Source of the DNA: Eutreptiella sp. 'Long Island Sound 2002'
Lineage: Eukaryota; Euglenozoa; Euglenophyceae; Eutreptiales; Eutreptiaceae
Reading direction: 5' to 3'
NCBI GenBank assembly: GCA_964036045.1
Contig: OZ038380.1
Span: 62,542,591 to 62,606,590 of the forward strand
DNA length: 64,000 bases
A program made the translations under genes and the position numbers. Within the stretch, counting starts at the first letter, position 1; each line of letters opens with the position of its first letter. Shown one piece after another: positions 1 to 64,000 of this stretch. Below the pieces are notes generated by a model. The model made no database searches. It worked only from the letters and a program-made list of their open reading frames with translations, and had not been told where the DNA came from.

Positions 1-358
1 GTGCCCACCTCTTCCACTTCCTCCTCAGACTCCTGCTTTCCCTCTGCCTTCTCAGGCACACAGCCGCAGTCCACAGGGCAACCCTCCGCAAAATTTTCAA
101 ACACTGCATTCCAGGGGATAGGGCTCAGCCCATCAGCGATGCGTAAATTGCTGCCTACGAGGGCACCAACGTATGCAATAGACTCTTGCTCCGTGGGCCA
201 ACCCAAAACCACACTGATGGGTACCGGCATGCACACTGCCAGACTGCAGGCCAGCTGTATAGAACTACTGATCACCATGAACCACAGCGTACTTGCTTCT
301 GAGGGTACTGCATCCACCAAGTGGTGCAAGACAAACCCAACAACCTCGGTACACAGCT
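1..358 (-). CDS. Element 1 gene, last visible exon (methyltransferase-like C-terminal part), runs off window
   Basis: The frame opens just after an AG acceptor (ACCAACCAG) near 359 and stays open to base 1, so the exon is incomplete at the window edge. It has no ATG of its own, as expected for an internal exon. The peptide contains a hydrophobic stretch (LWFMVISSSIQLAC), a segment reading WPTEQESIAYVGALVG, and an acidic tail rich in Glu. The WPTEQES..YVGALVG segment recalls the KP-x-x-L stretch that precedes motif I in some N6-adenine methyltransferases, but no complete motif is visible. It is separated from the preceding exon (616-1530) by an intron holding two copies of the element palindrome. 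Confidence 0.45.
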
Positions 359-462
359 GGTTGGTTCACCATTGGACCACGAGAAAAGGCAAAAATAGCG
401 AGGCACCTGTATAAGGGAACAGTGAGTCTGAGACCCCTATTGGTGCACCTGGATTGGCCGAT

Positions 463-541
463 GTTGTCTGGTTCCAGACGGTTTCCCACAATTTACCCTT
501 CTCAGGACGCATTATGCCTCATACGTGTCTGGTTCTAGACA
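463..541. repeat. Two element 1 palindromes in intron
   Basis: GTCTGGTTCCAGAC near 466 and GTCTGGTTCTAGAC near 523 lie between the exon ending at 616 and the exon starting near 358. Arms are TGTCTGG/CCAGACA with a two-base centre; the second copy has one arm change. Confidence 0.85.
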
Positions 542-615
542 AACTTTAGGATTCAACGGTGCACCCAACGTGACTGTGGTAGCAGGCAACAGGTAGCAAC
601 AGCAGACAGCGATAC

Positions 616-1530
616 CTTCTTGGGCAGCGGATCTTTGGAAACAATCCATAGCTCAGTGAATCCCATCGAGTACTGCTGTGTGACAAATCCCAGAATAAAG
701 CAGGCCAGGCAATTTGTTGTCAACCCCTCGTTGTCGTGCAACTTTCGGAGACCATCTAGCACTCCCAAGACGTCACAAGCGGTGCCAACAATGAGAACAA
801 GCGTCCCAGACACCAAATTGCGGCTAACAACGGAATGGATGCCTTCCATATGTCCCTTTGGAACTTCAACAATGATCAGGCAATACGGCATGTTGGCCAC
901 CGTAGAGTGCAGCGGCGTACCAGATGCCATCCCAGTGATATGCATGACCCCATCCAGGGACTTGCTGTCAGTCACCCCCACCTCTGGGGCCTCAGACCCA
1001 ATGTTCACGGTGATGAAGTTGACATCAGCAGCGATCTTGACCTCAGGGTTCACCAAGGGACGTTTCAGGGCATCACGGAGGGGAGCATATGCAGGGTCAC
1101 TCCAGATTGCAGCAGTGACGACATACTTCCAGGGGGGCCAGCAATTCTTCTCAGACCACTTCCAATTGTACGTCTTGAAAGTGACATGGGTCTCCGACAA
1201 GAGACTCTGTTCAAAACGGGCCCGTTCTGCAAGCGTTTTGCGACTGGGGTCAACCAAGTCGTTGTCCGGGTGGCAGAGATGATGTTCCCACAGACGGGCA
1301 GCCTTCAGTTGCTTTGCCTTTTTTGTAATCATTGGCAGTGACACATTGCTGGAGCCCATGTACTGCGTAACCTCCTCGAGGTCTGGTGGGATGAGGCCTT
1401 CGATACATTTCCAAAAGTGCAACTTTACTGGCAGTCCACGCTTTTCCGATCCATCGACATCAAGCACAGCCTTATCCCCCATCACTTGCACCCGGGCGGC
1501 ACTCGGAAACCACGCTTTTCTTACAGTGTC
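616..1530 (-). CDS. Element 1 gene, large exon with methyltransferase-like segment
   Basis: This exon of about 305 codons begins after a strong acceptor (GTCTGCTCTGCAG, minus strand, at 1531) and ends at AAGAAG|GTATCG near 615. The open frame extends further 5' into the intron, but that stretch encodes palindrome copies and is unlikely to be protein. Visible segments are VQVMGDKAVLDVDG, a Trp/Lys-rich middle (FKTYNWKWSEKNCWPPWKY), and NMPYCLIIVEVPKG followed about 25 residues later by GTLVLIVG. The last pair recalls motif IV (D/N-P-P-Y/W) and the following strand of a class I methyltransferase, but the catalytic tetrapeptide is not canonical (VEVPKG). With the ParB-like exon upstream, I infer a ParB-methyltransferase-like fusion. 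The exon is well supported; the function is not. Confidence 0.55.
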
Positions 1531-1599
1531 CTGCAGAGCAGACAGGGGTGTTAGCAGACATAACAGGAGGAATTCTGCTTTGACGGGCCGCATCAGCGA

Positions 1600-1925
1600 A
1601 ATGTTGTCTGGTTCGAGACATGGAGGTCCACGCACACGCTTTGACAGTGATAAAAAAGTTGTGTCTGGTACCAGACGAAAACAGGAGGCTTTCTGCTGTG
1701 ACAGGCCGCATCAGTGAAATGTTGTCTGGTTCCAGACATGGAGGTCGAGGTACAGGCTTTGACAGGGATAAAAAAAAAGTTGTGTCTGGGTCCAGACACA
1801 AACAGGAGGAGTTATGCTTTGACAGGCTGCATGAGTGAGTTGTTGTCTGGTTCCAGACATGGAGGTCCTAGCACAGGCTTTGACAGAGATAAAAGTACAT
1901 CAGGTGTCTGGTTCCAGACAACTGT
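1600..1925. repeat. Cluster of six element 1 palindromes in intron
   Basis: Six copies of the TGTCTGG-NN-CCAGACA word occur at roughly 60-bp spacing (near 1606, 1662, 1726, 1786, 1846 and 1903). They are embedded in a looser repeat containing 'tttgacagg' and 'gataaaa'. The whole cluster lies in the intron between exons ending near 1930 and starting at 1530. Centres vary (TT, TC, TA, GT) while the arms are conserved. Confidence 0.85.
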
Positions 1926-1929
1926 GACA

Positions 1930-2175
1930 GCCTTCGTTGTTGCATGGGACAACTGTCCTGGCCAGGGACGCATGTGCACATAGTTCCTGGACTGCCACCC
2001 TGTGCAACACCAGGCATACCAGTGTCCCCTCCTTCAGTGTATAGCCACCCTTCACGTACAGCACTCCCCGGTGTTCTCGTATGGATTTCTCCTCCAGTTC
2101 ATCGCGGTCCAGCTCAACACGCAGGAGTTCCATCTGTGTAGACGGCTTCGGCAGGGTCGTGGCAGACTGCACAGC
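1930..2175 (-). CDS. Element 1 gene, internal exon
   Basis: The exon starts after a CATCACAG acceptor at 2176 and is open for about 80 codons (QMELLRVELDRDELEEK ... GVLYVKGGYTLKEGTLVC). The preceding exon ends in phase 0, so the frame joins cleanly. The charged N-terminal half looks like a helix; a short beta-rich stretch follows. The 3' boundary is uncertain because a palindrome copy follows at 1900-1920. I recognise no family for this part. Confidence 0.45.
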
Positions 2176-2334
2176 CTGTGATGCGACGGATGGTCACAGC
2201 AGCTACCCGCCCCCCCCCCGACGAAGCGGCCGGTCACACAGGAGAACGGGCAGGTCGAGATGGACGTCACAGGCGCAGGATATTTCACTAGTGTGGGCAT
2301 GCAGTGTCGCACTGCACTGTCACAGTCGATATAC

Positions 2335-2852
2335 CTGTGACATGCCAGCCATTGACTCCCGTATGTGCAGAGTGAAATCCGTACGAACCACTTGAGCAAG
2401 AAATTGCACTGACCATGTTGGCGGTTCGAGATGGGCATTCATGTACTCCCGTGAGCTTCGTCGACAGGCCTCGGCGATATGCTGCCCCGATAAGATCCAG
2501 TACTGCCCAACTGCGTCACACCACACTATGATTTGGATTTTTGCTGCACCTGGTGGAGTCCTGCGTAGTTCTGTCATCTTGTCCTGGACAAGATCTTCAT
2601 CCACCACTCTGATTTGGCCATGCCCCCTTTTTTTGTCCCATTGCAGTCTGCTGAGGGGCAGCAGGACCTCCTGGTCCTCAGTATGGTCACCAAGTTTCAC
2701 TTGAGCATCTTTCCCCTTTGCTGTGTCACCACGTTTCCGCTTGTGCTTGGAGGGGGCATCATCCACGGCACTGAGTTGGGATGCCAGATCAATTGAGGGG
2801 TCTGCAGAGGGTTCAATGCTACCTTGTGTAAGATCAAACATGTTGGAACCAC
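2335..2852 (-). CDS. Element 1 gene, first visible exon with ParB-like domain
   Basis: An open frame of about 170 codons lies between an acceptor (TTTGCGCCCAG, at 2853) and a donor (ACAG|GTATAT, at 2334). The first in-frame ATG inside the exon is at 2841. After an acidic, Ser-rich start and a basic cluster (KHKRKRG), residues about 88-165 read GQIRVVDEDLV ... IQIIVWCDAVGQYWILSGQHIAEACRR. This is the layout of the ParB/Srx nucleotide-binding fold: a beta strand with 'V-x-x-L', then 'Y-x-I/L-x-x-G-x-H/R-x-x-x-A'. In bacteria and phages this domain is often fused to DNA methyltransferases, which fits the downstream exons. The domain call is by motif only. Confidence 0.5.
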
Positions 2853-2994
2853 CTGGGCGCAAAACACAAAATGACACAAGGGCGGGCCTTTTAGCAATGT
2901 GATTCTAACTCCAGGCTTTCCAGGCTTCCCGACGTGAGCATGCCGTTTTCACACTCAGACCACATCATGCGCAATACACAGGGGTGTAAAAAAA

Positions 2995-3612
2995 CACAGT
3001 CTGTCTGGTTACAGCCACAACAATTTGCTTTTGAAGTGTGCAACCGGTGTGAAACAATTTAATGTCTGGTTCCAGACAAGCATGTACTGTACTGGCAATT
3101 GACAGGGCATAAACAGTCAGTGTTTGTTTCTAGACACATTTGCAGCCCAATTCCGAGTTAGCTACCTACCCAATGTGATGCTAGCCTTTCCCAAAACAGA
3201 GCAGATGACGTTGCAGGCAATGAATGGCACAAAAAACAGTCTGTCTGGTTCCAAACACAACAGCTTGACTTCCGCAGATGACATGGGTGAAAAATCATCA
3301 ATTGTCTGGTACCAGACGGCTACGGTACTTCTGTGGGCACTAGAGGGGGTACAAACAGTTGGGGTCTGTTCCAGACACACATGCTTGCAGTGTTTATTGT
3401 GCTGGCTTCCTAAACCGGGTATTCGGTTGGTCAGGGTCACATGCTGTGGTTTTGCGGTGAAATAGGGATGTACAGCAATGCAAGAGTGCACGTAGGCGCG
3501 CATCTCATCAGTTCAGCACTACGTTGGTTGACATTAGTGGCCCCTGCGGGAGTACCCCGATGCTGCTGTGGTAACCAACTCTAGCCCTGTGTCTGGTTCC
3601 AGACACACACCT
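2995..3612. repeat. Seven element 1 palindromes between the two element genes
   Basis: Full or slightly mutated TGTCTGG-NN-CCAGACA copies occur near 2999, 3062, 3121, 3241, 3303, 3364 and 3590, again spaced about 60 bp apart. The region between the genes (about 2.86-3.64 kb) holds no other recognisable feature. Confidence 0.85.
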
Positions 3613-3642
3613 TTGACGTGCCCTGGCCACTTCGGCGGGGTG

Positions 3643-5246
3643 TCAGCAGTCCATTGAGTCATCCTCCACACTCACAACCTCATACTCCTCCATTTCTTGC
3701 AGTAGGACAACAGGTGGTGGTTCATCATCTTGTGCGTCCACGCCCACTATCAAATCCCCCACGGACCGGTGTGAACTTGAATCCGAGACAATTGCAGCTT
3801 CCGGGGCCTCATCGTCATCGTCTGCTACCGCAATTGCTGCGTCCCGCACCCGCTGTGCCTGTGCATCTCGGCCTGCATGCTCGCGGGGGTCTCTGCCTGG
3901 AACAATAGTTTGCAACAACCGTGAGACCTCATCGGTGGGCGAACGCGCTGCACGTGTCAATGTGGAGAGTGATCTAGTCAACGGTCTCTGGTACAGGGCC
4001 ACACCGCCGTTGTCCAGTGGTTGCCGTGGGAATTTCAGTTCCTCAGGGACAGCGGTGAATGCTGCCTTCTTTCCACTGTTCCATTCAACATGGACCATGC
4101 GGTTCGTTGTAATGGCCAACAGGAACCTGCGTAGCCGTGACGACATGCTCCCAACCAGTCCACTGCGGATCTGCCCCGGCGTCTTCTTTTCCCCGCGCTT
4201 TGGTGGTGCCATGCTCAAAAATAGGTCCAATGTCTGGTCAAAAGTCTTCATCTGGGGGTATGCGCGGCACCTAGATCCGAGACGACTCAACATGGCCTCC
4301 AGGGGCTCCTCAGCATAACAAGAGCCCGGGACGGCGTCATTCCAGGGTAACCACAACAGAAGGGCAAAACAAAGGGTGCGTACGTAGGGGAGCTTACAGT
4401 CAGTGTCCATTGTCAAGGCTACAATAAATACCAAACTCAACCCCAATACTTTGCGGGCCGTACGGCCTGTCCCTGCTGGTCGACCGTCCCAGTTGCAGTC
4501 ACGAACCAAGTTTCCAAGGAGGAACGCAGCCGGAATGTAGAAAGGCAGGAGGTTCTTCAGTCTAGTCAACCATACGAGCGGTAGCTTGCGGGATGCCTCT
4601 GGAAACTGCATAATTGAAGTCTCCTTGTGTACAATGCGGTCCTCAACGTTGGGTGTGGCTAACAGTAGGGCACAAAATTGCTTCTCAATGTGCAACAGCT
4701 TCGGGTGGCACATGATCTCTTCATCTACCGCGGGCATTTGCTGCCCAAGGTAGCCCAATATGGGGAAGAACTTACGGTGGATCATGGTACACACATACTT
4801 ATAAGGGTGCCAACAGCCATACATCATTGGGAGAGTGGCATAGTGCTCAGACAACTTAAAGGGGTTGTATGTGCGACTATAGATGAACTTGGCGAGTCTG
4901 TGGAATATATTTTCATCCATCAGAAGGGGCATGACGTGGCGTGTGTGAACCTGAATGGCTAGGCATTGTTCCGTGATGTGGAGCAAGTCCTCACTGGAGC
5001 TGGATACCAGGTCGGCTAGCGTCAGGGGGTACCATTGGAGTGAACGATTGCTATCCCGGTGCACATCTAGTGGAACTCGTACGTATTGGGCCTCTGGTGG
5101 ATTTCGCCTCAAAGCGTCCACCGTTCGTGGGAACTCCCGGAAACTGGCTGCTATGGTCTGTGCTGTTTGCGGGATGTGTTGGAGAAGATCGTCAAGTGTA
5201 GGGAAACCCGGGTACATAGGAATCGCAGCTGAATGCCACACTGACG
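3643..5246 (-). CDS. Element 1 uncharacterised protein, main exon (MYGxWHPYKY / CNWDGR family)
   Basis: A long frame of 532 codons, ending in TGA at 3643. Its most 5' start in frame is a GTG; I prefer an exon beginning at an AG acceptor near 5246. Notable segments, counted from the GTG, are VRVPLDVHRDSN (about 54-65), MYGCWHPYKY (130-139), CNWDGR (239-244), a hydrophobic stretch (VLGLSLVFIVALTM), and an acidic C-terminal tail (DDDDEAPEAA, EMEEYEVVSVEDD). A second copy at 35.0-36.35 kb aligns along most of the length, so this is a real protein family under past selection. No DDE triad, nuclease or helicase motif is evident, and I do not recognise the family. It could be the element's transposase or a structural component. 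No premature stop or frameshift is visible in this copy. Confidence 0.7.
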
Positions 5247-5331
5247 TGGCCGTGAGGTTCAGACAGCAATCAGGTCGTACCGGGTCACTGCAGTACCGTC
5301 TGCGATACCAGTTGTCAAACTACACCACCAC

Positions 5332-5781
5332 CTGCTTCCCTACCATTGATCTCCAAATGGCGTTTGTTCTGGCATGTGCCTGCTGCCGCAAAGGCGGTAA
5401 CCGGCCCGCGGCAAGACCTGCATGTGACAATTGTCTCCGCATCCCCCTGGATGCACTTATCATTGAGGCAACAGCCTTTTCCTCTAGCAGAGCCATCTTC
5501 CGACACAGTTGCATCATCGTGTACACCTGGCGTGCAAAGACTCCATACCACCTTGGCCACGGTGTTTGCCCATGAGCTTTGATCAACGTTGCCATACTGC
5601 GTCTGGTTCGCCAGTTGACCCTCATCTGTGCGCAGAACTCCACAAGCAGGGCTGCACCTGGTTCCTCATCGCGTAAAGCGGCATCCATAAGCTCCAGCGG
5701 TGTACCATATTTCGCTCCACGTAAGAAGTCACGCAGGAGACCAAAGGGATCTGTCGCAGCACTGGTCACCTGGCTCATCAA
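5332..5781 (-). CDS. Element 1 uncharacterised protein, likely first exon
   Basis: Starts at ATG 5781 and is open to a stop at 5320, but a donor (AAGCAG|GTGGTG) at 5331 allows splicing over a short intron of roughly 85 bases to the main exon. The peptide begins MMSQVTSAATDPFGLLRDFL and includes VEFCAQMRVNWRTRRSMATLIKAHG, with regular helical periodicity. Palindrome copies resume immediately upstream (5793 onward), which suits a promoter or 5' flank. No family recognised. Confidence 0.55.
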
Positions 5782-5792
5782 CAGTGGAACAG

Positions 5793-6118
5793 AACCAGAC
5801 TAAACGGAACAGTGAACAACAATGAAATAGACCTGCTCAGTGACCAGACAATTGGTGGAGAGTGTCTGAAACCATACACTGTTCACTCAAATCAGGATCT
5901 TAATCACGGAATTTCAGCAAAATGTCTGGAACCAGACACATTCTCCATGTTATGGGGGTGTACATAGGACGTATGACACTCGGGACAGACACCTGGTGAC
6001 CACCCCCCGGAAAGGTTGAAAATTGTTTAGTTTGTCTGGAACCAGACACTGCGACCTCAAAAACTTGTTGTGACAGGGGTGGAATTTCAAAGAGTGTCTG
6101 GTTCTAGACACTTTTCGA
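5793..6118. repeat. Element 1 palindromes upstream of the CNWDGR gene
   Basis: Copies and half-copies of the element word (AACCAGAC, GTCTGGAACCAGAC near 5922 and 6036, GTCTGGTTCTAGAC near 6098) flank the 5' side of the gene. The centre here is often AA, the complement of the TT seen on the other side, so several copies are in the opposite orientation. Confidence 0.8.
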
Positions 6119-6129
6119 AATTCCAAGAG

Positions 6130-6920
6130 AAAGGTACATAGGTGGACAAAGATAACACGGCACAAGGCAAAACTTGTTCACTGAAGTGTAAAAATTGACC
6201 ATGCGCAGTCACCTGGGTTTGTGTGCGTGGATATGAGAACCAAAAAGGCAGGCTCTCAGGCAATCAAATTCGTGTACGCGTCTGAATGACAAAAAAACAG
6301 GCTATGAAATTTCCCACCGGCCAAAAAGGCCCTTTTTGGGTGTTTTGGGCTGATTTACCGGGGTGGGCAACTTGGGCCGTCTAAGAAGGTGGGGGATGGA
6401 CGCGGCCATCAAGGGAGGCTAAGGGTGTAGCCGCAGCGATGTCCACCCTCGGATGGGGGCTAGTGTGGGCCCTGCGGATGCTGTATGCCCAAATAGCCGC
6501 ATGTTGGTATGCCGGCCGTGGTGTGTGGAGCTAGCCCACGGTGTTAGCCCGCCAAGTACCACTGAAGGTCGGCTTTTGGCTGGGGGGTCACGGGGGCCTA
6601 GTCCGTTGCTCGGTTGCACGGCCTACCACACAAAGGCTCTAGGACACATCCCCAGCGCCCACATACAGTTGCGGCCAATACAGCGCGCTACCCCGTCCAC
6701 CAAAGGACGGCCCATTCTAGTCCTAGTGTGCATGCTGCTACAGAGGAAGGAGAGGGAGAGGGAGGAGGTGTACGGGGTGGTAAAGGTATTAGTTTGTGTG
6801 GTGTGTGTGTGTGTGTGTCCGCCCACTTCTAGTACCTTGACGTCTTGACCGTGCATGGCTTCTCAGCACGAAGCATGGGAGTGGTAATGGGCCGCTTTGT
6901 GCCCGAGGCGTTCACACCTT
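6130..6920. other. No gene seen
   Basis: Short frames on both strands lack splice context or protein-like composition. A (GT)n tract of about 20 bp sits near 6800-6820 and a purine-rich run at 6745-6770. Confidence 0.5.
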
Positions 6921-6939
6921 TCTTTTTTGGGGCCGAGCT

Positions 6940-7122
6940 TCCACCCCGGAAGAAGAGGTAGAAGAGGGGGAAGATGACGAAGTAGAGGAGGTATCCGAAG
7001 ATGCTCAATTGTTGTTACCACGGGACGAATCACAATCTAATGCAAACCTGGATTCTGGAGAGCTTGCATCCTCCCGTGGTTACCATTCTCAATCCGAGCA
7101 GCCAAGGGAGGCTTCAATGTAA
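6940..7122 (+). CDS. Possible acidic C-terminal exon
   Basis: An open plus-strand frame without ATG encodes a Glu/Asp-rich stretch (EEEVEEGEDDEVEEVSED) followed by a Ser/Gln-rich end, stopping at TAA near 7120. A pyrimidine-rich stretch (cacctttcttttttgg) lies just upstream and could precede an acceptor. It overlaps the end of a minus-strand frame (7089-7439); at most one of the two is likely real. No family recognised. Confidence 0.25.
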   Translation, partial: STPEEEVEEGEDDEVEEVSEDAQLLLPRDESQSNANLDSGELASSRGYHSQSEQPREASM

Positions 7123-7439
7123 GATGCATCCTCGCTGTCAACCGCCTTTGCCACCTTCAAGGTGATCTCGGGCTTCAACAAGACGGGAATATTTCTGGGT
7201 CGCCACCTTTTGTTCTCATCATCCCGACTAACAGCAACCCATTCTTTGAAATCAATGGTGTTAGGTGGCATGGTGGCATGGCAACGTACTAAGTGAGTGT
7301 TGATGTTCAAAACCCAAGGGGTGTCGCTACATCCAAGAATAGGACGTTCACGGGGCATGCTTTCTTGCTTGCGCATGGCCGCTGCTAGCTTCAATGTGAC
7401 TACCCACACGGGCACCTGCACCTGATTTTTTTTGCGCAC
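7089..7439 (-). CDS. Hypothetical protein fragment
   Basis: A frame of 116 codons with protein-like composition (DFKEWVAVSRDDENKRWRPRN, PEITLKVAKAVDSEDASYIE). No recognised domain, no paired neighbour. Probably an exon or element remnant. Confidence 0.3.
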   Translation of the reverse strand: MRKKNQVQVPVWVVTLKLAAAMRKQESMPRERPILGCSDTPWVLNINTHLVRCHATMPPNTIDFKEWVAVSRDDENKRWRPRNIPVLLKPEITLKVAKAVDSEDASYIEASLGCSD

Positions 7440-7492
7440 AATGCTCGTCGTGTCCGTGGCTATACTGCGGCCACAAAAACCACAAGTGCGCG

Positions 7493-7670
7493 AGTCCGTA
7501 TCCCCAACTCAAGGGGCCACGTCAAAGCGCTGGAGTCTGTATCCCCAACTCAAGGGGCCATGCCAAAGCACGGGAGTCCGTATCCCCGACTCAAGGAGCC
7601 AAGCCAAAGGTGTGGGAGTCCGTATCCGCAACTCAAGGGACCACGCCAAACCGTGGGAGTGTGGAAGTGT
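7493..7670 (+). repeat. 41-42 bp tandem repeat, about four units
   Basis: The phrase GTATCCCCAACTCAAGGGGC recurs at about 7498, 7539, 7580 and 7622 with a few substitutions, each followed by 'ac/tgccaaagc..gggagt'. The units contain a short GGGGC/CTTGAG inverted pair. The frames across it are repeat-encoded and not convincing as protein. Confidence 0.85.
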
Positions 7671-7699
7671 GAAAGTCCTTACCCCCCACAGTCAAGGGA

Positions 7700-9700
7700 G
7701 CATGAAAAGAAAAAAAAAGAAAGAAAAAACAAAGAAAGAACGCACTGTGTGGGCATCAGTGTTCACCCCTCAAAGCACAAGCACCTGAGGGGCCCAAAAG
7801 GGGGCGGAATTGCTATGTAACCCATACGTTCTCGCGGGTCCCCACCAAAAGGGGAAAAACTCAAAACTAGCTACATTGGGGGCCAAGGAAAACTGTGGAT
7901 GTGTAGCCCAAAAGAATGTCACCAGAAATTTTTGTCACAAATGGTGTGCTTTCGCTGAAAAACACCCTTAAAACCCCTGAGCAGACCATTTTGCTTAAAA
8001 AAAGGGGGGGGGGGGGTCAAAACACCCTCATGCTATCGGTTTTCTGAGATACACCCACCCCCCCCTGGGCCATTCCACCCGGGGCGGACTCCTTCCGCTC
8101 TGGCAGGGGGAGTCCGGTCCTCTCTCCCTCGCCACAACTGTAGGCAATGGAATTGCCATGTTGACTTGTTCAAGTGTAGGAAGAGGGAGGGCTATTCGGG
8201 GTCGTCCCGTGGTCCTAGCGTTTGGACAAGGCAGTGGTATTGGTGCATCGTTGTGCAAAGGCATTTCATGGCATGCGAGGCAATACACTGACCCCTGTAT
8301 CATGCGGAAAACTGAATTGTCAGTGGCCGTCCGAGGGAATGACAGAGGCGATCACTGTGGAAGGGGCAGGGGCAGGGGCAGGGGCAGGGGGATACTGTGG
8401 CAGTACTGGGTTGAAAGCATGTATTCGAGGCACAGCAACCCCTCAATGCGCAGACCACTGACTGCAGGATGCAAGCAAAATCGGACCTGCAGAGGCAACT
8501 CCTTATCCGTTCTGTTCCCATGGCTGCCGATACCCGAGCTGCGGCGGAACTGGTCTTCAGCATCCACCCACATCGCCATCATGTGCCATATGTTGCGATC
8601 TCGCCACCGCAAATGATTCCTGTCAAATAGCGAGGCTGGCGCATAGAGGGGACACACTCTGGCGCGGTCTTCACTTCGGTGTTGGAGCGAAGCGGTTCTA
8701 TGTTTGGACGACGTCCCGGGCTTTTTGCCATGAGCTCTGTCGTCGCAAACTGAGTATGAATGCAAACGCTTGCCCAAAACGGTCCAAAAAAAGATATGGA
8801 AAGGTAGAAAACATCCTTAGCAGACAACATGCAAATGAACATGTTCACACCGTAACCACCTTCAACGTGCATGCAATGTTGGCAACCGATGTGGAGAGAC
8901 AAACAGATTTGCTGAAAAAACCTGTGGATTTTCAATCAGAGAAGCAAAGAGCATGCACAAAGCTGCAACCCCAGAACTATTCACGTTTCAAGTGGAGCAA
9001 ACATTGATGGCAACATCCCTGGATATTGGGTTGATGGCACCCCGCCAGATAGGCTACAGGAAAGCACATGGCAGCTGATATCACAGCCCATGGGAGAGGT
9101 CATACTCCACTAAAGGATCGGGATGAAGGACAATACATTGCAGAGGTTGGCATGCCTGAGCACTCTGCAGAGCCGGTGACCCATGCGAACGCGGTATACC
9201 AATCTTAAAAGACCTGCATAGGCCAAGTAGCTCCTCATCAGCACCGATCTGCAAAAGCAAAATAGAATGGCAAACACAAGCATGAGCATACATGTAGACA
9301 CTTTGCATACTTTGTAGACACTGTGCAAATACACGTTTATCTGGGTATAGTCTTTAGACACTGGTAGACATTGTGCACCACAAGTAGACGCAGCCTGCGA
9401 GTTAGACACTGTCGGCATGTTGTAGAGGCCAAGAGACAGTATCTGGTTGTACCCTTTGTGAATGGGCGATAACATTCCTTTTAAATGGGCGTTGAACCTA
9501 GTGTGAATGTGGCCATGTCTTGTCATAAAGTTCCCCTTTCCGCCCCTCTTACAAGGTAGCTATGTGCCCAAAAAATCTAGGAAAATATTTCCCAGGGTAC
9601 CACAAATAAGGATGACTGATCCTTGGTGCACTATAGCCTCATTGTCCCCATTTTTCTTCCATTCACATGGGTCCAAACCTGCATCCTCCATGTTAACTTA
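7700..9700. other. No confident gene; simple repeats
   Basis: Contains a poly-G run of 13 near 8004-8016, a (GGGGCA)n tract near 8363-8392, and clustered 'tagacactgtg' phrases at 9296-9415. Overlapping frames at 8352-8935 on the minus strand (one includes WHMMAMWVDAEDQFRR) look weakly protein-like but have no recognisable domain. Confidence 0.45.
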
Positions 9701-9707
9701 TGAACGC

Positions 9708-9781
9708 GAACTTAATGTGAATTGTGTGCGAATTTCGTGCAAAATTCGCACGAAATTCGCACGAAATTCACATTAGGTTCG
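9708..9781. repeat. Imperfect hairpin with internal repeats
   Basis: The stretch runs from GAACTTAATGTGAATT to AATTCACATTAGGTTC, with arms that pair apart from a few mismatches. The centre is a run of 'attcgcacgaa' repeats that are themselves inverted. It resembles a small foldback element. Confidence 0.75.
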
Positions 9782-10699
9782 GTGGCATGAAGGGGGGGGT
9801 CAAGCAAGGGGCTTGTGCGGAGAGGAGGGGTTGCAGTGATGAAGGGGTGGGGGAGGGCCAAGCCTCAGTACCAGGCTTGGGATGCGGTGGTGTAAAGCGT
9901 GGGGGTGATGAGGTCATGAAGGGGGTGCTCTGGGGCAACCCTTGGGTGGGTGGGGGTGATGGCAAGATCATCCCACCGGTTGAGCTGTGAGATTTGCCAT
10001 CGAAAGGCAAGGGTGGAGTGGTCCTCCTTTTTAGGAACGTCAAATTCCTGAAGGACGACCATGCCACATCCCAGGGGGAGGGTGACAAGGTTGTTTTTTT
10101 TTTGAGTTTCTAAAGCTCAAGGTGTCATTGAGTATACTCTGGAGAACCACGGAAAGCTGAAGGTCCACTTATGTACAGCACAGGCGCACTCAGAAACTGA
10201 GTTGACGAGAGGTCCATGCATCATGCTGGCATAACATGTGTGATTCCTTCATGCAGTAGTGCACACGCTCTGCCACCCCCGGAAGGCATTCATTCATAGT
10301 GAGTGATGTGTGTATTGTGCCGGGAACATGCGACTCTAAGTGCATATATAGTGCAGCTAGGTCCCATGTACAGGCAAAACCCAACACAGGACAAGTGCGT
10401 GCAGGACACATGGGGGCAACATCTGTGGGCCAGTCCAAATGATTAAGCTCTGTGATGTGTGGACTGTATCATGATCATGCATGTAAAGTTCCATTGCAGC
10501 TCAACACAGCGGTGTAAGGGTAAAGCCCACCATAGGATAAGAGCATGTAGGACGCGCAGGGGACATCATGTGTGGGTATTGTGTGCATGTGGATAAGTCC
10601 CGTGGCTTTGTCATACCATGGCGCGGCGGCATGGCGGCAAATTGCGGGTGTAGCGTGAGTGCACGTGTGTCGCGCCACATGTGTGTGTCATTCGGGTGT

Positions 10700-11150
10700 C
10701 CTGGGGAGTCGGTGAACTGAGAGCAAGCATAGCGGGAGGGTGGGAGGGTGACAAGGTTGTCCACAGGGTACACCTTGCACACATCCTCCCTGGGCTCACC
10801 CTGCCCTTGCCCCCCCATAATCCCCAGAAGACTTTCCACCTCTTCTCCCCCAGAATGAGCCTTAGGGCTAAAATCCCTGGAGGTGCCCCCTTCAACCCTA
10901 CCCATAGCCTTGTACTCCACCCCTTGCGGCAGTACACTTGAGTGCGATCCGGAGATCGCATATCGATGTGCACTACCGCGGGGGGTTGTTGTTTGCCCGC
11001 CCATTCCACAATTGACCCCACATGGAGGTCATCGGAGTCGTAGGTCGCCTCCTCCGACTCATGGGTGAGGATGGGGCGGGACTGGTAGTGGGAGTGGGTG
11101 TCGGCGGCGGGATCTGGTAGGGACCCTAGCTGAGACAAGTGTTGCGACAT
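10700..11150 (-). pseudogene. Decayed fragment of the RNase H element family (C-terminal region)
   Basis: Minus-strand peptides here match plus-strand peptides at 26.9-27.4 kb. SLPDPAADTHSHY pairs with SLPDPAADTHANY, VEWAGKQQPPAVVHIDMRSPDR with VEWARGLDPSTTLIHIDTRRLER, and VESLLGIMGG..VCKVYP with VDSFLGVLSV..VCTVYP. The matching pieces lie in two different frames, so at least one frameshift has occurred. The second copy lies about 0.4 kb downstream of an RNase H remnant, which places this region C-terminal to RNase H in the parent element. Function of the region is unknown. Confidence 0.6.
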
Positions 11151-11805
11151 CTTAGAAACAAAGCTTTGTTGCAGAGGGGAAACAATGTGTGATATATGGA
11201 AACACATGTGACATGATTGTGAGACCACAAAAAAAGGGGGGTTGCAGGTGGACTGGGTGCCCTCGGAATTCGGTTTTGAGCCACGTAGCCCAAGATACGG
11301 TCCGTGATTGGTTTCGGGCTTGTTTGACACAAACAGCGCACATTCAGGCCGCTTTTAGCCATTTTTGGGCCGTTTCTCGGACATATCGTGGAGTCAGAGG
11401 GCAAGAAAGAACTCTTGGTCACGGGGCAATCAAGGCGCACGTGCAACGTAGCAATCGTTTCCCTTGGTTTGTCCGTTGTGACTGGGTATCGGGGCCGTTT
11501 TGGGCCAAAAAAGGCTGTTTTGGGGCACCAAATGTGCAGTTTTGGGAGGGCACCTCCCGACTTGGCGCCCCTGCCCCGGGGCGCCACCGGTGAGTTTTTG
11601 CCTCAAAACTTGGATTTCCGGTGAGTTTTTGCCTCAAAACTTGGATTTGGCAAGGCCACCACCTAGGCTGTAGGATGCCTAGAGTAGAGTAGAGCCCGGA
11701 GCGATGAGGCCGAGCAATGGCCAAAACGGAAAGGAGAAGTGCTTGTTGCCGGCTTGTTGTTGCTTGCTAGCTAGCTAGCTAGATTTAAGGGGAGAGGGGT
11801 GTAGT

Positions 11806-11806
11806 A

Positions 11807-11853
<47 letters not shown>
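11806..11853. repeat. (AT)n microsatellite
   Basis: About 24 AT dinucleotides, followed by a variant stretch rich in 'tatacg/tatatgc' words to about 11955. Confidence 0.95.
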
Positions 11854-11856
<3 letters not shown>

Positions 11857-11959
11857 ATATACGTGTATGTATACGCCTGCATACACGACGGATCCACGAC
11901 GTCTACGCGATGTATATGCGATATATCCGGGTATACGTGTATGCGTATAAGTGTCTAAG

Positions 11960-14000
11960 TACAGCCCCCGGCCACAGCCAAATGAGCTCGGGCCCCGGTG
12001 GTGCTGACAAAAAGTGCTGCTGGGAACTACACCACTCTAAAATCAGTGCATGGTGAAGGGCCCATCCACATGTGGGTTGTGGCATTGTGGACAGCCACAG
12101 GGGGGGGGGGGGGGGTTGAAATGGAAACTGAAAATTGCGGAAAATGCGGCCAAAGAAAGGGATGACCCAAACACAAGCAACTGTTGCATTTTTCAGCAAA
12201 ACGGCTTCCCAATGACTTGGATCATGTCCAAACAACAAAACTCCGTCTATTTCCGAAAAAAGACCTCCCTCGGGCTCTACACGGTCCTTCAACAATGTAT
12301 GACAGTTGCAGTACTTACTCCACTGGTATATGCATTGGTTTGTGGGTAGATGGGCCCCAATTCCATTCCCAAACCAAGTTTGTTTTGACCTATCCGACAG
12401 TGGTCAACCTGATGGGAAGACAAATGCACGCACAAATTCCATTGAAACATTGCTGGTCCGGAAAAATTGTGATCTTCAAACCATGCAAATTAGGTGTCGG
12501 TCTGAAAATCTTGCATAGCTGCTGACTAATTAAACCAAACGATCCTCAGCATCACCATTGAACTGGGTCATAAACCGCATTCTCCAAATGTCATCAGACA
12601 ACGCATTCTGGGCTGCAGGAACCGTTGTCCCTATCATGAAAAAGACAGCTCCACAGCACCACTTGAAGTGGGGCTAAGGATAAGAAAGAGAATAGGTTCA
12701 CGGAATTCTTATTCAGGATGCACTCCCGAAATTCCACAAGAGCCTCATCATTGGCAATATGATATTGCTCTGCACACATAATTGGCTTGAAATTGTACCC
12801 TGTGTGCGGCTACACACATGGTGCAATAATTTGCAGCAGCACTACCCTTGCCCAGCCCATGGGCTGCTTTTTTTCAAGACTAGGAGAATGGGTGCCACAA
12901 CCATCATATTCAAATTCAGTCTTCACTGCCGTCTCTCAGACCTTCATGTCTACATCAATGGAAAGAGAGCGCAGCGGACATCACCTTCGCGGTCAGCATC
13001 AGGGTCGGGACGTTCGTGTTCACGGGGCAGATCGCCTTCACACTCAACATCAAAGCCGAGGCCCAAGAGAGCGCGAGCTCCGAAGATTTACGGCACACTC
13101 TCGTCAGAACAACAAGGAGCGCAACACAATCGTTCGATCGATTTGCCCGTCTGTGGCATTGGAAGGTCACTCGAGACATTTGGATGGGTTCCGCAAGTGA
13201 CCGTGGGTTGGGCTGAAACATGTTGTGCAACATTGTGGGGGTGTGGTATGGTCCACAGAGGCCAGAATATTGTCAACAGTAGCAAAAATCCCCAATTTCC
13301 CCCTGTAATGTGCGCGCTGTGTCCAGGCCGTGTGCGTGTTGTGCGTGCTGTGCGTGCTGTGCGCGCGCTGTGCAGTGCACAAACGCCCCCTGTGAAGCCC
13401 AGCCCCCCCCCCCCCCTGGTCCAGTGCGTAACGGAGTGTGTTGCTGTTGTGTATTGTGTGGTGTGTTGTACCGTGCTGACCGCTGCTGGAACCAGAAGCC
13501 AGGGAGTGTGGCTCACGGGGAAAAATAAAAGCGATCTGCATTTTTCTGCATTTTCCCGCATTTTTTTCAGCAGTTTTCTCCCCGTCAGGTCTTTGCTTAC
13601 CCAAGAGGAAAGGTTTTTCGCATATTGCATGCGGTGTCATGCACAACATAGAGATCAGACGCGGTGTCAACTGACACTGTCTTCTACGTTCTCTGTACGT
13701 CTGTAAGACTGGCGACGTTCACTGCAGAAATTTCCCCATGCATGAGTTGTAGTTCCCTCCCACCACACTCAAACTGCATAGTAGTGCCTAGTATCATAAC
13801 AATGAGCCTTGTTGTGCATTTATATGACTTGCCTGCATGCCTAGCCCTCATTTCTAGTGCATTTCTGTGTGTTGTTGTGCATGTCACTCAAAAAGGGTAC
13901 CTGATTCGGTGCTATGGTGATACATTCGGGTACCCTTGTTCAGGCCTATGCAAGATTTGTGCACAGCGCACGCACAGCGCGTGCATAGCGTGCAATACGC
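11960..14000. other. No confident gene; exon-like fragments
   Basis: Plus-strand frames near 12.3-12.8 and 12.9-13.25 kb have partly protein-like composition (for example an Arg/Ser-rich stretch at 12.97-13.08 kb), but none shows a recognisable domain or an unambiguous splice framework. Poly-G/C runs lie near 12,100 and 13,400, and GTGTGC-rich low complexity at 13,320-13,380. Confidence 0.4.
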
Positions 14001-14002
14001 CC

Positions 14003-14290
14003 TCACAGGGAGGGGGACTCTAGACACAGGCTGTCAGCTTTTGGTTGTGCAGGGCCAAGGGTCATGAGAGATGGCAGGCAAAAGACATTTGCACACTTGA
14101 CCATCTTGAGAACCGCATGCAAGGAACCCCCAGGGAGCATGGCATTTTTCTCATTCAGAGCCTGTAACACTCGGACATGCGCCGGAATGCATGACAGCTC
14201 CGTGTGGGCAGGCGCTCTTGGGGATGGGTCTTCCTGCGCAATGTCCAATAACAGGGTGTCTATATCCATTGTGGTGTGCACCTGCACAAA
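14003..14290 (-). CDS. Possible exon, unrecognised
   Basis: The last part of a minus-strand frame reads MDIDTLLLDIAQEDP ... VRVLQALNEKNAMLPGGSLHAVLKMVKCANVF, which looks like a genuine helical protein segment. The more 5' part of the same frame is Cys/Ala-rich and less convincing. No family recognised. Confidence 0.3.
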   Translation of the reverse strand, partial: FVQVHTTMDIDTLLLDIAQEDPSPRAPAHTELSCIPAHVRVLQALNEKNAMLPGGSLHAVLKMVKCANVFCLPSLMTLGPAQPKADSLCLESPSL

Positions 14291-14617
14291 ATGGGCAGCA
14301 AAAACACGGCAGCACAAACTCACCTTCCCTCTGATCCTTCCCCCTTCCCTCGCACTGGACACTGCGCAACAGTGGTCAGCACGAGAGAGTGGACAGTGGG
14401 CAGCGGAAGCTAGCCATGCATCACTTGGCGTCAGGTACCTGCAGGCAGCCCAAGCGTCTGGCAGCAGACGGCACCAGCCCACAACAGTGGGCAGCAGCAC
14501 CCCAATAGCTCAAATCCATGTCAGAGTTTCCACACAGATGTGACCACTGATCAATGCTGCGCCACAACTCCATGGTGCCCGACGGACGGCAACACGCAGC
14601 AGAGGCCCACAGAGGCC

Positions 14618-15060
14618 CTAAGCTAAAAGTGGGCGATTGCAATCTCCAGGTGTGTAGGTCGCACGCCAACTGAATGGACCAACCAAAGGCAGTTCGGCAA
14701 CAACCAGCTGAACTCGCTCTTTTAGCACAAGCACAAAACCAACCCATTCGTCTATACGACAACTGTCTTTGGAAAGGGTTGTCCCACATGTGAGTGTCCA
14801 AAAATGACCTAGAATGCAAGAATTCTGGTGGAGGTGGCAAATGGTCACTCCCAGTCCATCGTGCGTAGAAATGGAGTGTGCTCCAATGAAGAGTGCTATT
14901 CTGAGCATAAACAATTGTGGAGCCCCTCTTTCGGACAATAAACCTTGAAAACGCAGGCATTGCATGCTAGTGTCGGGACTGTTCTGGCTATTTATGACCC
15001 GAGAAGGTGGTTCATTGGCACTAGATGAAGAAAGGGTGCGAAACAGTGCTCCGTGTTTTC
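14618..15060 (-). CDS. Possible exon, unrecognised
   Basis: Minus-strand frame with protein-like composition (MQCLRFQGLLSERGAPQLFML ... EWVGFVLVLKERVQLVVAELPLVG). No domain recognised. It lies 5' of the possible exon at 14.0-14.3 kb on the same strand, so the two could belong to one broken gene. Confidence 0.3.
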
Positions 15061-15284
15061 CATCCTCTAGATTGGATTTAATGCAATTGGACCCCACCAC
15101 ATGCATCTTATGTTCCATATACCACCAAAAAAGCAGTTTTACCACGTTTTTGACAGTTCCGGAAACCCATCACCGACACTTGCCAAGCTTATAGTTGGGT
15201 TTTTTGTCCAAATTTTGTGGGTGATTCAATTTCTTAGTCATAGATACCAGCTACCCCCCGCCCCCCTTGCAAACTCCCGGGTTA

Positions 15285-15875
15285 GCGCGCGACGGTCTCC
15301 CGGGTGGGGGGGGGGGAGACGGTCGCCAAGTGACGGTCTCCCGGGGGGGGGGGGATTGCAAGGGTATTTCAAGGCAAACTGTGGTACCCTCCACTGATGC
15401 AAGCAAAGAGAACACGTGTGAAGCGACTTTCGCGTTGATGCCAATGTGCTTCATCCAACACAAATGTTATTGAGGATCCAAAGGAACGGTAAAGAACTTC
15501 TGGGTACGTGTGTGGGCTGTGCCGGTGTTTGGGGTTGCGGAGCCATGGGGGTAACATCCGGTGACTCTAGAGACTTGGGAGATTCAACCGCCACAGCCTC
15601 TAGCCTTGAGGATCCACCGGAGTGAACATCTTGGGTCTGAAGTAGCAACACAACACACCCATACAACGCCTTTGGAGAGAGAATATCACAGAACACACAC
15701 AGGTGCTTGATTTGAAGTAATGGGAAAAGCAATGCAAGGCCATGCATAAAGCAGATGGGAAACACAAACGAGCACAATACATGCTAACTAGAAAAACATG
15801 GAAATGACGGTCTCCCGGGTGGGGGGGGGGATTGCAAGGGGGGGAGTTTGCAAGGGGGGGGGGGTACAAAAGTTT
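15285..15875. repeat. Dispersed GACGGTCTCCCGGG / poly-G repeat family
   Basis: The word GACGGTCTCCCGGG followed by 10 or more G and then 'attgcaagg' occurs at about 15,289, 15,331 and 15,806. Related pieces (AGACGGTCGCC, TTGCAAACTCCCGGG) lie between. Both CCCGGG and the outer GACGGTCTCC/GGAGACGGTC arrangement are inverted repeats. Confidence 0.75.
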
Positions 15876-16230
15876 TGGCCGAAGCTAGGCAACTGCAACG
15901 GAGTTCTGATTTTCTCCCCCTTTGCGCATGCTAGTTGCTTCCTGCTGCTGCTTGCTGTCTTCTGCCAAGTGCCAAGGACGCCTCCCTTGACTCAGTCATA
16001 GGTGTGATACTGCACCCTGAATCCTCCGGCACACAAGCAGGCAGTAGCATGATTCAGGCACCCCAATACCAGCAAGGGAGTGGGCCTACAAGCTGTTTCC
16101 ACACCACAGGGGGAGCCTTAAGCGTAGTGCGCGCGCAGTGCAACTATTTGGGCGTCTAGCCGTACTAGAGACCCATACTTTGAGATACTAGGGGCCCCTA
16201 GGGGCATCATGGTGACCCCTAGCGGAGGTT

Positions 16231-16575
16231 TTGACTTCTGATTTTGTCCCCCTTTGTTTGGGTGTGCCAAAGGTGATTGAGCAGATCTTGCGGTCCGGCA
16301 AGGGTAACCACTTACCAAGGGATGAGGAAAGTGTAATTATCCAGGATGGGCTTGATGGCCAACCATTCTCTGAAGGCGGCAGTGAAGCGCCAACAGTGCA
16401 GCCTGGGATTGACCGTTTGCGCCGTGAGAAAAGAGAGAGAGAGGCCAAGAAACAAGGAAAACATGCGCAGGAGGTCCTAGAAAAGCGGCAACGCACACTA
16501 GATGCTTTTTGTGTTGCTGCGCCCCCTCGGGCCGATGTGGCTTCGTCCAGCTCCAGTCTCCCTCAACCCTCTTAG
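16231..16575 (+). CDS. Hypothetical protein, coiled-coil-like
   Basis: A 114-codon frame with a convincing charged helix (RLRREKREREAKKQGKHAQEVLEKRQRTLDAF) followed by a Ser/Pro-rich end. It could be an exon of a larger gene; upstream context is unclear. Function unknown. Confidence 0.35.
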   Translation: MTSDFVPLCLGVPKVIEQILRSGKGNHLPRDEESVIIQDGLDGQPFSEGGSEAPTVQPGIDRLRREKREREAKKQGKHAQEVLEKRQRTLDAFCVAAPPRADVASSSSSLPQPS

Positions 16576-17455
16576 TCCTCGCAACCCCCTGTGGCTACAC
16601 AATCTCAACGCCAATCCGATTCTAACCGCAAGGGAAAAGAGAGAGCCCCTTCCTCACAACCGAAACCACGCATGTGGCACTGGGGCATTGTAAGGAACAT
16701 GTGTGTGTTATGTGAAGGGAAGGTAGTTTGCAACTTTCTTGAGCTGGGGCGGTTTGGGTCACCTAATTCTAAGGGCGTTTCCAAGGGGTGTGCTTGGGGG
16801 GAACATAGTCTAAAAGTAGTGCGCAGTGCAAAGATTCCCCCACAGGCCCCGGTCTACCAACTCTTGGAAGCAATTGGGGGGGCGGGGCGCTCAGGGTGTC
16901 ATGGTTGGGCTTTTGGATGGGGGTAATACGCCAGTCGCCGGGCGAAGCCGCATGGAGTGGACGGGCAGAGTGGCGACGGCATCTCGTTGCCTTTCGCATC
17001 CCGACCACAAACCCATGGCGCGGGGCCCCACGCGCCTCCTGGATGGGGGGCTTCAATTGGTCGGTAGGCTGAGCTGGATGTCCCCGCCATAGACACTTCC
17101 AGCCATTGTTCTTCAGCAAGTTCACAGCAGTGCGTCCGGGTTTTTGCTAGGCGACTGTCCCGGTGCTTCCGCCAGTGTTCGCTTGTCCCTACCTTCCATA
17201 TGTACACTGTCGTACCCAAGTTTGCGGGGCTTTGACTCTACAGGGTCAGTGGCGTGCATGGTGGTCAGGGTCAGTCCCTGGGATACCTGCTTGACGCTGG
17301 CCCCATTCGGCCGGTACTCCTGGGATCTTGGTTCGGGCTCACTGTGCCCTGGTGGTGCTGGTTAGCGCACATTCAACACACAGCCATTCAGGGGGGGGGG
17401 GGGGGTTGCTTGGGTGGGTTTGTTGCGCTGATGGTGCCCATGTGGGGCACTGGGT

Positions 17456-19792
17456 TTATGGAGTGGTGCAGTGAGAACACATGGTGCTGCAGGACAGTGT
17501 GGAGGCGTCGTCAGACATGCGTGACGCTGGCGATGTGTGCCTTGATGAGGTGTGGGAGGACGGCATGCTTTCGGTGTCTGCCTGGCTTGGTCCCTGCTCC
17601 CAGTCCATTTCAACCAGCTGCAGTTCTGCCAACAGATTTGCTGCTACACGTGGCGACATGGGTGATGGTGGTTGGGGGGTGTGAAATGTATTTCTGCGTT
17701 CCAGCGCCTCCCACGGTGTGTGCATGCAGTGCACTGTGCTCGGTGTGGCCAATGAGGTGTGAGGGAGGCGGGCTCGGAGGTTGGAGAGTGGCGTGTAGGC
17801 GACGGTGTGTGGTGTGAATCTCTTCGGGTATTTGGGGTTCCTGGCCGGGGTGCAATCTTCAATGTCCTGTGACGGTGTCGGTCGGCGAGGGGTTCTGGGG
17901 GGGGGTGGGGGGGTGCTGTACTCTTCCGCTGTGTGCCGCAGTGGTGTGAGCTGCGACTCTGGGAGGGGGGGCTCGTCAAGCTCTGGAGCCTCTTCCTCCA
18001 GTAGGTCCGCTAAGGATTGTACATCATCATTGTCTGGTGGCTGTTGTTGCCCTGTTTGCGAGACGGAGACGTGTCCAAAAAGGAGGGGGGATTTTCGCCG
18101 ACCGACATCCGCCAGATGATCCGCTCTGGTATTGCCTTTGATTCCTATGTGGGAGGGGATGTGCATCCAGTGGGTGGGGGAGTGTGCTGATTCAATTAGG
18201 TCCAGTACCTGGGTCCACAGGTCCACGTGGCTGACCGGGCCCGCGGATCCTGTCCACTTGTGCCTGCGCCACTTTTGGGCCTTGCCGTGGACACCGTCTA
18301 CAACGAGTAAGGAGTCAGGGCAGATCAGGACAGGTTTGTCTGGTGACCGTGCTTGCAGCGCGCGCAGGGCTGCCCTCAGTTCCCCTCTGTTGTTGGTTTG
18401 GGGTTCACTCACTGGGATTGGTTCGGCTGTATCCCTGGAATCCCCAAAGGAGACGCCATACCCTCCCACTCGTCCTACTACCTCATGGTCCTCCGATGAT
18501 CCGTCGGGATATATGACTTCCCACCCTGCTTCGACATACCGCTGGATTATTTGTTCATAGTACTCACAGAGTTCTTGTTTGTGTGTTTCTTTTCTCCGTT
18601 TCTTGCGTGCCGGCGCTACCAGTGTGGGGGGGGGGAGGGAGGAGTTGTGTGCTGTGTGGACCCTCGGGTGCTGGATCGTGAGCGTGTTTGGATCACTCAG
18701 AGAATCGAGTGCCTGCAAGAACAACTGTGTTTCTGATTTGGGGAAGGAGGGGAAGGGGTGGTCCACCCAATCGCTGAGGTTGGCTCTCCACTGTTTCAGA
18801 AACTGTTGCCACGGGGGTTGGAAGGTTGGGTGATGAAATTTGCATCTGCTGCGGACCATCCAGTTTGCCCTGACCGCAGACCAGTAGAGCAGCCCTAGGG
18901 GGGATGAGACAGAGAGTGCAGGTTGATCCCATAAGATTGCTTCTGGGTCTGCTGTGGAGCCGTCCGCTAGCGCTGCAGGTCCCACACATTGTTGGGCAAT
19001 GAAAAATGCAGGTTGCAGAAATTTACAGTGCAGGGTGGCATGCTTGATTGTTTCTTGAACCCCTGGATGTAGTGGGCATGCAGTGCCATTTGGCTGCCAA
19101 CTGGCCAGCCTGGTGCCCACCGTGAGTTTGTGCCAGAGCGCTAGTTGGATAAACTGGGTGTCTCTGGGAGGGAGACGCAACTTCGCCCATGCTTGCCAGG
19201 TTTCCGCCGTCTGTCTGGGCGGTTCAGGGGTCAAGGACATTAGGTAATGCAACATGTGCCGTTTGTTCCATTCTGACCAAAACATGGGGCTTGCTTCCTT
19301 TAATTTCGTGTGGGGCGCTGCTGCTTGGATTTCTGTTATGCACGCTTTGTAAACCGGCGCCCAAGTGGGGGGCAGGAGGGCAGAATACTCTGGGATTTCA
19401 AGTAGTTGTCCCAGGGTGGTGACACCTTTACGTAGCAGGGAAGGGGAGTAGTAGGAGTTGGCTTTGGTGTCGCGGAATAATGCTGAGTGCCATGCAGGCA
19501 ATTTGACATACTGATCCAGAATCGGGACTGGTACTGGTGCATGTTTGCGCAGGAGGGAAAATGCCTTGCACGAGGTGCCCAGAAAGGGATAAGTCTTCCA
19601 CGGTATCGGCCCCAGCTGGAGCCAGGGCCTGGATGGGGGGGGGGGGGGGCAGGGGGCTGGGGCAGGTAGCCCTAACACTAGCAGACATTCTCTCAATGGC
19701 ATGACCCAATACCCCAAGCACCACTTCTGACAGCGTGGGGCTGCTGGATTGCGCAGATGCAGCGTTTGCTGGTTACTTTGTTCGTGGAGCAA
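17456..19792 (-). CDS. Non-LTR retroelement pol, C-terminal part with RNase H
   Basis: A 778-codon frame. Residues about 200-400 form a linker with a Cys/His cluster (C239-P-L-H242 ... E-T-I-K-H251 ... H255-C256), the layout of the zf-RVT knuckle that follows reverse transcriptase in plant-like and protist LINEs. Residues about 425-565 are a type I RNase H: D430 in YPDGSS, E471 in NNRGELRAAL, D493 in CPDSLLVVDG and D558 in NTRADHLAD, so the four acidic residues are all present. The C-terminal 200 residues are Pro/Ser/Thr-rich. Reverse transcriptase motifs should lie upstream (higher coordinates), but I see none intact in 19.8-20.5 kb, so this copy is probably 5'-truncated or split. Decayed relatives lie at 26.0-27.5 kb and 10.7-11.15 kb. 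Confidence 0.8.
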   Translation of the reverse strand: MLHEQSNQQTLHLRNPAAPRCQKWCLGYWVMPLRECLLVLGLPAPAPCPPPPPSRPWLQLGPIPWKTYPFLGTSCKAFSLLRKHAPVPVPILDQYVKLPAWHSALFRDTKANSYYSPSLLRKGVTTLGQLLEIPEYSALLPPTWAPVYKACITEIQAAAPHTKLKEASPMFWSEWNKRHMLHYLMSLTPEPPRQTAETWQAWAKLRLPPRDTQFIQLALWHKLTVGTRLASWQPNGTACPLHPGVQETIKHATLHCKFLQPAFFIAQQCVGPAALADGSTADPEAILWDQPALSVSSPLGLLYWSAVRANWMVRSRCKFHHPTFQPPWQQFLKQWRANLSDWVDHPFPSFPKSETQLFLQALDSLSDPNTLTIQHPRVHTAHNSSLPPPTLVAPARKKRRKETHKQELCEYYEQIIQRYVEAGWEVIYPDGSSEDHEVVGRVGGYGVSFGDSRDTAEPIPVSEPQTNNRGELRAALRALQARSPDKPVLICPDSLLVVDGVHGKAQKWRRHKWTGSAGPVSHVDLWTQVLDLIESAHSPTHWMHIPSHIGIKGNTRADHLADVGRRKSPLLFGHVSVSQTGQQQPPDNDDVQSLADLLEEEAPELDEPPLPESQLTPLRHTAEEYSTPPPPPRTPRRPTPSQDIEDCTPARNPKYPKRFTPHTVAYTPLSNLRARLPHTSLATPSTVHCMHTPWEALERRNTFHTPQPPSPMSPRVAANLLAELQLVEMDWEQGPSQADTESMPSSHTSSRHTSPASRMSDDASTLSCSTMCSHCTTP

Positions 19793-19799
19793 GCGTCAA

Positions 19800-22300
19800 A
19801 TATGTGGGAATGCAAAACTCATGGGTGCTTTCGCCAGAAATATCTTTGAGCAGTTTGTCCCTCGTCAGCCACTCTGCCAAGCTTCTATGGATCCCAGGGA
19901 CTCCACTAAAACCAAGCGTGTGGTGCCCAGTCTCAGCCATCAAACAGTGAAGCCTGTTGAGTACTGCCCATTGTAGTTTGTGTGTCTCCATGTGCTTTGA
20001 TAATCATTGAGAGCATGTTTGTAGGGCATAGAGATTTGCCCGCCAGCCCCAATCTGACTAGATGGTCCCCATAGTCTCGTACAGTTGGACTGGGCCCTTT
20101 ACCAGGGGTGTTACCATGGCTCCGACTCCACACCCAATCCTTGGTAGACCCCCTGGGGTGTTGGTGACGCGTTTGCAACTGGAATTTGACCCCAGGCCCG
20201 CGGGGTAGTACCCAAACGCCTTTTGTACGCCTTTTGTACGCCTTTTGGCGCTCAAGGGCCTCCATGGCCTCCGGTCGGCACCCTGTACCCATCCCTCATA
20301 ACTCGTGAGGTACACCTGAAATCACTGGAGTCCCACAGGGTATACTGACGGGTCGGCCTTTGCACCAACCTCAGGAGCTGATGCGATAAGTGGCCCTGGT
20401 ACCCCGCAGTGCGTAGTGTGGCCACAAACTGGTTGCGCCAAAATGCGAGAGGCGCCGCCATGATCCCTCGATGAGGTCAACTGGTGTTTACTGTTCCACT
20501 GGTGCGGTCATGTACCTTTGCCCGCATTGAATGTCATGTATTGCCTAAAGACCCTTGTAGTGATGAATAATGATGAATGGGAACCGTAGCAGGCCCCTTG
20601 TGCACCATCAGCACCCCCCCATGCCCCCTTGGGCTATGGTACGCAGAGGTTAAAAAATCGGCCCCCACCATTTTGGAACTTAAAACCACAAACCATCGCA
20701 CAGATGGAAAGTAGGTGTACCTGCATACATAGGCAAGCCACATGCCCCCCCTGTTTGGCCCCCCACGCCCTCCCCAACAAAAGGCTACCTGGTGGGGGTT
20801 GGGCGAGCCAAAATTGAAGGAAAAAAGACGGGGCGCGGGGGGGGGGGGTTGTTGTCTCATAAAATGAATGATTTAACAAAAGAATAAACATTTTAGACTT
20901 AAAACCTAATTACTACGTGAATACCCCACAAAAGTATATCACTCACGCCTGCTCTTGATCTTCGACATGACGTTGGGGGTGGGAGAGCCCAGTTTTCAAC
21001 CTCCTCTCCAACCCCTGGTCCCAAAAATGCCTTGCATGTAGACCCCACACTGAGCAGTGGAAAGCGTGCAGGGTGCGTGGCAGTTGGACAGAACACACAC
21101 ACACACTTGAATTGGGAACAAGAACCAACACACACAAACATGCACACACAAACACAAGCACACACACTCAACCATTCACTCACCCAAAACTCAGTTCAAA
21201 CAAAGTCTGAGGCTTGGGTACCATCGGAGCTAACCTGCAGAATGTGCAAAATCCATTCAGGGATCATACGTGCCTGCGTAGTATGCCCAGGCACATTGTG
21301 CAATGTGGTGGGCACAGTTTGCAGAATGCACAATATATCCTGTGCAGAGTGCACGGTGCATTGTGCACATAATGTAGTGTCCTTCCGCAAACAGCCTAGT
21401 CCCAATAGTCAATGTTGATCAGCAGCACAAATGCTACCGATTCGAACCACTCCGAGGTCCATGATAAATTGTTGTGGGGCTGAATTTTGTGGCTGATGTT
21501 TGCTGGGGACTGGAGGCGTTGACTATGGCCGCTCCAACCTGGCATGCCCAATAGCCCCCCAGAAACAGATATTGCAGTGATCCACATGTCCAACTGACAA
21601 GGCTGCTGCGCGATCACCAACGCAAGCCTGCGCATAGGGACACCAACAGAAACTGCCTGATGCAATATATAACAAGGCACTGCAGCCTGAGTGATGGAGA
21701 GAGGACAATAGAAAAGCATAAGATCATGAAGACAACCGCATGAAGAGACAGAGACCGTGAAAAGGGCGGACGAGAGGTAGTAGAGGGGCAGTCGGCTAAA
21801 ACCTGATGCACACCCCAAATGGGTCAGGCACATCTGCATGGGAAAATCGATGGTTGCACGTTAGACTGCCAGTCCCCACAATCACCCTGCAATGTTTCTA
21901 CAATCCTCTCCCTCCCGAATGTGCATGTGTGCACTGCAACATGCGTGGGGGCTCACAAACACGAGCTGCACTTGATGCCCATCGTTCCATTTCCCGCTTG
22001 GCATGGTTGTCCTTCCAGTGTTGAATTGTGTGCCTCAACAATGTGCTGGCTACTGGACCCCCCGAATTTTTTTCAGTGTTAAAAAACGTCCTGGATTCAA
22101 CTCACAAAAGCCGCCAAAAGCGCTTTGGATTGAAACATGGCGTTGAGCGATTGCAAAAGGACCTATTGCAAAAGCATCCAAGCACTGTGGGATGAAGCTG
22201 GACCAGCAGGAGCGAGGGTTGCAGGGTAGCCGATGGCAATTGAAGAGTGACAATCGCTCAGAAGATTGACCGACGCGGTTGGAGGGTAACCGATAACGAT
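19800..22300. other. No confident gene
   Basis: Short overlapping frames only. A CA/GT-rich stretch lies at 21,093-21,180, and a 'tgtacgccttt' triplet repeat at 20,220-20,245. The minus frame at 19,773-19,991 could be a remnant of the upstream part of the RNase H element, but no motif confirms it. Confidence 0.4.
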
Positions 22301-22339
22301 TGGAGGTAACCGACGGTGGTTAGAGATTAACCAACAGCG

Positions 22340-22836
22340 GTTGCAGGTTGACATTTTTTTAACAAACAAAATCTTGTCCTCAAAAAAACCCACCCTAGTT
22401 GAATTGACCCACAATGTTGTGTCATTCCCTGAAAATTGTCTGAACCTTCGTCAGGTGGCCCTTGTTGGTTGCTGGTGATTCTTGCGGGCGTCTGGATGGT
22501 TGCTGTCAGGGCCCCCTGCTGTGGCACAGGTGTAATGTGAGCAAGAGAAGACGCAGCCTTCTGTGCCTCGTTGAAAGCCTTGGCTTTGGTTGCACAATCT
22601 GTCCACATCACACTTTTGATGAGATCCTGGGTGGTGACATTAAACAATGCTTTGTGCACAACAAGAAAATGCTCCATACTGTGGCCAAACGACTTAGGGG
22701 GGATACATTCAGGTGGGCGACAGGTGCCGCAGGCCGGAAATAATTCCATTACAACCCCAAACACCAAAACAAACAATAAGAAACACCACAATTCAACCAC
22801 CATTTGGGGTACTTGTCCACAAAAAATGGTACACAA
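22340..22836 (-). CDS. Possible exon with Cys motif, unrecognised
   Basis: Minus-strand frame containing CGTCRPPECIPPKSFGHSM and a helical segment (ATKAKAFNEAQKAASSLAH). The first 30 residues are hydrophobic and could be intronic or a membrane segment. No family recognised. Confidence 0.25.
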
Positions 22837-23254
22837 TTGCTGGTGTGCATTGATCTGTTGACACCATCACTCTCTACAAAGGAAAGACTACGGCCCCGGC
22901 TCAATGTGCAAAGCATGGCATATCAATTCTACACTTAGACTTATTCCAAAGGCGCGCCGCAGGCAGGCCACAGGGCGCGCTGCATATGTCACAGGAGAGG
23001 ACCTCCCAGAGAGAAGGCTTCACACACGGTGTCTGTGGCCACAGGCAAGGAAAGGATTCTGACATGAACCACACATTAGAAGGGGGCGGTCCAGGGCAGG
23101 TGGGGAGTGGCACCCTCCTACGGGTGTCAGCTGTCCTAATGCATCCCTGCCCATTACAAACGATCCAACGGCAGCCAGCCGTTGGCTGTCCTCAAAACCA
23201 TCAGCAGATTGACGCGGGTCCTTTAGAAAGGCCCTGTGTATATGCGCCTCATGC

Positions 23255-23593
23255 CTAAGCAGCTGCTACTGCCTTCGGGGCTGGGCGCATCCAGCCCCGG
23301 AGCGCAGGATGGACAAGCAGCCTCTCTTCCAAAGAGCAACCCCATGAACTCAAAATTGCCTTCAACGTTCTCTTCTCATGAGCTTCTGGTGCATCAGTTT
23401 CTAGGGCAGCACAGACGTCAGGACTTGGGTCTTCAGCACTGTCCACTGAGGGAAATGCGTAGTCAGGGTTGACTTCATCCAAAGAAGAGATGTCCCCCAG
23501 ATCCCGTGCGCCTGCATCCAGACAGGCCTTCAAGATGTCCTGGTGATAGCACATAGCGAATGAGGCAGATGCAACAAAGGCGTGACCGCCCAA
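23255..23593 (-). CDS. Possible exon, unrecognised
   Basis: A 112-codon minus frame with protein-like composition (DILKACLDAGARDLGDISSLDE ... HEKRTLKAILSSWGCSLEERLL). It may belong with the other minus-strand exon-like pieces at 22.3-24.6 kb, but I cannot assemble them. Confidence 0.3.
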   Translation of the reverse strand: MGGHAFVASASFAMCYHQDILKACLDAGARDLGDISSLDEVNPDYAFPSVDSAEDPSPDVCAALETDAPEAHEKRTLKAILSSWGCSLEERLLVHPALRGWMRPAPKAVAAA

Positions 23594-23689
23594 ATGAAGG
23601 CCAGGGTAGCAGCACGGACCCGCCTGGACTGTGTTTTGTATACACCGACACCTAAACTGGCTTTAGTACATGCAAGAAAAATATAAATC

Positions 23690-24620
23690 AGGTACAAAAA
23701 CATACCCTGAGTACTTTCTTTTTTGCTGTAAATGCGAGTGCCAATTGTTTTTTTTTCCTGTAATGTGAGTAATTTTTAAAAAATCAGGAACCACCCGACA
23801 AAAAAAATTGTGATGTGAGTACCAGTTATTTTTGAATGATGCTTTTGTTGCAATATGTACACGTGCCAATCCCCCAGCAACCTCAACAATGGGATACTCA
23901 GTCCACGAGTAGTATGTGCGGTCAGCAATTGAAGGGACTCGGCAAAATTTTACATTACACACATTTTTACATCTGTTGTCACCCCAGTAGAGGCGTTGGC
24001 CTGAAGACAACATGGAAATTAATTTAAGCATCATGCTGAGATGACAGGGCCGATCACCGCAGCGGGGATGCCTACTTGGCAGCCGATCAACATTGGTGTG
24101 CAAGGTCGGATTCCCCGCTTCCTCTTCGGCCTTGCCCCCCTCCTGCCCGACTGCGATTGATCACCATATGGTGGCCTGCAAGTCGCGCATTGGGGGCCAC
24201 TGAGCTAAAGAGAGCTCAGCGGCCCGCTTGCACGTCTCGCGCCACAACAACGTTGCCAACTTGCATGGACATGTCCCCCAACAGCGCGGCAGCTTGGGGT
24301 CTGCCCATCACACCTCTCGCAAGTGGGTGTTTGAGATCAAATCCCAAGCTGCGTCCCGCCAGGCCGGGATTGCTCCAAGGAGCCCTTCACAATGGTGTAC
24401 CATTGAGACATTCTTTATATGGCTGTAAGTTCTTACGGTTGAGTGTAGATACCATCCTGGGTTGCTATGGTGACCTGCCACACCCACCACATGATGATCC
24501 ATTCCGTATGTGATTGACACATCACACTGTAACACTAACAACGCACCAAAGGATTTTATTATGGTCAACCGGGCATGCGAACTGGAAAGTGCGTTGTCAG
24601 CAGAGACACTCAACCACACC
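23690..24620 (-). other. Exon-like minus-strand stretch, unassembled
   Basis: Two minus frames (24,308-24,652 and 23,663-24,103) contain protein-like segments (HARLTIIKSFGALLVLQCDVSITYG; FCRVPSIADRTYYSWTEYP). Between 23,740 and 23,830 the strand is rich in A and T runs resembling intron or UTR. Function unknown. Confidence 0.25.
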
Positions 24621-24633
24621 ACCCACTGCACAC

Positions 24634-25902
24634 ATATTCCTTTGGCTACCATATGCGAATATTTTCAGGACCGGTCCACCGGTCTTTGCAAACTTACCAC
24701 TTGGGGTCACTTTAATCACCAACCGTTCAATTTAGACCGCTTCGTGCCACTTTAGTGTTTTGGGCTGAAACGTTCATTTCAGGAAGACCGGTCGGACCGG
24801 TCGGACCGGTCTTTGCAAACCGAACGGACCGGACCACTTTAGCACACTTTAGCACACTTTAGCACCTAAAGTGGTGTAAAGCGGTCTAAAGTGAAGCGGT
24901 CCGATGCGGTTTAGATCACTTTGCAAAGACCGGTCTGACCGGTCCTACTGTAAAGTGTTCTAAAGTGGTCTAAAGTGAAACGGTCCGATGCGGTTTAGAT
25001 GATTTTGCAAAGACCGGTCTGACCGGTCTTTGCAAACCGAACGGACCGGACCACTTTAGCACACTTTGGCACACTTTAGCACCTAAAATGGTGTAAAGCG
25101 GTCTAAAGTGAAGCGGTCCGATGCGGTTTAGATCACTTTGCAAAGACCGGTCTGACCGGTCCTACTGTAAAGTGTTCTAAAGTGGTCTAAAGTGAAGCGG
25201 TCCAATGCGGTTTAGATGATTTTGCAAAGACCGGTCTGACCGGTCTCTGCAAACCGAACGGACCGGACCACTTTAGCACACTTTAGCATCTAAAGTGGTG
25301 TAAAGCGGTCTAAAGCGATGCGGTCCGATGCGGTTTAGATCACTTTGCAAAGACCGGTCTGACCGGTCCTACTGTAAAGTGTTCTAAAGTGGTCTAAAGT
25401 GAAGCGGTCCAATGCGGTTTAGATCACTTTGCATAGACCGGTCTAACCGGTCCTACTGTAAGTGTTCTGAAGGTCTCTGGAAAGTGTCAGACCACCTTAT
25501 TTTATCTATGTTGCGTGCTTTTCATGTTACACACAAGGCTAAAGTCGTCAAAGGGACATGGGAAGCACATTAGGTGTTTGTGTGTACCGTGTGTGTACGG
25601 TGTTTGGTGACTTGCATGCCGCAATGGGCGCGCAAAGGCAAGTATGGGAGGGAAGTGTCATCAAGTGCTCCAAAGTGCTCCAAAGTGTCACCAAGCGGTA
25701 TAGAAAACAAAGACCGGTCTCACCGGTCTCTGAAACCGGTCTTACTGCTTTTCTTTAAAATATTGTTGAATCTAAGAAAACCATCTAAACCATCATTTCG
25801 GCCACCTTTCCAAACCCTTGACCCTATCTTTGCCCAACAAGTGGCAATTTTACCCACAAGACCGGACCGGTCCTCCGTCCGGTCTGGTAGCCAAAGGAAT
25901 AT
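24634..25902. mobile_element. Element 2a: non-autonomous (MITE-like) relative of the piggyBac-like element
   Basis: Bounded on the left by ATATTCCTTTGGCTACCA and on the right by its exact reverse complement ending GGAATAT, the same ends as the transposase-bearing copy at 29,979-32,774. About 150 bp at each end also matches that copy with substitutions. The interior has no transposase and consists largely of a 217-bp tandem repeat full of GACCGGTC palindromes. ATAT is present at both ends and may be a 4-bp target duplication or part of the inverted repeat. Confidence 0.85.
24811..25460. repeat. 217-bp tandem repeat, three units, GACCGGTC-rich
   Basis: The phrase TTTGCAAACCGAACGGACCG recurs at 24,812 and 25,029, and as a one-base variant at 25,246, giving a 217-bp period. 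Each unit holds two GACCGGTCTGACCGGTC palindromes and several 'actttagcac' and 'ctaaagtg' words that are inverted relative to each other. Confidence 0.9.
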
Positions 25903-25999
25903 TTGTGACTGCATGGTGCGCACTGTTGCGCCCCTGGACATCTTTCAAGGGTTTGAGTGTTCAAAGGTCTGAGTTGGGAAAGTTCATTGCAGTGCTACA

Positions 26000-27500
26000 G
26001 AAATTCTTGATAGCGTCGAGCTGGATTTTTGCCCCTCTGGCTGCGTCACTCCCCGGCTCCCCGACCCCCCAGCAGTTAAAGTCCAGACGCCGACAATTGA
26101 GAAAAAGCGAAAAAGCACAACAAACAAGAGCATTGGTTGAACGATTATATGGTGAGGGCAAGGATATTATATGGACCGATGGATCATCGGACCGACCAGA
26201 GATGGGAGGGGATTGGGTGGGTGGGTATGGGGTATTCTTCCCAGATTGACCGTAATGCAACGTGTGTGAGTTTGTGCATGTGTTGGAAATCACAAACTAT
26301 AGGCAGGGCAGAGCTTTTGGCCGTTTTGAAGGCCCTCTATGAGGTGACCATGTATAGAAAGACATGTATCATGTGACTCGGAGTATGTCGTCAATGGGTG
26401 TAATGGATGGGCACAGAAATGGCGCCGAAATGATTGGCGCACAGCGACTGGGCCGGTGGCCCACCTAGGAAGAGAGTGTTAATACTGCTAGAGTCTTATG
26501 GTCCACATGTCACTGTGTACCATGTGCCGTCCCATGCGGGGCTGCCGGAGAATGAACAGGTTGATACAGTGGCCAGCCAGGGTAGGCTACGGAGTCCACT
26601 GTGGACGGCCAACAAACTGTTACTTGTTGTGCTAAGGGAGGGGCAGAGAGAGGAGCCGGAACAAGACCTACACATTCTGGCGGTTAGGGAGAGCACGCCA
26701 CCACCACCACCACTAGATGATTTCGTGCCCTGGGTACCGGAGTCGGTTCTCAGTAGGGCGGACTCCAGTGTGGTCATTTACACACCGCAACAAACACGAC
26801 CCTCAGACGGGATGTTTATTAATTTGGACACTCCATCGCCGCAACACTCACGGGATGCTTTTGTCCCCATTTGGAGCTCCCATTTCCCTCGCTATGGCCG
26901 GCTCTCTCGCAACATGGTAGCCTTCCCGATCCAGCCGCCGACACCCACGCCAACTATGAAGCCCTCCCTAGCCGCCCGCACACACTGGTAGGAGGCCAAC
27001 TACACGGAGGGCCTGCTTGTGGGGGGGGGAGGTGGAGTGGGCAAGGGGTTTGGACCCCTCAACCACCCTCATCCATATTGACACGAGGCGACTCGAGCGT
27101 GCGGGTGCGCTCCACAAGACGGGGTGGGGCACAGAGCTGTGGCAACAGCTGCAGCTGGCCCTCCCCGAGTTGAGGGCCGTCCGCCTTATCCCCGCCCACA
27201 AAACGGTTGACTCCTTCTTGGGGGTTTTGTCTGTGCATGGGGCGGGCAAGTTGAAATTGGGGGTTTGCACCGTGTACCCCACCACTAACGTCGTTTATTG
27301 CCTGCCACTCATGGATATGATGGCTCTGAACGAGTACTTCCCTGGTCTCAAGCCACGGAAACTACCCCCCCACCTCCCCCCCCAGGGCTACGACGGGCCA
27401 TGCTGGTCTAGGGGGGATTCCGCCAAAAATGGGGCACAAATTTTTCACCTACTGGACCCCTGGCACTTTGTGAGGGGAAATGGAGGCTGTTATATTTCAA
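26000..27500 (+). pseudogene. Decayed copy of the RNase H element
   Basis: Pieces in several plus frames reproduce the RNase H protein of 17.4-19.8 kb: WTDGSSDRPEMGGDWVGGYGV (first catalytic Asp), IGRAELLAVLKAL (catalytic Glu), AQKWRRNDWRTATGPVAH (matching AQKWRRHKWTGSAGPVSH) and VPSHAGLPENEQVDTVA (last Asp). At least two frameshifts separate them. The 3' part (26.87-27.4 kb) continues into the SLPDPAADTH / VEWARG / VDSFLGVL region also found at 10.7-11.15 kb. The copy starts next to the right end of element 2a. Confidence 0.75.
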
Positions 27501-27519
27501 AAATGGTATTCTCATGCAA

Positions 27520-28640
27520 CTAGATCCAAGGGAGTGGCACACAATGACCATGCATGCATAATGAGACAGATTGCACTTGGAGCCACTTTTTGTGAGACAT
27601 CAACCATTTCAATTGTACGACACATATGGAACATGCACCACTGCACTGCATGACAAGAAACACGATGTCACGGCCCTGAGAGTCACACACCCAATATGTG
27701 AGTGCGCAAAAACTGTCAACCAACAGTCACGGGAATCCATTCATCCTAACTGAAATCTATATTTGCCAATGTAGAGACCCCTGGACAAAATTTCTGCTGG
27801 ATCTTGCAAAACTTTGAAAATGCAGTATGTATTCTTCCAAAACAACAAACTAGGACGAAAATTCTACCAGCTCGACTGAAACGGGAAAATATAGGTATGA
27901 AAATGGCAACAACACCTGCAGAGACAGCGCAAGACGAGGAGCGGAGTTTATCAATCAAATATATACATCAAACACGCCAAAACATGCGGAACAGACAATC
28001 TACCGCCTCTTGCACAAGCCAATAGGCCTTTGCTTGGCAAGCTTCCTTCCACTTTTCCCTGCATTGGCCTGTGGTGCCTATTGAGCATCCACATCGGGGT
28101 TGGCAGCAGCAGCAGCAGCACTAGATGTGTGAGTGTGTTGGGAGGAGGTGAAATGAGCTGCAAAGGCACTCATTGCCTTGTTGGCAGCGGTCTTGATGTG
28201 GGGGGGGGGGGGGGGGGGTTGCACTGCGTGGGAGTGCCATTGGCACTGGGCTTTGATTTTTTTGCCTTAGATGGTGTGCCTCCCCCAGCCCATACCTGAT
28301 CCCTTGGCCAGGGGGCGCTTCTGCGTGTCACCTTCCTCTTCCTCTTGTGTGGGGGCCTCCTCTTCTTCCTCTACGTACCTCATCCCGGAACAATCCACTA
28401 GAAACTCGTCTTACAGGTCTTCACACGCCCTATCCCAGTTAATGGGCGCCACGGATCGTCGCACTTCGACACACCACCCCTCAGATTAGTAACAAAGGCC
28501 TCTGGCACCGCTTTGTCTTCAGACAAATATGCCGCACACTGGCAAATTCACAACAAAGGTGGGTCTGGACGAAATTTACTCCAGCTTCGATAGCCGCAAA
28601 TAATACAACGAAATCACGAAATCCGAAAGCCGGACAAATT
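27520..28640. other. No confident gene
   Basis: Short frames only. A poly-G run of about 18 lies near 28,200, and a small (CAG)n tract near 28,105. Confidence 0.45.
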
Positions 28641-28647
28641 TTGTTAC

Positions 28648-28782
28648 AAAAAATGTGTTCATGCACGGGTTTTCTCTGGGAAAACCGTGTACGTGCACGG
28701 TTTTTTGGCCGCAGGCGGCGGCCAAAAAACCGTGCACGTACACGGTTTTCCCAGAGAAAACCCGTGCATGAACACATTTTTT
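28648..28782. repeat. Perfect 65-bp inverted repeat with 5-bp loop
   Basis: The left arm (28,648-28,712) and right arm (28,718-28,782) are exact reverse complements as read, separated by AGGCG. Each arm contains CCGTGTACGTGCACGG, itself nearly palindromic. The frames crossing it are mirror images and not real genes. The same CCGTGTACG words recur at 34.3-34.6 kb. Confidence 0.95.
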
Positions 28783-28889
28783 CTAAAACCGGGTAGTTGG
28801 AGGGAAATTTTTATAGAAAAAAACCGTGTACAGGGAACACGGCCCCCTTGCCCTTTCCTACTCTTGGGGTGGGCCTTTGGACGATGTGT

Positions 28890-28993
28890 TTGTCTTCCTC
28901 TCTCACTCTCTCTTTCTCTCTCCGTGTGTGTTTGTCTCTCTCTTTTTCTCTCTCGGTTTGTCTCTCTCTTTTCCCTCTCCTCATTTCTCTCCC

Positions 28994-29054
<61 letters not shown>

Positions 29055-29060
29055 TTTCAA
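28890..29060 (+). repeat. (CT)n-rich microsatellite
   Basis: About 170 bp dominated by CT dinucleotides with TTT interruptions; pure (CT)n from about 29,000 to 29,043. All Ser/Leu and Arg/Glu frames here are low-complexity artefacts. Confidence 0.95.
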
Positions 29061-29327
29061 TTTATCTAACGATGGGCCTCTCTCTCGTCAGGTGGCAGGG
29101 CAAATGGTGCGCAGCAATTTCAGCACATGTAGAAATCAACACAAACAAATGCCACTAGCCGTCGGCTTGCTGTAATGAGAGGCAGGATAAAGGACAAACC
29201 GCATTGTCATGTGTTTGGAACTTGGGTGCACTCCTTTTCCCGTTTTTACACATGCGCATCACGTGTGTACACATGCACATCTTGGGTCATGGTTGCCATC
29301 AAAACCCCACCCTGTGGGTGGGGTCCC

Positions 29328-29620
29328 TCACAGTCCCCATTTCTGTACGTGCTTCCGCACCAGTGGCTTCCACCACGCTGGCGGGTAGCCCACAACGGAC
29401 AGAAGTTGTTCCACATCGGACACATTACGTAATGCTGTTTTAGTCGTGAGCCTGTAGTGCGCACAGGACCTCACTTCGTTTGGCACATATGATTCGACCA
29501 TTTGCCTAGCATTGGGTGCATGGGGATGTATCATGCGCTGCACAGAGGAAGGGTGTGCTGCTCCCTTGGGGGACTCCCATATGGGGCTTTTCTTTCGTAT
29601 GGGGGTGTTCCTAGCCGCGG
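29328..29620 (-). CDS. Possible exon, unrecognised
   Basis: Minus frame with a plausible protein segment (PNARQMVESYVPNEVRSCAHYRLTTK ... DVEQLLSVVGYPPAWWKPLVRKHVQKWG). The 5' part of the frame crosses a poly-C tract near 29,645-29,680 and is unlikely to be coding. Confidence 0.3.
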
Positions 29621-30348
29621 CTAGCCGCGGCTGGGCGGGTTGGACCCCCCCTCCCCCCCCCCCCCTCCCCCCCTCCCCCCCCGTGGCTGGCCACGGCTGG
29701 CCAAAAATGGCTGGGGGGGAAATTTGGCCAAAATCAACGAAAACGAAGAAAAAACGGCCACACTTGGGGTCCCTAGGGGTGCAAGCCAACCCCTTTTGAC
29801 TTGTGGCTATATGTGCTACTGCATTTGGGGCTACTAGGTTGTGTGGCCTCTTTTGAAGTGCGTAGGTGCATGGAAATTGTACCAATACCTGCTGCAGAGA
29901 CACATCATCATCATGTAATCTTGAGAGCAAAGGCAAAGAGGCAAAGAGGCAAAATGCAAAAGTGCAAGGCCCAACGCAATATTCCTTTGGCTACCATACG
30001 CGAATATTTTCACAACCGGTCCACCGGTCTTCGTTAACTCACCGTTTCGACTAGGCAAAATCACCAACTGTTCAGTTGAGACCGTTTCGCGCCACTTTAG
30101 CTTTCTGTAGCGAACCGGTTAGTTCGGGGAGACCGGTCGGACCGGTCCGACCGGTCTTTGCAAACTGAACGGACCGGACCATTTTAGCACACTTTAGCAC
30201 ACTTTGGAGCACTTGGTGATGCGTGTGTAGTGTGTGTGTCCGCATGTGTGTGTTGTGTGTGTGCGTGTGCTGTGTTGTGCGTGTTCACACCTTTGCACAG
30301 GCATTGCAATGCATGGGAGTCAATCCTCACAAGACATGTATTCATGGT

Positions 30349-31712
30349 TCATTCATGATGGTCCGCAAAGCATTCAACGTGTAGATAGCACCCACATGCT
30401 TTGCACTTGTATCGGGTGGTGCCCATCCCACAATGTACACAAAAGCCCCGCTTCCCAACCACTATTGGTACATGCTTGTCCACCACCTGAATTTGCCTTG
30501 CCGGAAACATGTATCTCATCAACCTCCATTGCCAGTCAAACATTGTTTCACCCCCCGGACTAAGACGCAACGCTTGGCATGACGTAAATGCATTTGTTGC
30601 CGCTATCCTTAACACCATCCCCCCAAGTGCCTTCCACCATGATTGAAACCGGTGCTCTTCCCGGTGTTGTAAGCACATTTGGTTAAACGTATCCACCCCC
30701 GGGGCAAACCTACGGTAGTTGGCAATTATCCCCGGTAGGTGGTATCGTCCACTTCGGTGTGGGAGCGAACCTCCGGTTAGGCAATTGGTTAGTAGTGGTA
30801 CCACCTTTGCCGGCTTGCGCCCCACTTTGGGGTTTTTGTATACCGAGAGTGCATACCGATGTTCCTTGTGCACCACCGTGTTCACATCCCCCGGGTCTAG
30901 TCCAACGTTCCCATCTTGCACCAAAGCACTTGTGGAAGTGAGCATCAAGAACGGACGCTCTTGTGCACTTAGCATCGCCGCCGCATCATGAGACCCAAAG
31001 AATGAATCCGCCACAAGCACCTTTCCGGGTGGAGTCACATCATTCCAAAGTTGCACAATCTCAAACGCATTGTAGTGTCCTGCAAACCGGCTCCGGGACT
31101 CCGGACCCACACGAGGGGCTGCACCACGGTACAAATACACATGCCAAATGTAATGGCTTTGTGCGTCGCACAACGCGTACAGTTTCACACCGGTGGGGTG
31201 AGGCTTGCGCGGTATGAACTGCCGGATGACAAACAACCCCTTGTGGGGGACCACGGTCTCATCCCCGCACACCACGTCACCTAGTTCCCATCCGCCTTGC
31301 CAGTGCATCGTGCACAACTCAATCAACGCATCCGCATCCGGATCCGCAAGTCGCTGCAGCACATAAAACTGTCGCCTGCTGGGAAACAGTTCCGCCATGT
31401 ATGCATTGTAGTGCATACTCTCTTTGTCCCACACATCATCTATTCTGCGCGGCTGCAGCATGCCCAAGCCAACTCGAAAGAGCACGTACCGCGGAAGAAG
31501 GTCCACAAGGTCTAACCGGTTGGCCTCTTCCAAACACAGCGTCATGGCCTCCAAAATTGGCCGAAACATAAAGTTCCAGACGGCAACGGGGGTCTTGCCA
31601 TCCTCGGTGCCCTCCAAGAGGCTGCGCCCTTTGCGGAGTTCATCTCCAAAATCCCATTGGGCCTCTAGGGGGGCCAGGGGTCTTGGTTCCCATGGTGTAG
31701 CCGCAGGCATGC
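30349..31712 (-). CDS. piggyBac-family transposase, main exon
   Basis: Catalyses cut-and-paste transposition in the nucleus through an RNase H-like DDD domain. The acidic residues sit in GDETVVPHKG (D158), VLVADSFFGS (D243) and GVDTFNQM (D348), counted from the first in-frame ATG at 31,734; FDWQW (D400) is a possible fourth. RQFIPRKPHPTGVKLYALCD and YLYRG are further family hallmarks. The end is a Cys/His-rich domain (CVHCGMGTTRYKCKACGCYLHVECF), as in piggyBac proteins, where it binds the terminal repeats. The ATG at 31,734 probably lies in an intron: a strong acceptor (T-run then CAG) ends at 31,713, and MPAATPW begins inside the exon. No stop or frameshift is visible, so the copy may be intact. 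Confidence 0.92.
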
Positions 31713-31739
31713 CTGAAAAAAAAACAGAATACAAGCTTT

Positions 31740-31910
31740 TGCTGACCAGACCGCTTCACTTTAGATCACTTTGTCCAGAGACCGGTCGGACCGGTCTTTG
31801 CAAACTACTCTAAACCGTTCGGACCGGTCCACTTTAGCTCACTTTGTCCAGAGACCGGTCGGACCGGTCTTTGCAAACTACTCTAAACCGTTCGGACCGC
31901 TTCACTTTAG
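31740..31910. repeat. Element 2 palindromes inside transposase intron
   Basis: Two copies of a unit containing GACCGGTCGGACCGGTC, 'tttgcaaactactctaaaccgttcgg' style words and 'actttagc' lie between the two transposase exons. They use the same words as the element ends and the 217-bp repeats of the non-autonomous copy. Confidence 0.85.
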
Positions 31911-31915
31911 CACAC

Positions 31916-32237
31916 TTCTCTGGCCCGGAGTAGATGTCTTCGCCTCCGCGACCACCCAACATCCGAGCACGTCCTCGGTGACGAAGTCAAGCTCGCCCTT
32001 GCTGATGCTGCGCTTCAAGCCCCCGGTCTTCTGGTCCTCCGTGAAGTAGATTGTCCCGGATAGGGACATTTTACCGGTCGCCTGCGACTGGCACGTGCCG
32101 GTGTAGCGGCCCCCGTGCGAGCCCTTGAGGAGCAGCACCACCCGATCCCCGGCCCGGACCTTTTTGAAGGCCGTGGGCACGGGGGTCTCGGCGTCCTTCA
32201 CGCCGGGGATCTTCGTCCCGGGGCCTGAGATCGGCAT
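31916..32237 (-). CDS. piggyBac-like transposase, likely N-terminal exon
   Basis: An ATG-started frame of 111 codons, GC-rich unlike its flanks. The middle reads as a small beta-rich domain (RAGDRVVLLLKGSHGGRYTGTCQSQ ... LSGTIYFTEDQ). A donor (GAGAA|GTGTGC) at 31,915 would splice it to the main exon over about 200 bp of palindrome-bearing intron. The frame stops shortly after the donor, in palindrome sequence, as expected for an intron. That it belongs to the transposase rather than to a separate accessory gene is inference. Confidence 0.55.
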
Positions 32238-32269
32238 TGAAAAAGGCTAAGCAACAAAGCGGGGAAGAG

Positions 32270-32774
32270 CGGTCTGACCGGTCCTGTCAAAAGGCAGCAG
32301 GAAGTAGGGGACCAGGAGCGAGGTTCGGAAGACCGGTCTGACCGGTCTGCATGAAACTGTTTGAACCGATCTATTTTCATGCTAATGGTGCATCCCACCC
32401 ATCATGCATCGTTGAAACACCCAAGAGGACATGGGAAGCAAAGTCTGTGTATGTGTGTGTGGTTTGTGCATGGTGTGTGGTGGCGTGCATGCTGCAACGG
32501 GCGCGCAAAGGTAGGTTTGGGAGGCAAGTGTAACAAAGTGCTCCAAAGTGTACCGAAGTGGTCCGGTCCGTTCGGTTTGCAAAGACCGGTCCCACCGGTC
32601 TCTGAAACTGGTCTTACTGTTTTTCTCTAAAATACTATTGAGTCTAAGAAAACCACCAAAACCATCATTTCCGCCACGTTCAAAAACCCTTGACCCAATC
32701 CTTTGCCAGAAAGTGATAATTTTCCCCACAAGACCAGACCGGTCCTCCGTCCGGTCTGGTAGCCAAAGGAATAT
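32270..32774. repeat. Element 2 right-end palindromes
   Basis: GACCGGTC-type palindromes near 32,275, 32,330, 32,583 and 32,740, in sequence that matches the right end of element 2a (for example the 'catgggaagca', 'gggcgcgcaaagg' and 'tggtagccaaaggaatat' words) with scattered substitutions. Confidence 0.8.
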
Positions 32775-32889
32775 GGCTAGACGGTTGGGTGGCTAGGTGA
32801 CAAGGTGGCTGGGTGGCTGGGTGGCTCGGCGGCTGGGTGGCTGGGCGGCTGGAGCCCCCCCCCCCCCCCCCCCCTCCCCGCCCCCTCCC

Positions 32890-33065
32890 CCCCACTGACC
32901 GGAACCCGCCCTATGGGTGTCTCTCCCCTGATGTCACCCAGCGTAGCGCTCAGGAAATCCAGTTCGTGTCCCCAGTGCTCAACCTGTAATTCCATACCGA
33001 ACACATCACTGAAATCCTGTATAGCCTGTGCTGTCTCACGCCGGACAGCCTGTTGCAACTCTCTC
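32890..33065 (-). pseudogene. Possible reverse transcriptase fragment
   Basis: A short minus-strand stretch reads RRETAQAIQDFSDVFGMELQVEHWGHELDFLSATL. The 'EHWG.ELDFL..TL' pattern recalls the strand just after the catalytic motif of some reverse transcriptases (where 'V.FLD..I' is typical). No catalytic motif is seen; flanks are poly-C and (CT)n. Confidence 0.25.
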
Positions 33066-33079
33066 TCTCTCTCTCTCTT

Positions 33080-33960
33080 TGTGGGGGTGCCCACAGTCGC
33101 AAGCGGTCGCAGGCGGTCGCAAGCGCTTGAGATGCCCTTTTTTGGCCAGAAACCCCCTTTTGAGGGCTCCATGCAGTAGTACTGCGGCTTGTGACCCGTC
33201 TACGCACATATTTTCTTGTGCTCTTTGCCATGAAAGTAGTTTTCACCAAAATTTTATTTTAACCGAAAAAAACGGTTTTGTACCCGAAAGTAACAATTGC
33301 ACAGGCAAATGACGTCATGGCTATGAAAAAAAGTGACGATGGGGTCTAAAGGACCAAATTTTGCTGCCGTGGCAAATCGGTTCCTATTCCCATTATTGAT
33401 GTTTGTCGTCGTGCACGTAAGGCCCAAAAAGTACTTCGTGACCTTCATGCAAAAGCTTGGCGCAAAAATGGGTATCCCCCAGTGGCGTCACAATTTGATG
33501 TGCCACCGATGGTTGCGTGCGTCTTGCGTTCTTTTCATAGCCATCGTCTAGCACCCGAGGAAGAGGGGTACAATGACCACTAGGCCGTCTCAAGGTCGCC
33601 GGCGTTGCAAGGCATCTTAAATGTTCGAAAAGATAGGAATGAGCGCACGCGCAATGCCCTACAAAAGGCGGACAAACAAAAGGGGCAAGCGACAGATCCA
33701 ATGGAAGCCAACAATTAAAGGTGCGTGTTCATTGTGCCAAGTGGCAAAAGGCCAAGGCTCCTTGCATCCAACCACTTGAGTTGACAATGAGGCGGGCAAC
33801 AAGCCATTGGCAATGCTACTATTTAGTGCAAGAGACAATTGTGATATGTCTTTCCTTCAATGGGTTAATGCATTGCACACTTGGAGGGACGGAGGGAGGG
33901 AGGCAGGGCGGGTTGGAGGGATTGGGGGAGTGAGTGTATGGGTTATGCCATCTGTAGACG
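33080..33960. other. No confident gene; short GCGGTCGCAG repeats at both sides
   Basis: Phrases GGTCGCAGGCGGTCGCA occur near 33,105 and again near 33,985-34,010, in both places next to a (CT)n tract. A short plus frame at 33,333-33,551 reads KRGPNFAAVANR-like sequence without a recognised domain. Confidence 0.4.
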
Positions 33961-34029
33961 TGTACGAAAATTTTCTTAAGCGGTCGCAGGCAGTCGCAGG
34001 CGGTCGCAGGCGGTGGGCACCCCCTGTTT

Positions 34030-34102
34030 GTCTATCTCTCTCTCTCTCTCTCTCTCTATTTCTCTCTTTGTTTGTATCTCTCGCTCTCTCTTTGTTTGTC
34101 TG

Positions 34103-34163
<61 letters not shown>

Positions 34164-34219
34164 TCGTATGCCTCTCCATCACGCTCTCTCTCCCTTTCTC
34201 TCTCCCTCCCTCCCTCCCT

Positions 34220-34278
<59 letters not shown>
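34030..34278 (+). repeat. (CT)n-rich microsatellite
   Basis: About 250 bp of CT dinucleotides with TTT and CCCTCCCTCC interruptions, directly followed by the 172-bp repeats. It mirrors the pairing of (CT)n and CCGTGTACG palindrome at 28.6-29.06 kb. Confidence 0.95.
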
Positions 34279-34294
34279 CGGATGTGCACAATAC

Positions 34295-34640
34295 TTAAGG
34301 AATATACCTCCCAAGTTTTGCCCCAAAAAAATTCCCTCATGTCGAAAACCATGTACGTACACGGTTTTCTCAGAAAAAACCCGTGTACGTACACGGTTTT
34401 TTGGGTCCAGAAAACCGGTGCACGTACACGGTTTTTTTCTATAAAAATTTCCCTCCCTACACGGTTTTAAGGAATATACCTCCCAAGTTTTGCCCCAAGA
34501 AAATTCCCTCATGTCGAAAACCATGTACGTACACGGTTTTCTCAGAAAAAACCCGTGTACGTACACGGTTTTTTGGGTCCAGAAAACCGGTGCACGTACA
34601 CGGTTTTTTTCTATAAAAATTTCCCTCCCTACACGGTTTT
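34295..34640 (+). repeat. 172-bp tandem duplication with CCGTGTACGTACACGG palindromes
   Basis: Two nearly identical 172-bp units start at 34,295 and 34,467 ('ttaaggaatatacctccc'). Each contains three copies of a CGTACACGG-type palindrome in AAAACC...GGTTTT context and ends 'tttccctccctacacggtttt'. The A-rich end words also occur inverted near 28,797-28,830, so this is the same repeat family as the perfect hairpin. Confidence 0.9.
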
Positions 34641-35009
34641 AGTCAAGCTTTGACCCATAACAACAAATAACATAAGCAATTTAATCCCAACCCTGTGTAC
34701 TCTGCCCCACTTCTAGATCTTCATTTAGCATCTCAACGGATGAGTCACTGGGAACCTTGTCAGGCCCATCGCTGGCACTCTCCACCTAATTGAAATTATC
34801 AACCAGCGGTGCAGGCGCAGGAAGCAAGGGGAGGGGGGGAGGGGGGACCACTGGTGCAGGCTGCGCATGATGGGCTTGCTTGGGTGGAGCTTTTGGGGCA
34901 TTGGCACGTGCTGTGATGATGTTATAGTACTACACATTGCGTTGCCTCCAATCCACATAAGAAATTCTTTTGAGCATAGGTGTTAAGAGAATCCGGCACA
35001 CCAATTCAT

Positions 35010-36349
35010 ATTTGTGCCCTTGCTATGAGACACCTGAGGCTATGCCTAACCTGTTTGGCAAAGTCCTGCTCTTGAACATCATGGACAACACTCCTAGAAA
35101 ACACATGGCAGGGGCTTCATCAAGCCGTTTGACCACATAGTTGACCTCTTGAAAAATAGGAACACGGAACCGGGCATGTGATACATTCCGAATGCACATG
35201 CGCACATTTTTGGTGTACTTGTCGATGGACTTCTGAGTCAAAAACACCAGCACAATTTTTCTGCCCTGGCACTGACTGTGGGTGGCAGCGTTAAAAAAAG
35301 TCACGCATTTGTTGCACCGACTGCGCATCGCCAACCTCCTTTGACCTCATGAGTACATGGCTCAACATTGCCACGCCATACTCCTCAGAAAACAAACAGC
35401 CAAGTCTGCGGCTGTACCGGCCGGACCGGAACAACAGTGCCACAATATTTGTACGCAGGTACTTAGTAGTCAGCCACTTGTTATAAAGTATTATGTGCAT
35501 TAGCACAACAGTACTCATTGCAACAGTGGTGGAAGAGGCTGTCCGACCATTCCAATTACATTCACCAACAAGAACACCGGGGGCAAGCAGTGCCGGACAG
35601 TAGGCATACAACAAGGCCTTCAGTCCCAGGAGGCATCTCAGACCAACCCTTTGTACATCAGAGAGGTCTCTATAATTGTCCATGAGTACGTGTGTCGTAC
35701 TATCCAACCGAGCCTTGTTGGCAGCAATGGCATGCAGCGGCCCAACAATTGTTTTATCGATGTGACGCAGTTTGACTTTAAGTGGCACCACAGCTCCAAC
35801 CTTCAGGTCCCAACCTTCCTCAAGAAATGTAATAGTTCGTATGAATGCTTTTTACGTCATTTCCACAGAGTACTTGTAGGGGTGCCAAGCTCCATACATG
35901 AATGGGTGTCCCAATGAAAACTGGTCTATGTGCCCGGGGGCGTAGCTAGCTCCGTAAGACATCTTCGACAATGCATAGAAACACTTCATCTCAATTAGAA
36001 ATGGCACAATCCGTCTTTTCTTGAGCTGCAAACATTCTAGCCTTCTGACAAATTCAAGTAACTAAGCATGAGCTCTACATTTCAATTCTGACAACGACAA
36101 AGGCCTCCCGTTGAGGGACACATTTGCAGTACGAGCCAAGTCCAGAGGTGCACGAACCTGCTTCCTCAGCACAGGCCCAAGTGGTACTGTACTCCTGTTA
36201 TCTATTGCATTTGCGGCCCCCAACCCCCGTACATTGGCCAATGTGGAGCCATCAATGGCCCACGCCCGCCCTTGCAACGTTTTGGTGAGCACTGTCGGAA
36301 AGGCAAGACTCTGAAAGACAAATGCATAGGCAGGCAATGTAGAGCACAT
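35010..36349 (-). pseudogene. Second copy of the element 1 CNW(D/N)GR gene, disrupted
   Basis: Read on the minus strand this aligns to the gene at 3643-5246: QVRAPLDLARTANVSL with YVRVPLDVHRDSNRSL, FMYGAWHPYKY with MMYGCWHPYKY, and LVGECNWNGR with LVRDCNWDGR. The stretch around RRIVPFLIE and YALSKMSYGASYAP also corresponds. Two in-frame stops break it, a TAG near 36,063 and a TAA near 35,854. The C-terminal part below 35,290 lies in another frame or is diverged. Identity is low, so it is an old paralogue rather than a recent copy. No TGTCTGG palindromes surround it. Confidence 0.8.
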
Positions 36350-36579
36350 GCGCGAGTGATCAGACTAGGATGGATGCCTTCGCTACCCAGGTTGATTGGC
36401 AAGCATATGGGGTGCATGACTATGTATCCCATGGAACGAGTTGAGCCATCTAAAGCAGGACAGAGGGAGAGGTTCTGGGACACAGTGCACGCGCCCACCA
36501 CAAACCAACGCACCCCCTTTGGTGGGGTTGACCGTTTGATCTGGGAACTGATTCGGATGAACGCGAAGACTCATACGAA

Positions 36580-37164
36580 ATGAAAACGCTCAAAGTGCGA
36601 GCAGAGCTTATTTTAAACAAGGGCGTTGTCCACCTGGGTATACCCACGGTGATTCGGTTTATGGTAGACGCTTGTGGCCATTCGTGTTTGTTCGACCGCC
36701 TCTTCGGAGCGGTCAAGCGTACGGTCCGCGAACAGTGGCGTTTTCTTTTAAATTTGCCATGGCGATTGACGTTCCATGTCCCTTCTTATGAACCTCACGT
36801 CCATGGGAAGATCCAGCGATTCATTGTTAATGGCGTTACCTTTTTTCGTATCCCAGACGCCCTCAGGGATTGGCTGTGTAAATGTAACAGTATTGTTCCT
36901 AAATCTACCTCCTCTGTAGGTGATGTGCTGAGACGAGGTCCAACCTTATTGACACCTAGTTGTCAACAAGAGACGGCGGCAAAAACACGCAAAGAGAAAG
37001 CTGATCACACGGCCATTAACTGCATAAAGTGCAAACAGGAGGGTGTGTGCCCACTCTGCTACTACCTATCCAGTTCGTTTTCGCTTTATCTTAGCATCGC
37101 TACATGTAGTGACTCACTGCTGCAACTACTTTTGGGCACCGACTTATGTAGTATACACGTGTAA
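36580..37164 (+). CDS. Hypothetical protein
   Basis: A 194-codon plus frame starting MKTLKVRAELILNKGVVHLG. The first 150 residues are protein-like (LFGAVKRTVREQWRFLLNLPWRL, FFRIPDALRDWLCKCNS). A C-x2-C-x5-C-x2-C cluster (CIKCKQEGVCPLC) lies near residue 160, followed by a hydrophobic end. The cluster could be a small zinc knuckle. No family recognised; it may be an element gene. Confidence 0.45.
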   Translation: MKTLKVRAELILNKGVVHLGIPTVIRFMVDACGHSCLFDRLFGAVKRTVREQWRFLLNLPWRLTFHVPSYEPHVHGKIQRFIVNGVTFFRIPDALRDWLCKCNSIVPKSTSSVGDVLRRGPTLLTPSCQQETAAKTRKEKADHTAINCIKCKQEGVCPLCYYLSSSFSLYLSIATCSDSLLQLLLGTDLCSIHV

Positions 37165-37372
37165 AGAAAAGCAAACCAAAAATAGAAAATTTACCCATAG
37201 AATTAAAGCTGCAGTTCCCAAACTCACTTTGGAACAGGCGATTCTTAGACCTGCGGGTTCTTTTTGGCTATACAGGTCGTGCACGCTTCACAACGCCAGC
37301 CGCTGAAAGGAAGCATAGGCAAAAAACACACAAAGAAACCGTGGGGGGAGGGCGTGGTGGAGTGACGCCGGT

Positions 37373-37985
37373 GGGCTTTGCTCTCCCGTCTTCGACGCTT
37401 GTTGCGTCAGTAATGTGCTGATAACATAGCATGTTTGATGCATTAAATTTTATCCTAAGATCTTCCAGCCCTGCTCCTGAGCGGGCGCCGCAGCGGAGTG
37501 CCGCACGGGCAGACGACCATGTCAACAGGGATTTCTAAAGTTGATTTTTGTCGAGATTTTATATTCGATTTTCGCGGGCGAGGCATGATACACGAATTGT
37601 ATGTTATTCTACATTTTCAGCGTGCATGGCATATAGGAATCCTCACTGTGCATACAGAGATGTAGTTTATGGCTGTGCATCCGGCAAGGGTCCTGAACTT
37701 ATTCGCGGCCTTGAACAGCAGTCAACAACAAAAATCTGTGTTCATTATGGGTTGTGCTCATCGCTGACTTGGGACTGGGTATGGGGCATTATGGTTTGGA
37801 TGCATTTTATTCAACTGGGACAAAACTGTGAAGTGGGTTGCTTCTGCAAGTGCCCGGAGAGTGAAAACCGAATCACAACCAGTCCAAAAGGTGGAGGAAG
37901 GCAAGCAAAAGGAACGCAGTCAAAAAAAACACCCGGAGTCTCAAAAATGAAGGCTAGGCATCAATCCTGTTACAAAATAAGTTCA
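37373..37985 (+). repeat. Direct duplication, copy 1
   Basis: Begins 'gctttgctctcccgtcttcg' and ends 'ggcatcaatcctgttacaa'; matches 39,372-39,990 with scattered substitutions and small indels. Contains a short frame from ATG 37,519 (MSTGISKVDFCRDFIF...) and a second open stretch (YRDVVYGCASGKGPELIRGLEQQ) that could be joined by splicing. No family recognised. Confidence 0.85.
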
Positions 37986-38292
37986 CTCAGGCTTGGGCCC
38001 ACCTTGCTGGTCAGCGCGCAAACCAAGATCGTGAGAGGATCAGTGAGAATCGTCGCAGACTGGTGACCATCACGAAATTCCACTATGAGCAACGTACGGC
38101 GCTGACGGTCCTATAGCCATTCCCCTTCCATGGTGGGTACTCCCTCTCCCTCTGTGTTCAGTGTCAAGCCAAGCACCAACAACGGCGGTCGTGGGCAAGC
38201 AACAGCGGCCCAGAGAGCAGAGCGAAAGACAGTGACACCCCGACGCATGGGACGGCCAGGAAGGCCGTAGCGGACACAATAGCCAGACGCTG

Positions 38293-38505
38293 GTGACGCA
38301 GGTCATGTCCACGGCGCTGCTGGAGCAGTCACGCAACATCCTGCGTCGCTGCTTCTCGGTGTTGAATCCGAAACAGGTGTACACGCTGCAGTTTGAGTGC
38401 AGTGTCGAGGACAGCGCCGCGCTGGTCACGCAGCTCCAGGCCAAACTGGCCAGTGCGGTCGCCGCTCCATCGTGTGCGCCGCGCCCAAGGCCATCAAGTC
38501 TCTGA
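38293..38505 (+). CDS. Possible exon, unrecognised
   Basis: Plus frame MSTALLEQSRNILRRCFSVLNPKQVYTLQFECSVEDSAALVTQLQAKL, composition typical of a folded protein, then Ala/Pro-rich. No domain recognised. Confidence 0.25.
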   Translation: MTQVMSTALLEQSRNILRRCFSVLNPKQVYTLQFECSVEDSAALVTQLQAKLASAVAAPSCAPRPRPSSL

Positions 38506-39371
38506 AGTTGAAGTTTGGAGAGGTGCTACGTTGTCCTCTGAGCAGCTGGAAGGTGTTACTGGCCTTTAGTCTGATAAACCCTGGGGTTCATCATGGCTTG
38601 ATTTAGTTTTCAATTTGAAAAATGACTTTCGTGCCACTGGCTCTGGTGGCCCTGAAAACTATTATAAGGGGCCGTGTGGCCTTATTTGTATTCAGGCTTG
38701 CTTTCCTTTTCAATTTTACCGTGTTCAGATTTTGCAATGAGTGTCCACTACATTTCTCCCAGCACTCGCTAATCTGCAGACCAGCGCTCCGCATAGGACG
38801 ATACAATAGAATGAATTTTTGAGTTCTTCTCAGCACCTCTCTCCTGACTTGAGCAAGAGAATCGTGGGTTTGTTTATTGCTTCTGTGTGACTAGTCGCTC
38901 TTCATTGCATGTTGGTGTGGAAATTGCGGACAATTCTGCCTCCTGTCCCTGAGGGTGCCCAGGGGAGTGCCAATTTGGGGCTTGAAAGACACAGGGCACA
39001 AGTATTGGAATCGCGAGGTGTGAAAAGAATCGTTCTGTTACGATTGTATGTGTAGGGGCAAAAACTGCATTCATGGGCAATTATGAAGACATGTGGAAGG
39101 GTGAGTAAAGTAGATTGTAGTCCGAGGATAGTATAGGTGCTCCCCACCAGTTCTCTCTTGCCCGTGTACACCATGTAGCACAAGCACACGGACAGGCACA
39201 AACACACTGTGTGCACCAGCACCCACCAAGCAGAGCACCGCATGCCATGTCCGCACTGTCACGGATAGGGAGCACCAGGAGTGTGTCACGGGTGTGTAGA
39301 GGCGTGGGAGAGAGGTACAGCGTGATTCCGAGTGCACATAGTGCATTCGTGGAAGGGGGGTCAGCCTGGAT

Positions 39372-39990
39372 GGCTTTGCTCTCCCGTCTTCGACGCTTGT
39401 TGCGTAAGTAATTTGCTGATAACACAGCATGTTTGATGCATTAAATGTTATACTTAGATTTTGCAGTGTCCTGCTCCTGACTCGGACCTGAGCGGGCGCC
39501 GCAGCAGAGCGCCGCAGGGGCAGACGACCATGTCAACAGGGATTTCTAAAGTTGATTTTTGTCGAGATTTTATATTCAATGTTTGTGGGCAAGGTATGAT
39601 CCACGATTTGTATGTTATTCTACATTCCCAGCGTGCATGGCATACAGGAATTCTCACTGTGCATACAGAGATGTAGTTTATGGCTGTGGACCCGGCAAGG
39701 GTCCTCAACTTATTCGCAGCCTTGAACAGCAGTCAACAACAACAATCTGTGTTCATTATGGGTTGTGTTCATCGCTGACTTGGGACTTGGTATGGAGCAT
39801 TATGGTCTGGATGTATCTTATTCAACTGGGACAAAACTGTGAAGGTATGTTACTTCTGCAAGCGCCCGGAGAGTGAAAACCGAATCCAAAAATAGTTCAA
39901 AAGGTGGAGTAAGGCAAGCAAAAGGAACGCGGTCAAAAACACTACCCGGAGTCCCACAAATCAAAGCTAGGCATCAATCCTGTTACAACA
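39372..39990 (+). repeat. Direct duplication, copy 2
   Basis: Second copy of the unit at 37,373-37,985, about 2.0 kb downstream in the same orientation. The SKVDFCRDFIF and LIRSLEQQSTT peptides are conserved between the copies, with mostly single-base differences. Confidence 0.85.
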
Positions 39991-39994
39991 ACTG

Positions 39995-42300
39995 CCTTGG
40001 TCCCCCACACTCCCCTCCTCCCGCACCCCCCACATACCATTCATTGTAAAATTGTGCGTGATGTACTGAATCAACAACAACAGGAAGACCCTTTTGCTAC
40101 TCGGAATGTTTTCCCCGAACATTTTGGAATGTGTGTAGTAGCGAAACTCGATCCAATGCCGTTTCAAGCTGCACTTTCAACGGTACATGCGCTCCCTTGC
40201 TCGTGCCACAAATGGTTTGAGGTCTGAGGTTTGAGGTCTCAGGTCTCAGGTACCAGACGGCTCTCGGCCCCGGGGGGCCACTTGGTCAGGCAATGTGATA
40301 TGCTCTCCACTGGAGCCTAGTGGGGGGCCCTTAAGGACACACCTCCTGGATAGTGGCAAAGTCCCTCGGGTTCATGGGGCTCAAGGCCCTATCTCTCCCC
40401 GGCTTCTCCGTTTCGCCACTCCCCGGTCGGTGCGTCGTTTACCCGCCACATCGCCCCCCCTAATGCGTGGTTGCCCGGGGTGCCGGTGGTGCCGGGCCCG
40501 TGGTATTGGCTTGTCGCCAGTGGGACCCCCATGGGGTGGCGCGGAGGCTACCCAGCCGCGGGGATGGTGCATAGAGCTGTGCGCCACTGCTGCCTTGGCG
40601 GCTGCAGTGCCCTATTGGTGTTTGTGGGTGCGGCGCTAGCGTCGGGTCAATAGGGTGGGAGCGGTGCCGCTTCTCCCCCCCCCCCCCCCCCGTGCTTTCC
40701 CTCCCTCGTGTCCCTCGCGGTGCTTGTGGTGGGTTGAAACAGGTTCTTAGAAGCCCAATTTACGAATCCTTTGTTTCTTGGTTTTTGCTTGAGCATGCTG
40801 CTGCCAATACAAAAAAAATATTTTTCTTGGCTTTTGCTTGACCTTGCTGCTGCCCGTACTGGATTCGTTTTGCATCTTGCTTGTTACTTTGTCCTGCTGC
40901 TGATGCCTTGAGCCCCACTTGTGATGTAAAATCTTATAATAAACATCTCCAAAGCCGGCAGTCGAATACAAAATCTCATTTGACCCTTTGTTTCTTTCTT
41001 TGATATCCATCTTGGCACCAACTTTGCCATATCCGAGAGCGTACGAAGCTGATCCGTCGCACAAAAGCGCATGAAATCACGCACAGTCGGACAAAACACA
41101 GGAAAGCTGATGAGGTCCAAACCTTTCTGAAAACACAATGCTTCCATAGGCTCAAACCTCTTTGCTAGTGTCGGACGCAGCTGTCAACGCCAACTGAAGA
41201 CCAGCTGCACCGATCCTTGATTGGATCTACAGCGCCAGTGTTCCCTAATGGCAGTCACGCAACAAGTCCTTGTTTTCCACGATGCAGGCACTCTCCACCG
41301 ACGCCCCACGAGGAACTAGGCTTCTCCAGGATGCTGTAGCTGCATACCACAGCGAGGGAGCATGCTGCTGGCCGCATTCACGTCGCTTTGTTGTTTCTAA
41401 CGATGATATTGAAGCGCTGTCGCTGGCGCTGATGCACAAATAAATGTGCGGGCCTTGTATGGCATCGACTGATACACTCACATGTCTGCATTGCAAAACA
41501 AAGGCAACGCAGAAAACACCGGCGCATCTACGCCAATCCGCAACATTCAAAGTGCCAACTATCATACAATAATAATAAATACAGATCACAGTGATAAAAA
41601 TGGCGTAAAGAAAAGAATTCAAGCTCTTCTGCAGCTCGCATTAATTTCTGAGCTGTCTCTTTAAATCACGTCACTTGCGGCACTGCAGTGTGCTCACGCT
41701 CCACTTCAGCAGCACGCGCTGTTCTCTGAAAACGTTTCTTAGAGAAGAGGGCGTAGTCCAGGCCAGCTGCTACAAGAAAAGGTTTCTGGTTTGCTCACAC
41801 TTGTGCTTGTTCCTTGTAATTGTTTTAGAAAAACCTTGCTGATTTTCCTGAAGTCAAAATGAAGTCAACACAAAGATAAAGTAGAGCAAGTCCAAGCACC
41901 GGATCAATCAAATCAGGATCAATCCTTCCACAATCAAAACATGTGTAATAAAGAGGGGCTGCACATAGACAAATGTAGATCTACATACAATGCTCTAATG
42001 GTTTATAAACAAAATAGATGATTTTATGTGAAAGCTGACATGACTCAGGTCCCCAAGATAGTACCAAGCACTTCATGTGCACTCTTTTGAATACAATGGA
42101 GTTGGTTAGGAATCTAGGGCAAAGGAGTTGGGCCAGACACAGGATATGGCTTGGCCAGCATGGCCAAGCAACTGAAATCAGAATCAGTTAAAAAGTAGAA
42201 GCACAATAAGTGATAAAAACAATTGAGTATAGGGGTCTTGAGGTGGGGGACCACTAGGCTTAACCTACAAGGCCCTAGGCAAGAAACGAAATCTGCGACC
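39995..42300. other. No confident gene
   Basis: Short frames only; a poly-C run of about 17 lies near 40,674-40,690. A 'cttggtttttgcttgagc/cttggcttttgcttgacc' direct repeat of about 40 bp occurs at 40,777 and 40,826 (minus frames over it are Lys/Gln-rich). Confidence 0.45.
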
Positions 42301-42310
42301 ATTTCTCTAA

Positions 42311-43537
42311 ATGGGCAGCTCACAGCCTGATTTTTACCCCGGACCTCCTCGCCCCCCCCCCCCACTGGGTTCAGTGGCGGTACACCACCTGCCTGTCCTC
42401 CACAAGTTTAAGGTGCAGCAATTCCGCCACCTATTGCCGCAGCATTCCCATAGCAACATAGCGGTCGGCCCCAGCTTCAGCCTGTACAATAAAGCTTCCT
42501 GGTTTTCGTCCCTGTTTTTCAAACTGGCGTCCGGATGCTACAATGTGCACGGGTACCAGTGGAGCAATATGCTCCACGACTACCACTGTTCCAGGTGCGG
42601 ACAGCACCATCCTTTCGACCCTTTATCGTGCCTGGCCTTCTGCAAAGCGTTGGACCAGCACGTCCAGGCATACGTCTCTTCCTGGGGACCCCTTTTCAGC
42701 CCCATTGTCCTGCACTGGTGGCTCTTTGGACCCTCAAAGGCTGACCGCAGGAACTTCATGAGAACTTTGGTACCTAAGTCCCTATGGTCTTGCCTCTCCA
42801 AGCCGATCCCGGGCTCCACTCGCGCCGAGCTCAGAGCCATGCTTGGCCTAGCCCTGGAGGAATGCGTAAAGCACCTGGACAAGGGTGTCCACCAAGCACA
42901 TGATTGGCTGTGCTCGAATCCTCTCCCTTGGGACCCAATGACTTGGGCGCACCCCTCCGACCCTCTCAACCCCTTCTCGGTTTCGCACGGTGCGTTCAGT
43001 ACCTCCGTCCACATGCCCCCTCGGACCCGCCCCGTATACCAGCACCCCCCACCTCTCCCCAAACACGCCTTAAAAAAACCGTCCAAGCCAGCGTCAGCCA
43101 AAGCACAACCAACCACTCGCCGCGCGCCAAAAAACTCCAAACGCCCGTCCAGCCGCGCATCCGCACCACGCCCCCCCCCCCCCTCGGCCATTCCCCGCCC
43201 TCCTCAGCACTCACGCCCACGGCCACCACAAAAACGCCAACGATCACCACAAACCCATCTGGCCACAATCGTTTGGGCGCCCCCAAAGCGCGCCAAGACC
43301 GCTCTCCCCCTCCCACCCCCGCGCTCCAAGACACGCTACCGTCAAACACGCCTACCTCTCCCCTCTAGGCCCACCGCTACTAGGTGCCCAGGTCCGTCTG
43401 CTCCTGCCCCCCCCCACTCCAACGCCTCCCGGGACATCCGAAATTTTTTCTGCCCATCCAGCGAACTTCTGTCTCCTCCTCTCGACCCCTTCAGCCCTCC
43501 GCCCCTTCCTGAACCCCCCCCCTCCCCCACAGGGTAA
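42311..43537 (+). CDS. Proline-rich protein with Cys/His cluster, possible retroelement tail
   Basis: A 408-codon frame. Residues about 75-200 are well-folded in appearance: YQWSNMLHDYHCSRCGQHH ... CLAFCKALDQHVQAYVSSWGP, with C-x2-C, H-H and a later C-x3-C. This spacing is similar to the Cys/His segment that follows reverse transcriptase in some LINEs. The C-terminal half is Pro/Arg/Ser-rich (poly-C tracts in DNA) and could be read in several frames. C-rich DNA composition matches the LINE material at 46-58 kb and 61.7-64 kb. Retroelement origin is inference. Confidence 0.45.
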   Translation: MGSSQPDFYPGPPRPPPPLGSVAVHHLPVLHKFKVQQFRHLLPQHSHSNIAVGPSFSLYNKASWFSSLFFKLASGCYNVHGYQWSNMLHDYHCSRCGQHHPFDPLSCLAFCKALDQHVQAYVSSWGPLFSPIVLHWWLFGPSKADRRNFMRTLVPKSLWSCLSKPIPGSTRAELRAMLGLALEECVKHLDKGVHQAHDWLCSNPLPWDPMTWAHPSDPLNPFSVSHGAFSTSVHMPPRTRPVYQHPPPLPKHALKKPSKPASAKAQPTTRRAPKNSKRPSSRASAPRPPPPSAIPRPPQHSRPRPPQKRQRSPQTHLATIVWAPPKRAKTALPLPPPRSKTRYRQTRLPLPSRPTATRCPGPSAPAPPHSNASRDIRNFFCPSSELLSPPLDPFSPPPLPEPPPSPTG

Positions 43538-44148
43538 ATCAGCGTTCATCTAACCTAACCATCAGAGCAGCCATGTACATATCTTTATATGTTGTTGTAA
43601 ATACTTTCATTGGGGGACGTCAGCCCCAGAACAAGTTGATGCGGTTAAGAACATTCAAAAAAAAGGCCCTAGGCAAGAAGTGCCTACTTTATTTCGGTAT
43701 TACCTCCATGAAGGAAGATACCTCCGCTCAGTTAAGTTGTAGGGGTGAACTTCATGGAGGGCTAGGGTTACAACCCTAGTTACTTTGAGAAAGTGTACTT
43801 CAAGCTTCAAAAGAGTGATCCAAATGATTATGTGGTAGTCTCAACATCTTCCCAAAGGTTAGCGGGTGCTTGGCCCGGAACCAGTACCCCAAGAAAGACA
43901 TGGTAGTGACTTTTTCTTACTCCCCCTTGGAGTACTAGTTGATCAAGCTAGTAGGACCAAGGAAAAAGGCTCCAATGTCACCAAAATTACCTCAGAAAAT
44001 GCATCAAACAAGCCAATGACACTCCCATCAGCTCATAGAGGCTTACCACACTGTAGGTACCCTTGAAAAAACAGTGTAATGTACCGTGAAAGATGTCCCT
44101 TCGATGGGGTATTCCTCAAAACCCGCCAGCTTGCGGTGAAAACCTTTG

Positions 44149-44225
44149 GTAAAATTTTGGGGATAGTGGGGTTTGAACCCAGGACTCCCTGCCTAGAGCA
44201 CACATGCTTGCCCACTAGGGTACAG
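44149..44225 (-). tRNA. tRNA-like sequence, degenerate or SINE-derived
   Basis: On the minus strand a box A-like stretch (TAGTGGGCAAGC) is followed at tRNA-like spacing by a box B-like GGGTTCAAACCC. The surrounding bases do not fold into a clean cloverleaf and the anticodon stem is poor, so I favour a tRNA-derived SINE or a tRNA pseudogene over a working tRNA. No amino acid assigned. Confidence 0.3.
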
Positions 44226-45397
44226 TCGAACGCTCTAATGCGGACGGCGATCGCGGTATAAACAGCGTTTTAGCAAACGTCCTGACCAAGGCCCAGGGCG
44301 GAGCAATACTCCCAATGGAGGGCACAAAACTCCAGGAGCTGAAAAAAATAGAAAATGGAAACAGTAGGGAGTGAATCCTGTGGTTGAGCGAAAGGGTTCG
44401 CGATTGAAGAAGTCAAATCGCTAAAATTTGACGAAAAGACGTTGGAAATCATCATTTATAGCGCAAAAATTAAAGTCGCAGACAAGCGCAACAGGAGCGC
44501 AGTCCAAAAGAGGTGCGGTAGCGTAAATGTCTATCAGATAAGAAGGTAGCGGCCGTGCTTTTTAAAGCCTTTAAAAGAAATTTTGCACAGTTGCACCAAA
44601 AATTCTACAAACTTCAAGAAAAGTATTTCAAAGACAACCACACAACAGAGCACGTGGACACCCCGCCTCTCAGGTATGTTAGTGTCATGTCAAACGCATG
44701 CATTGCGTTCGTGTTGTTAGTTTCGCTAAAACGCTAGGGTTGTCACCGCTGCGTTCGTTGGATGTCTGGGCGTTCACTTCTCTTGCTCTGCACAGGTTAA
44801 AACAGGATGGAAAGGTATGTTAGACGAATGGTGCACGGAGCGCGCACGTAGGGTTAGAGTATGCGCTGTGCTCGCGATGCATGTGCCTAATCTAGACATC
44901 CACACGTCGTAGCGCTTTTCTGTGCATCCATCCACCGTGCACTTTTCTTCACAGGTCAAAAACGAAAGTGCTTGCTCGTGCTTGCCTAGCCGTTGCGTTG
45001 AGATAGGGTTGTTTCAAACGCTTACGCTTCGTTTTGCGCTGTTCAGTTGCTCGCCATTTCCTCTCTTTCTCCTTTAGGAAGCAAGGTGAGAAGTGCATGC
45101 ATGATACACACGATGCATTAATCGTTTAGGGTGGTTAATAATTCGCTGTAGGGTTGTTTAAGCGATTAGGGTTGCCTTTGCGTTCGATGTCCTTCGGCAT
45201 ACACATGATGCGAGGTGAGTAAGGTAAGTAAGCCTAGGAGGAGCTCACCTCCTGGTTGAGTTTCGTGCCGATTGGCTAAATTGGGTTAATGTTAGGAAGT
45301 AAAAAAAAAACTGTTGTTTTTCGCCTATCTTCCCTGCATACGCATGATGCATTAAAGGGCTGTAAGCCACATGCTGTGCACACGGTATAACCCTTAT

Positions 45398-45844
45398 TTA
45401 GGCTACCCAGGGCTGCGCCCTAGGTTGTATAAGAGAACGGGCGGAGTTCTTAACCTTGCTTGCTTGCAAAACGGTTAGAGGACAGCGTATTATTTTCCAA
45501 CCTAAGACCTGTATAATACAGCGAGGTTGGTTAGGTTCCTCAGCCGCTAACCGTCCTTCATCCGCCTTTGTTCTCAGGTGGGAAAGGCAAAAGGGTGAAG
45601 TGGTGCAGCAGTAGTTGCCTTCGGCGACTTCCCATTTTTCCCCCATGCTAAAAAGGGCGCAGATCACACAAACAACAAACTGTGCCTCAGCAAGGAGTGG
45701 CGGGGACAGTCCGACTTCATCATCATCCACGCTGTGCACGCTGATAGAGCACTCCTTCCCTCCAAGCTCTGTCAGGGAAACACGCGAGGGCATCCCTGGC
45801 AGGCCATAGCTGCCCAGCGGCGTTGTGTTCACTTGCAATTTCAC
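45398..45844 (-). CDS. Possible exon, unrecognised
   Basis: Minus frame whose first 60 residues look protein-like (PLGSYGLPGMPSRVSLTELGGKECSISVHSVDDDEV). The rest is less convincing. No domain recognised. Confidence 0.25.
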   Translation of the reverse strand: MKLQVNTTPLGSYGLPGMPSRVSLTELGGKECSISVHSVDDDEVGLSPPLLAEAQFVVCVICALFSMGEKWEVAEGNYCCTTSPFCLSHLRTKADEGRLAAEEPNQPRCIIQVLGWKIIRCPLTVLQASKVKNSARSLIQPRAQPWVA

Positions 45845-46248
45845 AGGGCAGCCAATAGGACTCTTGACTTCCTTGCCATGGCCACCCAGTAGCGTATGTA
45901 GGGGTTAGGGTCAGCCAGCGTGGCAGGGACTCAGCGCGGCTGTGCTCACCCTGCCTTCGAAGCCTGGCAGGGGCTCCACTCCAAAAGCAGCGGACGTGCA
46001 GGTGTTTTGGAAAACCGCTCCCGATTCGGGGAGGGTGTTAGTACAATCACCGAAACTGGAGCTCTACCGGAGTCCTGAACCTGTCCTGGTACACACTGAT
46101 TAGGTCTAGTTTTCAGCACAACAGTGCTCACCGCCCTTGGGAGGTTAGAAAACAGAGGGGGTTGCGAGTAAAGGGCCTCAACCGTGAGTCCCAATCTGGC
46201 GGGAATCCGTTCACGTAGGCCGGCGTGTTCAGGTGACCCGCAGTTGAG

Positions 46249-48339
46249 GTGGTCGTATGGGGGTGGGCACCCTGGACTGAACCGACCCCACGGGTACCTA
46301 GTCCGGCGCATGGGCGCGTTCTTGGTACTACACTGCGCGGAGAATCCGTGGTGGGAGGCTGGGGCAATCGGATGCACCGACCGTTGGGTTGCAAACAAGA
46401 TAAGTGGCCTGGTGGTGTTCTGACGATCCTCAGTGTTGCTTCCCCCTTGGTGCGGGGGAAGTGTACCTCCGGGGGGAACCAATACTCCTGCAGGACTGGC
46501 CCGCTGCGCCCCCAGCAGAGGGAGGCCCCCCCGAACCGCAGAGGAGCCACCTCCCCGCGCCCCAGCACCCTACAGCTCTGCCCACTGGAGCACACACTCC
46601 GGATATACTATGGTGAAAGCCGCACGGCACGGGTGGCGGACCTCCGCACCATCATCCCCCGCCACATCCAGCGCGCGGTAGGGCCCTTCACTGTGTACGC
46701 GGTACCGCACCCCATAACAGCCCAATGCACCCACTGCAACCCCCGGTGCGCGCTACCATGCGGGGGCGCTCTGCAGCAACCCCTGCCCACCCCTACCTAC
46801 AGGGGGGGCATATACCTCGGCACTATACCCGGGGACCCACATCCCTACCTCCTGCCCGCGGCGGACCGCCACCACGCCATACCGCTACAGCTTGTCGAGC
46901 ACCTGGCGGTGGGACCATCCCCCTTCCAGAAGCGCCCCCCCCACACCCCATCCAACGGACGCCCGCCAGATGAGCCGACGCACACCACGCCTGGACCCAA
47001 ACGCGCCATCGCACTCCTCACCCTAAAGGCGGAAGCCATCATCCCCCGAGACCTGGAGGGGGAAAACCACCTCATAGTGGAAGGGCTGACGGAGCACGTC
47101 CTGATCGCAGCCATGTATCCCACGGCGTCCGCCTCCCGCCTCTGGGAGGACTGCCCCTCCCCACCTCTGGCCCAGGCAGCGCAGGACGCCCCCGACACGG
47201 GCCCTACCGCCGAGGACATCCACCAAATCCTCAACATGCGAGCATCCCCGAAGACCCACCCCCAGGTCCGCTTCATCCAGCTCGTCAGCTGGAACGCCAT
47301 GGACGCCCCCCCGGCCACCACGGAGGTCCAGATCCTCAAACACCGGGACACCTGGTGGACAGTGGAATGGGACGACCACGGCGCGGTGAGACGGGCAACG
47401 GCACACGCCCGCGACGACGAAGTCCCGCCCCCACCATGCAGAGGGGACCGCTTGCGACTCGCCGCACGCGTCCCACACACCCCAGAGGCAGCCTCGGAAG
47501 CGCTGCACTACGCCCTCTACTGGGCGCAGGGGGCGCCAGAGGGCCCCCTCCCCCCGGAACGCACCCCAGCGTGGACACGCCACGCCACCCGCTACACGGC
47601 CCACATGCGCCGCCACGGAGCAGGCACTGGGCACCGGCTCCTCACCTGGCCCACGGACCCGCCCGACGCCCTGCAGGAGGCCGAGGAAGTGCTTGGCCTC
47701 ATGACCAAGCAAGTTTTCCAGCTGAAGGACACCGTCCCCACGTCCAAGCCCGACGTCCCAGCCGCCCATGAACACCCCGTGTTTGCACCGGGCCACGCAC
47801 CAGTACAGCAGCCCCGGGGTGCACCTCCCCAACGGGGACAACCCAATGCCCGGCGCCGCCAAGGTGCGAAGAAGCGCAAGGCCCCGGCACAGGCCAAACC
47901 CGCGCCCAAGCCAAGAGCCAAGTGGAAGAGCTGGACCAAAGAGGAAGCCGCTGCCCTGTATCCCGAGTACGCCATCGGTACCCGGGTGCAGCTGCCGTTC
48001 GATTACGCCACGGCCGCGGGCCCCTCCAAGTGGATATGGGCCGCAGGTGAGGTCAAGCACCGGTACCGCGTCACCGGAGACCACCAGGGGTTCATAATCC
48101 ACGTCAAGTGGGACCCAGCCACCCCCAACGACAAGAAGGTGGGGCGCACCATCGAACTCTGGCGAGACGGAAACGGTTGTGAGATGGTGCCCATGCAGCT
48201 ATGCACCCCCGACACGAAGCACCTCACCGGCACCGAGTACACGGGCGAAGTCCACAGTGCATGGCCCCTACCCCAGCCCAAGAAGCGGAACCGCAAGGCA
48301 CCCGCAGCTCAGGGCGTCATCGACCTCCTCGACGCCTGA
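46249..48339 (+). CDS. LINE ORF1-like protein
   Basis: A 696-codon frame, C-rich throughout, ending TGA at 48,339, just 12 bases before the ATG of ORF2. The first 70-120 residues lie in less C-rich DNA, so the true start may be an internal one. Visible features are a Cys/His patch near 158-170 (CTHCNPRCALPC) and a basic Gln/Pro/Lys stretch (RRRQGAKKRKAPAQAKPAPKPRAK). A C-terminal beta-rich segment (WIWAAGEVKHRYRVTGDHQGFIIHVKWDP) resembles a Tudor/SH3-like small barrel. Position and composition suggest the nucleic-acid-binding ORF1 of the adjoining LINE. Confidence 0.6.
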   Translation: MVVWGWAPWTEPTPRVPSPAHGRVLGTTLRGESVVGGWGNRMHRPLGCKQDKWPGGVLTILSVASPLVRGKCTSGGNQYSCRTGPLRPQQREAPPNRRGATSPRPSTLQLCPLEHTLRIYYGESRTARVADLRTIIPRHIQRAVGPFTVYAVPHPITAQCTHCNPRCALPCGGALQQPLPTPTYRGGIYLGTIPGDPHPYLLPAADRHHAIPLQLVEHLAVGPSPFQKRPPHTPSNGRPPDEPTHTTPGPKRAIALLTLKAEAIIPRDLEGENHLIVEGLTEHVLIAAMYPTASASRLWEDCPSPPLAQAAQDAPDTGPTAEDIHQILNMRASPKTHPQVRFIQLVSWNAMDAPPATTEVQILKHRDTWWTVEWDDHGAVRRATAHARDDEVPPPPCRGDRLRLAARVPHTPEAASEALHYALYWAQGAPEGPLPPERTPAWTRHATRYTAHMRRHGAGTGHRLLTWPTDPPDALQEAEEVLGLMTKQVFQLKDTVPTSKPDVPAAHEHPVFAPGHAPVQQPRGAPPQRGQPNARRRQGAKKRKAPAQAKPAPKPRAKWKSWTKEEAAALYPEYAIGTRVQLPFDYATAAGPSKWIWAAGEVKHRYRVTGDHQGFIIHVKWDPATPNDKKVGRTIELWRDGNGCEMVPMQLCTPDTKHLTGTEYTGEVHSAWPLPQPKKRNRKAPAAQGVIDLLDA

Positions 48340-48351
48340 CGCGGCCCGGGC

Positions 48352-48817
48352 ATGACACGGCCCGCCCCCACAACTACCGGTCCCCAGAAGCCGGCACCTG
48401 CGGAAGCCCACGCCCGCATTAATGTCCTCAACGAGCCCGCGGTCACCTACGACCCCACCAAGGCCGCCACACTGCAAGCCATCCCCGGGCCACAGCCCCA
48501 AGGCGCCGACCTCCTGGGGTTCCTGGAGCAAGCCCTCCGCAGAGCGGACCAGCCTGAACCGGCACCGATCCTGGACCCGGAGGGGAACAAATATCACGCC
48601 CACTGGCAACGGGGGGTGCCCCTCTACCACAAGACGTCGGTCACGGTGCATGCCCACCCCGACCTCGGAGTGGATGGTCGCCTCGGAGCGTACGAGTGCG
48701 TGGGGCCCGGATGGCAGCGAAACTTGCTACTCACGCACGTCCCATTCGGGGAGGAGACCAAGGACTTCCTGGACACCCTGAGCCTGGCGTACCGCCGCCT
48801 CTCCCACCTGGCACCCA
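48352..48817 (+). pseudogene. LINE ORF2, endonuclease N-terminal part, split by element 3
   Basis: After a Pro/Ala-rich leader, residues about 85-150 read YHAHWQRGVPLYHKTSVTVHAHP ... DGRLGAYECVGPGWQRNLLLTHVPFG. This is the layout of an apurinic/apyrimidinic-type endonuclease core (strand with 'GVA', 'DGR', then 'L..VYAP'). The domain continues beyond the insertion at 54,941 with IIIGDLNA (the GDFN motif). The frame runs on into element 3 to 48,909, but codons after 48,817 belong to the insert. Confidence 0.7.
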
Positions 48818-48844
48818 CCCTGCGTGCTCATTTGGATCAGGTAC
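48818..48844 (+). repeat. Element 3 left terminal inverted repeat
   Basis: 27 bp pairing with 54,914-54,940; single mismatch at the fifth position (G versus A). Confidence 0.9.
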
Positions 48845-48869
48845 TTCACAGAGTGGTTTCCTGTGATTT

Positions 48870-48990
48870 AACCCGGTTGAACTCGGAAGGGGCGCGGTTG
48901 AACCGCTGAACCGCGGTTGAACCGCGGGTGAAACACCGCCAGCGCTGGCGGCGGCGGCTGCGCCAGCCGCGCGCGGTTTTCTGAACAAAA
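48870..48990. repeat. Element 3 subterminal GGTTGAACC palindromes
   Basis: Four copies of CGGTTGAACCG-like words between 48,875 and 48,930, then a GC-rich inverted stretch (CCAGCGCTGG, GGCTGCGCCAGCC). Confidence 0.8.
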
Positions 48991-49063
48991 TATTTGCATT
49001 ACCACCTGAAACTGACGCGTGACAAACCTTTTTTAAAAAATGTCCCAGCACTGGCTGTAAGTC

Positions 49064-49284
49064 GTGAACGATCACTACAGCGGGTGGGTGGACCAACAGC
49101 TGGTGGATGACTTGTTCACCTTTTTTTGCACAAACGGCACGACAAAACGCCTATGGAAACAACTTACTGACCGAATTGGTAACACACAGAGGGCTTCCAA
49201 ACAGACAAAACGGGGTACAAAAAAAGCTTTCACAGGATCCGACGCTGTACGCCTCATTTTGGACCTTGGGATGCCGAAGCGAAG
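49064..49284 (+). CDS. Element 3 transposase, possible first exon
   Basis: Open frame beginning at a GTG (49,064); the peptide includes DDLFTFFCTNGTTKRLWKQLTDRIGN and ends LILDLGMPKRR at a donor (AAG|GTATGT) at 49,285. A true ATG start is not obvious, so another exon or a start at an upstream ATG (49,039) interrupted by a stop is possible. Confidence 0.45.
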
Positions 49285-49588
49285 GTATGTGGCATAATGC
49301 ACACATGCCTACAAGTGGTTCAACGTGGTTCAGCGGTGCGGTTGAACTCTTATCACAAATGAACAATTGTGATTGTGCTTCATGACAACGTTTGCACGGC
49401 TAAATAATCGCTTCATGTTGCCCAAAGCATGAACATATGAGTTGCAACGTATTGCCCGCGTCACAAATGTGAATACTTTGTGGTTTGTACCATTGGATGC
49501 TTTTTGGTGCCATGACGGCAACCCATTCAACCGCAGGTTCAACCGCGCACTTTATACCAATTTCCCGGTTCAACCGTCCCTGGGTACA

Positions 49589-51016
49589 AGAAGCTTATTT
49601 CGTGGGCCGACGCAAAAGAGAAGAAAACCCGTGCAAGCACCGTCCCATGGACACATTGCTTTCCGTGGTATGCAACGATGGATAAAGCCTGGTCCACGTT
49701 AAGTGAGAGACAAGCACTAAAAACGACCATAAAGGATGGAAGAGTTGGGGTGCGTTGGGATGTGGATGATTGGATACAATATATAGGTGATCAGAGGGAT
49801 GTGCTAGAGGAAATGCACTTCCCAAGATTTAGGGATGATCACCCCTATGTACTTATAGTGCGTGGTGATGGGTTTCCATGTGGAGCAAGGTCATGGTGCC
49901 AAATTGCATGTGGTTTTGCAAACCACATGCAAAAAGCACGAACCTTGCTCTACAATTGGACCCTTGACCTTGCTCTGGTAAGTGAGCATGAAACGGATCT
50001 TGTGCGTGTCCTCTTTTGAGAGACACTAAAAAAAATACAACAAATTATTGACCGTCGCTACATGTTGCTCCGAGGGTTTTGGGTGCGAACGGTTGTCATT
50101 ATTGGAGGCGATAGCCCTTGGCTTCGTCATATACTTGGTCTATCAACATTTTATCAAATTGGTTCAATTTATTCTTTTGCGACATGGTCTAGGCAGACAG
50201 AAAGATGGGTAGGGTGTGAATGGCGACGAAGTACAAGCCTTGAAGCAAAATTCCTAAAGTATAGGAAACAAGGAGTTAGTTGTGTTGGTACAAAAGGGTG
50301 CATTGAAAGTCCACTATTAAAAGTGGATTACCGTATAGGGTGTGTCATCATGTGTGTTCTCCATCTTGTGATACGAATTGGTGAATACTTAACAACGTTT
50401 GTGCGCACACGAGCCATAATGTTGACGGTACCACAACGATCCAAGGTTCAAACCCTCCTAAAGGACGGTAAGACCAATATTTTTTTTGAAAGGCCGGTCC
50501 TTCCCCGATGGGGAAGAGACATGGCACTTGTTTGCCAATTGATTGCCCATTGCAAAGAGTTTGCGTCTAACACCACATGTCACCACTATCGTTGAGGACA
50601 TGGGGAAATTGCTAACCGCTATCTATCGGTGGACATATGATCCGTTCGTCCAAGGGTGTGCACAAATTGCAAAAAGGTTTCAAAACACTATATGTCCCCA
50701 TAAACGATCACCCTACTTGCTTTGGCTCCGCAACGAGGGGGCCATCGTATTGGGTAATTTGCAACCTTGGGGGGGGGGCATGTTTTGTGGCGACATTGTT
50801 GAGTCGCTTAACTATGTCTTTAAAGACAACTTTCTAACCACAAGTTCCCGGGGTGGTGGTCGTAAGGCTACCAAGGAGGAAAAGGATGAGGCAATGCTCC
50901 GACACGCGCACGAGCGCACCTCCCTCTACAAGGAGATGCCTCGATGGGACGGGCGGCGGCGACAGGAAGATGAGCACGTGGTGCACGCTCAATCGGAAGT
51001 TGGCAACCAGGAGGTG
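49589..51016 (+). pseudogene. Element 3 DDE-like transposase, disrupted
   Basis: Three acidic positions suit an RNase H-fold transposase: D in YVLIVRGDGFPCGARSW, D in VVIIGGDSPWLRHILGLS, and E in CGDIVESLNYVFKDNF. They are spaced like a DDE enzyme with a long insert before the Glu. An in-frame TGA at 50,017 lies in smooth protein (RVLF-stop-ETLKKIQ), and a frameshift near 50,570 is needed to continue into the Glu-containing part. The exon ends at GAG|GTGTGTG near 51,016. The superfamily is not one I recognise. The nonsense codon and frameshift suggest this copy is inactive unless a donor at 49,977 (CTG|GTAAGT) removes the stop. Confidence 0.65.
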
Positions 51017-51099
51017 TGTGTGTGGTTCAATCGTGGTTCAGGAGGTTCACCCGTGCGGTTAAACCGGTTTCCCCACGGTTTCACCCCTGCTTCTCTCAG
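51017..51099 (+). repeat. Intron with element 3 words
   Basis: GT...CTTCTCTCAG intron containing GGTTCAATCGTGGTTCAG, GGTTCACCCG, GCGGTTAAACCGG and ACGGTTTCACC, variants of the terminal GGTTSAACC words. It shows clearly that the words are intronic. Confidence 0.75.
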
Positions 51100-51890
51100 G
51101 TGCCTTTGCGCCATGGACAAGGAGTCTTTGGGGAAGGCTCTGCAGGACTGCCTGCGGGCACTGGGTACGGGACAAGGCGCCGATCCACCAGCTGCGCCAG
51201 CGCCACAAGCAGCGGCAGCGCCTCCAGCTCCCCACCTGGCCGACAACTTCCCGCTGAAGAACGAAGTGGTGGTCGACAACACCTCTAGCCCCGACACTAT
51301 TCTGGCGGCCGAGACGCCTGAGTGGCGGTGGCTGGCTGACGTGACGCCGAAGTACGTGTGCTGCCGTGCCATGACGCTCTGGATGAAGAAGCACCGCCAA
51401 GAAGACAAGGATGGGGTCCAGTCCAACTCCTGGGAGACGAAGTGCCTGAGCGCCGGGGAGTTTTCGGAGTGGAAGGTGCTGCGTGTGGGCCTGTCCAGCG
51501 ACCTCCAAGGCCACATGTCCCTGGATGAACCAGGTCTGGGTGCCCTGTTCAGGATATGGGCCACCGCGGGGTGCGGTGTTGCCAGGAGCGCGTCCTGGTT
51601 TGGCGCGGATTCTGTGGGCCGGGGCAGTGGTCACAGCGCATGACACGGTCCACGCTTCCTCTTCAAGGCCCCCTTGGAGTTGCCACCAGGTTGGTTCGAC
51701 GAATCGGAGGTCCAGCGGTACACGGCGACTCCGAGCATCATGCTGGCTATGGGCGGCACCATCTCAGGTGGGGGAAAGCACAAGAAGGCCAAGGCAATTG
51801 CCGCGACGGCAGCAGCGGCGCCAACGGCAATGGCACCATCGCCATTCGTGCAGCCAAGTGTGGTTCAAGCGATCCAAGGGGTGCAACAGG
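51100..51890 (+). pseudogene. Element 3 second protein, N-terminal part, with in-frame TGA
   Basis: Starts after the acceptor at 51,099; an ATG at 51,112 (MDKESLGKALQDCLRALG) could be the start of a separate gene. Protein-like segments are WRWLADVTPKYVCCRAMTLWMKKH and EFSEWKVLRVGLSSDL. An in-frame TGA near 51,641 interrupts sequence that continues smoothly (HGPRFLFKAPLELPPGWFDESE). The exon ends at CAACAG|GTGTGC near 51,891. No family recognised. Confidence 0.5.
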
Positions 51891-52044
51891 TGTGCAGTAG
51901 TTCAACCGTCGTTTCAGCGGGTTCAACGGTGCGGCTGAACCGCCTTCACCGTCTTCAACCGTGCACAGTTGAGCGTCACGTTCCTACAGACTGAATCGCG
52001 TTCCCCCACTTCTGCGGTTCACCTGCACCCCTGCTTTCTCTGCA
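51891..52044 (+). repeat. Intron with element 3 words
   Basis: Between CAACAG|GTGTGC and TTTCTCTGCAG. Carries GTTCAACCG, GGTTCAACGG, GGCTGAACCG and CTTCAACCG copies. Confidence 0.8.
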
Positions 52045-53793
52045 GTTGACCGCCAGTGATGTGCCTGAGCACATGTTCGTGGTGGATCGGCGTGGCCCTG
52101 GCATTTTTGTCCGCGGGCGATGGCCACCCATGCCCATCGCGGAGTGTTGGGACCTGTGGTATCGGCAGATCCCTGGCGCCGCTCAAGTGGTCGACCGCAT
52201 GAGTCGTGGCGTGCAGCGGGGCTTGCGGGAACTGAGCAATGCCGGGCAGGACAGTCCTGCGCCAGAACGGCAGAGGTCAACGCCCCTGGAGTTGAGTCCA
52301 GCCGTCACCACCGCGCCCCAACCAGGTCCTGTGGGAGAGAGCTTTCAGGAGTTCTACAAGAGTGTGTGGGACCGCCCACTTGGAGCAGTTGGAGCATCCG
52401 AGAGCAGTGGAAAGGCCCCCAAGCCTCCACGTCTTCGTGCACCACCGCCACCAGAAGAGACGAGCACCCCCGGCAGCAAAGTGGTTTCGAAGTCCCTGTT
52501 TCAGTCCCCCCGGAAGGAGCTCCTCCCACGGAAGGGGACAAGTGCAAAGGCCGAAGCACCGCCCACGAAGGCCCAAGTCTCTGGCGACAAGAAGCCGAAA
52601 AAGAAAGCCAAAACTGGCAGCGCTGCTTCCTCGAAAAAGCGAAAAATCGCCCCGGACAGCAGTGAGACGGACGAGTCAGACCCCCTTTTTGAAGAGCACG
52701 AATGGGTCCAAGCCGCAAAGCATATACCAAAGAAGAAGAAGAAGAAAGTGGTTCCGGCCCCCAGTTCCGGGAGTGACTCCAGCAAGCTCCCCAGCGACAC
52801 GGTGCAGGTTGTGAAGGCCCTGGCAACTGAGTTGGCTGCGGGATCGAAGGATGGCGACGAGGAGAAAGCGATCAGGGCAGAATCGGCGCATGCATCAGCT
52901 CTGGTGGTGTGCACGGTTGAACTGGTGAAGTGTAGTTCCACCGCACGCTTGAACCGCCTGAACCACGGTTTCACAATTTTTTTTCCTTTTTGCAGATCCT
53001 GGATCAAGCCCAACAACGACGACTGGCGGTTGAGGACACGTGCAAACAGCTGCGACAGCGGTTCGGATGGGCGGCCAACACGCCGATTTGATGGGTCATT
53101 GTGGACGGTCCTGATGGCGAGGCAAGTCTGGATGTGGGTACCCTGGGGAAAGCCACGAAGGGGACCCCGCGGCCCAAAGAGGGAGAAGAATTGGTCTTCC
53201 TTCCCCCGCAGTGGGAGGAGGAGGCCGATGCAGCTGAGACAACGTGGCCAGTTATTGCAGTCAAGGACAGCACAAGCTTAAGTAACCCCCACGCTGCCGA
53301 GGAGGCGTTGAAAGAGCGCCGCGCCCAGAAACAGGAAGCGATCGATGAGGAGGGCAAGAAGACAATGGAGGACTTCCCCTCGTACAGTCCACTCGAGGAG
53401 AAGAAGGTCACTCCCGCGCCGGAAGCTGAAGCGGAAAAGGACAGTGACAATGGGGTTCCTGTGCCGACGCCACCGGTGATTCCAGAGCCAAAGGACACTG
53501 AGAAGCACATTCCTGTGCCTAGTCCGCCGGAGGTGCCAGAGCCAAAGGAGAGTGAAGAACAGGTGGTCAAAGAGGAGAAGGTGGAGTCTGCTGGTCCAGT
53601 GGTGCAGGAGCACCAGGAGAGTGGGGAGGACTTGCCTGCAGGCCCGGTTGGTCAGGAGGAGATTGAGGAGGTTGGTGGAGCGCCGAATAACGAGGAAATG
53701 CCTGCATGTAAGCAGGAAGATAACAAAGAGGCAGCCCCAGAGATTGGTGCACCAGTGCCTCAGGTGAAGGAAGAGCCACTCCCAAACGACTGA
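52045..53793 (+). pseudogene. Element 3 second protein, Lys/Glu/Pro-rich part, with intron and in-frame TGA
   Basis: The exon opens HMFVVDRRGPGIFVRGRWPPMPI, then becomes Ser/Pro/Lys-rich (KKPKKKAKTG, KKRKIAPDSSETDESD, KKKKKKVVPA, likely nuclear localisation signals). An intron (about 52,907-52,996, CTCTG|GTGGTG to TTTTTGCAG) holds further GGTTGAAC words. The next exon (ILDQAQQRRLAVEDTCKQLRQRFG) reaches a TGA near 53,086, after which the same frame continues WVIVDGPDGEASLDVG and runs to 53,793 as a Glu/Pro-rich tail. Either the TGA is a mutated codon in one long protein, or a second gene starts at 53,101. Function unknown; a chromatin- or DNA-binding accessory is possible. Confidence 0.5.
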
Positions 53794-53799
53794 CTTTTC

Positions 53800-54358
53800 A
53801 TGTGTCTCAAGAGAATGAGGGGGTGGCAGTGGCAGGAGCGACATGGAGCACGGTACCAGAGGCAGTTGTGGGGGGCCGTAATGGTGCAGGGGCATCACCG
53901 TGTGCAAGTTGCAGTGCAAACGAGGAGAGATCCGGACCTGGTCCGGCGCGTGAACGCACACATCCGAAGTGTACTCCCCCCACTAACCTACACTGCGCTC
54001 GCAGTGGTCCATAGGGTGGGCGATCATCCCATGCTTGTACATACACATCCAAAGGATGACAGTCCCCTTACGGGGGAAATAGCCCTGGGTGATTTTGTTG
54101 GGGGGGGAACTGTTTACCAGTGCCCTACTTTGTGCAAATGGGCCATCTCGTCCTGCATGGATACATTGGGGGCGTGATTTATTATGGGGACACATTGTGG
54201 ATCCTGGATATGGGGTCATGTTTAACGCTCTTAGGCCCCACGTGCCTCTGGCGTGGTCTGGACAGCGCATTGTGCTCGTACCGTACACAGGCATTGCCTG
54301 GGGACGTCTGCCTGTGGCGATGCAGAATGAACTGGTCACGTTTGGCTTCCCAAGGTGA
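53800..54358 (+). pseudogene. Element 3 2-oxoglutarate/Fe(II) dioxygenase-like gene, one frameshift
   Basis: Frame 1 (to 54,177) reads MLVHTHPKDDSPLTGEIALGDFVGG, and frame 2 (from 54,089) continues GELFTSALLC ... FNALRPHVPLAWSGQRIVLVPYTG. Joined across a run of eight G at about 54,100, this has the layout of TET/JBP-type dioxygenases: an H-x(n)-D metal site, 'LGDF-GGEL', then 'FN..-PH......G-R...V-YT' with the distal His and the 2-oxoglutarate-binding Arg. The family oxidises 5-methylcytosine or thymine in DNA; TET/JBP genes are known passengers of DNA transposons in fungi and algae. Motif-level evidence only. The frameshift may be real decay or a sequencing error in the homopolymer. Confidence 0.55.
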
Positions 54359-54374
54359 AGATGTGTTTTTTGTG

Positions 54375-54913
54375 TAGCGCTTCGTGCAACAGCGGTTGCA
54401 CCGGTGAAGCCGGTGCAACCGCCCGCCTGTCCAGCGGGTGAACCACCTCGAAAGCCGGTTACATTTTAGTGCAATCCATGAGGAAACAAGCTTCTGACAA
54501 TCAAGTGTAGGCTTGCATGTAATTGTTGTTCACCAAAAAGGGTCCAAAGTCCTAAAGGGAATCCAAACAAGGCGCAGGGGTGTATGTCACCACGCCTAAC
54601 GAAACGTTGATGGTGAAGCCGTGCGGTTTCACCAATACAGCCGCCGCCACTGGCACCTACACCACCACCGCCGTGAAATATGATTGAAGAGAAATAGGTC
54701 TCCAGTGTTTTGCACCAACGAGGTAAGAAGTATTTCACAAACATTCTTTTTAGGGGGTGTGGCATCTCTTGGAGGGCTGAAAAATAGCGGTTTTCAGGCT
54801 GCTACTTAACAATTTGTTGCTGTACCACGATAGATGTTCAACCGTGGGGAAGCCGTAATGAAACTGCGCGGTTGATCTCGGTTGAACCACGGTTTCACTT
54901 GGGTAATTCAAGG
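54375..54913. repeat. Element 3 right subterminal region
   Basis: GCGGTTGCACCGG, CCGGTGCAACCGCC, TTCAACCGTGG and CGGTTGAACCACGG words cluster at 54,385-54,450 and 54,837-54,900. No gene seen. Confidence 0.75.
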
Positions 54914-54940
54914 GTACCTGATCCAAATGAGCACGTAGGG
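54914..54940 (-). repeat. Element 3 right terminal inverted repeat
   Basis: Reverse complement of 48,818-48,844 with one mismatch; immediately followed by LINE sequence (GGCACCATCATCATAGGCGA). Confidence 0.9.
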
Positions 54941-57703
54941 CACCATCATCATAGGCGACCTAAACGCCGCCCCCACCGACGACGACCGCACCGACCCACC
55001 CACAGCCACCGACATAGCTGTCCGGGACGCCATGCACCAACTGGGCCTCACCGACCTTAGGCAGGACTTGCCGGCACACCCTCCCATTACCCCCACCAAG
55101 CCGGCGCCCACCCCTCCCGCATCGACACGTGCTACGGGGACCAAACCACGGTGCGCGTCCACGAGGCAACCTACGGGGACCTCCCGCCCAGAGGCACGGG
55201 CCACCGACCCCTCTACATCGACCTCATGATCCCCAACCTACCCCCACCCGCGGCCACCCTGCCAGACGACACCCTCCCACCCACAGGGCAGTTCCCGGCC
55301 GAGGACGACCACGGCGCCTGGCACAGGTATAACAGGGCCCTACACGCCATTCTGCGCCGCCCGGATGCGCCAACACTCACCACCGCCATGCGCCGGGCAG
55401 CACAAGCATGCGGCATGGAGCGCGACACCAACCACACGGGAGCACCACCGGACCACACCCTCCAACAGCTTGTCCATGACATCTGGACCACGAAAGAGGA
55501 ACTCGCCACCCTGCTACGCCCCAGCACACCGGAGGCACGAGACCGGGACGCCCACCTCCGTGCGCTCCTCACCCCCCGCCGCCACCAACTCCAGGAATGG
55601 CACGCCCACCGCATAGCAGCCGCAGCCCAGGAACGCGAAAGATACGGCAGAAACGACACGCTGTACAAGTCCCTGCGGTACGTCAGCCCCATCCCGGAGG
55701 TCACGGGGCGCCGTACCATCCAGGCGGTGCGCACCCCCGAGGGGGGCCTCACCAACGACCCCGACGCCGTCCTCCAGGCAGTCCTGGACCGCTTCCAGGC
55801 ACAACACGGGGACACCCTCCCCGAGCCCGACCCCCACACCAGAAGCACCATCCGCGAGCATGTGCCCAGGGTCTTCAACCAGGAACAGCGGCGCGCAATC
55901 GAACACGACCCCTTCAGCATCTCAGAAGTGCAACGCGCCCTAGACAGCCTGAAGAAGGGGGTCGTGTCCGGGGTCTACGGTTTACCGGCCGAAGCGTACC
56001 AACGCCTCACCCTGCCCGTCAAACGCCGCCTGGCAGCCCGCCTGTGGGACATCGTCACGGGCGCCACGTCCATCCCCCCTGAGTGGGCCAACCTGGTCCA
56101 CCCCCTCTATAAGAAGGGGGACTGGGCGCAGCCGGGGAACTGGCGGCCCATAGTGTGCGCCACCACCGAAGTCAAGCTGGTGTGGACGCTCATCCTGGGC
56201 CGCATCGCGCCGGCGGTCTTCGCCCACGTGCCCGCCAGCATGTCGGGAGCCATGGCCGGCAGGTCCCCCCACGAGGCCATCTTCCTCCAGGACACCGCAC
56301 TGGACATGAACCCCTACGAGATGATTGTCCCCTCCCTCGATGTCCAAGGCGCGTTCCCCCACACACCACACCGGCTCCTCGCGGAGGTATGGGATGCCAA
56401 GGGCCTGCCATTCCTATCCTTCATGACCGGGTACACCAAGACCCGGCTCTACGCCGTCATCACGGCCGCAGGCCTCACCCGCTGGACCGGCACAGACAGC
56501 GGGGTCCCCCAGGGTGGCGCCCAGGGCCCCTTCCTCTACCTCCTCGTCAACCTACCACTGGCATTTGAGCTAGCATGGGTATACCCGGGGTACGCCCCAT
56601 ACCCGCTACGGTCCCCCCTCATCAACTTCGCGGACGGAAACCTCCTAACTACGGCCTCCCGCCACCGCGACCCTGAGAACGCAGGGCTACCAACGACCAC
56701 CAAGCAAGCGTCCGCCATTCTCCAACTCACCACAACCTACCTGGACGCCCAGCAGCTCCTAGTGCACCACCGCAAATCGGTCGGGCTAGCCGACGCCAGG
56801 ACCCCCACCCCCCACATCCGGAAAGGCGAACCCCTACACCTGGAGGTCACCACAGTCCACCTGGGAGTCACACAGGCCATGCGGCACCACCACATCACAC
56901 TCCCAAGCAAGCTGGAGGGGCGCCTCGCCCGGCTACCTCAAATTGCCAGGGGAGACCTCCTGTCTACGCAGGGCCTGGCATACTTCATGGAAGCTGTGCT
57001 CAACGCGGCCATCGGTCACCAAGCCCTGCACCTCCCGCACCCCCAATACGCCCTACGCCACGCTGGACAGCAAGTGACGAAGGCATGGGCGCAACACGGA
57101 GGCTGGCCCACGTCTTCCTGCAAGGAGGCCAGGATGGCCCACTGGCGCTACTACGGAGACAATACAGGCGCCCTGGTCGACATGGCCTATGCCAAACACG
57201 CAGCGCACCTCCTACACAGCGTGACACACAACCACCAGCCCGAGGTACGCGAAGCGGCAGCCATAGGCATAAAAGAAGCGCAGATGGCCCGCAACACCTG
57301 CCCCCGGTGGATACTGGCGCAACACGGCGTCTCCACCTCCGCGGGCACTGGCATCTGGGCCCAGCTGCAACCTCTCCTACCGCACCACACGCACGCCATC
57401 CTGACAAACCACCACTGCGATCAACAGGGACCACTCGTGGCCACGCACACCGACATCCAGGGACACCCGGCAGGCGAGGTGGACACCCTGCGACTCGTGG
57501 GGGCCACCATCACCATAGTATATATCACCCCAACACAGATGAAGATCATGGCCCACTGCGACGCCCACCACGCCCCGTTCCTTTCTGACCCACAATGGCC
57601 GGCATGCCGCGTCTTCCAAGCGTACCTCCGCGCATGTGCTACGAAGGCAGGGCGCGACATGCCGGGGCCCAAGGACATCGACACGGCGTACAAGGCCTTC
57701 TAG
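54941..57703 (+). pseudogene. LINE ORF2: end of endonuclease plus reverse transcriptase
   Basis: Begins with IIIGDLNAAPTDDD, the GDFN block that completes the endonuclease begun at 48,352. A frameshift near 55,100 is needed to reach SRIDTCYGD..GHRPLYIDL (the usual RID and DHRP blocks). The main frame (55,151-57,703, 850 codons) is a reverse transcriptase: SGVYGLPAEAY and NWRPI, motif A SLDVQGAF (D397), motif B GVPQGGAQGP (451-460), motif C FADGNLL (493-499). The second catalytic Asp of the usual F/YADD is Gly here. The C-terminal 300 residues show no RNase H. Frameshift, insertion and FADG together indicate an inactive copy. Confidence 0.85.
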
Positions 57704-57719
57704 CGCCAGCACCCCCGGC

Positions 57720-59660
57720 CCCGCCCGAGGGAACACAAGACCCCCAACGACGGCAGGACGACGCAGGAGGAGCCCACCCCGTCAGCTGAAGGCTGGACAC
57801 TGTAACCGCTGCATAGTGGCGGATCTTTCTTGTAACTGCGAAGCCTGTAGCCTTGATGCCCCAGGGGTCGTAACGCCAGACACTGCCCCTGATATCTCCG
57901 AACCCAACTGACCCTCTTCAGACCCATATCCAGCCTCTGGGAGCGACATATGCGAAGCACTTGTGAGCCCATTGAACTCCATGGTGGAATATGAATAGTC
58001 AGAAAACCCGGTCTACAAAAATGGAGCAGACATAGAATCTCATTGTGCACCCATGGCACATAATGACTCAACCTGAAATCATTCGAAATAATTTAAATAA
58101 ATCCGATTGGGAAATCACGAAAGACAAATGCGACTCGACGCGCGCTCACAGGCGACATTTGGCAGCTAACAGAAAAGATGAAAACAAGCGGAAAATTTAC
58201 TGCACTAATGTACATCTGAGAATCATTGAAATTCTGATCACATTGATGTATAAATTGAGTGCTGTCATTGCTGCCGTTACACTCCCCCTCTGAAAACATA
58301 CGCCAGTATGTCAGGCTGGGTCAAGTGAAGTGAAAGAAACGGCAAAGTGACCAAAAACCGACTAATCTATGACAAAATGCGAGAAATTGAGCTGAACTGA
58401 GCAAAATTGTGCTGAGATCTGTGTTTCGAGATGGCAATCGACTTGAATGAAACGCATAGGTACCTTAGGGCACCCAGAAACAGCGTCGTTCAAGCTCGAA
58501 AACTCGAAAATTGAAAATCTGAGTGAAGAATGTACACGCATGATCAAGATCCATGATCCCTGATGAAATCAGCATCTGACATCCCTCTGCCAGAAAACAG
58601 AAAACGAGTGTCGCCATGTCGTCGAGCGTCCAAAAAATAGGGTATCCCTTCATGGAGTCCAAGATATATGAAACTGGTCGGTGTCATCTGAAGTCATGAG
58701 ACCAGATGCCAGATTATGGTACAAAATGTGACTGAATTGAGACCAAAATCAGTGAATCGCACACAGATTGAAGACGACGAAGTCTGCAGCAAGCCAATAT
58801 AGGTCCAATTCATTGTCGATAGATACTTTGTGTTGTGCTGAACGGAAATCCAGTTCTCATTCATAGCCAATCCAGGTCAAATCCTCATGATGATGATGAT
58901 TCCCATGATGGAAATCCAATCATGTAAAAGTAATGATAGCCAAGAAAATCCAGTGAGTGTACACCACACTGTCAGTATCGTCTCCAGGGCTTCATGTTGA
59001 ATCCAGTACGAGTCACCAGGGGTAACTGACTCATTATAGTCCCAGAATGTATAAGCATCCAATGCTTGGTACGAGGAATTTGCCAAATGTGAGCCGATAC
59101 TGAGGGGGATTCCAACACAATCCACAGATGAGCAGCGAGTCGACACAAGTAAGAACACCATCGTCGTCACTTGTTCCTTATAAGCCCTTTGACAGCGGTC
59201 GGTTGGAAACCAAACCAACAGCCTCAATGTAAGAGCTGATTGAAATAACATTCTCAGCAGATCCGTCAAACACATGAACTGCATCAGACTCAGTAATGTG
59301 CCAGAATCTCTGAAATGAGCACGAACTCGAACGAGTCCTTCCCAAGGCGAGTAGAGGGGCACAGTCGACAGCAAAACACCAGAGTGTCGTCGTGGTTGAG
59401 GATAAAGGGCTTTCGGAACTTCCCATGGGAATCATCTACAATGAAGCACATGATTCACATGATGACCATGATGAGAATGATGGACAGAATGACCAGGCTG
59501 ATCCCAGAATGTCCCATCATCCGTTCATCGAACCACACGGACGATGCGCCAGGACTGTTTCGTCTCTATGCCAAGGGTATATGTAGACCGTAAACCTTTT
59601 GGAGAGTTTCGGCGATTTAAATTCTGATCAGATCTTGTCTCGAATGGATTCTGCCACGAT
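57720..59660. other. No gene seen; LINE tail and possible gypsy 3' end
   Basis: C-rich LINE sequence ends near 57,790. The rest is AT-richer, with only short frames. The minus-strand Ty3/gypsy pol starts at 59,670, so a 3' LTR could lie between 57.8 and 59.6 kb, but no second LTR copy is in the window to define it. Repeated 'atgatga' words lie at 58,886-58,905 and 59,450-59,490. Confidence 0.4.
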
Positions 59661-59669
59661 TGGAGCTTC

Positions 59670-61650
59670 TTATTGTGCTTGTAAGTCTTCCTTGGTGACA
59701 CAATCCTTGATCAGCGAGAGCTCACGGTCAATCTCAGGGTGCTTCTTCAGGAACCTGATGAAAGTGTCCGTATACCCATGGATAAAGCTTGAAGCTGGCT
59801 CCCATTTGTCTTCTTCTGGACCGAATCCTATCCATCTGCACAGAAAGTACCACTTGTTTCGAGCATTTTTCTTGTAATCAAGGATCTTCTCCAACTCGAA
59901 ACTGCTGGTGACCATCTTCCTGTCGCTCAGGTACTTCGAAGTCCAATAGAGTGGCTTGAACCTTCCTTTGGGGCAGGGTACTTCAGCCTTCAAACGGTCC
60001 CGATGTACTTCTTGATGTCTGCCCGGTTCAACTTCAATGTTGAATGTAGTCTCACTTAGTTGACCACTGACTTGGAATGGGCCTTCCCACAAAGGTAACA
60101 ACTTGTTGTCGTCCTTCAGGGTCTCGTCTGACTTACGAAGCCAAACTTGCTGGCCTTTCTCGAAGGGTTTTCCTTGTGTTCTCGACTGAATTTTGAATTT
60201 CAACCAATCTGCTTGACTCTCCACTTTGGTTTGGATCCACTTGGACTCTAAATCCTTGATCCTCTCAAACCATTGTGAGGCGTCGTAGCACTGCCTTGGA
60301 TGATACATCACTGGTCCTGGACCCATATTCTCACGACTGAAAACAAGCTCATTCGGACTTAATCCAGTGTAGTTCTTGGTCCGATGGTATCTCCTCAAGA
60401 CACAGTAAATTGTCTCCAACCAATTGCAGTCTTTTTCAGTCGCCAGGAAGTTTCTCAGAATGTTGATAAGAATTCTACCAGCGCGTTCAGCAGGGAGGGC
60501 TCGATGGTCGTAGACTCGGGCACGAAGATGATGAACTCCCAATGGAGCACACACGTTCTCCCACCAAGTCCCAATGAACTCCTTCCCACTGTCCGTCAGA
60601 ATTCCACTGGGAACATCCCAGTTACTCATCCACTGACTTGCAGTCCACTTGGCAGCCATTTCAGAGGTGAGATGCTTCGTGTAGCAAGGGAGGACCTGGA
60701 TGTAGCCACTGTGGCGGTGTTGAATTGACAAAACCCCATCGATTGGCTTCCTCATGTAGAGACATTCCTCTTGGATTTGTCCCAACTCGAAGACATCCGC
60801 TGTCACCTTGTCGAACAACCTCTCAGGAATTGGCAGTCCCTTCAATAATCCTTCTGCCTTTTGATTCTTGGGGATGTTCGTCTGACATTGCTTGCATCCT
60901 TTGGCAACTTGCTCACCGGCACTCTTGAGGTCCCGTGTGTACACTCTGTGTCGTAGCTCCTGCTCCAGAACACGGGAGTTTCCGTGGGATGTCTCATTCC
61001 GATGCCAATGTTTGACATATTGGTCAATTAGACAATCAGGAACACAAATCCGTCCTTGCCAAAATGACTTGTCGCCTTGAATCTTGAAATCAGACGTCTC
61101 TTCAGAGTCGTAAGGCTTGTCCCCTTTCAACTTGTGGTATACAGACCCAAAGAACCTGTCCTCCTTGTACAACTTCGTCCAATCCACATAGAGGAAGGTC
61201 GTTTCCTTGTCCTTTTGTTGTGGAGGGAGCGTGGATTTCGCCTTGGATCTTGTCACTGGAAACACAATAAGGAGTGCCAGCGAAGACTCAGAGTCAGTGT
61301 TAACTCCTCCAATCTGATCTGCCTTGGTAATCTCCTTGCATCTGACCAATTCAACCTTCATACGATTCTTAATCGAACATCGGAGACAATGTTTCTTGAT
61401 CAGTGCTTGTTCCTCCTTATCAAACTCGATCACTTCGGCTTTATCCGTCGCTGTCCCATGAAAACTCACTTCAGAGTAAGCCTCTGAGGCTGGGTAGGCC
61501 CAGCGACTCAGGGCGTCCGCCACTGTATTGTAGCGCCCTGGAATGTAAGTCACGTGGAGGTCAAATCTGCTGAGAGTTTCATGCCAACGGCCTCTCCTCC
61601 CAGCTGGTCCACCAGGGGTATCCACATGTTCTGTCCTCCAGCGCTCCAGT
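59670..61650 (-). CDS. Ty3/gypsy pol, C-terminal part: RNase H end, integrase, chromodomain
   Basis: Coding begins abruptly near 61,650 inside RNase H (WRTEHVDTPGGPAGRRGRWHETLSRFDLHVTYIPG..NTVADALSRW). It continues through the integrase zinc domain (H..H near QYVKHWHRNETSHGNS, C-x2-C in GCKQCQ) and the core, with D in TADVFEL, D in GILTDSGKEF and E in PAERAGRI. The end is a chromodomain (YFLCRWIGFGPEEDKWEPASSF). The integrase supports insertion of retrotransposon cDNA; chromodomains direct it to chromatin. Protease and reverse transcriptase are absent, because the element is cut off against the C-rich sequence that starts at about 61,655. The open frame continues to 61,994, but that part is antisense to another coding sequence. 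No internal stop is seen in the gypsy part. Confidence 0.9.
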
Positions 61651-61654
61651 GACA

Positions 61655-64000
61655 TAGACGCGCAAGACCCCGGCAGCCCATCTAGCCCACCCCCCCCGGA
61701 CCCGGGGCACCCCCCCCTCACACCGGCCACCATCCGCGACCCCGACCTCCTCCGAGCAGCCCTCCAAGACAGGGCCCCGACCACCCCCCTGGGCTGGTAC
61801 CGCCTACAAGAGGACTGGACCAAGCTCACCGTCAAAGCCCTCCGGGACCTGACCACCCCAGGCAACGGCCTCCACGAGACCATCGTAGACCTCGTACTCT
61901 GGCGAGCCCGCAAACACACCCGGGGCCAGCACGTCTGGATCCCCCCCATCGAGTGGGGCCAGGCCCTGACACACGACACCGGCATCAACGTCACGCGTCA
62001 AGGGACCCTGCGCCTACGACGGGCCCCAGCGGAGACGGACCACCCAGCGGACCCGAACCGCCCGGAGCAGTGGGAACAGGCCACCGCGCCAAACCGCGAC
62101 ACCGCCCTCCGCGCTGCCGGCCTCCGCACCCCAGACGACGAGCTCCCCCCCCCACCTACAGACAGTGACCACCCCCCGCCGGAGGTCTGGGCTACAGTCC
62201 TCGAGCGCGGCCACTACTACGTGATAGCCGCTACGGCTACGTCCGCGGCTCGCAATGGCTCATCCAAGGGACAGACACCATGTTCGCCCCGGAGACCGCC
62301 CCACCAGGGGCAGTGGGGGACACCACCACCCAGCACAGGGTCCTGAGGGGCGTCCTCCAGCCAGGGGACAAGCCCCCAGCCCGCGCCCTGGCCCAAATCA
62401 CCTCAGGGAAGGCGGGCTACCACCTGGGATTGGCCATGCTCTGCCTAACCCACTGGATCCAGCGCCGCTGGCCACCCACGGGGACCGTGCCCTGGGTTTG
62501 GGCCATCCCCACCGCCCACACACAAGTCGAGGCGGGCCCGGACACACGACCAAACCCCCCCCCCAGACCACAACAGTCCCTCACCTGCGGGTACCACGCC
62601 ATCCACAGGGTCCTCAACCGCGCGGGTCTTAGCCCAAAGCTAGCGTACCCCCTTCCCACCACTGACCAAGAGGTCCACCAGATACGCAAGCTCGTCTGCG
62701 AAATCCTTGCCGCGGCAGCAGAGACGGCAAGCTTCTCCTCCAAACCGCCCGGCCTACAAATGCCCACGCAAGCGCGCCGCGGCAAGCGGACACATACACC
62801 GACACAGCACACCCCACCGCACAATCCCCGCCCATGCCCCTCCCCTCTCGCTGCTCAACCGGAGACCCACACACGCCCACCATCGCGCGCACCCCCGGGC
62901 CCCGCGACACGGGCCTCCCCCACCCGCCCGAACACCAGCACACGCCCGCCACACAACCACCCGCCGGACACCCCTCACCGCCCCCCACACTCGACGACCC
63001 ACACACACCCGCCGAGAGGAGCCCCGCGCCCCGCGGCACGCCCAACCCACCGAGTGGCCCGCCCACGCCCCCCGCACACACCCCAGAGGACCCAGGCCCA
63101 CCGCCCCCGGCCCCTGAATGCAGCCCACGCGAACTGTTCCCCCCCGCGGACGCCAACCCACACGACCTCGCACATTGCAGGACCCGGGCCCAGCGAAGCC
63201 CAGAAGGAGAAGGCCACAGCCCCGCGCCTCCCTCCCCCGCCGCTGCCGACCAGATCGGCCCGCCGGGCCGCCAGGTCACGACCGGGCCCCCCCAGCCGCC
63301 CGCCCCCAACCTACAGCCCGAGGACATGCCCTCCATCCTCCCGGCCGTGGCTGCAGCAGAAGCCGCCGCGCACAAGCCCGCCCGCATCACAGCCCAACCC
63401 GCGTCCACCACCTCCTCCTCATCCTCAGCCTCGTCCACCTCCTCCACCTCATCCTCCGACCCCCCCCTCCCCGCCGCACTCATCCTCAAGGCCACAGCAA
63501 AAGCCAAGGCCGGGGCCGCACACACCGACCCCCCAACCCCAACACAGGCGACTCGGGCACCCCGGCAACGCACTGGGACGACCCCCGACCCGACATCGGC
63601 ACCCTCACACCTCCGGACAGAGGTACTCCTCAACCTGGAACCGGACCCCAACCCCAAACCCGACCCCAAACCCAAGCCGGCGCCCACGCGAACACACAAC
63701 AACACCACAAACGCAACGACACAAACCCACCCGACACCACCCCTGCCCGGACCCTCGCCCAAGCCAGGACCCCCCGCCCACCGCAACCCGCGCCCCCCTC
63801 CCGCCGGCACCCACCACCACCGCAGAGGCGGCCACCCAGCACGACCCCGTCCAAGCCCTCGTCCGCATCCCCGTCACCAAGCGCCCCGTCATCCATCCCC
63901 GAGAAAACCACCACCACCGCCGGCCAAACCGACCCAGGGACGTGGGACCCCTCGACCACCGTCACCGTCAAGCCCGGCCCCCAACCCGCCCCCCCTGCCC
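61655..64000 (+). pseudogene. C-rich element ORF with Ulp1/C48-like peptidase, runs off window
   Basis: Plus frame: LLRAALQDRAPTTPLGWYRLQEDWTKL ... GLHETIVDLVLWRARKHTRGQHVWIPP, resembling the 'WLND..in.yl..l' start of Ulp1-type (C48) peptidases. A frameshift near 62,220 is needed to continue into SRYGYVRGSQWLIQG, then CLTHWIQRRW (possible His) and PQQSLTCGYHAIHRVLN (Gln and Cys in the family order). From about 62,700 the protein is almost entirely Pro/His/Arg/Thr and reaches the window end in the same frame. Ulp1-like domains are known in some retroelements and DNA transposons. The C-rich composition matches the LINE at 46-58 kb, so I infer an ORF of a related LINE. The frame has no ATG near its left junction, so it is probably 5'-truncated against the gypsy element. 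Confidence 0.5.

Follow-up and report, generated by a model that had tools for sequence, protein, structure and literature searches.

Private palindromic words in the noncoding DNA of three transposon families from Eutreptiella: candidate sites for element-encoded proteins

Introduction

Three families of DNA transposons in a 64-kb stretch of Eutreptiella DNA (the window, i.e., the whole stretch analyzed) each carry a palindromic word of their own at their ends and in their introns, and almost no noncoding interval of the elements is free of the words. This layout, first put forward in a preliminary description of the same DNA, is borne out by the enrichment of the words over shuffled sequence and by their restriction to noncoding DNA. 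Judged from the sequence, the balance tips slightly toward each word being a double-stranded site for a dimeric DNA-binding protein encoded by its own element, most likely the transposase.

Enrichment and noncoding restriction of the words

The word of element 1, TGTCTGGNNCCAGACA, occurs 17 times in the 64-kb window with at most two mismatches, against 0.46 expected, and GACCGGTC, the word of element 2, is found 30 times exactly, against 0.77. Exact GGTTSAACC, the word of element 3, is present five times, against 0.88 expected and a maximum of 4 in any shuffle. The expectations derive from 100 dinucleotide-preserving shuffles of the window, a control that the preliminary description had proposed, and none of the 100 shuffles reached the observed count of any of the three words. 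All copies in the window (17/17, 30/30, and 5/5) lie inside the three element families. A palindrome scan of the window (arms of 5–7, gaps of 0–4, at least four copies, one- and two-letter arms left out) returned the three words and one other, which lies within a 172-bp duplication.

Element 1 has all 17 of its words in 2,005 bp of noncoding DNA and none in 4,145 bp of exon (P = 5e-9), copy A of element 2 has 13 exact GACCGGTC in 1,115 bp of noncoding DNA and none in 1,691 bp of exon (P = 6e-6), and element 3, at up to one mismatch, has 20 of 23 words in 1,450 bp of noncoding DNA and three in 4,663 bp of exon (P = 3e-10); these binomial P values take tandem copies as independent. Counted instead by interval over the three families, sites are borne by 13 of 14 noncoding intervals versus 2 of 13 exons (Fisher P = 7e-5). 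The earlier wording that the words never occur in exons holds for exact words and fails for words with one mismatch, found at 32,072, 50,445, 51,523, and 51,862. An exon-poor pattern is, moreover, obtainable from tandem arrays alone, since such arrays persist more readily where DNA is noncoding.

Element 1, a putative P/hAT-like element

Element 1 (1..6150, minus strand), whose left side is cut by the window start and whose right limit is approximate, was recognized by its reading frames, a fold match, and multi-copy relatives; it comprises a transposase gene and a conserved, multi-exon accessory gene. The transposase reading frame (3643..5778, minus strand) is interrupted in this copy by an in-frame stop at 5320–5322 and is devoid of the word. 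Foldseek gave no significant match for the model of this protein; only a second look with VIA-align did, with the P element, Hermes, and Transib as the best fold matches, and the predicted fold is described as P/hAT/Transib-like.

Four palindromes (5863..6110; spacings 60, 110, and 62) lie upstream of the transposase, one (3590..3605) just downstream of its stop, and five (3002..3318; spacings 61, 58, 121, and 61; that at 3121 with three mismatches) between the two genes. Intron b/c (1531..1953, minus strand; donor only bounded, exon c from 1530 after CAG) contains six palindromes, 57–61 bp apart, with CTGTCA boxes in between, and inferred intron c/d (366..615, minus strand; donor AAG/GTATCG at 615, acceptor not fixed) contains two, 61 bp apart. 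Intron a/b (about 2176..2334, minus strand; acceptor not fixed) has zero copies, and the claim that the introns of element 1 carry the word is thereby reduced to two of the three modeled.

Outside the intron b/c array, six of nine neighboring spacings measure 57–62 bp, a regularity reached by none of 100,000 random placements and by 1 of 20,000 in a best-window control, in a test that includes one site with three mismatches and is also compatible with descent from an old tandem array. On the minus strand, seven of eight CTGTCA boxes lie 30–34 bp after a palindrome start, and all eight are noncoding; since this box persists, the regular spacing may indeed descend from such an array. Palindrome arms are 90% alike between clusters, an agreement that is partly built in because the sites were chosen by match, and their flanks are 27–28% alike (chance 25%). 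Across the units of intron b/c that are homologous to one another, 88 of 96 palindrome positions agree, compared with 183 of 232 positions outside the palindromes (P = 0.006, with pairs that are not independent and sites chosen by match).

The accessory DNA-modifying enzymes that the preliminary description had invoked are putative: the accessory reading frames scanned have no Pfam family and yielded nothing significant in PDB sequence searches, and the AlphaFold model of the element 1 accessory protein (mean pLDDT 35) was unusable. Likeness of the latter to a ParB-like N-terminus or a degenerate N6-methyltransferase was seen by eye, has no Pfam or PDB support, and is not claimed. The resemblance of the last reading frames of element 3 to the end of a TET/JBP dioxygenase was set aside on the same grounds, namely a by-eye likeness with no Pfam family and no significant PDB match; one report describes a TET/JBP dioxygenase carried by fungal DNA transposons (PMC12730594).

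Element 2, a piggyBac-type element

Element 2 is represented by two copies on the minus strand, of which copy A (29979..32774) is bounded by 18-bp terminal repeats, ATATTCCTTTGGCTACCA, and copy B (24634..25902) has the same terminal repeats without the transposase region. The copy A transposase belongs to DDE_Tnp_1_7 (Pfam E = 1.1e-21; 77.9 bits versus a cut-off of 22.4) and matches PDB entry 6x67 (E = 3.6e-9). Its exon 2 (30349..31711, minus strand) contains no exact word and encodes a C-terminal cysteine-rich segment, whose cysteine/histidine pattern was seen in 12 of the 15 rows aligned; the remaining rows are truncated or diverged there. Apart from the transposase exon, copy A has no reading frame of at least 250 aa. 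The transposase is of the piggyBac family; the element is not filed as a canonical TTAA piggyBac, because each of the four ends, in copy A and copy B alike, reads ATAT and lacks a TTAA target duplication just outside.

The inferred intron of copy A (31712..31911, minus strand) holds five GACCGGTC; a triple occurrence (30131..30156) stands at the 3' end of the copy and five more (32276..32744; starts at 32276, 32331, 32340, 32584, and 32737) at its 5' end. Copy B has 17 exact words, most of them arrayed in tandem at steps of 217 and 207 bp, and the motif-bearing tandem repeats differ between the two copies. The intron repeat of copy A is homologous both to its own ends and to the internal array of copy B, to which the intron array is ~81% identical in the opposite orientation; the ends of the two copies are 82–83% identical. 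Within these ends, the words agree at 40 of 40 positions versus 444 of 532 other positions (Fisher P = 0.002). Between the copy A intron and the copy B array, the sole intron comparison without match-based site choice in both copies, words are kept at 34 of 40 positions and the others at 76 of 95, with no significant difference (P = 0.63).

Element 3

Element 3 (48823..54935, plus strand) has perfect 22-bp terminal inverted repeats, CGTGCTCATTTGGATCAGGTAC, and its transposase reading frames have no Pfam match. The transposases of the three families had been called unrelated, which stands for two of them, given the DDE_Tnp_1_7 assignment of element 2 and the modeled P/hAT/Transib-like fold of element 1, and is left without a Pfam match to rest on for element 3.

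At the left end (48875..48923), there are three GGTTSAACC-like sites, two of them exact, and at the right end (54359..54935, plus strand) five near-matches, one of which is the exact site at 54880. On the plus strand, inferred intron 1 (49287..49589) carries four near-matches, two of them exact, inferred intron 3 (51890..52045) three, and inferred intron 4 (52907..52995) two, the latter two introns being of phase 0 by hand count. A further candidate intron (51014..51099, plus strand; three near-matches) may not be an intron, since the frame stays open if it is retained; when it is counted as exon, the exon/noncoding difference still has P = 2e-7. The other introns that the preliminary description had cited as examples are kept as inferred introns. 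Its choice of GGTT-S-AACC as the word of element 3 agrees with the noncoding enrichment, but the word is degenerate, with five exact copies, and is better described as half-sites, of which 30 lie in the 1,450 bp of noncoding DNA, 5 in the 4,663 bp of exon, and 80 in the remaining 57,887 bp.

Relatives in the protein database

Six database copies of element 1 (P0065, P0070, P0086, P0089, P0090, and P0091) have a translation that runs through the intron, in which the words are visible at spacings of 20 or 40 codons (of 23 in P0065); the number of words differs among these readings, each of which starts at a different point. The translated word was found at 29 places, spread over 10 of 62 proteins, many of which end before any intron, versus a mean of 6.0 and a maximum of 26 for 59 shuffled-arm palindromes. 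The single-mismatch places in P0056, P0075, and P0092, one in each, are probably chance or marginal. P0080, which is 69% identical to the element 1 accessory protein, lacks the word throughout the 170 residues that precede the exon common to both and may belong to another family. In a sister family of the piggyBac-type element (P0010 and P0017; 64% and 57–58% identity), the intron is also read through, and its letters are exactly compatible with doubled GACCGGTC, any such place being found for 2 of 99 control palindromes. The alignments used 25 of 33 matches for the element 1 accessory protein (A1), 19 of 29 for the element 1 transposase (A2), and 14 of 30 for the element 2 transposase (A3). 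In viral contigs, neither a relative of the piggyBac-type transposase nor a paired element 1 word was found.

Proposed function of the words

From this distribution we infer binding by a protein, the encoding of that protein by the element, and a function of the internal arrays. At the ends of the elements, the words would load the transposase for synapsis, while words farther inside, within introns or between genes, would allow the same or an accessory protein to mark or regulate the whole element in a sequence-specific manner, a role that would parallel that of VANC21 on VANDAL21. That the words are sites for the transposase or another element-encoded protein, as suggested earlier, gains indirect support from their enrichment, their phasing, the intact end words of the piggyBac-type element, the recurrence of the intron repeat in the transposase-less relative, and the known palindrome of the piggyBac CRD. 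Confidence in this reading was lowered a little, from somewhat to just above even, because the words in the copy A intron are not significantly better kept.

That last comparison belongs with a fairly unlikely account, in which transposase sites are needed at the ends only, the arrays in introns and between genes being a neutral by-product of unequal exchange or conversion that noncoding DNA can tolerate. Words better kept than their neighbors at the ends (P = 0.002) and not in the intron (P = 0.63), the homology of the copy A intron repeat with the ends of that copy and with the copy B array, and tandem arrays whose number varies between copies all speak for it; against it stand sites in 13 of 14 noncoding intervals of three families and the intergenic and intron c/d clusters of element 1, which keep the word spacing with flanks near chance. 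Alternatively, an accessory protein distinct from the transposase might bind the words and strip silent chromatin, as in a VANC-type anti-silencing system acting alone. The layout is like that of VANC21/VANDAL21 and the accessory gene of element 1 is multi-exon and conserved; however, we regard this as improbable, given accessory reading frames with neither a Pfam nor a significant PDB sequence match and a piggyBac-type copy with no reading frame of at least 250 aa besides the transposase exon.

The preliminary description also raised two explanations centered on the introns, to which we assign very little probability. Inverted words might form pre-mRNA hairpins that aid the splicing or regulation of introns, and folding exceeds that of shuffles in three of five stretches, namely element 1 intron b/c (z = -2.9), the element 2 intron (z = -4.5), and the element 3 stretch 51,891–52,046 (z = -2.6). 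Such an excess is expected of inverted repeats, however, and the other two folded stretches of element 3 have none (z = 0.27 and -0.92), which does not sustain a splicing or hairpin signal as the common function; the words also occur at the ends, upstream of genes, and in the transposase-less relative with the intron repeat in the opposite orientation. An introner-like origin, with the introns as small insertions of the elements themselves, would suit the homology of intron and end repeats in element 2, but this similarity concerns internal repeats. Across the window, and at up to 4 or 5 mismatches, elements 2 and 3 have their terminal repeats at element ends only, which does not support this origin for either element; the ends of element 1 lie outside the window.

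We tentatively propose, at distinctly less than even confidence, that unrelated transposon superfamilies in one protist have convergently come to use introns and intergenic DNA for arrays of private palindromes by which each element marks itself, read by its own transposase or accessory protein for regulation or de-silencing of the whole element. If so, the VANC strategy would be a general solution, not one peculiar to plant VANDALs. This bears on how mobile elements recognize themselves over their full length and on what purpose their introns serve. Since two differently built families, and probably a third, have the same layout within 64 kb, sequence-specific self-marking could be a general, testable principle, for which the piggyBac-type transposase with GACCGGTCNGACCGGTC and the P/hAT-like transposase with TGTCTGGNNCCAGACA are compact candidate protein/word pairs.

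Comparison with known systems

hAT and CACTA elements such as Ac, Tol2, and Spm have many short transposase sites in subterminal arrays. The elements described here likewise have many short sites clustered inside their ends, whereas the arrays of Ac, Tol2, and Spm are subterminal and not known to be spread through introns. VANDALs are Mutator-like elements, in contrast to the piggyBac-type and P/hAT-like elements found here; no Mutator-like transposase was detected, element 2 having DDE_Tnp_1_7, element 1 its best fold matches in the P element, Hermes, and Transib, and element 3 no Pfam match. Among the open-licence papers searched, none was seen to describe arrays in the introns of piggyBac or P/hAT-like elements, which is weak evidence of absence.

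A dimer of the piggyBac CRD binds a palindromic internal repeat (PMC7351741), and end motifs are described for piggyBat (PMC11707139). Element 2 may resemble piggyBac in its cysteine-rich C-terminal segment; it differs in having no TTAA beside its ends and in that its word also fills the intron and the internal array of the relative, while the piggyBac palindrome is described there at the ends. Introners, which are commoner in aquatic organisms (PMC9860276), share with the present elements the link between DNA transposons and introns that is drawn there, but in elements 2 and 3 the repeats found within introns are internal ones, and the terminal repeats of the respective element are absent from them.

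VANC21 and VANC6 constitute an anti-silencing system of Arabidopsis according to two reports (PMC5735166, PMC10398659), the first of which describes VANC21 as binding a short motif in the introns, intergenic DNA, and terminal noncoding regions of VANDAL21. The likeness lies in a short word particular to each family, in its dense tandem arrays within introns, between genes, and in terminal noncoding DNA, mainly outside coding sequence, and in an array number that varies between copies. The VANC21 motif is non-palindromic and arrayed in one orientation, whereas the present words are dyads, and both binding and demethylation are shown for VANC21, whereas these words are candidate binding sites. 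VANC/VANDAL21 is the worked example found for this layout.

Elements and repeats of the window

Judging by its introns and transposon genes, the window is of eukaryotic origin and abounds in mobile elements. Element 1 (1 to about 6150), which lies on the minus strand and is cut by the window start, contains a transposase ORF along with a further gene of several exons. Element 2 is represented by copy A (29,979-32,774), which is of the piggyBac type, and copy B (24,634-25,902), a relative without the transposase region in which the longest open stretch is 109 codons; the 18-bp terminal repeat is identical in both. Element 3 (48,823-54,935) is bounded by perfect 22-bp inverted terminal repeats. 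Protein relatives of elements 1 and 2 occur in many copies, on contigs of up to several megabases, and the two biggest clusters of element-2 relatives represent 64 and 42 member sequences. Otherwise open transposon genes contain, partly by hand reading, in-frame stops at 5,320-5,322, 50,017-50,019, 51,641-51,643 and 53,089-53,091 and a G-run frame break at about 54,105; related element-1 copies read through the stop at 5,320-5,322, so intact copies exist. P0016, a database relative of the element-2 transposase, is probably an internally deleted copy, since its 378-aa reading opens like exon 1, runs on into an acidic-basic linker that the window copy does not show, and is there fused to the late catalytic region. 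ATAT stands at the edge of all four piggyBac-type ends (24,634-25,902; 29,979-32,774), where TTAA is absent; the ATAT either belongs to the terminal repeat or represents a target duplication of an unusual kind. The observed/expected CpG ratio is 0.96 in copy B versus 0.56-0.84 in the other eight window stretches, perhaps partly owing to the CG in its own word.

An inverted repeat of 69 bp (99% complementary) and a direct duplication of 172 bp (28,644-28,831; 34,295-34,638) have 33-bp and 57-bp pieces in common, which bear CCGTGTACGTACACGG-like words on either side of copy A; these repeats may mark a fourth element, with copy A inside it. A tandem run of four 41-42-bp units occupies 7,484-7,651, and direct repeats, 86-93% alike and about 2 kb apart, lie at 37,359-37,975 and 39,357-39,988. 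Retroelement genes (17,459-19,795; 55,061-57,700; 59,673-61,997) have Pfam matches, partly under cut-offs, to RNase H, reverse transcriptase, and a chromodomain with an integrase-like region; the palindrome scan printed no repeated palindrome in them.

Distribution of the words

That scan took palindromes with 5-7-base arms separated by 0-4 bases; its printed entries with at least four copies comprise the words of element 1 (TGTCTGG-NN-CCAGACA), element 2 (GACCGGTC) and element 3 (GGTTSAACC), one palindrome within the 172-bp duplication, and a single stray site of the element words at 14,456. All three words exceed chance, and the counted sites within the window are restricted to their own element. 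Relative to length, sites are concentrated in noncoding DNA (P 5e-9 for element 1, 6e-6 for copy A and 3e-10 for element 3); counting intervals instead of sites, which weakens the influence of tandem copies, gives 13/14 noncoding intervals with a site versus 2/13 exons (Fisher P 7e-5). Across seven other long window ORFs (12,897 bp), words 1 and 2 have no copies and word 3 has three near-matches. The preliminary description had the words in ends and introns and never in exons; enrichment and noncoding restriction bear this out, but word 1 has no copy in intron a/b of element 1 (2176-2334), and exonic near-matches of the own word number three in element 3 and one in copy A. A second palindrome, TTTGCAAA, is repeated in element 2 (four copies in copy A, eight in copy B, all noncoding), often adjoining the doubled GACCGGTC (24,786-25,443; 31,780-31,869).

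The introns are predicted from reading frames and relatives. Exon c of element 1 starts with DTVRKAWF after a CAG acceptor; in P0080, a 69% identical relative, conservation starts at DTVKKAWF with none before, while P0077 (63% identical) diverges after the donor-side KKV. In element 3, introns 51,890-52,045 and 52,907-52,995 (hand-worked coordinates) make phase 0 joins to the next open frame; 51,014-51,099 is open in frame, so it counts as a candidate intron.

The protein database also offers translations of other genomic copies. Word 1 can be accommodated, with at most one mismatch, somewhere in 10 of 62 element-1 proteins (22,286 residues in all), and the 29 such places compare with a mean of 6.0 and a maximum of 26 in shuffled-arm controls (n=59). 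P0065, P0070, P0086, P0089, P0090 and P0091 each have at least two places upstream of the exon, at a distance of 20 or 40 codons from one another (P0065: 23); contrary to these copies, the word was not found in the 170 leading residues of P0080. Two of 30 piggyBac-type proteins, P0010 and P0017 of a sister family, open with an intron reading containing GPVRTGL, which is exactly compatible with GACCGGTC-NN-GACCGGTC; any such place occurs for 2/99 control palindromes.

Conservation, phasing and rival explanations

Evidence for selection on the words is mixed. Between the ends of copies A and B, which match at 82-83%, word positions agree at 40/40 and others at 444/532 (P 0.002). The copy A intron array (31,776-31,910) is about 81% matching, in opposite orientation, to the internal tandem array of copy B: here words (34/40) and other positions (76/95) do not differ significantly (P 0.63), the word mismatch being confined to one single word absent from the copy B array. 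Pooling intron and ends gives P 0.03. For element 2, the intron result fits the strongest rival explanation, in which only the end sites are functional and the inner arrays are spill-over, and it slightly lowered our confidence in the explanation we prefer, that each word is a site for a dimeric protein encoded by its own element, most likely the transposase.

The phasing of element 1 fits an end-only function less well. Arms of its 18 aligned sites are 90% alike between clusters and their 30-bp flanks 27% and 28% (chance 25%), a contrast partly built in as sites were chosen by match; the same selection applies to the homologous units of intron b/c (1531-1953), where palindromes agree at 88/96 and the remainder at 183/232 (P 0.006). 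Neighbouring palindromes retain a 61-bp period even in clusters with diverged flanks. Of the spacings that lie beyond the array of intron b/c, 6/9 are 57-62 bp, which was equalled by 0/100,000 random placements and, in a best-window version, by 1/20,000. Element 1 has eight minus-strand copies of CTGTCA, all of them noncoding, and seven lie 30-34 bp past the start of a palindrome; five of the seven belong to intron b/c, one is intergenic and one upstream. On these findings the unit appears to be a repeat of two boxes, roughly six helical turns long and of an age sufficient for spacer drift. A splicing or RNA role was also considered. The match between the arrays of copies A and B, the most telling comparison and one within the window itself, places one word-rich repeat both in an intron and in the body of a transposase-less copy, which such a role alone leaves unexplained and a role in double-stranded DNA can explain. 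The functions first suggested for the palindromes are upheld in part.

Comparison with VANC21 and VANDAL21

Binding by a dimeric protein of the element itself is an explanation we consider somewhat probable. The wider reading, in which unrelated superfamilies converged on self-marking arrays of private palindromes, is tentative and rather doubtful, and was likewise marked down a little by the copy A intron test. As described in PMC5735166 and PMC10398659, Arabidopsis VANC21 binds VANDAL21 at a nine-base word of its introns and of its intergenic and terminal noncoding regions, where the words form variable tandem repeats, and lifts silencing. Membership of the VANDAL/VANC group fails on the transposase. 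Because the words have the same layout in the elements described here, the arrays may be read as self-recognition sites with two uses: those at the ends would likely serve transposition, and those inside could plausibly mark or regulate the element. The present elements differ from VANDAL21 in belonging to other superfamilies and in having words with dyad symmetry.
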